Below are positions 1 through 22,802 of a stretch of DNA of 22,802 nt, piece by piece (position 1 is the stretch's first letter; each line of letters begins with the position of its first letter). A model generated the notes under the pieces. It did no database searches. It saw only the letters and a program-made list of their open reading frames with translations, and was not told where the DNA came from. Both the position numbers and the translations under genes were made by a program. This DNA is from Cafeteria roenbergensis (lineage: Eukaryota > Sar > Bigyra > Bicosoecida > Cafeteriaceae). The stretch is taken from contig VLTN01000129.1 in NCBI GenBank assembly GCA_008330645.1, positions 1-22,802 on the forward strand. Direction: 5' to 3'.

Positions 1-2
1 CT

Positions 3-920
3 GGGCCCGCGCTGGCGGGCGACGGCAGCGTGTGGGTGGCACCGACGTGCATCAGGCGCGTGTGTGCAGGCGACTTTGCAGGGGCGTTCAGGCAAGAGGC
101 GGCCGCACGGGCGGCGGCGGCGGCGGCGGCGGCGGCGGCTGGAACCGCTGCGGTGGCAGCCAGCATTGCCGTCACCGCCGCTACGGCCGTGGCGGCAGCG
201 GCAGCCGCCTCCGTCGCTGCCACGGCGGCTGCGCAATCGACAGAGGCTGCCGATACGCCGGCAGCGGCCCCGTTTTGCCCTGCCCGCGCCCCGAGGGCGT
301 GCTTTGTGTCGAACCGCAACGTGGGCAGCGGCGCTCTCGCCGGCGTCTGGGCCAGCGGCAAGGACCTCCCGCCTGCGAGAGAGCACGTGGCAACGCCTCC
401 AGAGGCGGCGCAGTGCGCCCGGCGGGCATTGCAGGCGGTGCGCGCAGCGGCTCTGAGGGCGGGCACGCCGGCGGCGCCTGCCAACCACATCCAGGTGTGT
501 GGGCTCGACGTCGGAATCTGCTTCGGCGACGACGACGCCAGCGCTGTTGCGGTTGGAGCCAGCAGCAGCCACGAGGCGGAGGAGGGGGAGGAGGCAGAGG
601 CGGAAGCGGTGGGGTGGCGCCACCTGCCAGCAACCCACGCCGCGAGCCGCGCCGCCGCGGTGGCCCTTGGGGCTGCTGACTGGCCCTGCAAGCCGCGCGG
701 CAGAGCCGTCTTGATCGAGTGCAACCGCGGGCCTTCGCTGGAGCTGCACGACGGGGAGGGGTCCAACCCCGCTTGGTGCGAGGGGTTCAAGCCGCTGTGG
801 CTGCGAGACGTGAGCCTCTGGGCCGCGGGCCGTCGCGCGGCCGAGGTGGCTGCGGCTTCGGCCGCGGAGGCGGAGGCGGAGGCGGAGGCGGAGGCGGAGG
901 CGGAGGCGGGGAGCACGTGA
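3..920 (+). CDS. 3' exon of a tubulin-tyrosine-ligase / ATP-grasp-like protein (partial)
   Basis: This frame is open from the left edge to a TGA at 918-920, so it is the C-terminal part of a gene that begins outside the window. No in-frame ATG is needed. The middle contains VSNRNVGSG, then HIQVCGLDVGICF, then VLIECNRGPSLE. The order and spacing of the last two resemble the C-terminal ATP-grasp block of tubulin-tyrosine-ligase-like enzymes (G-x-D-x-x-x-D followed by L-I-E-x-N-x-x-P-S-L). Such enzymes add amino acids to tubulin tails using ATP. Low-complexity inserts interrupt it: a poly-Ala run from a GCG tract (111-139), an Ala/Val/Thr stretch, an acidic patch near 590-610 and a terminal Ala-Glu run (863-909). 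The family call rests on two short motifs and could equally mean another ATP-grasp ligase. Confidence 0.45.
   Translation, partial: GPALAGDGSVWVAPTCIRRVCAGDFAGAFRQEAAARAAAAAAAAAAGTAAVAASIAVTAATAVAAAAAASVAATAAAQSTEAADTPAAAPFCPARAPRACFVSNRNVGSGALAGVWASGKDLPPAREHVATPPEAAQCARRALQAVRAAALRAGTPAAPANHIQVCGLDVGICFGDDDASAVAVGASSSHEAEEGEEAEAEAVGWRHLPATHAASRAAAVALGAADWPCKPRGRAVLIECNRGPSLELHDGEGSNPAWCEGFKPLWLRDVSLWAAGRRAAEVAAASAAEAEAEAEAEAEAEAGST
111..139 (+). repeat. GCG trinucleotide run coding for poly-alanine
   Basis: Nine or more uninterrupted GCG/GGC triplets. In the frame of the left-edge gene they encode alanine. Confidence 0.85.
863..909 (+). repeat. GGCGGA hexamer run coding for Ala-Glu repeats
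   Basis: A pure GCGGAG/GGCGGA tandem repeat just before the stop codon of the left-edge gene, giving an (Ala-Glu)n acidic tail. Hexamer copy number is likely to vary between strains. Confidence 0.85.
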
Positions 921-1249
921 GAGTCAGGTGCCAGCTGCACGGGTTCGCCTGCGTGACTCGCTTGCAACTCCCTCCTCAAGAACAGACATGCCTGGCTGTG
1001 CGGGTGCGGCGCTTGCGAGAATTCCATGCCGACAGGCCACGGTCGGGACGCCACACGAACGCCCATTGCAAGCCCACCACGCTGCCGTACGAGAGTGTCA
1101 GTGAAAGTGCCAGTCAAACCAGCCATGCCCCTGGCCTCGCAACCCTTGGGAGACCCGGATCGCCGGCTCTGCCGCGCACCCCCTGCCCTCGTGCAATCGC
1201 TGCGTCGGCTGCAGGGCAGAGGGGGGGAGGGGGGAGGGGCGAGAGAGCC
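921..1249. other. convergent intergenic spacer
   Basis: This lies between the stop of the left-edge gene and the stop of the coactosin-like gene on the other strand. It contains a G-rich run (about 1217-1240). I see no gene or clear poly(A) signal. Confidence 0.5.
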
Positions 1250-2984
1250 TCAGGCCTTGCCCACGAGCATCCAGTTGTAGCCTGACCCGCTGGCGTGCAC
1301 GGATGCCAGCGTCGACGCGAAGGGGTGCTCCGAGTCGTCCGCCGCGGCGTCCGCGCTCTCGCCGTAGAACTCGGCGTTGGCCGCCGCCTCCTCGCGAAGG
1401 GCCTTCATGAACGACTCGAGGCTGTACGGGTCCTCGTCGGCGTCCGCAGCGCCGCCGTCCACCACGGCGGAGCGGCGCACCTTGTCGATGATGGCGTCGA
1501 GCGTCATCTCCTCAGCGGACGATGCGGTAACCGGCGATGTCTGTGAGGGAGAGAGAGAGGGAGGTATGGGGGTGAATGCGCATGGCGCAGGGGCGAGGTG
1601 GGGGGAGGCGAGCGCAGGCGGCCGGAAGGTGGATCGACGCGGGCCGACCGCGCCTTGAAGCGCTCGGCAGAAGCAGCAGCGCGCACAGCCCGGCCCGCAG
1701 ACGGACGCCGTTTTTGGCGCTGCTGGTCTGCCGCCGGGTGGCCAGGCCGCGACGGCCCTGCCTTCGGGGCCCACTGCGCGAATCGCGCGAGAGCGACGTC
1801 TCACGGTGAGGCCTGAACGGTCCCAGCTTGGCCATGATCCTCACTTCTTGAGGGCGTTGGCCCGGCCCCGCTTGACAAGAGAGACCTTCCTCGCCCGCCC
1901 AGTGGAGCAGATCCACTTGATATACGGCGGATACTTTCCGGCCGCCCAAAGCCCATGCGGCAGCAAGCCGAAGAGCACCTGGTCGTCCGCCATCCACTTT
2001 GGTCATCTCGTTTGACGCGACATGGAGCCGGCGTTGTGGGAGCTCGAGCGAGTCGGAGGCCTTGAACAGAGCCCAGTTGAACGGCCCGAGCGGCTGCTTC
2101 ACGGCCTCCAGGGCCTTGGCGCCCTCCACCGTGCCCATCTCGGCGGCCGTCTTGCGCGTGGCCGCGCGCTCCAGAGCGTCAGGCACGCCAGCGGGGCCTG
2201 CGGAGGCGATCATTGCCTCATAGTCGGCGGTGAGCTTGGAGATGGAGAAGCCGCCCATGTCGTCCACCTTGATCACCTTGCTCAGGTGCTCGATGAAGTG
2301 CTCGGGGGTGCACTCGTCGCGCTGTAGAGCTGCACCTCGGCGTGAAGAGCCCCCATGCACTCCTTCACCGCGCCCTTGAGCGTGTTCAGGCGGCCCTTGG
2401 CCACGGCGCCGGCCTTCTCGCCCTGCGACGTGCACGAAGACGAGCTTGTTCCGCTTGAAGCTCCCGGATCCGAGAGCAAAGTTGGCGAGGCCAAACTGGA
2501 CCGTCGTGTCATCCAGCTTGGTCGCCATTTCGGTCACGCCACTGCGCCGCTCAGTCGCAAAGCAGGACGTCAACCGCGTACAGGAGCACTGGTGCAAGCA
2601 TGCCGGCCGGGGATCTGCGCGCACGAGCCGCGGGCGCGCTGCTTGTCTCCCGGCGCCGATCCGCATCGGTGCAACGCTCCCTCGTCGCAAATGCGAGAGA
2701 GCGCGCCCTGGCCTCTCCTGGCCGCGCGGGTTCCCGCAACCGCGGGGCGTGCCATTGGCAGCAAGCAGGGACGGCCCCTCCGTGCGCCCGGGGCAAGCAA
2801 AAAGGACAGAGACCAGGAGGCAACAAGGGTCGGCAGCGCGGGCGGACCTTCGGCGGCTCGCTCCTTCCGCGGGCCGTGCCAACGAGAACGGGGCTCACCG
2901 GTGCCGCAACCAACGACTTTGAGCCCCTTGGGGAGGGCCTTCCCCCGCGGCCCCTGCCGAGGATGCTCCTGCTGCGGCTGCCAT
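1250..2984 (-). CDS. tandem ADF-H (coactosin-like) actin-binding protein
   Basis: Probable exons are 2984-2899, 2541-1845 and 1540-1250, separated by GTGAGC..CAG and GTGAGG..CAG introns. ADF-H domains of the coactosin type bind F-actin. Domain 1 reads LKVVGCGTG, VTEMATKLDDTTVQFGL, KRNKLVFVH, GRLNTLKGAVKECMGALHAE, then CTPEHFIEHLSKV, following the coactosin order from the central strands to the C-terminal helix. A linker leads to domain 2: FNWALFKASD, DDQVLFGLL, YIKWICSTG, KRGRANALKK, then ASSAEEMTLDAIIDKVRR in the last exon. The proposed ATG at 2984 has a good context (AGCATGG). Frame breaks sit near 2944, 2899, 2422, 2320 and 1999; each is one base in a short homopolymer. The central part of domain 2, expected between the last two exons, was not found, and an exon may be hidden in 1541-1844. 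The C-terminus ends in GYNWMLVGKA, resembling the first strand of another ADF-H domain. The family call is firm and the exon ends are less so. Confidence 0.75.
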
Positions 2985-3029
2985 GCTTGCCGGCCTGAGA
3001 GTGTGCGGTTCGGTGCAGTGTGCCGTGGG

Positions 3030-3040
3030 CCAATATTTAG
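3030..3040 (-). promoter_or_regulatory. TATA-like element upstream of the coactosin-like gene
   Basis: CTAAATATTGG on the minus strand is an AT-rich island in very GC-rich DNA, about 46 bp upstream of the proposed ATG at 2984. Position and composition suit a core promoter element; nothing else supports it. Confidence 0.25.
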
Positions 3041-3165
3041 ACTTTCGGCCAACATGGTTCGATTTGGCGGCGGCCGGAAAGCCCAGGGCTCAGCTCGTCA
3101 TTGCGCCAGGCAGAAAGCGGACCACACAGTACACCAGGCTTGGATGCGGGGCAGGGTGTCCGGTC

Positions 3166-4561
3166 TCACAGCGGCTGCGTGCTCGAGGTGGGCGCGCGAG
3201 GCGAGGCGGGGCGAATGCGAGAGTGTTGCAGGCAGCGTGGCCAGAAGCTCAGCACCGGCTGGCCAAGGCCTTGAAACTCGCTGATGCGCTTGGTCACCGC
3301 CATGAGCTTCTCGGCGGCATTGGCGGAGGCGGTGGCGTGCGCCGCACGGGCCACCTCCATTTCCCTCTGCTTGGCAGCCAGCACAGAGTCATGTGCTTCT
3401 GCTTGGCTGCCAGGGCGGCATGCATCTGCTCCTTCGTGGCCTCCAGGGACGCCTCAAGGTGCTCCACCCTGGCCCTGAGAGCTTCGGTTTCCGCCCGGTG
3501 ACTCTTGGTGAGCGTGGCAACGCTGCACCGGGCGACGAAACCGACGGAGAGTCTGCTGGGGCCAGTCCGGGAAGCCCCGACGGAGCAGTGGACCAGAGCC
3601 GGGTTGCCGTTCTGCGCCGCGCGGCCGAGAGCAGCAAGGGCGTGGTCCGATGGGCAAGTGGGAGCGCGCTGGCATGCATCAAGGCATGGACACTCATGCT
3701 GGCACGCTTGGCCAGCGCGACGCCGCACTGCGCCTCACAACGTCCCTGGCGTCCATGTCGGCGCCGTGGTTAAGCAGAACGCTTCCCACCTCGGCGTGCC
3801 CACGGCCAGCGGCCAACATGAGAGGCGACCAGCCCCTCCTGCGGAAGTCTCCGCAAGCGCGGTGCCGGCGGAGCATGAGCAATCGCAAGCGCGGTGCCGG
3901 CGGAGCATGAGCAATCGCAAGCGCGGTGCCGGCGGAGCATGAGCAATCGCAAGCGCGGTGCCGGCGGAGCATGAGCAATCGCAAGCGCGGTGCCGGCGGA
4001 GCATGAGCAATCGCAAGCGCGGTGCCGGCGGAGCATGAGCAATCGCAAGCGCGGTGCCGGCGGAGCATGAGCAATCGCAAGCGCGGTGCCGGCGGAGCAT
4101 GCGCAATCGCAAGTCGGGGTCGGCGGGCGCCGAGGCGGGACGTCCGCCCAGAGCAGAGCAGAGCGTGCCATAGCCGCAACGGGACGAACCGTGGTCTGGG
4201 CGTTGACGTTCGCCCCATGCTTGATCAGGAGCTCCGCTGCCTCGGCGTGGTTCTTCATGGAAGCGAGAATCAGCGCCGTGCTCGCATTCTGCAAGGGCGC
4301 GGGGGGGAGAGAGGGGGTGCAGACTATGAGCTGGACGCGGGTGCGCGCGGGAGTGGAAGTCGCTGGGCTCGCCATGTAACAGTTGGACGTCGTGGTCGCC
4401 CGCCCGGGGCTGACGACCATGCCACGCCTCACCTTCATTGGGCTGGTCCAGTCGACGAGAGCGCCCGCGCTCAGCAGCCGCTCAATCTCAGCCACGTCCC
4501 CGGAGGAGGCAGCAGTGAGAAGCAGCTTCCCCATGTCGTCAGCGGTCAGAGTCATTGCCAT
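3166..4561 (-). CDS. ankyrin-repeat protein with C-terminal coiled coil
   Basis: Exon 1 (4561-4433) starts MAMTLTADDMGKLLLTAASS and gives the first ankyrin helices ending LVDWTSPMK, followed by a GTGAGG donor. Exon 2 (4288-4190) is exactly 99 nt, one ankyrin repeat (NASTALILASMKNHAEAAEL...), with a GTTCGT donor. Exon 3 (3838-3739) is one further repeat (SPLMLAAGRGHAEV, then LLNHGADMDARDV) with a GTGAGG donor; it is 100 nt because of one extra G in a GGGG run (3833-3836). The last exon (about 3522-3166) encodes a heptad-rich coiled coil (RAETEALRARVEHLEASLEA, then AAKQREMEVARAAHATAS) and ends at TGA 3166-3168, with one missing base near 3390. It is probably a scaffold or adaptor. It shares its exon-1 architecture (AAxSGDxAExxRLLxxGxxxDW) with the ankyrin gene at 7514. 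The start of the coiled-coil exon is uncertain. Confidence 0.7.
3855..4112. repeat. 32-bp minisatellite, about 8 tandem copies, in an ankyrin-gene intron
   Basis: The unit GAGCATGAGCAATCGCAAGC plus 12 further bases recurs with exact 32-bp spacing. GAGCAT is found at 3871, 3903, 3935, 3967, 3999, 4031, 4063 and 4095. The copies look identical except at the right edge (GCGCAATCGC instead of GAGCAATCGC). It fills most of the intron between ankyrin exons 2 and 3 (3839-4189) of the minus-strand gene. Because 32 is not a multiple of 3, all frames through it look repetitive; it is not coding. Confidence 0.95.
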
Positions 4562-5099
4562 CGCGTCAGGTGTGCCTCCTCGGCCTGCTCTCTGCGCCAG
4601 CGAGTGGATGTCGATCGGGCTCTGCTCCAGCCGGCTGCCGGCGCCCCGCTCCTCGTGAGGCCGCCCTTCCCCGTGTTGTGGCCGCCAACCCGCTCCAGGT
4701 CCCGCCTGTGCCCATGGGCCGCAGCTGTGGCCCCGTTGGCGGGCCTCCATTCGATTTCCTCGCAACGATCCTGTCCCGATGCTTTTGCACCCCAGAGTGG
4801 ATGTCGCCAGCGGCTCTGCGCGTGCTGCGACAGCCCGCCACGGCCTCGGGCCGGGCCGCCCTCGCACCAGCGGGCTGCGCAGCCGCATGTGCACAGGGCA
4901 GAGACGGGCCAGCATGTGCCAGTGGCAGCGGCAGGGCGCTGGCAAAAGGTGAAATTGGGAGGGTCGTGTGCAAGACCTGTCCGCTTGCACGACGTGCGCA
5001 GTTCAAGTGCAGGGTGCGCGCGCCGCCTCGGCCGGCCGGCCAGCCCCTTTTTTGTGCGGATTGTTCGGGCAGGCGCGGCTGGTGAGCCAGGAAGCTGCA
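4562..5099. other. spacer upstream of the minus-strand ankyrin gene
   Basis: This holds the presumed 5' region of the ankyrin gene and probably the 3' end of the cyclin-like gene. Long open frames on both strands here have no recognisable domain and look compositional. Confidence 0.4.
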
Positions 5100-6286
5100 G
5101 GGCGGTCTTGCAAACAGTCCGGACTGAGTTGAAGAAGCCGTGTCGCGACACCCACTCGCAAGCACGAAGCCTCGTTGCGCGAGCCCCATCTTCATCGGTC
5201 AGCCCACTCTTGGCGTTCAGGCTGCCCGGAGGAGCGGCCGCACTCCTTGCCGCAGCTGCTGGCGCTGGGGCCATTGCATTTCCAGCGCCAGCGCCAGCGG
5301 CATCAGTCGCCTCGCTCTTGAGGCTCTGCTCAAACGCTGCCTCCTCCTTGAGCTCTGCTTCGTCGGCAAGCTCTGCCTGGCGCCGCTGGGCGCGGGCCTC
5401 CTCCGGCAGAGTGCCTCCGGCCATTCCCACGCCCCCGCCCCTGCCGCGCCTTCCTCAAGGGAGCAGCGGGCGGCCTTGAGCACCGCAGCGGATTCAGCCG
5501 TGTTGGGGTGGAACGCCCCCGCCCATGAGGCACCGCCGCCGTCACTGCTGCTCGCCGGCTCGCCCGCTGCTGCCACGCGCCGATGGGGAGGCCAGAGCCC
5601 CGCCATCCCGCCCCAGCGAAATAGCGGCGCACGCCGCCGCAGCCGCGGGCATGGTTTGCCGCCTCCCGCGTGCGCAAAACCGCGCGAAGCGCCACCGTGC
5701 AGTGCCGTGCCAGCTCGCCGTCCGCGCCCGCGCCTGCAGCAGCAGCGGCACGAGAGTGGAAACGGCACCTCGGGACCCTCCGGCAGGAGGAAGCCGCAGT
5801 CGCGCAGCATCCGCAGCTCGGCCTCGCGATGGCCTGCCTCATCCACGAGGCGAGCCGGCCTGCAGGCGCCAGAGGCGTCGCTGGAGCGCCGGTGCTTGCC
5901 GCTTTTGGCCGCCCACAGAGTCCCAGCGACATCGAGGTCCAACGAGGCTCGTCCGTCGCCTTGACCCAGCGCAAAAGAGACTCGCCCCGGCCACTGCAAA
6001 GGAGCACCGCGGGCAAAACGTGGCGGGGGCGAAGCAGTAAAACGAGCGCGCAGGCGCTTGGCCCCGTGCCGCACCCCCCCCGCCTTGCGCCGCGCCCCCG
6101 CACAGCACTCACTAATGTCTGGATCGAACGCGTCGAATGGGAGGTGCAAGCAAAGCGCTGAAGGATGAGCGCAGCGAGGCAGCACGTCTCGAACGGCAGC
6201 TCAAGCGACGTCCCGCACCCGAACACGAGGTCCGCCGCCGCGGCCCGGAGCTGCCGCACGCCTGCCGACTCGCCGCACGCCTCCAT
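5100..6286 (-). CDS. probable cyclin-fold protein with Ala/Glu-rich C-terminus
   Basis: Exon A (6286-6113) begins with ATG in good context (GGCATGG) and reads MEACGESAGVRQLRAAAADL, then CGTSLELPFETCCLAALILQ, RF and FDAFDPDI before a GTGAGT donor. Exon B (from about 5959 after an AAG acceptor) reads DVAGTLWAAKSGKHRR, then HREAELRMLRDCGFLLPEGP, with a possible GTGCCG donor at 5768. This pattern (A...LG..L.LP.....A..I..RF.....F..FDP, then A..LW.AAK..KHRR, then E.ELRMLR..GF) follows helices 1-5 of the first cyclin box in L/Q/T-type cyclins. Phase works between A and B if one C is added to the GGG run at 6139-6141 (minus CCC). A later exon (about 5548-5107) encodes an Ala/Glu coiled-coil-like stretch (EARAQRRQAELADEAELKEE), with another one-base break at 5432-5436. 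I could not place a second cyclin box or a definite stop. The family call is an inference from pattern. Confidence 0.45.
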
Positions 6287-7052
6287 GCCTCTGCCCGTTG
6301 GCGCCGCGCCCGCCCCCCTCCCGGCTCTCTCCCCCCGCCTTCGGCGCGTGAGTGCAAGCAGCATCGAGCTCGGTTGCTTGCCGGGAATCAAATATTTCCT
6401 CGTCCATGTGTGCCCTTGTGCGCCGCCATCTTTCGCCTTCACCCGCAGCCGCTGCGTCAGCGAGAGCAAAGGCAGGACTTGGCGCAAGGACCAGGTCTGC
6501 AGACTTGCGCCGCCTTCAGCCTCCGCCGCAGCCTCTGGCCATGTTCCCCCTGCTTGACCGAGCATACCCAGCAGCAAGCGGGGGTTGCAAAGCAGATACC
6601 AGTGCTTCATGCAGAGGAGCACTGCCTCCCCGCGCACCGTCATCCTCGCGCTCTGGAAGGTCCAAGTCGTCGTCGTTCCACGATGACAGAGGAGCGACGC
6701 CCAAAGTTGTCATTCCCGTTGCCCCGCAGCCCCCGAACGCGGGAACTCCCGAGACGGAGCTCGTCCTCGGACTTGCGCTGACCGCAATGGTCATGGACGA
6801 TCCGGTCACCGGGATCTGGACGATCATCCAGCGCGCTGCGTCGGGCCATTCGCTGGGAGGTTCGCGAAGGGTCTGCCTCCGCTCTGCCCAAACTTGGCAC
6901 GGACCGGCCCTGACCTGCAGCAGACGCCGGAGCAAACGGGCGGCTTGTCTGATTGGGAAGCGGAAGGCTAGCACGTCCTGGCGAAGCGGAAACACATCGC
7001 TGCAGGGAAGCGCCCGACCCCACCCGGCGAGTGTAGAAAACGCACCGACGCA
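6287..7052. other. unresolved region between the cyclin-like gene and the inverted repeat
   Basis: It holds the presumed promoter of the cyclin-like gene. Several frames stay open. Around 6640-6830 the minus strand gives Ser-rich sequence (MTIAVSASPRTSSVSG) and the plus strand a hydrophobic stretch (LVLGLALTAMVM). I cannot tell which, if either, is an exon. Confidence 0.3.
6388..6397 (-). promoter_or_regulatory. AT-rich TATA-like element upstream of the cyclin-like gene
   Basis: AAATATTTGA on the minus strand lies about 105 bp upstream of the ATG at 6286. It is one of very few AT-rich islands in the window and shares the AATATT core with the element at 3030-3040. Confidence 0.2.
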
Positions 7053-7435
7053 ATGTTTGTGATGTAAATCTGTTTGTGGTGTCAATCTTGTGCTGTCCCT
7101 TCGAGCTGACCGGCCGCCTCTCTCAGACACCGATACATCCCCTGGCCCGCTCTGCCTCGCGGCAAGCGCGGGCCATCCGACCCGCTCACAAGCTCGCCCT
7201 CTGGGCGGGCACACCGGTTCGAGCCCGCGTGGGGCTCACCGGCCGCACCCGCACCCGTACCCGCCGCACGCGCGCGCCCCGAGTGGTGTGTGTCTGCTCG
7301 ATTCGATCGCGTGACCCCTCCCTCCCGTCCCTCGGGCGACCCCGTCTGGTCCCCGCCGCGCCGAACTTTAGCCACTTAGGTCAACACCAGTCCTTCACCA
7401 GCAAGCGGCCTCTCAACGTCCACAAAGGTCAGCAG
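7053..7435 (+). repeat. left arm of long inverted repeat, 5' region of the ankyrin gene
   Basis: This 383-bp segment is repeated in reverse complement at 12054-12416 with about 90% identity by eye. Shared landmarks in both arms are CCCTTCGAGCTGACCGGCCG, CACACCGGTTCGAGCCCGCG, GCTCGATTCGATCGCGTGAC and CCTCTCAACGTCCA. The outer edge of the left arm has a 17-bp imperfect tandem duplication (7054-7070 and 7071-7087) that the right arm lacks. It ends 78 bp before the ankyrin ATG, so it most likely contains the promoter and 5' UTR. Confidence 0.9.
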
Positions 7436-7513
7436 TGTGGGTGTCGGGCTCTGCAGCGACTTGGTCCACAGCTCCAAACCAGCGCTCGCCCGCCACCCCG
7501 CACATCAGAAAGC

Positions 7514-10500
7514 ATGGCCACCCCTGCTATGGATGACAATGCAATGGCGAGCGCGCTCTGGCAGTCGGCGAAGGCCGGGAACACCGCCGAGGCCAGCAGG
7601 CTGCTCGATGAGGGCACGCCGCTAGACTGGCAAAAACGCTGCAGACGTGAGCTCTGAGACTGTAGGCACGCTCCTCACTTGTTGCCGAGGAAATGGGGCC
7701 AGAAACAACGAGGCCGGTGTCTCTGTCCCGCCAATGGGGCTGCTGCACCGAGGATCGCGCGGCAAGATGTGCAGGCCTTCGACCGTGATGGCTATGGCGG
7801 CAGAGTCATTGCGTGCTGGTTGGCTCTGGGTGGCTTGCGGGAGGTGGCATCAGCGGCATTGTGTGGGGGTCATGGTTGTTGAGAGCACGTGGCCTCGCAG
7901 GATGGTGCTACGGCGCTTGCTGTGGCTGCGTCCGGTGGGCACAAGGACACGGTGGAGCTGCTGCTGGACCGGGGTGCCGACATGGAAGCCAAGGATGAGG
8001 TGAGTGCGGCGGCCGTGTGTTTACTGCGCGACGGGCCGCGCCGGGCGTCACGGGCGTTTGGGGGGGTGGCGATGGCGATCGCACGTCGGGGTGTCATGCT
8101 CCTGTCGCGGGCCGGCGTGCGAGGCGCTGGCGGAGGTGGGAACGTCGGGAGGGGAGCGATGGTACGACGCGGTGCGGTGACATGCGGGTCTGCGGCGTCG
8201 CAGGAAGGCGCTACGGTACTTGTTCGGGCGGCATTCGGTGGGCACAAGGACACAGTCGAACTGCTGCTGGACCGGGGTGCCGACATGGAGGCCAAGGCGC
8301 GCGTGAGTGCGGCGGGCGTATGTTGCACCGCGAAGGGCCGCGCCGGGCGTCACGGGCGGGCCGGAGGTGCGGCGATGGCGATGATGCGTCGGGGCGTCGT
8401 GCACCGGTCGCGGTCCGGCGTGTGAGGCGGCGCTGGCGGGGGGTGAGAACGTCGGTAGGGGAGCGATGGTGCGACGCGGTGCGGTGACATGCGGGCCCGC
8501 GGCGTCGCAGAATGGTGCTTCGGCCCTGATGGTGGCGGCATTCGGTGGCCACAAGGACACGGTGGAGCTGCTGCTGGACCGAGGCGCCGACCTGGAGGCC
8601 AAGGATGAGGTGAGTGCGGCGGCCGTGTGTTTGCTGCGCGACGGGCCGCGCCGGGCGTCACGGGCGGGCGGGGGGAAAAGGCATGGCGGTGACGCGTCGG
8701 GGCGTCTTGCTCCTGTCGCGGGCCGGCGTGTGAGGCGGTGCTGGCAGGGGGAGCATGTTGGGAGAGAGCAACGGTGCGACGCGGTGCGGTGACATGCGGG
8801 CCTGCGGCGTCGCAGAATGGTGCTACGACCCTGAAGGTGGCGGCATTCTGTGGCCACAAGGACACGGTGGAGCTGCCTGCTGGACCGAGGCGCCGACCTG
8901 GTGGCCAAGGATGAGGTGAGTGCGGCGGCCGAGTGTTGCATCGCGAAGGGCCGCGCGGGGCGTCACGGGCGGGCCGGAGGTGCGGCGATGGCGATGATGC
9001 GTCGGGGCGTCGTGCACCTGTCGCGGTCCGGCGTGCGAGGCGGTGCTGGCAGGGGGAGCATGTTGGGAGGAGAGCAACGGTGCGACGCGGTGCGGTGACA
9101 TGCGGGCCCTGCGGCGTCGCAGAATGGTGCTACGACCCTGATGGTGGCGGCATTCGGTGGCCACAAGGACACGGTGGAGCTGCTGCTGGACCGAGGCGCC
9201 GACCTGGAGGCCAAGGACCGCGTAGGGGCTTTGAACAGTGTCACACTGCGCGACGGCCAGCGGCGGGCGTCACGAACGGGCCGTGGACCGTGATGGCGTC
9301 GAGGCGTCGGGGCGCCGTGCTCATTCCGCGTGCCGGTGTGGGAGGCCATGCTGGAGGGGCTGTCCGGAAGGCAGCGACGGTACGTCGATGTGCGGTGTGG
9401 AACGAGCGCGCGTTGTCGCAGAATGGCGTTACTGCGCTTGTTGTGGCTGCATCGTTGGCCTGCAAGGACACGGTGGAGCTGCTGCTGGACCGAGGCGCCG
9501 ACCTGGAGGCCAAGGACCGCGTAGGGGCTTTGAACAGTGTCACACTGCGCGACGGCCAGCGGCGGGCGTCACGAACGGGCCGTGGACCGTGATGGCGTCG
9601 AGGCGTCGGGGCGCCGTGCTCATTCCGCGTGCCGGTGTGGAAGGCCATGCTGGAGGGCTGTCCGGAAGGCAGCGACGGTACGTCGATGTGCGGTGTGGAA
9701 CGAGCGTGCGTTGTCGCAGGAGGGCGCAACTGCGCTGGTTTGGGCTGCCCGACGAGGCCGTAAGGACACGGTGGAGCTGCTGCTGGACCGAGGCGCCGAC
9801 CTGGAGGCCAAGGACCGCGTAGGGGCTTTGAACAGTGTCACACTGCGCGACGGCCAGCGGCGGGCGTCACGAACGGGCCGTGGACCGTGATGGCGTCGAG
9901 GCGTCGGGGCGCCGTGCTCATTCCGCGTGCCGGTGTGGGAGGCCATGCTGGAGGGGCTGTCCGGAAGGCAGCGACGGTACGTCGATGTGCGGTGTGGTAC
10001 GAGCGTGCGTTGTCGCAGGAGGGCGCAACTGCGCTAGTTTGGGCTGCCCGGCGAGGCCGCAAGGACACGGTGGAGCTGCTGCTGGACCGAGGCGCCGACC
10101 TGGAGGCCAAGGGCCGCGTAGGGGCTTTGAACAGTGTCACACTGCGCGACGGCCAGCGGCGGGCGTCACGAACGGGCCGTGGACCGTGATGGCGTCGAGG
10201 CGTCGGGGCGCCGTGCTCATTCCGCGTGCCGGTGTGGAAGGCCAAGCTGGAGGGGCTGTGCGGAAGGCAGCGACGGTACATCGATGTGCGGTGTGGTACG
10301 AGCGTGCGTTGTCGCAGTATGACGCTACGGCGCTAGTTTGGGCTGCCCGGGGAGGCCGCAAGGACACGGTGGAGCTGCTGCTGGACCGAGGCGCCGACCT
10401 GGAGGCCAAGGACCGCGTAGGAGCTTTGAACAGTGTCACACTGCGCGACGGCCAGCGGCGGGCGTCACGAACGGGCCGTGGACCGTGATGGCGTCGAGGC

Positions 10501-11750
10501 GTCGGGGCGCCGTGCTCATTCCGCGTGCCGGTGTGGGAGGCCATGCTGGAGGGGCTGTCCGGAAGGCAGCGACGGTACGTCGATGTGCGGTGTGGAACGA
10601 GCGCGCGTTGTCGCAGGAGGGCGCAACTGCGCTAGTTGGGGTTGCATACGGTGGCCGCAAGGACACGGTGGAGCTGCTGCTGGACCGAGGCGCCGACCTG
10701 GAGGCCAAGGACCGCGTAGGAGCTTTGAACAGTGTCACACTGCGCGACGGCCAGCGGCGGGTGTCACGAACGGGCCGTGGACCGTGATGGCGTCGAGGCG
10801 TCGGGGCGCCGTGCTCATTCCGCGTGCCGGTGTGGAAGGCCAAGCTGGAGGGGCTGTGCGGAAGGCAGCGACGGTACATCGATGTGCGGTGTGGTACGAG
10901 CGTGCGTTGTCGCAGTATGACGCTACGGCGCTAGTTTGGGCTGCCCGGGGAGGCCGCAAGGACACGGTGGAGCTGCTGCTGGACCGAGGCGCCGACCTGG
11001 AGGCCAAGGACCGCGTAGGAGCTTTGAACAGTGTCACACTGCGCGACGGCCAGCGGCGGGCGTCACGAACGGGCCGTGGACCGTGATGGCGTCGAGGCGT
11101 CGGGGCGCCGTGCTCATTCCGCGTGCCGGTGTGGGAGGCCATGCTGGAGGGGCTGTCCGGAAGGCAGCGACGGTACGTCGATGTGCGGTGTGGAACGAGC
11201 GTGCGTTGTCGCAGGAGGGCGCAACTGCGCTGGTTTGGGGTGGACACGGTGGAGCTGCTGCCGCAAGGATGCCAAGGACCGCGTGCTTTGAGTGTCACAC
11301 TGCGTGCGTGGACCGTGATGGCGTCGAGGCGTCGGGGCGCCGTGCTCATTCCGCGTGCCGCCATGCTGGAGGGGCTGTGTACATCCAAGTACGACGCGTA
11401 TGACGCTACGGCGCTGGGCTTGACACGGTGGAGCTGGACCGAGGCGCCGACCTCGTAGGAGCACAGTGTGCGCGACGGCCAGCGGCGGGCGTCACGAACG
11501 GGCCGTGGACCGTGATGGCGTCGAGGCGTCGGGGCGCCGTGCTCATTCCGCGTGCCGGTGTGGAGGCCATGCTGGAGGGGCTGTCCGGAAGGCAGCGACG
11601 GTACGTCGATGTGCGGTGTGGTACGAGCGTGCGTTGTCGCAGGAGGGCGCAACTGCGCTGGTTGGGGCTGCATCCCGTGGCCACAAGGACACGGTGGAGC
11701 TGCTGCTGGACCGAGGCGCCGACCTGGAGGCCAAGAACCGGGTGAGCTGA
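7514..11750 (+). CDS. ankyrin-repeat protein encoded by tandem one-repeat exons
   Basis: Exon 1 (7514-7646) starts at an ATG in good context and reads MATPAMDDNAMASALWQSAK, then AEASRLLDEGTPLDW, with a GTGAGC donor at 7647. Twelve repeat exons follow: 7901-7999, 8204-8302, 8511-8609, 8816-8915, 9123-9221, 9422-9520, 9720-9818, 10019-10117, 10318-10416, 10617-10715, 10916-11014 and, after two degenerate units, 11643-11741. Each is 99 nt except 8816-8915 (100 nt, extra C at 8876-8877), phase 0 at both ends, and encodes one 33-residue ankyrin repeat (EGATALVWAARGGRKDTVEL, then LLDRGADLEAKDR). Acceptors are TCGCAG. Exon 1 ends one base out of phase because of an A5 run at 7632-7636. After 11741 a GTGAGC donor is followed at once in frame by TGA (11748-11750); any further exon is not identified. 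The product is probably a protein-binding scaffold of about 440 residues with no visible other domain. Confidence 0.8.
7901..11741 (+). repeat. tandem exon-intron array of the ankyrin gene (about 299-bp unit)
   Basis: Each unit is a 99-nt ankyrin exon plus an intron. Proximal introns (8000-8203, 8303-8510, 8610-8815, 8916-9122) are 204-208 nt and start GTGAGTGCGG. Distal introns from 9222 are 199-200 nt and start GTAGGGGC or GTAGGAGC, with donor starts at 9222, 9521, 9819, 10118, 10417, 10716 and 11015 (298-299 bp apart). Introns match between copies as well as exons do, which indicates recent tandem duplication or conversion of whole units. Confidence 0.95.
11215..11475 (+). pseudogene. two scrambled, shortened ankyrin units inside the array
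   Basis: The exon beginning at 11215 starts normally (GAGGGCGCAACTGCGCTGGT) but then loses and reorders short blocks. GGACACGGTGGAGCTGCTG precedes CCGCAAGGA, and the following intron lacks several short segments. The next exon, after GTATGACGCTACGGCGCT, is reduced to ACACGGTGGAGCTGGACC plus CGAGGCGCCGACCT. Neither copy encodes an intact 33-residue repeat or keeps phase. A perfect unit resumes by about 11480. This is either decayed copies or a consensus artefact of repeat assembly. Confidence 0.75.
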
Positions 11751-12053
11751 GCGAGGCTGCTGTTTCGGCATGCGTGGCATTGGGGTCAGGAAGGCTCAAG
11801 CTTTCGCACCAGGAATGGGGATGGTGGCCAAGACCTTTGTTCGTTAAGACCGGTTCGCTGTGCGTCCTGCTCACTTCGACAACGCTTGTCATTTTGGTGT
11901 CACCTTGAACCGGTTGGGGCTCTCCACTTCGCAGGCTGGCAAAGTCGCACTTGGCATGCACGGAGCCAAAATGTGTGCCAGTGTGCTGCAGGGTGCAGAG
12001 CAGATCCAGCGATGGCACCGCCGCCGCATCTTGGCAATGTGGGCGCACTCTGT
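11751..12053. other. 3' flank of the ankyrin gene
   Basis: A less GC-rich stretch between the last ankyrin exon and the right inverted-repeat arm. It has candidate acceptors (GGGTCAG at about 11785-11791, CACCAG at about 11808-11813), but no ankyrin or other domain is visible. It may hold a 3' UTR or a short terminal exon. Confidence 0.4.
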
Positions 12054-12416
12054 CTGCTGAGCTGAATGGACGTTGAGAGGCTGTTTGCGGGTGAATGACG
12101 GATGCTGACCTAAATGGCTCAAGCTCGGCGCGGCGGGGACCACACGGGGTCGCCAGAGGGACGGGAGGGAGGGGTCACGCGATCGAATCGAGCACACACA
12201 CACCACTCGGGGCGCGTGCGTGCGGCGGGTACGGGTACGGCCGGTGAGCCCCACGCGGGCTCGAACCGGTGTGCTCACCCAGAGGGCGAGCTTGTGAGCG
12301 GGTCGGATGGCCCGCGGCTGCCGTGGGGCAGAGCGGGCCCGGGGATGCATCGGTGTCTGAGGGAGGCGGCCGGTCAGCTCGAAGGGACAACAGCACAAGA
12401 TTTACACCACAAACAT
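12054..12416 (-). repeat. right arm of long inverted repeat
   Basis: Reverse complement of the segment at 7053-7435, about 90% identical by eye, with small indels. If it kept promoter activity it would fire leftward, antisense through the ankyrin array. No ankyrin exon follows it on the minus strand. Comparing the outer flanks (left ...CCGACGCA, right GCCGGCCG...) shows no target-site duplication. Confidence 0.9.
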
Positions 12417-12829
12417 GCCGGCCGTCGGCCGCACAACTTGGACTGATATTTCCGCGCAACGCCTCGAGCGCAGCGTGAGAGATCGCAGTCGCGCGCCCCG
12501 AAGCGGCCCGGGTGGGTCGGGGCTGGGCTCGGCCGCCGAGCGCACGTGGGCTCGCGAACCGGGTGCATGGGCCGCTCGACGCTGCCCGGCCGGGCGGGCG
12601 TGGCGTGGCGTGTGCGCAACCCGCGAAGCGCGGGCGATTTGGGCCGATCCGGCGAATGCGCAAGGCTGCGGCTTTGCTGGCTCGACCATGGCACGCGCAG
12701 CGAGGTCGGCGAGCGCGATCGCAATGGCACAGACCCAACGCATGCGCAGCGCCGCTGCCATCGTCGCCATGCTGCCGAAGCAGCAGCCCGCAAGCCGCAT
12801 GGCCACCGCTGCGGGTCGCGCGTGGCCGG
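12417..12829. other. intergenic region without a recognised gene
   Basis: GC-rich spacer between the right inverted-repeat arm and the stop of the Ser/Thr/Pro-stalk segment. It has open frames on both strands and no identifiable domain. Confidence 0.4.
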
Positions 12830-13303
12830 TCACACTGGGTTCCCGCTCGCGGGCGACTGCACACCAATGCTGCTCAGCCCGCTCGCGCCGCCGACGGCGG
12901 ATGCATCGCTGTTACCGGTCTGCTGGACGGTGGCCGCGCCTGTTTGGGTCGGTCCGACAGCGCTGGGCGCGCTCCTGCCAGCCCAGTGGGCCAGCCCCAC
13001 CTGCTTCATGGCCCAGGCCGCCCCGCCGAGGAGGAGGGCCGCCCCCACCACGGCTCCGATGACGACGAAGGCCGACACGCCACCGTCATCGGCGGGCTGG
13101 GCTTCATCGTCGCCGGTGCCGATGCTGCCGGTCGCGGCGCCCGATGCGGTGGGCGAAGTGGTGGGGCTGGCGGTGGAGGTCGGGGAGGCTGTGACCGTTG
13201 GGGAGGTGGTGATCGAAGGCGAGGGCGTGGACGTCGGCGAGGCCGTGGATGTCGGCGATGCTGTGGATGTGTACCCGCTGGCGCCACGCGCATGAGCTCC
13301 CAT
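12830..13303 (-). CDS. Ser/Thr/Pro-rich stalk, transmembrane helix and short tail (probable membrane anchor)
   Basis: From the first in-frame ATG (13303) the frame reads MGAHARGASGYTSTASPT. A stalk of TSTASP/TSTPSP-like repeats follows, typical of O-glycosylated linkers, then an acidic patch, one hydrophobic helix (VSAFVVIGAVVGAALLLG), the basic residue K of AWAMKQVG, and a Ser/Gly/Ala-rich tail ending SPASGNPV at TGA 12830-12832. The frame is open upstream to at least 13363 but has no signal peptide of its own. The glycoside-hydrolase-like gene on the same strand stops at 13398, less than 100 bp upstream. The simplest reading is that this is a 3' exon giving that enzyme a type-I membrane anchor, joined by a small intron or across a one-base sequence error. 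It could instead be a separate short gene. Confidence 0.6.
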   Translation of the reverse strand: MGAHARGASGYTSTASPTSTASPTSTPSPSITTSPTVTASPTSTASPTTSPTASGAATGSIGTGDDEAQPADDGGVSAFVVIGAVVGAALLLGGAAWAMKQVGLAHWAGRSAPSAVGPTQTGAATVQQTGNSDASAVGGASGLSSIGVQSPASGNPV

Positions 13304-13397
13304 GAGCGGATGCGTGTTCGCGAGGGGCGGGAGAGGAGGCAAGCCTGCTGCGACGTGCCCCACGACCCGACGCTGCGCCGTCCGCTCAGTCTTGCAG

Positions 13398-15152
13398 TCA
13401 GCACGTCACGAAGTCACGGAGACCCTCCGTTCGCGGCACCGCGGCCGTCGGCAGAGCGATGGGCAAGTCGGAGCCCGGGACGGTCGTCCCGAAGACCCGC
13501 TGCATCTCCCGCTCCGTGACCGCGCGGAAGCGGTCGAGCTTGGTGGCGCCGCCCGTGTCCGGCAACGCGGCCAGCGCCTCGCCCGTGAGGTCCCCGACGC
13601 CACCCAGGAAGCCCAGCACCGTGGAGGACTTGCTGTCCCACGTGGCCACGGGAGCGATCTCTGTGCCGTTCACGTTGCAGGCTGCAGTGGACCCCAGCGG
13701 CCCTTGCATGGCCGTCGCGGCCAGAGTGTGGACGTACCACACCGCGGCCTCCCTAGGCGCCACGAGGGCCATGGCCATTGCCCCGTAGGGCGTGACCACG
13801 TCGCGGCGCTGGATGGGCTGCGAGGCCAGTGCGGCAATGCCCGCGGCGCTAATGTACCCGGGAATCACGGGCGGAAGCAGGTCGGAGGGCGGCACCGCAG
13901 CGACGTCCGTGACGCTTGCAAACAGGCCGGGGACGCGGCGCGCCGCCGAGTCGGCGGCCCTGGCCACCTCGCACGCACGCAAAACCTTGGCCGACGTTGG
14001 AACCAGCGAGGCGTCGGTGTACGGCAGGTAGAGCCCCTTCATCTGCTCGTGGGCCGAAAACCAAAAGCCGCGCTGCACCGAGACGGTGTCCGGGGCAGCA
14101 GCGCCCTGGGCGGCCAGCTGGCTCGGCATGCGGTAGGGCACGGCCGCCAGCTGGGGGCGCTTGGCCAGCCACAGGTCCTCGCGCTCCGCTGCGTCCAGGC
14201 CGGTCAGCAGGTCCAGCACCCAGGTGAAGAGCTCGCCCTCGTACGGGTCGTCCAGCCGCCCCGAGCCCGAGACGGGGGACTGTCCGGGCGGCAGGCTCAC
14301 GTTGGCGATGGTCGTGACGGCAAATACTGCGCCGCGGGACTCGGCGCCGCCCCAGAAGAGCGTGCGCGCGGTGGCTGCCATCGCTGACCACACCGCCTCG
14401 AGCCGCGCCGCCAGCGACTCTGCCTCTGTTGCCGCCGATTCAAAGCCAGGCGCCTCGGAAGCAGCGCCCGCGAGGCGCCTTGCTGCCTGGCCGGCGGCCA
14501 CGACACCCCAGAACAGCTCTCCGTTGTCCAGGGCGGGGACGCGGTTTTCCCACCCCTGCAGCAGCCCCATGGAGCCGCTGTTGTTGGCCGGCACGCTGAA
14601 CCAAGGCAGGTACCCACCGAACCCGGGGAAGCTGGAGTTGAAGCGAGCGAACGAGTCCAGCTTCGCGCCAAGCGTGGCCACCCAGTACCCGGCGGCCTGG
14701 GCGGTCCGGCGCCTGCTTCCGCTCGACGGCCACCCGCACAGGGCCCGCAGCAGTTCCTTCGCGCCAGTTGCAGCCCCGGGGTCTGACGCCGCCGAGGCTC
14801 GTGGCCTTCCGCCCAGCGCCTCGGCGGCGTCAGCAATGCACCGCGCCGCCAAGGCTAGGTGGAAGCCCTCCTTGGAGGCCGCGGAAAAGTCGTGGAGCTG
14901 CGCTGCGGTTCCTGTGGTGTAGTTGAGCACGGCACCATCGCGGGTGACGCCGAGCCCGGACGACACGCCGACCCCACGAACGAAGGGCGCCTCGAACTCT
15001 CCAACCAAGCCGAACACGCGGCCAAGCTCTGGGCTTCCGGGGTCGAGCAGCGCGCTGGCGTTCACGGCCGGTGCCCACCTGCAAGTGCTCCAGGCTGCCG
15101 TGGCCGACGCAGCGGCGCAGGCGAGCCCAGCCAGCGCGTGCTTCAAGCCCAT
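13398..15152 (-). CDS. secreted (alpha/alpha)6-barrel glycoside-hydrolase-like protein
   Basis: An uninterrupted 584-residue frame with ATG at 15152 and TGA at 13398-13400. Residues 1-20 form a signal peptide (MGLKHALAGLACAAASATAA). The body carries KEGFHLALAARC (94-105), GYWVATLGAKLDSFARFNSS (155-174), FPGFGGYLPWFSVP (175-188), WENRVPALDNGELFWGVVAA (201-220), later DDPYEGELFTWVLDLLTG, RGFWFSAHEQMKGLYLPY, DVVTPYGAMAMALVAPREAA and ATWDSKSSTVLGFLGG. The pattern of a Trp/Asp/Glu-rich core, then a GELF motif, then VxPYxxxxAL resembles the glycoamylase-like and beta-1,2-glucanase families (GH144/GH162 type). I have not identified catalytic acids by homology. It is one of the few genes here without frame breaks or introns. 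The segment at 12830-13303 may be its stalk and membrane anchor. The CDS call is strong; the family and substrate are tentative. Confidence 0.75.
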   Translation of the reverse strand: MGLKHALAGLACAAASATAAWSTCRWAPAVNASALLDPGSPELGRVFGLVGEFEAPFVRGVGVSSGLGVTRDGAVLNYTTGTAAQLHDFSAASKEGFHLALAARCIADAAEALGGRPRASAASDPGAATGAKELLRALCGWPSSGSRRRTAQAAGYWVATLGAKLDSFARFNSSFPGFGGYLPWFSVPANNSGSMGLLQGWENRVPALDNGELFWGVVAAGQAARRLAGAASEAPGFESAATEAESLAARLEAVWSAMAATARTLFWGGAESRGAVFAVTTIANVSLPPGQSPVSGSGRLDDPYEGELFTWVLDLLTGLDAAEREDLWLAKRPQLAAVPYRMPSQLAAQGAAAPDTVSVQRGFWFSAHEQMKGLYLPYTDASLVPTSAKVLRACEVARAADSAARRVPGLFASVTDVAAVPPSDLLPPVIPGYISAAGIAALASQPIQRRDVVTPYGAMAMALVAPREAAVWYVHTLAATAMQGPLGSTAACNVNGTEIAPVATWDSKSSTVLGFLGGVGDLTGEALAALPDTGGATKLDRFRAVTEREMQRVFGTTVPGSDLPIALPTAAVPRTEGLRDFVTC

Positions 15153-15517
15153 ACCGGGGCACGCCTGGGCCCTGCCGCCAGTCCGAGTGGCGCGCGCGTG
15201 CGTGTGCTCTGGCGACGCGCAAGCTTGGCTCGCCCTGAGGCAGCGATGCATGCGGCGTTGCGACGGCCGGGCTCTGCAGGCCACACTCACGGCCGTCTGC
15301 CCCGAAAAAGGGAACGCAACCAGCTACCCAGCACGTGGGCGTGCGTATGTCCGGGTGTGCCGCCCGCCTGGGGGCTGGGCGGAGCGGCAAACGCGCCTTG
15401 ACGGCGCTTTCCTAGCGCTGCCCGTGCCACGGCCTGTGGTCGGGCCTCGCATGGCCAGGCGGCGGCCCGCGCACCCCTGGCGGCGGCGGGCGCTGCCCGT
15501 AGCCCCTGTGCCCCTGC
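15153..15517. other. intergenic, upstream of the glycoside-hydrolase-like gene
   Basis: It should contain the promoter of the minus-strand hydrolase-like gene and the 3' UTR of the next gene. No AT-rich core element or coding exon is evident. Confidence 0.4.
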
Positions 15518-16690
15518 TCACCCGGCGGAGGGCCCCTGAATCCCGGCCCGCCGCCACCCCTCGCGTCGCCGGCCCAGCGTGCCCCCCCGGCGGCAGCGCG
15601 TGCCCTCGGTCGTCCCAATGTGCCGCCGGGTCGTCTGGGCGGCCAGGCGCCGTGCCCCGTGGGTGGTCGCTGCCTGCCCTCCCGGCTGGCCCCGCAGCCC
15701 CGTGGTCGCCTGCGAACCTGCCACGCTGATCCCCGCCCCCGCCAGGGTGCCCGCCGTCGCCATGCTGGGGGGCAGGCTGTGAGCCTGTGGCGGGAAGACG
15801 CCATGCCCGTTGCTGGCCGCGGGCGGGACGGCAGCCCTTCCCGTGCCCATGCGCGAGCCAGCGGCATCGGCGGCCAGCCCCCGCACTGCCGACGGCGGGT
15901 GCTGATGCGGCCGCCCGTCGCGGTCAAGCGGGCCTGAAGCTCCGTAGTATCGGCTCCGCGCGCCTCGATCGGTGGGAAGAGGAGCAGCATGGCCGCTGGG
16001 GGCGGCCCCGCGGACGGGCTGGCGAAACGGTGCCCTCAGACCCTCTGCTGCTGCGGCTGCGGCTGCGGCTGCCGCTTGCGGCGGGAAGCTGTGGTGCCCT
16101 GGGTGGTGGTGGTGGTGGTGCCCTGGGTGGTGGTGGTGGTGCCCCGGGTGGTGGTGGTGCCCCGGGTGGTGGTGGTGTTGCTGCTGCTGCACCTGGAACG
16201 GCTGGCCCGGCCCACGTGCGTCCTCCGGGGACGGCTCCCGCTGCCGCGGCGGGGCCGAGATGCCCCACCAGCGCAGCGTCGGGCCGTCGGGCGCTTCCCT
16301 GCCCCTGTGGTAGCCGATGACGGGGTGCGCCCCGGACTCGCTCTCCTGCTTGGTGCAGGGGAGCAGGCTGGTGCTGGCCAGGCGGGGGGCAGGGTCACTG
16401 TCCCACACGCCCCAGTTGGGCAGGAGCATGTGCAGCGGCGGCGTCGTGGCCTCGCCCAGCGACGACGCGAACGCGGCGGCGCCCGGATCGGCGCTCTGGA
16501 CCGCGCGCGTGATTCGCGTCGCGGCTTTGGACACCCACGCCCGCATCTCGTCGGATTCCCAGCGCACGGCGGCGGCTTCGGGGCCGAGGCGGATCTCATC
16601 CTCGCTCACTGGCGGCTGGCCGGGGCTGTCTGCAGTCTGGGCCGACGGGCTTGCAGCAACGTCCTCGGGCCTTGGGCGCTTCTGCGAGTG
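15518..16690 (-). CDS. His/Gln/Pro-rich low-complexity protein of unknown function
   Basis: A frame open to about 16729 without an in-frame ATG at its start. A CACTCGCAG acceptor near 16690 suggests that an upstream exon carries the start. The N-terminal part is ordinary protein (DEIRLGPEAAAVRWESDEMR, AWVSKAATRITRAVQSADPG, PPLHMLLPNWGVWDSDPAPR, TLRWWGISAPPRQREPSPED). Then come QVQQQQ, histidine runs split by PG (HHHHPGHHHHPGHHHHHPG...), a poly-Ala block (AAAAAAAAAAEG) and a basic Gly/Pro/Arg-rich tail to the stop at 15518. I recognise no domain. Poly-His in nuclear-type low-complexity proteins can drive speckle targeting or metal binding, but this is only a possibility. No frame breaks are seen. 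Confidence 0.6.
   Translation of the reverse strand, partial: HSQKRPRPEDVAASPSAQTADSPGQPPVSEDEIRLGPEAAAVRWESDEMRAWVSKAATRITRAVQSADPGAAAFASSLGEATTPPLHMLLPNWGVWDSDPAPRLASTSLLPCTKQESESGAHPVIGYHRGREAPDGPTLRWWGISAPPRQREPSPEDARGPGQPFQVQQQQHHHHPGHHHHPGHHHHHPGHHHHHHPGHHSFPPQAAAAAAAAAAEGLRAPFRQPVRGAAPSGHAAPLPTDRGARSRYYGASGPLDRDGRPHQHPPSAVRGLAADAAGSRMGTGRAAVPPAASNGHGVFPPQAHSLPPSMATAGTLAGAGISVAGSQATTGLRGQPGGQAATTHGARRLAAQTTRRHIGTTEGTRCRRGGTLGRRREGWRRAGIQGPSAG
16091..16190 (-). repeat. (CAC)n-CCCGGG imperfect repeat coding for (His)n-Pro-Gly
   Basis: Runs of four to six CAC/CAC-like codons separated by CCC/CCGGG (Pro-Gly) on the minus strand, next to a CAG run. It has the structure of a coding minisatellite with growing His blocks. 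Confidence 0.85.
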
Positions 16691-16729
16691 TTCGGCAGGA
16701 ATCGGAGCATCACCAGGGCGTGCCCTCAA

Positions 16730-17102
16730 CCGTCCGTCGCGTCAGAATGACCTCTCGGGGCGCAAGCGGTGCGGCTCGCAGAGCGGGGGAGGGGGGAGCG
16801 TGCGGGCACGGGCCTTGGCTGGCAGCCTCGGTCGCCGGGCTTACCTGGGCCCGCGGGGCAAACGGGTCCATCGCCGCGCGTCGCCCTTGCGGTGGGGCAG
16901 GCCGTGCGATCGGGTCACCAGGTCCGCAGCGCCCTCGCAACGCCGGGTTGCAGCAAGTGGGCCACAAAGCTTGCGGGGAGCGTGCAGAGCAGCCACTTGC
17001 CCGACCTGCGCAGTCAGCCGCCCAGGCCTCGAGCACTCGCTCGCGACTCGCGCCTGAGCTGCAAGGCGTCCGCTTGCTGCTCCCGGAGGAGAGCCGGACG
17101 CG
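16730..17102. other. divergent intergenic region
   Basis: It lies between the His-rich gene (minus) and the SGNH-like gene (plus), so it may act as a two-way promoter. It may also contain the first exon of the His-rich gene, which I could not place. No clear core element is seen. Confidence 0.4.
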
Positions 17103-18243
17103 ATGCTGGAGCCAATTTGGTACTTGCTCACGTGGCTGGCCGTGACGCTGCGGCTGTACATCGGCGTGCCCTGGCTGTACCTGAACAAGTGGCTGGCAGC
17201 CCCGCTCCGCATCATCAACCACAAGCCAATGCACCGCATCGCAGTGATTGGTGACGGCTTCGCGGAGGGCGTCGGGGACTGGACGACGGTGATGGTCAAG
17301 TCTGGGCTGGCACACCACCTGGACAAGGCCATCGAGGCCCGTGGCGCTGCGCGCCACCCCTGGGTCGTCGACTCCTTTGGCCAGTGGCAGTCAACCTCGC
17401 GAGACTGGAGGCCCGACGCAGCCACCGGCGCGTCGAGCTGGCGCTCGCTGTCCTGCGCGCGCACCAACGCCGCTGCTGCGCGCTGCGCTGCAGTCCGAAG
17501 CCTACTCCCAGGCCTGCGCAGTCGTGCTATTGCTCGGATCCCTGGACGGGGGCTCGGTGAGCAGCGCCGCCCAGCCCCCGCGTGGCCGGCTCTTCTGCGG
17601 CACCCCGGGCGCGCGCCCGCAACCACGACCGGGCCAGTCGCAAGGTCTCCCGTTGCCACTGCCCGCCCCCCTGCGCCCCCATCCTCTCTGGCTCGCAGCG
17701 CATCCCGCATCATCCCGTCCAGAGCGGCGAGAACGTGTCCCTGGTGGCCCGCGCCCTGTCCAGCGGCACCCTGAGCATCGACGCGGCTCCCGGCCAGCTC
17801 CGCGCTCGGACGCCCTCCAAGGGAGACGACGCTGCGCTGCGCATCCCTGCGCGCCCGTGTTTGTGGTGGGGCTCCCTGGCAACTCCCCCCAGGCGGAGGA
17901 GCGCAACGAGGCCATCCGCGAAGAGCTCGAGGCGCTCGACGCCTCAGCGCCCATCGTCTTCGTCGACTACCCGGAGCTCACGGCTTCCGACGTGTGCTTC
18001 GACGGCATGCACCCCTCGTCGGGAGGCTACTCGGGGCTGGCGGCCGTGCTTGCCTCGGAGCTGGAGCCCGTGATGATGAGCGTGGAGGTGTCCATGGCCG
18101 CCGCGCCGCCCCGAGAAGCGCGGGCCCGCTCTCGACTCCGCCGCGGCTGCCACCGTGGTGACGAAGCGCATCAAGAGCAAGGGTGTCGTCTTCGGCGGAC
18201 GAGGGCCGGGACGCCATTGCTGTGGCGCTGGGATCCAGGCTGA
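17103..18243 (+). CDS. SGNH/GDSL-hydrolase-like protein with N-terminal membrane anchor
   Basis: ATG at 17103. Residues 4-30 are hydrophobic (LEPIWYLLTWLAVTLRLYIG), a signal anchor. Then RIAVIGDGFAEGVGDW aligns with SGNH block I, where the catalytic Ser of GDS is replaced by Gly (residue 52, 17256-17258). HPWVVDSFGQWQSTSRDW matches block II. A further exon ending at 17556 with a GTGAGC donor gives CAVVLLLGSLDGGS (block III, GSLDG for GxND). After a CAG acceptor at 17698 comes GENVSLVARALSS. The last part reads FVVGLPGNSPQAEERNEAIR, then PIVFVDYPELTASDVCFDGM and HPSSGGYSGLA, with the block V Asp and His (DxxH) at 18001-18012. Junctions around 17431-17494 and 17800-17860 do not keep phase and were not solved. 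A CCCC run (18109-18112) is one base too long; corrected, the tail reads DSAAAATVVTKRIKSKGVVF. It may be a hydrolase variant or a non-catalytic member. Confidence 0.65.
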
Positions 18244-18893
18244 GGCGCAGGGGCGACCACGGCAAGCAGTGCTCGGCGCTGATGCGTCGGGGCTCCCGCC
18301 TGTGCGGGAAGCAGTGAGGATGCTGGCGCCTGGAGCACGGCTGTGAGGCTGCCGCCGCGTCCTTCGCCCGCAAAGGGTGTGTGCGTTGGGTATGGCGGGC
18401 CAGGTGAGGCCGCCCGCGCAGCCGCGTCTGGCTGGTCCGCAATGTCGGGCGAGAACCCAGGCCGCGCTGGAAGCAGCGAGCGTGTGCAAAGGCGTGTGAG
18501 AAGTGGCGTGCAGGGTTAGCGGACGGCGGACGCGAGATTGGAAAGTCCGGCAGTGCCACGGGGAGCAACACACGCGCAAAGACACGCGCGGCTGCGGTCA
18601 CCGAATGAACACGAAACTGGGGGCCGATTGCGCCCTCCAGTTCCTGCCGGTGGTGCGCGCGCTGGGCGGCGCGCCGCGAAGTGACCGCTTCGGGAAAGAG
18701 AAGGGGTCACGGCTCGCGGCACAGCCTCCCGCGCGCAAAGCGCCTCAATCGGGCGTCCGGGGCAAGACCTGCTGTCGCGTCGAAGGGAGCTCTCCGGGCT
18801 CGCCAAGGGGGCGAGGGTGCGAAGTGCTTTGCCTTCAACGCGACCAGCGCTCGCTGCTCGTCGCTTGAATGGGGGAGTAATTGCTCCTCATAT
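18244..18893. other. convergent intergenic region
   Basis: 3' regions of the SGNH-like gene and the tripeptidyl-peptidase gene meet here. The true stop of the SGNH-like gene may fall here because of the frame break at 18109-18112. No other gene is recognised. Confidence 0.4.
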
Positions 18894-21210
18894 TCAGAGG
18901 TTGAGCACCTTAGCCATGCCGGCGGCAAGCTTGGGGAAGTTGGGGGTGCCGAGGCCGGTGGTGGCGTCCCAGCCCTTGGTGGCCTTGAAGCCGGTGGTGC
19001 AGTCGCAGCTGGACTCGGTGCAGAAGTTGTCACCCTGGGTCACATCGTTGAAGGCGGAGTTGTCAGCCTCGTAGATCTTGTAGAGCAGCGGGGCGACGTG
19101 GCCGAGCTTGCCGCCCTTCTTGGCCGCGAGGAGGCCGAGCACGCCGGAGAACACGGGGGCGGAGCACGAGGTGCCGTCCACAGCCATGGCCTCGCCGTTG
19201 AGCTGGATGTAGTAGGCATGGCCGAGGGCGGCCACGTCGGGGTAGCCACGGCCAGTGGCGTTGAAATCGCCCGCGGCGGGCACGCCGGAGCCGCTGATGT
19301 AGGCGGACACCTGGCTGGACTGGTACGACGGGGTGGAGGCCACGTTGGAGAAGCCGCCGCCGGACACGATGAGGGCGCCGGTCTTGGTGGAGCACACGAT
19401 CTCGTCACCGCCCATCTTGCAGGTGTTGGACTTGCAGAAGGGGGAGCTGCCGCCGGTCTTGATGGAGGCGGCCGAGAACTGGGTGGCGCCGACAGCCAGC
19501 ACGTTGGGGGAGGCGGCGGGGTAGGCGGGGGAGGTGACGGGGTTCTGGCACATGGGGTCGGTGCGGCCGTGGGCGCCGGAGTCACCGGAGGAGGCAGCGA
19601 GGGTGATGCCGTTGAGGCCGACCTTGGCGAACTCGGAGTTGACGCGGGTCACGAAAGCCTTGGAGCCGGCAACACCGCCGCCAGCGCAGGGGGGTGCGCT
19701 CGGGGAGATCTGGCACTGGTCCTCCTCGTCCCAGCCGTAGGACATGGAGATGATGTCGGGGGTGCCGCTCTCGCCGGCGTTCATGAGGTCCTGGGCGAAC
19801 TCGAACATCCAGCCCTGCTCGGTCCAGTACCAGTTGGTGTTGCCGCCGCCGACAGCGCCGAGGTACTGCACGTCGAGGGTGGACTCCGGCTGCGGCTCGT
19901 TGCCGTTGAAGGGGCCGATCTTCTTGGCGATGGAGAAGGTGGGGATAGCGGTCTGCTGGATGAAGGTGGTCAGGTCGTCCTGGGCGTACGCGGGGTAGCC
20001 CTGGAACTCAGCGGCGGGCCTGGGGTGATGGAGCTGGAGCCCTTGGCGCCCTGAAGGTTGTAGGTGCTCACGAGGGTCTCGGGCACGGTGAACTGCTCGC
20101 CGGCGCCGACCTTGCGGGCGCGGCCGAGGTGCTCGGCGGGGAAGCCCTGGAGGCCGGACACGAAGTCGATCTTGCCCTCCATGGAGGCGGGGAAGGTGTA
20201 CGAGCCGTCGAGCTGGTGCACGAGGTCGCCGGACTTCTTGTGCTGGTAGGTGTGCATGCGAGCGCTCAGCATCTTCTCCACGGCGCCGACGGAGCCGCGG
20301 CACTTGATGGAGTCGCTTGCGGGCGGAGCAAGAGTGCCCGTGGCTCTGGAGCCTGCGAGCAAAGGGGAAGGCGACCGGGAGGCGTTGCGCACAGTCGAGG
20401 CGGGCTCTAGCACTTGCAGGCGGGGCGCGCTTCGCCGGCAGCAGCGAAACGCCTGGTTCCCGTTCGCCCAACTCACCAGGTGAGCACCTCGTTCTTCATC
20501 CAGCCCGGGGTGGCGGTCATCTCGTTGATCTCGGCCTTGGTCATGAACATGCCGTACTTGGAGCTGCGGGGTGGGGAAGGGGGGGAAGGGGGGGGGGGGG
20601 CGGTGCGGAAGCGATGGGTATGGGAAATCGCGCAGGTGAAGCGGTTGGCGACGGTGACAGGCGCTGCGGGTTCAACTTGGCCACCGTCTCGGCTGGCTGC
20701 AATCGTTCCCCAAGATCGCTCACCTGCCGGGTTGGACACGGCGTCGAAGGCACTGCGGGGGACAGGAAGGGCGACGAGGCGAGCAGGGCACGGCAAGGCT
20801 TGGGTGAGCGGGGCGGGGCGGGGCGCAGGTGCGCGCGGCCGGCGCTTCGGGGCAGGGCAGCCCCTCAGCGCCCGCAGAACAACGGCGCGATCTTTGGAAG
20901 CGCCAGTCCCCGCGGCGCGCGCACGTCCCCAGGCGAGAGCTTGCGCCCGGGCGCCTGTGCGGCGCTACCTGCTCGGCCGCGCACTCGACACTGCCGATTG
21001 CGGGGCGCCGGCGGGCGGGCTGGGTCGCTCGGGCAGGGGGGCTCGGCCGTCAAGCGAAAGCTCTCACGCCTGGAGGCCCTCGGCGTTGGAGATGGGGTGG
21101 CCACGGTGAAGTCGATGGTCTCGAACTTGGGCGCACGGGACACCTTCTCCCACATAGGGGAGGCGGTGGCCGCCGCAAGGGCAGCGAGGGGCAGCGACGA
21201 TGCGCAGCAT
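18894..21210 (-). CDS. tripeptidyl-peptidase I / sedolisin (S53) serine peptidase
   Basis: Secreted or lysosomal serine-carboxyl peptidase that removes tripeptides from N-termini at acid pH. Exons: 21210-21068 (signal peptide MLRIVAA...LAALAAATASP, then MWEKVSRAPKFETIDFTVA), a 29-nt exon 20752-20724 (AFDAVSNP), 20563-20477 (SKYGMFMTKAEINEMTATPG, WMKNEVLT) and 20315-18894. The first three and the start of the fourth form the activation prodomain (SVGAVEKMLSARMHTYQHKK, GSYTFPASMEGKIDFVSGLQ). Catalytic residues: Glu (19884-19886) and Asp (19872-19874) in PESTLDVQYL, oxyanion Asp (19581-19583) in SSGDSG, nucleophile Ser (19167-19169) in DGTSCSAPVFSG. The C-terminal calcium-site region DVTQGDNFC and GWDATTGLGTPNFPKL are present. 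Donors are GTGAGA, GTGAGC and GTGAGT. Homopolymers at 21188-21191 (one long), 21094-21097, 20729-20731 and 20022-20025 (one short each) break the frame; the last 1.1 kb is intact. Confidence 0.93.
20564..20605 (-). promoter_or_regulatory. strong polypyrimidine tract and CAG acceptor of the peptidase gene
   Basis: On the minus strand a run of C with a few T (including a C12-type run) leads to CCCCGCAG and exon 3 of the peptidase. It is the clearest splice acceptor tract in the window. Confidence 0.7.
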
Positions 21211-22271
21211 TTTTCAAGTGCTCCTCGGGCGGCAGATCGCAACCGCGCCGGCAGAGACGTCAGCATGCCTCTGCAGCGCAAGACGAGGCTCGTGGCAAAC
21301 CGCGACCCGTCTCGCGAGGGCTGCCATCGGCAACAGCGAGCGCGAGCGCGGATGGGACAGGCTGAGCCGCCCCAACGGCCCTCCTGCTCGCCCCCCCCCG
21401 CGAAGCCTCGCGCATCTCGAAGTTGCACGCACGCGCTGCTGCCGGGGAGCAGGAGCCCCCGCACGCCGCAGCGCTTCCGGCGGCCGTGCCTGCTCCAGCG
21501 AGTCGCAATCGCGCGTGCCCCAGGGAAAAGCGCGCCACCGCGTCGCACCGCCGCCGCGAAAGATGGGCCCGCGGCGGCGAAGGCGCCACTGGCCGATTGA
21601 TGTTCTGGCCACTCTCCGCGCCGCCGGGCGCTGCCGCGAGAGCGGACTTGCGGCTCTGCCGCGGCACCGCCCGGCAGAGCCAGCGGGCAACGGGCGGCGA
21701 GGCCAACTGTCGGCCACGGCGCTGCCGAGGCGGCGGCAATGGCGACGGACCTGTCCGGGGCTCCTTCGCTGGGGAGGAGGGGCCGCGCGTCGTCGGGGAG
21801 CGGCCAGCAGGCAAGAAGCGGCCGAAGCTCCGCCGTGGACGCGTCGGACCCGTTCGCAGGCAGTTCTCGGCTCGTCCGCAGCAAGTGAGGCCCGCCCCGT
21901 GGGGGCAGGGAGCAGCTGGGCGGGGGCTGCGCCAGCACAACCGCGTCCCTCGGGCCGTCGAGGCGCCCCGCGAGCAGTAGTGCCTCGCGGCTGCCGCGCT
22001 GCCGAAGGCCCACCGCGCAATGGCAACCTGCGTCCCGGTTGCTGCAACAGTGCTTTGGTCGTTGCGTCCCCCGCCGTGGGCTGGGAAGGCCAGCGTCCCC
22101 AGCGTGGGCCTGCTGATGCGTGGATGTGCGCCGCGCCTTCCCTCCTGGCAGCTGTTGCGAGCCGGCTCGGGGGCGTCCTGCGCTGGCCCGGGCTCAACCG
22201 TTGCTGCTCGCTGCTTGCCACGTTTCGCGCTGCCGTGTGCCCGCCGAGTGTGCGTGTCCGTGTCCCCGCAG
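21211..22271. other. divergent intergenic region upstream of the peptidase gene
   Basis: This holds the promoter of the peptidase gene (minus) and probably upstream exons or the promoter of the right-edge gene (plus). Long open frames on both strands here are Arg/Ala/Pro-rich with no domain, as expected from base composition. Confidence 0.4.
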
Positions 22272-22441
22272 CCAAGCCATCGTCAGGCTTCGAGCCGCCC
22301 GGCGACGCACAGGTCGGGGGGCGGGCTGGCGGCGGAGGGACCCGTGGCTTGCGCTCCACGTCCTCGTTCAGGCAGCACGACAGCGGCAGGCGGACGGGAT
22401 CAAGCGTGTCCGTCGCGGAGTTCGACGCGCTGCTCCAAGGG

Positions 22442-22472
<31 letters not shown>

Positions 22473-22802
22473 GGCGGCTCCCGCGAGGCGGGCCCGACGA
22501 CATCGACTCCGCGCTGGCCGCGGAGCTCGCCGCTGCAGTGGGGTCCCCGGCCGGGGGCGATGGCGGCCGGGGCGGGGTGGGGGGCGGCGCCGGTACGGCG
22601 ACAGCTCGTCGACCTCGTCGCAGTTTGGGGCCCGGGGAGCGGTCGGTCGGCGCCGGAGCCGGAGCCGGGGCGAGGGGCCGCGCCGGTGGCGTGGGCAGGA
22701 CGGGGCCTGCCCGCGGTCGGGGTCCGACCTCGCCTGGCTTGAGAGTGGACTGGGACGCAACGGACATTACTGAATCGCCAGAGGCCCATGATCGAAGGGG
22801 GC
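22272..22802 (+). CDS. partial Gly/Arg-rich protein exon running off the right edge
   Basis: After a CCCCGCAG acceptor (ending at 22271), the frame with AAG at 22274 is open to the end of the window (about 176 codons). It reads KPSSGFEPPGDAQVGG, TSSFRQHDSGRRTGSSVSVA, EFDALLQ, an Arg-rich run from a CGG tract, PDDIDSALAAELAAAVGSP, a long Gly/Arg/Ala linker, and VDWDATDITESPEAHDR. The mixed acidic and hydrophobic segments look like real protein; other frames here do not. No family is recognised. The start and end lie outside what can be seen. Confidence 0.45.
22441..22480 (+). repeat. CGG trinucleotide run
   Basis: About ten CGG triplets with one CAG interruption, giving poly-Arg in the right-edge frame and poly-Ala or poly-Gly in the others. 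Confidence 0.85.

Follow-up and report, generated by a model that had tools for sequence, protein, structure and literature searches.

Frame breaks in a short contig of Cafeteria roenbergensis trace to assembly error

On a short contig from Cafeteria roenbergensis the reading frames of several unrelated genes are broken by single bases, and the question raised by this locus is whether the breaks belong to the genome of the organism or to its assembly. The window analysed here is the entire contig VLTN01000129.1 (C129; 22,802 bases) of an assembly (GCA_008330645.1) that comprises 36,303,456 bases (36.3 Mb) in 167 contigs. Its GC content is 0.700 and spliced eukaryotic-type genes are readable from it; chlorophyll-binding proteins were looked for and none was found. 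A preliminary description of the window had listed 16 sites of frame breakage and had named run-length errors in an unpolished assembly as their simplest cause. The breaks are genuinely present in the given sequence, with parts of the same gene lying in different frames and a frame-shift-aware gene finder calling nine shifts in the window. It is well known that consensus errors in long-read data cause frameshifts and make intact genes resemble pseudogenes, as set out in the Kastor paper (PMC12007338).

A collinear counterpart in the same assembly

C129 is collinear with C10:266066-288968, a stretch of a 731-kb contig. The start of C129 aligns at C10:266066 with an identity of 232/234 columns; at the other end, blastn matches window positions 13818-22802 to C10:280001-288968 at 99.44% over 8,999 columns, with 5 mismatches and 41 gap openings; and the inner pieces also follow the order of C10, so that both ends and the inner pieces together establish a near-identical, collinear copy. 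This stretch of C10 was listed with a 3-kb query and was absent from genome searches using 10-12 kb queries. The comparison spans about 14 kb of the 22.8 kb, including a piece of a repeat array that aligns poorly because the array layout differs between the two contigs, while about 7.9 kb lie outside it (235-1828, 4136-5404, 6435-7556, 9139-10987 and 11717-13817).

Four segments were aligned globally (1923-4135, 5534-6434, 7738-9138 and 13818-22802), the first three having been picked because they contain sites from the preliminary description. Over 13,534 columns the two contigs differ by 92 indels (60 insertions and 32 deletions) and 4 substitutions, with 86 of the 92 indels being single-base and the overall density 6.8 indels per kb. 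The ratio of indels to substitutions varies with alignment scoring: under blastn scoring the same segments show 85 gap openings and 12 mismatches. Four extra pieces, covering the other sites and the array, are left out of both counts; by eye, 1829-1931 holds five gaps and two mismatches, 5405-5543 one gap and one mismatch, and 7557-7757 one gap.

Most of these differences alter short runs, as had been claimed for the break sites. A run of at least two bases, measured in the longer version, is altered by 75 of the 86 single-base indels (expected 46-50%), and a run of at least three bases by 49 (expected 16-20%). Differences are also located in introns and between genes. Within the segment of the C10 copy sampled as L022, there are 18 indels in 4,834 coding bases and 25 in 4,134 non-coding bases (p = 0.13), so that the indel rate is not significantly different between coding and non-coding DNA there, although a modest difference is possible. 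Along C129 the indels are unevenly spread: they crowd together around 1.9-3.3 kb, 5.5-6.1 kb, 17.4-18.3 kb and 20.0-22.7 kb, are sparse at 7.7-9.1 kb and 13.8-17.4 kb, and are absent between 18,738 and 20,015.

Genes with broken frames

The genes concerned, and one disturbed stretch within them, are as follows.

1844..2528, minus strand: coactosin-like (ADF-H) gene, its window version divided between two frames
3271..4288, minus strand: ankyrin/coiled-coil gene, its frame broken near 3389 and 3833, both differences from C10
6117..6262, minus strand: part of a 'cyclin-like' gene, frame break at 6141, a difference from C10
7513..11750, plus strand: ankyrin gene, an array of 99-base exons with one ANK repeat each, breaks at 7632-7636 and 8876
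11237..11476, no strand assigned: garbled stretch in the ankyrin array, affecting exon and intron alike
17103..18317, plus strand: SGNH/GDSL-like gene with several frame breaks
18894..21210, minus strand: Sedolisin-type peptidase gene, differences at 20016, 20022, 20317, 20728, 21093 and 21188

When the 16 listed sites are set against C10, 13 coincide with a one-base difference that falls within the named bases or immediately next to them (1998, 2317/2318, 2942, 3389, 3833, 6141, the A-run 7632-7636, 8876, 18109, 20022, 20728/20729, 21093/21094 and 21188). For one site, 2421-2423, the difference is aligned three bases away, at 2426, and two have no difference, the window being identical to C10 at 2898-2899 (nearest differences at 2865 and 2942) and at 5432-5436 (nearest difference at about 5413). 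Because the density is only 6.8 indels per kb, chance alone would give far fewer than 13 matches in 16 targets so short. Not all of the 13 are run-length changes in the strict sense, 6141 being one exception, and many other indels had been missed altogether, for instance 2345/2348 in the coactosin-like gene, 20016 in the peptidase gene and 17466, 17853 and 18194 in the SGNH-like gene. The compensating pairs that had been proposed are real, as the differences are of opposite sign at 21188 and 21093 and likewise at 2317 and 2426, and such pairs arise because the density of errors is high. Six of the nine finder calls in the window (2320, 2428, 3391, 18106, 20024 and 21096) fall at or no more than five bases from a listed site.

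For the coactosin-like gene, the best window frame scores 14.8 bits against Cofilin_ADF (PF00241) and the best single piece 12.3, whereas the C10 frame, 213 amino acids long and still open where the fetched stretch stops, reaches 51.3 bits (E 1.2e-13), the family cut-off being 22.4. Its differences from C10 comprise a dense cluster at 1932-2038 and the positions 2317, 2345, 2348 and 2426. Two strings of the translated gene, one from its middle and one from its C-terminal part, have no letter-for-letter match in C10; the middle string differs from C10 by a residue and the C-terminal string falls in the dense cluster. In the ankyrin/coiled-coil gene two neighbouring coiled-coil strings occupy two frames in the window and one frame in C10, and Ank repeat matches are found at 3742-3834 and in the frame 3770-5002. 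The parts of the 'cyclin-like' gene likewise occupy two frames in the window and one continuous frame on C10; there is no Pfam match, so the name is not confirmed.

In the plus-strand ankyrin gene, eleven of the 12 array exons found in C129 are 99 bases from acceptor to donor and the exon holding 8876 is 100. Elsewhere in the family, at eight other loci, 71 of the 72 array exons measure 99 bases. Both the A-run at 7632-7636 and position 8876 show one-base differences from C10; at the former, the window has an extra base before the A-run when compared with seven other family members and a longer A-run when compared with the C10 copy. The garbled stretch shows 17 deletions of 3-29 bases relative to the consensus of the 298-base repeat unit, there being 11 mismatches in the whole 11214-11650 alignment, and the C10 piece 277301-277900 spans it with large gaps.

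The SGNH/GDSL-like gene carries nine indels relative to C10 between 17466 and 18194, introns included, and the finder makes four calls in its window version and none in its C10 copy; its sole domain match, to Lipase_GDSL in a window frame, stays below threshold at 13.2 bits. In the peptidase gene the difference at 20317 sits at the splice acceptor of the gene model and is therefore not counted as a coding break. Exon 3 shows no substitution in 1,410 columns when compared with the copy at C10:286k (9 further columns near gaps were skipped), the window differing by extra bases. The C10 peptidase frame matches Peptidase_S8 (32.0 bits) and Pro-kuma_activ (32.5 bits), and tandem paralogs at C10:173k and C10:177k agree with the C10 frames. 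Alignment to the first of these paralogs, which is 91% identical, exposed the peptidase breaks but left decay and error indistinguishable; the codon-position counts in this comparison are 46/26/72 at positions 1/2/3.

Frame-shift calls across the assembly

The gene finder includes explicit frame-shift moves. Its starting model was seeded with the C10 peptidase genes, with a background taken partly from the window, and for the final model training was restricted to contigs above 150 kb. It was applied to 12 stretches of 10 kb from contigs above 150 kb (including L022), to five from contigs of 30-150 kb, two of which are AT-rich with little coding sequence, and to five from contigs below 30 kb, of which one has little coding sequence. 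At penalty 8 the window has 9 shifts in 8,928 coding bases, the large contigs 0 in 72,691, the 30-150 kb contigs 4 in 15,030 and the contigs below 30 kb 16 in 22,371. Calls for large, intermediate and short contigs and for the window, in this order, are 3, 4, 23 and 9 at penalty 7, 0, 3, 14 and 8 at penalty 9, and 0, 2, 12 and 4 at penalty 10. When the finder was trained on half of the large-contig stretches at a time, penalty 8 gave no call in any of the 12 held-out stretches and 9 calls in the window both times. The final finder makes no frame-shift call in the C10 copy.

Single-base indels were planted at random in the large-contig stretches. At 1 per kb the finder made 48 calls where 75 coding indels had been planted; at 2 per kb it made 72 calls for 139 such indels, and at 4 per kb 107 calls for 293, all of these being overall totals without pairing of calls to planted positions. 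The finder thus undercounts, since calls are fewer than planted coding indels. A first version, trained on all 20 sampled stretches, was noisier: at penalties 8, 10, 12 and 14 it made 18, 13, 7 and 0 calls in the sampled stretches and 12, 5, 1 and 0 in the window. One of the 18 calls fell within the C10 copy, at L022:2372. The view that the assembly is poorly polished consequently holds for redundant short contigs such as C129, the assembly as a whole being in a better state, given the absence of calls in the sampled large contigs at penalty 8.

Among the other short contigs, C130 repeats the pattern of C129 against C10: a search places a 3-kb piece of it on C19 at 97%, and an alignment of 1,005 columns between the two has 5 gap openings and no mismatch. 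C129 and C130 are the only contigs for which error-bearing redundancy is shown. A piece of C125 matches C47, C118, C128, C151 and C159 at 97-99%, and pieces of this type look like real repeats because C125 against C128 is substitution-rich (45 mismatches and 8 gap openings). The best match elsewhere for a C120 piece is 85%. Finder calls in these contigs are not proven errors. All 14 ankyrin exons in C136 and C155 are intact. By contrast, on the intermediate contig C88 (88 kb) one of 9 ankyrin exons measures 98 bases, and the A-run in exon 1 is shorter.

Explanations and consequences

We conclude that the frame breaks are an assembly artefact and not a real feature, because the C10 copy is intact and collinear, indels dominate the differences and the sampled large contigs are without signal. 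Almost certainly, C129 is a redundant, error-rich copy derived from poorly corrected reads, and the same locus is held correctly at C10:266066-288968. Poorly corrected reads of the C10 locus would have produced an extra contig, in the consensus of which erroneous one-base insertions and deletions, for the most part miscounts of short runs, would persist; these residual indels would break the reading frames of the genes they strike, the real genes being intact. We infer that the source was single long reads or long reads of low coverage. Wherever genes on C10 were inspected, they are intact. The earlier proposal of run-length errors as the simplest cause is therefore upheld, as there is an intact collinear copy and the indels, 92 against 4 substitutions, are mostly run changes.

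C129 could instead be a real second copy of the locus, either a recent segmental duplicate or the other haplotype, with genes that have decayed to pseudogenes. That it forms a separate contig, that its substitutions are few (4, or 12 under blastn) and that its ankyrin array is laid out differently are compatible with this. In usual sequence divergence substitutions outnumber indels. Here the proportion is the reverse, 92 to 4 or 85 to 12, the indels are mostly one-base run changes that are not significantly rarer in coding DNA, and substitutions have not accumulated with them as a pseudogene cluster would require, peptidase exon 3 having none; we regard a decayed second copy as very improbable. 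More improbable still is a physical extra copy whose mutations are almost exclusively one-base indels in short runs, for example a copy that is silenced or extrachromosomal and lacks indel repair.

It has also to be considered whether the run lengths are real and the proteins are rescued by tolerated frameshifting or by widespread RNA editing, insertional or deletional, which would suit the fact that several unrelated genes are hit together. However, this locus is also present in the assembly with its frames unbroken, the differences extend into introns and between genes, the genes sampled in large contigs (12 stretches, penalty 8) show no shift, so that frame breaks are not genome-wide, and among the kinase-domain matches listed only five contain an internal stop. 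RNA editing is not needed for the C129 breaks, and we give this explanation a vanishingly small chance. The ratio of indels to substitutions, together with the intact C10 copy, led us to reject both pseudogene decay and RNA editing. Just as far-fetched is the converse, that C10 has been over-corrected and is wrong and C129 is the true sequence: nothing beyond the existence of two versions speaks for it, and the C10 frames agree with separate paralogs (the peptidases at C10:173k and 177k and the ankyrin exons at eight other loci), the coactosin-like gene exceeding its family cut-off solely in the C10 version.

An error-rich redundant contig has known parallels. As in C129, the Kastor paper (PMC12007338) describes residual consensus errors that lead to frameshifts and so to false pseudogenes; that work concerns small genomes and outside references, whereas the errors of C129 lie in a short contig and were revealed by an intact copy in the same assembly. 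Short contigs that duplicate part of a long one are likewise described, as redundant contigs of long-read assemblies. C129 differs in that its substitutions are few and its indels many, which makes it look like an error-rich copy and not like a diverged haplotype. The biological interest of the frame breaks themselves is low. Gene predictions from C129 and at least one other short contig, C130, would nevertheless give false pseudogenes and false duplicate genes, and a cheap check is to seek a second copy in the same assembly and to count indels against substitutions.

Exon design of the ankyrin genes

The plus-strand ankyrin gene of the window is built as an array, in which each ankyrin repeat between 7902 and 11750 is encoded by a single exon of 99 bases. 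Over part of this array, where the unit is 298 bases, the introns are near-identical. Eight other loci share this exon design, and 71 of the 72 exons found there are 99 bases long. The features of the window that concern us here are as follows:

3271-4288, minus strand: ankyrin/coiled-coil gene
7071-7434 and 12053-12400: inverted-repeat pair
7513-11750, plus strand: ankyrin gene
12460-13271: member of a multi-copy family
18894-21210, minus strand: sedolisin-type peptidase gene

Within the array, the stretch 11237-11476 is garbled, with 17 deletions of 3-29 bases relative to the unit consensus that hit exon and intron alike; in this it differs from the rest of the window, where the errors are of one base. 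On the 88-kb contig C88 (sampled stretch L041) the A-run of ankyrin exon 1 is one base shorter than in its relatives and there is a single ankyrin exon of 98 bases; this contig may also be error-bearing. At about 3850-4130 the minus-strand ankyrin gene holds a sequence of about 32 bases repeated in tandem, within a segment that on visual inspection resembles an intron.

Gene copies and composition across contigs

Copies of the family represented at 12460-13271 are numerous on C62 and C74, with some on C42, C44, C84 and others. The peptidase has several matches on the 731-kb contig C10 (at 173k, 177k, 185k and 286k, the last its counterpart), two of which are adjacent genes of like structure. 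Kinase-domain matches, among those listed, fall on C1-C97 and on no contig numbered above C97, a distribution consistent with few unique genes on short contigs, although it proves nothing. The genome is about 70% GC, and the sampled stretches L031 (C100) and L045 (C115) have GC fractions of 0.333 and 0.380, respectively; these are possibly organelle or foreign DNA.

Repeats flanking the array

The exon array is bracketed by the inverted-repeat pair, each copy being about 350 bases, and some 13 further contigs carry copies of this flanking repeat at about 78-91% identity. The ankyrin family to which the array belongs has many of its genes close to contig ends. The family, together with a flanking element of its own, may be subtelomeric.
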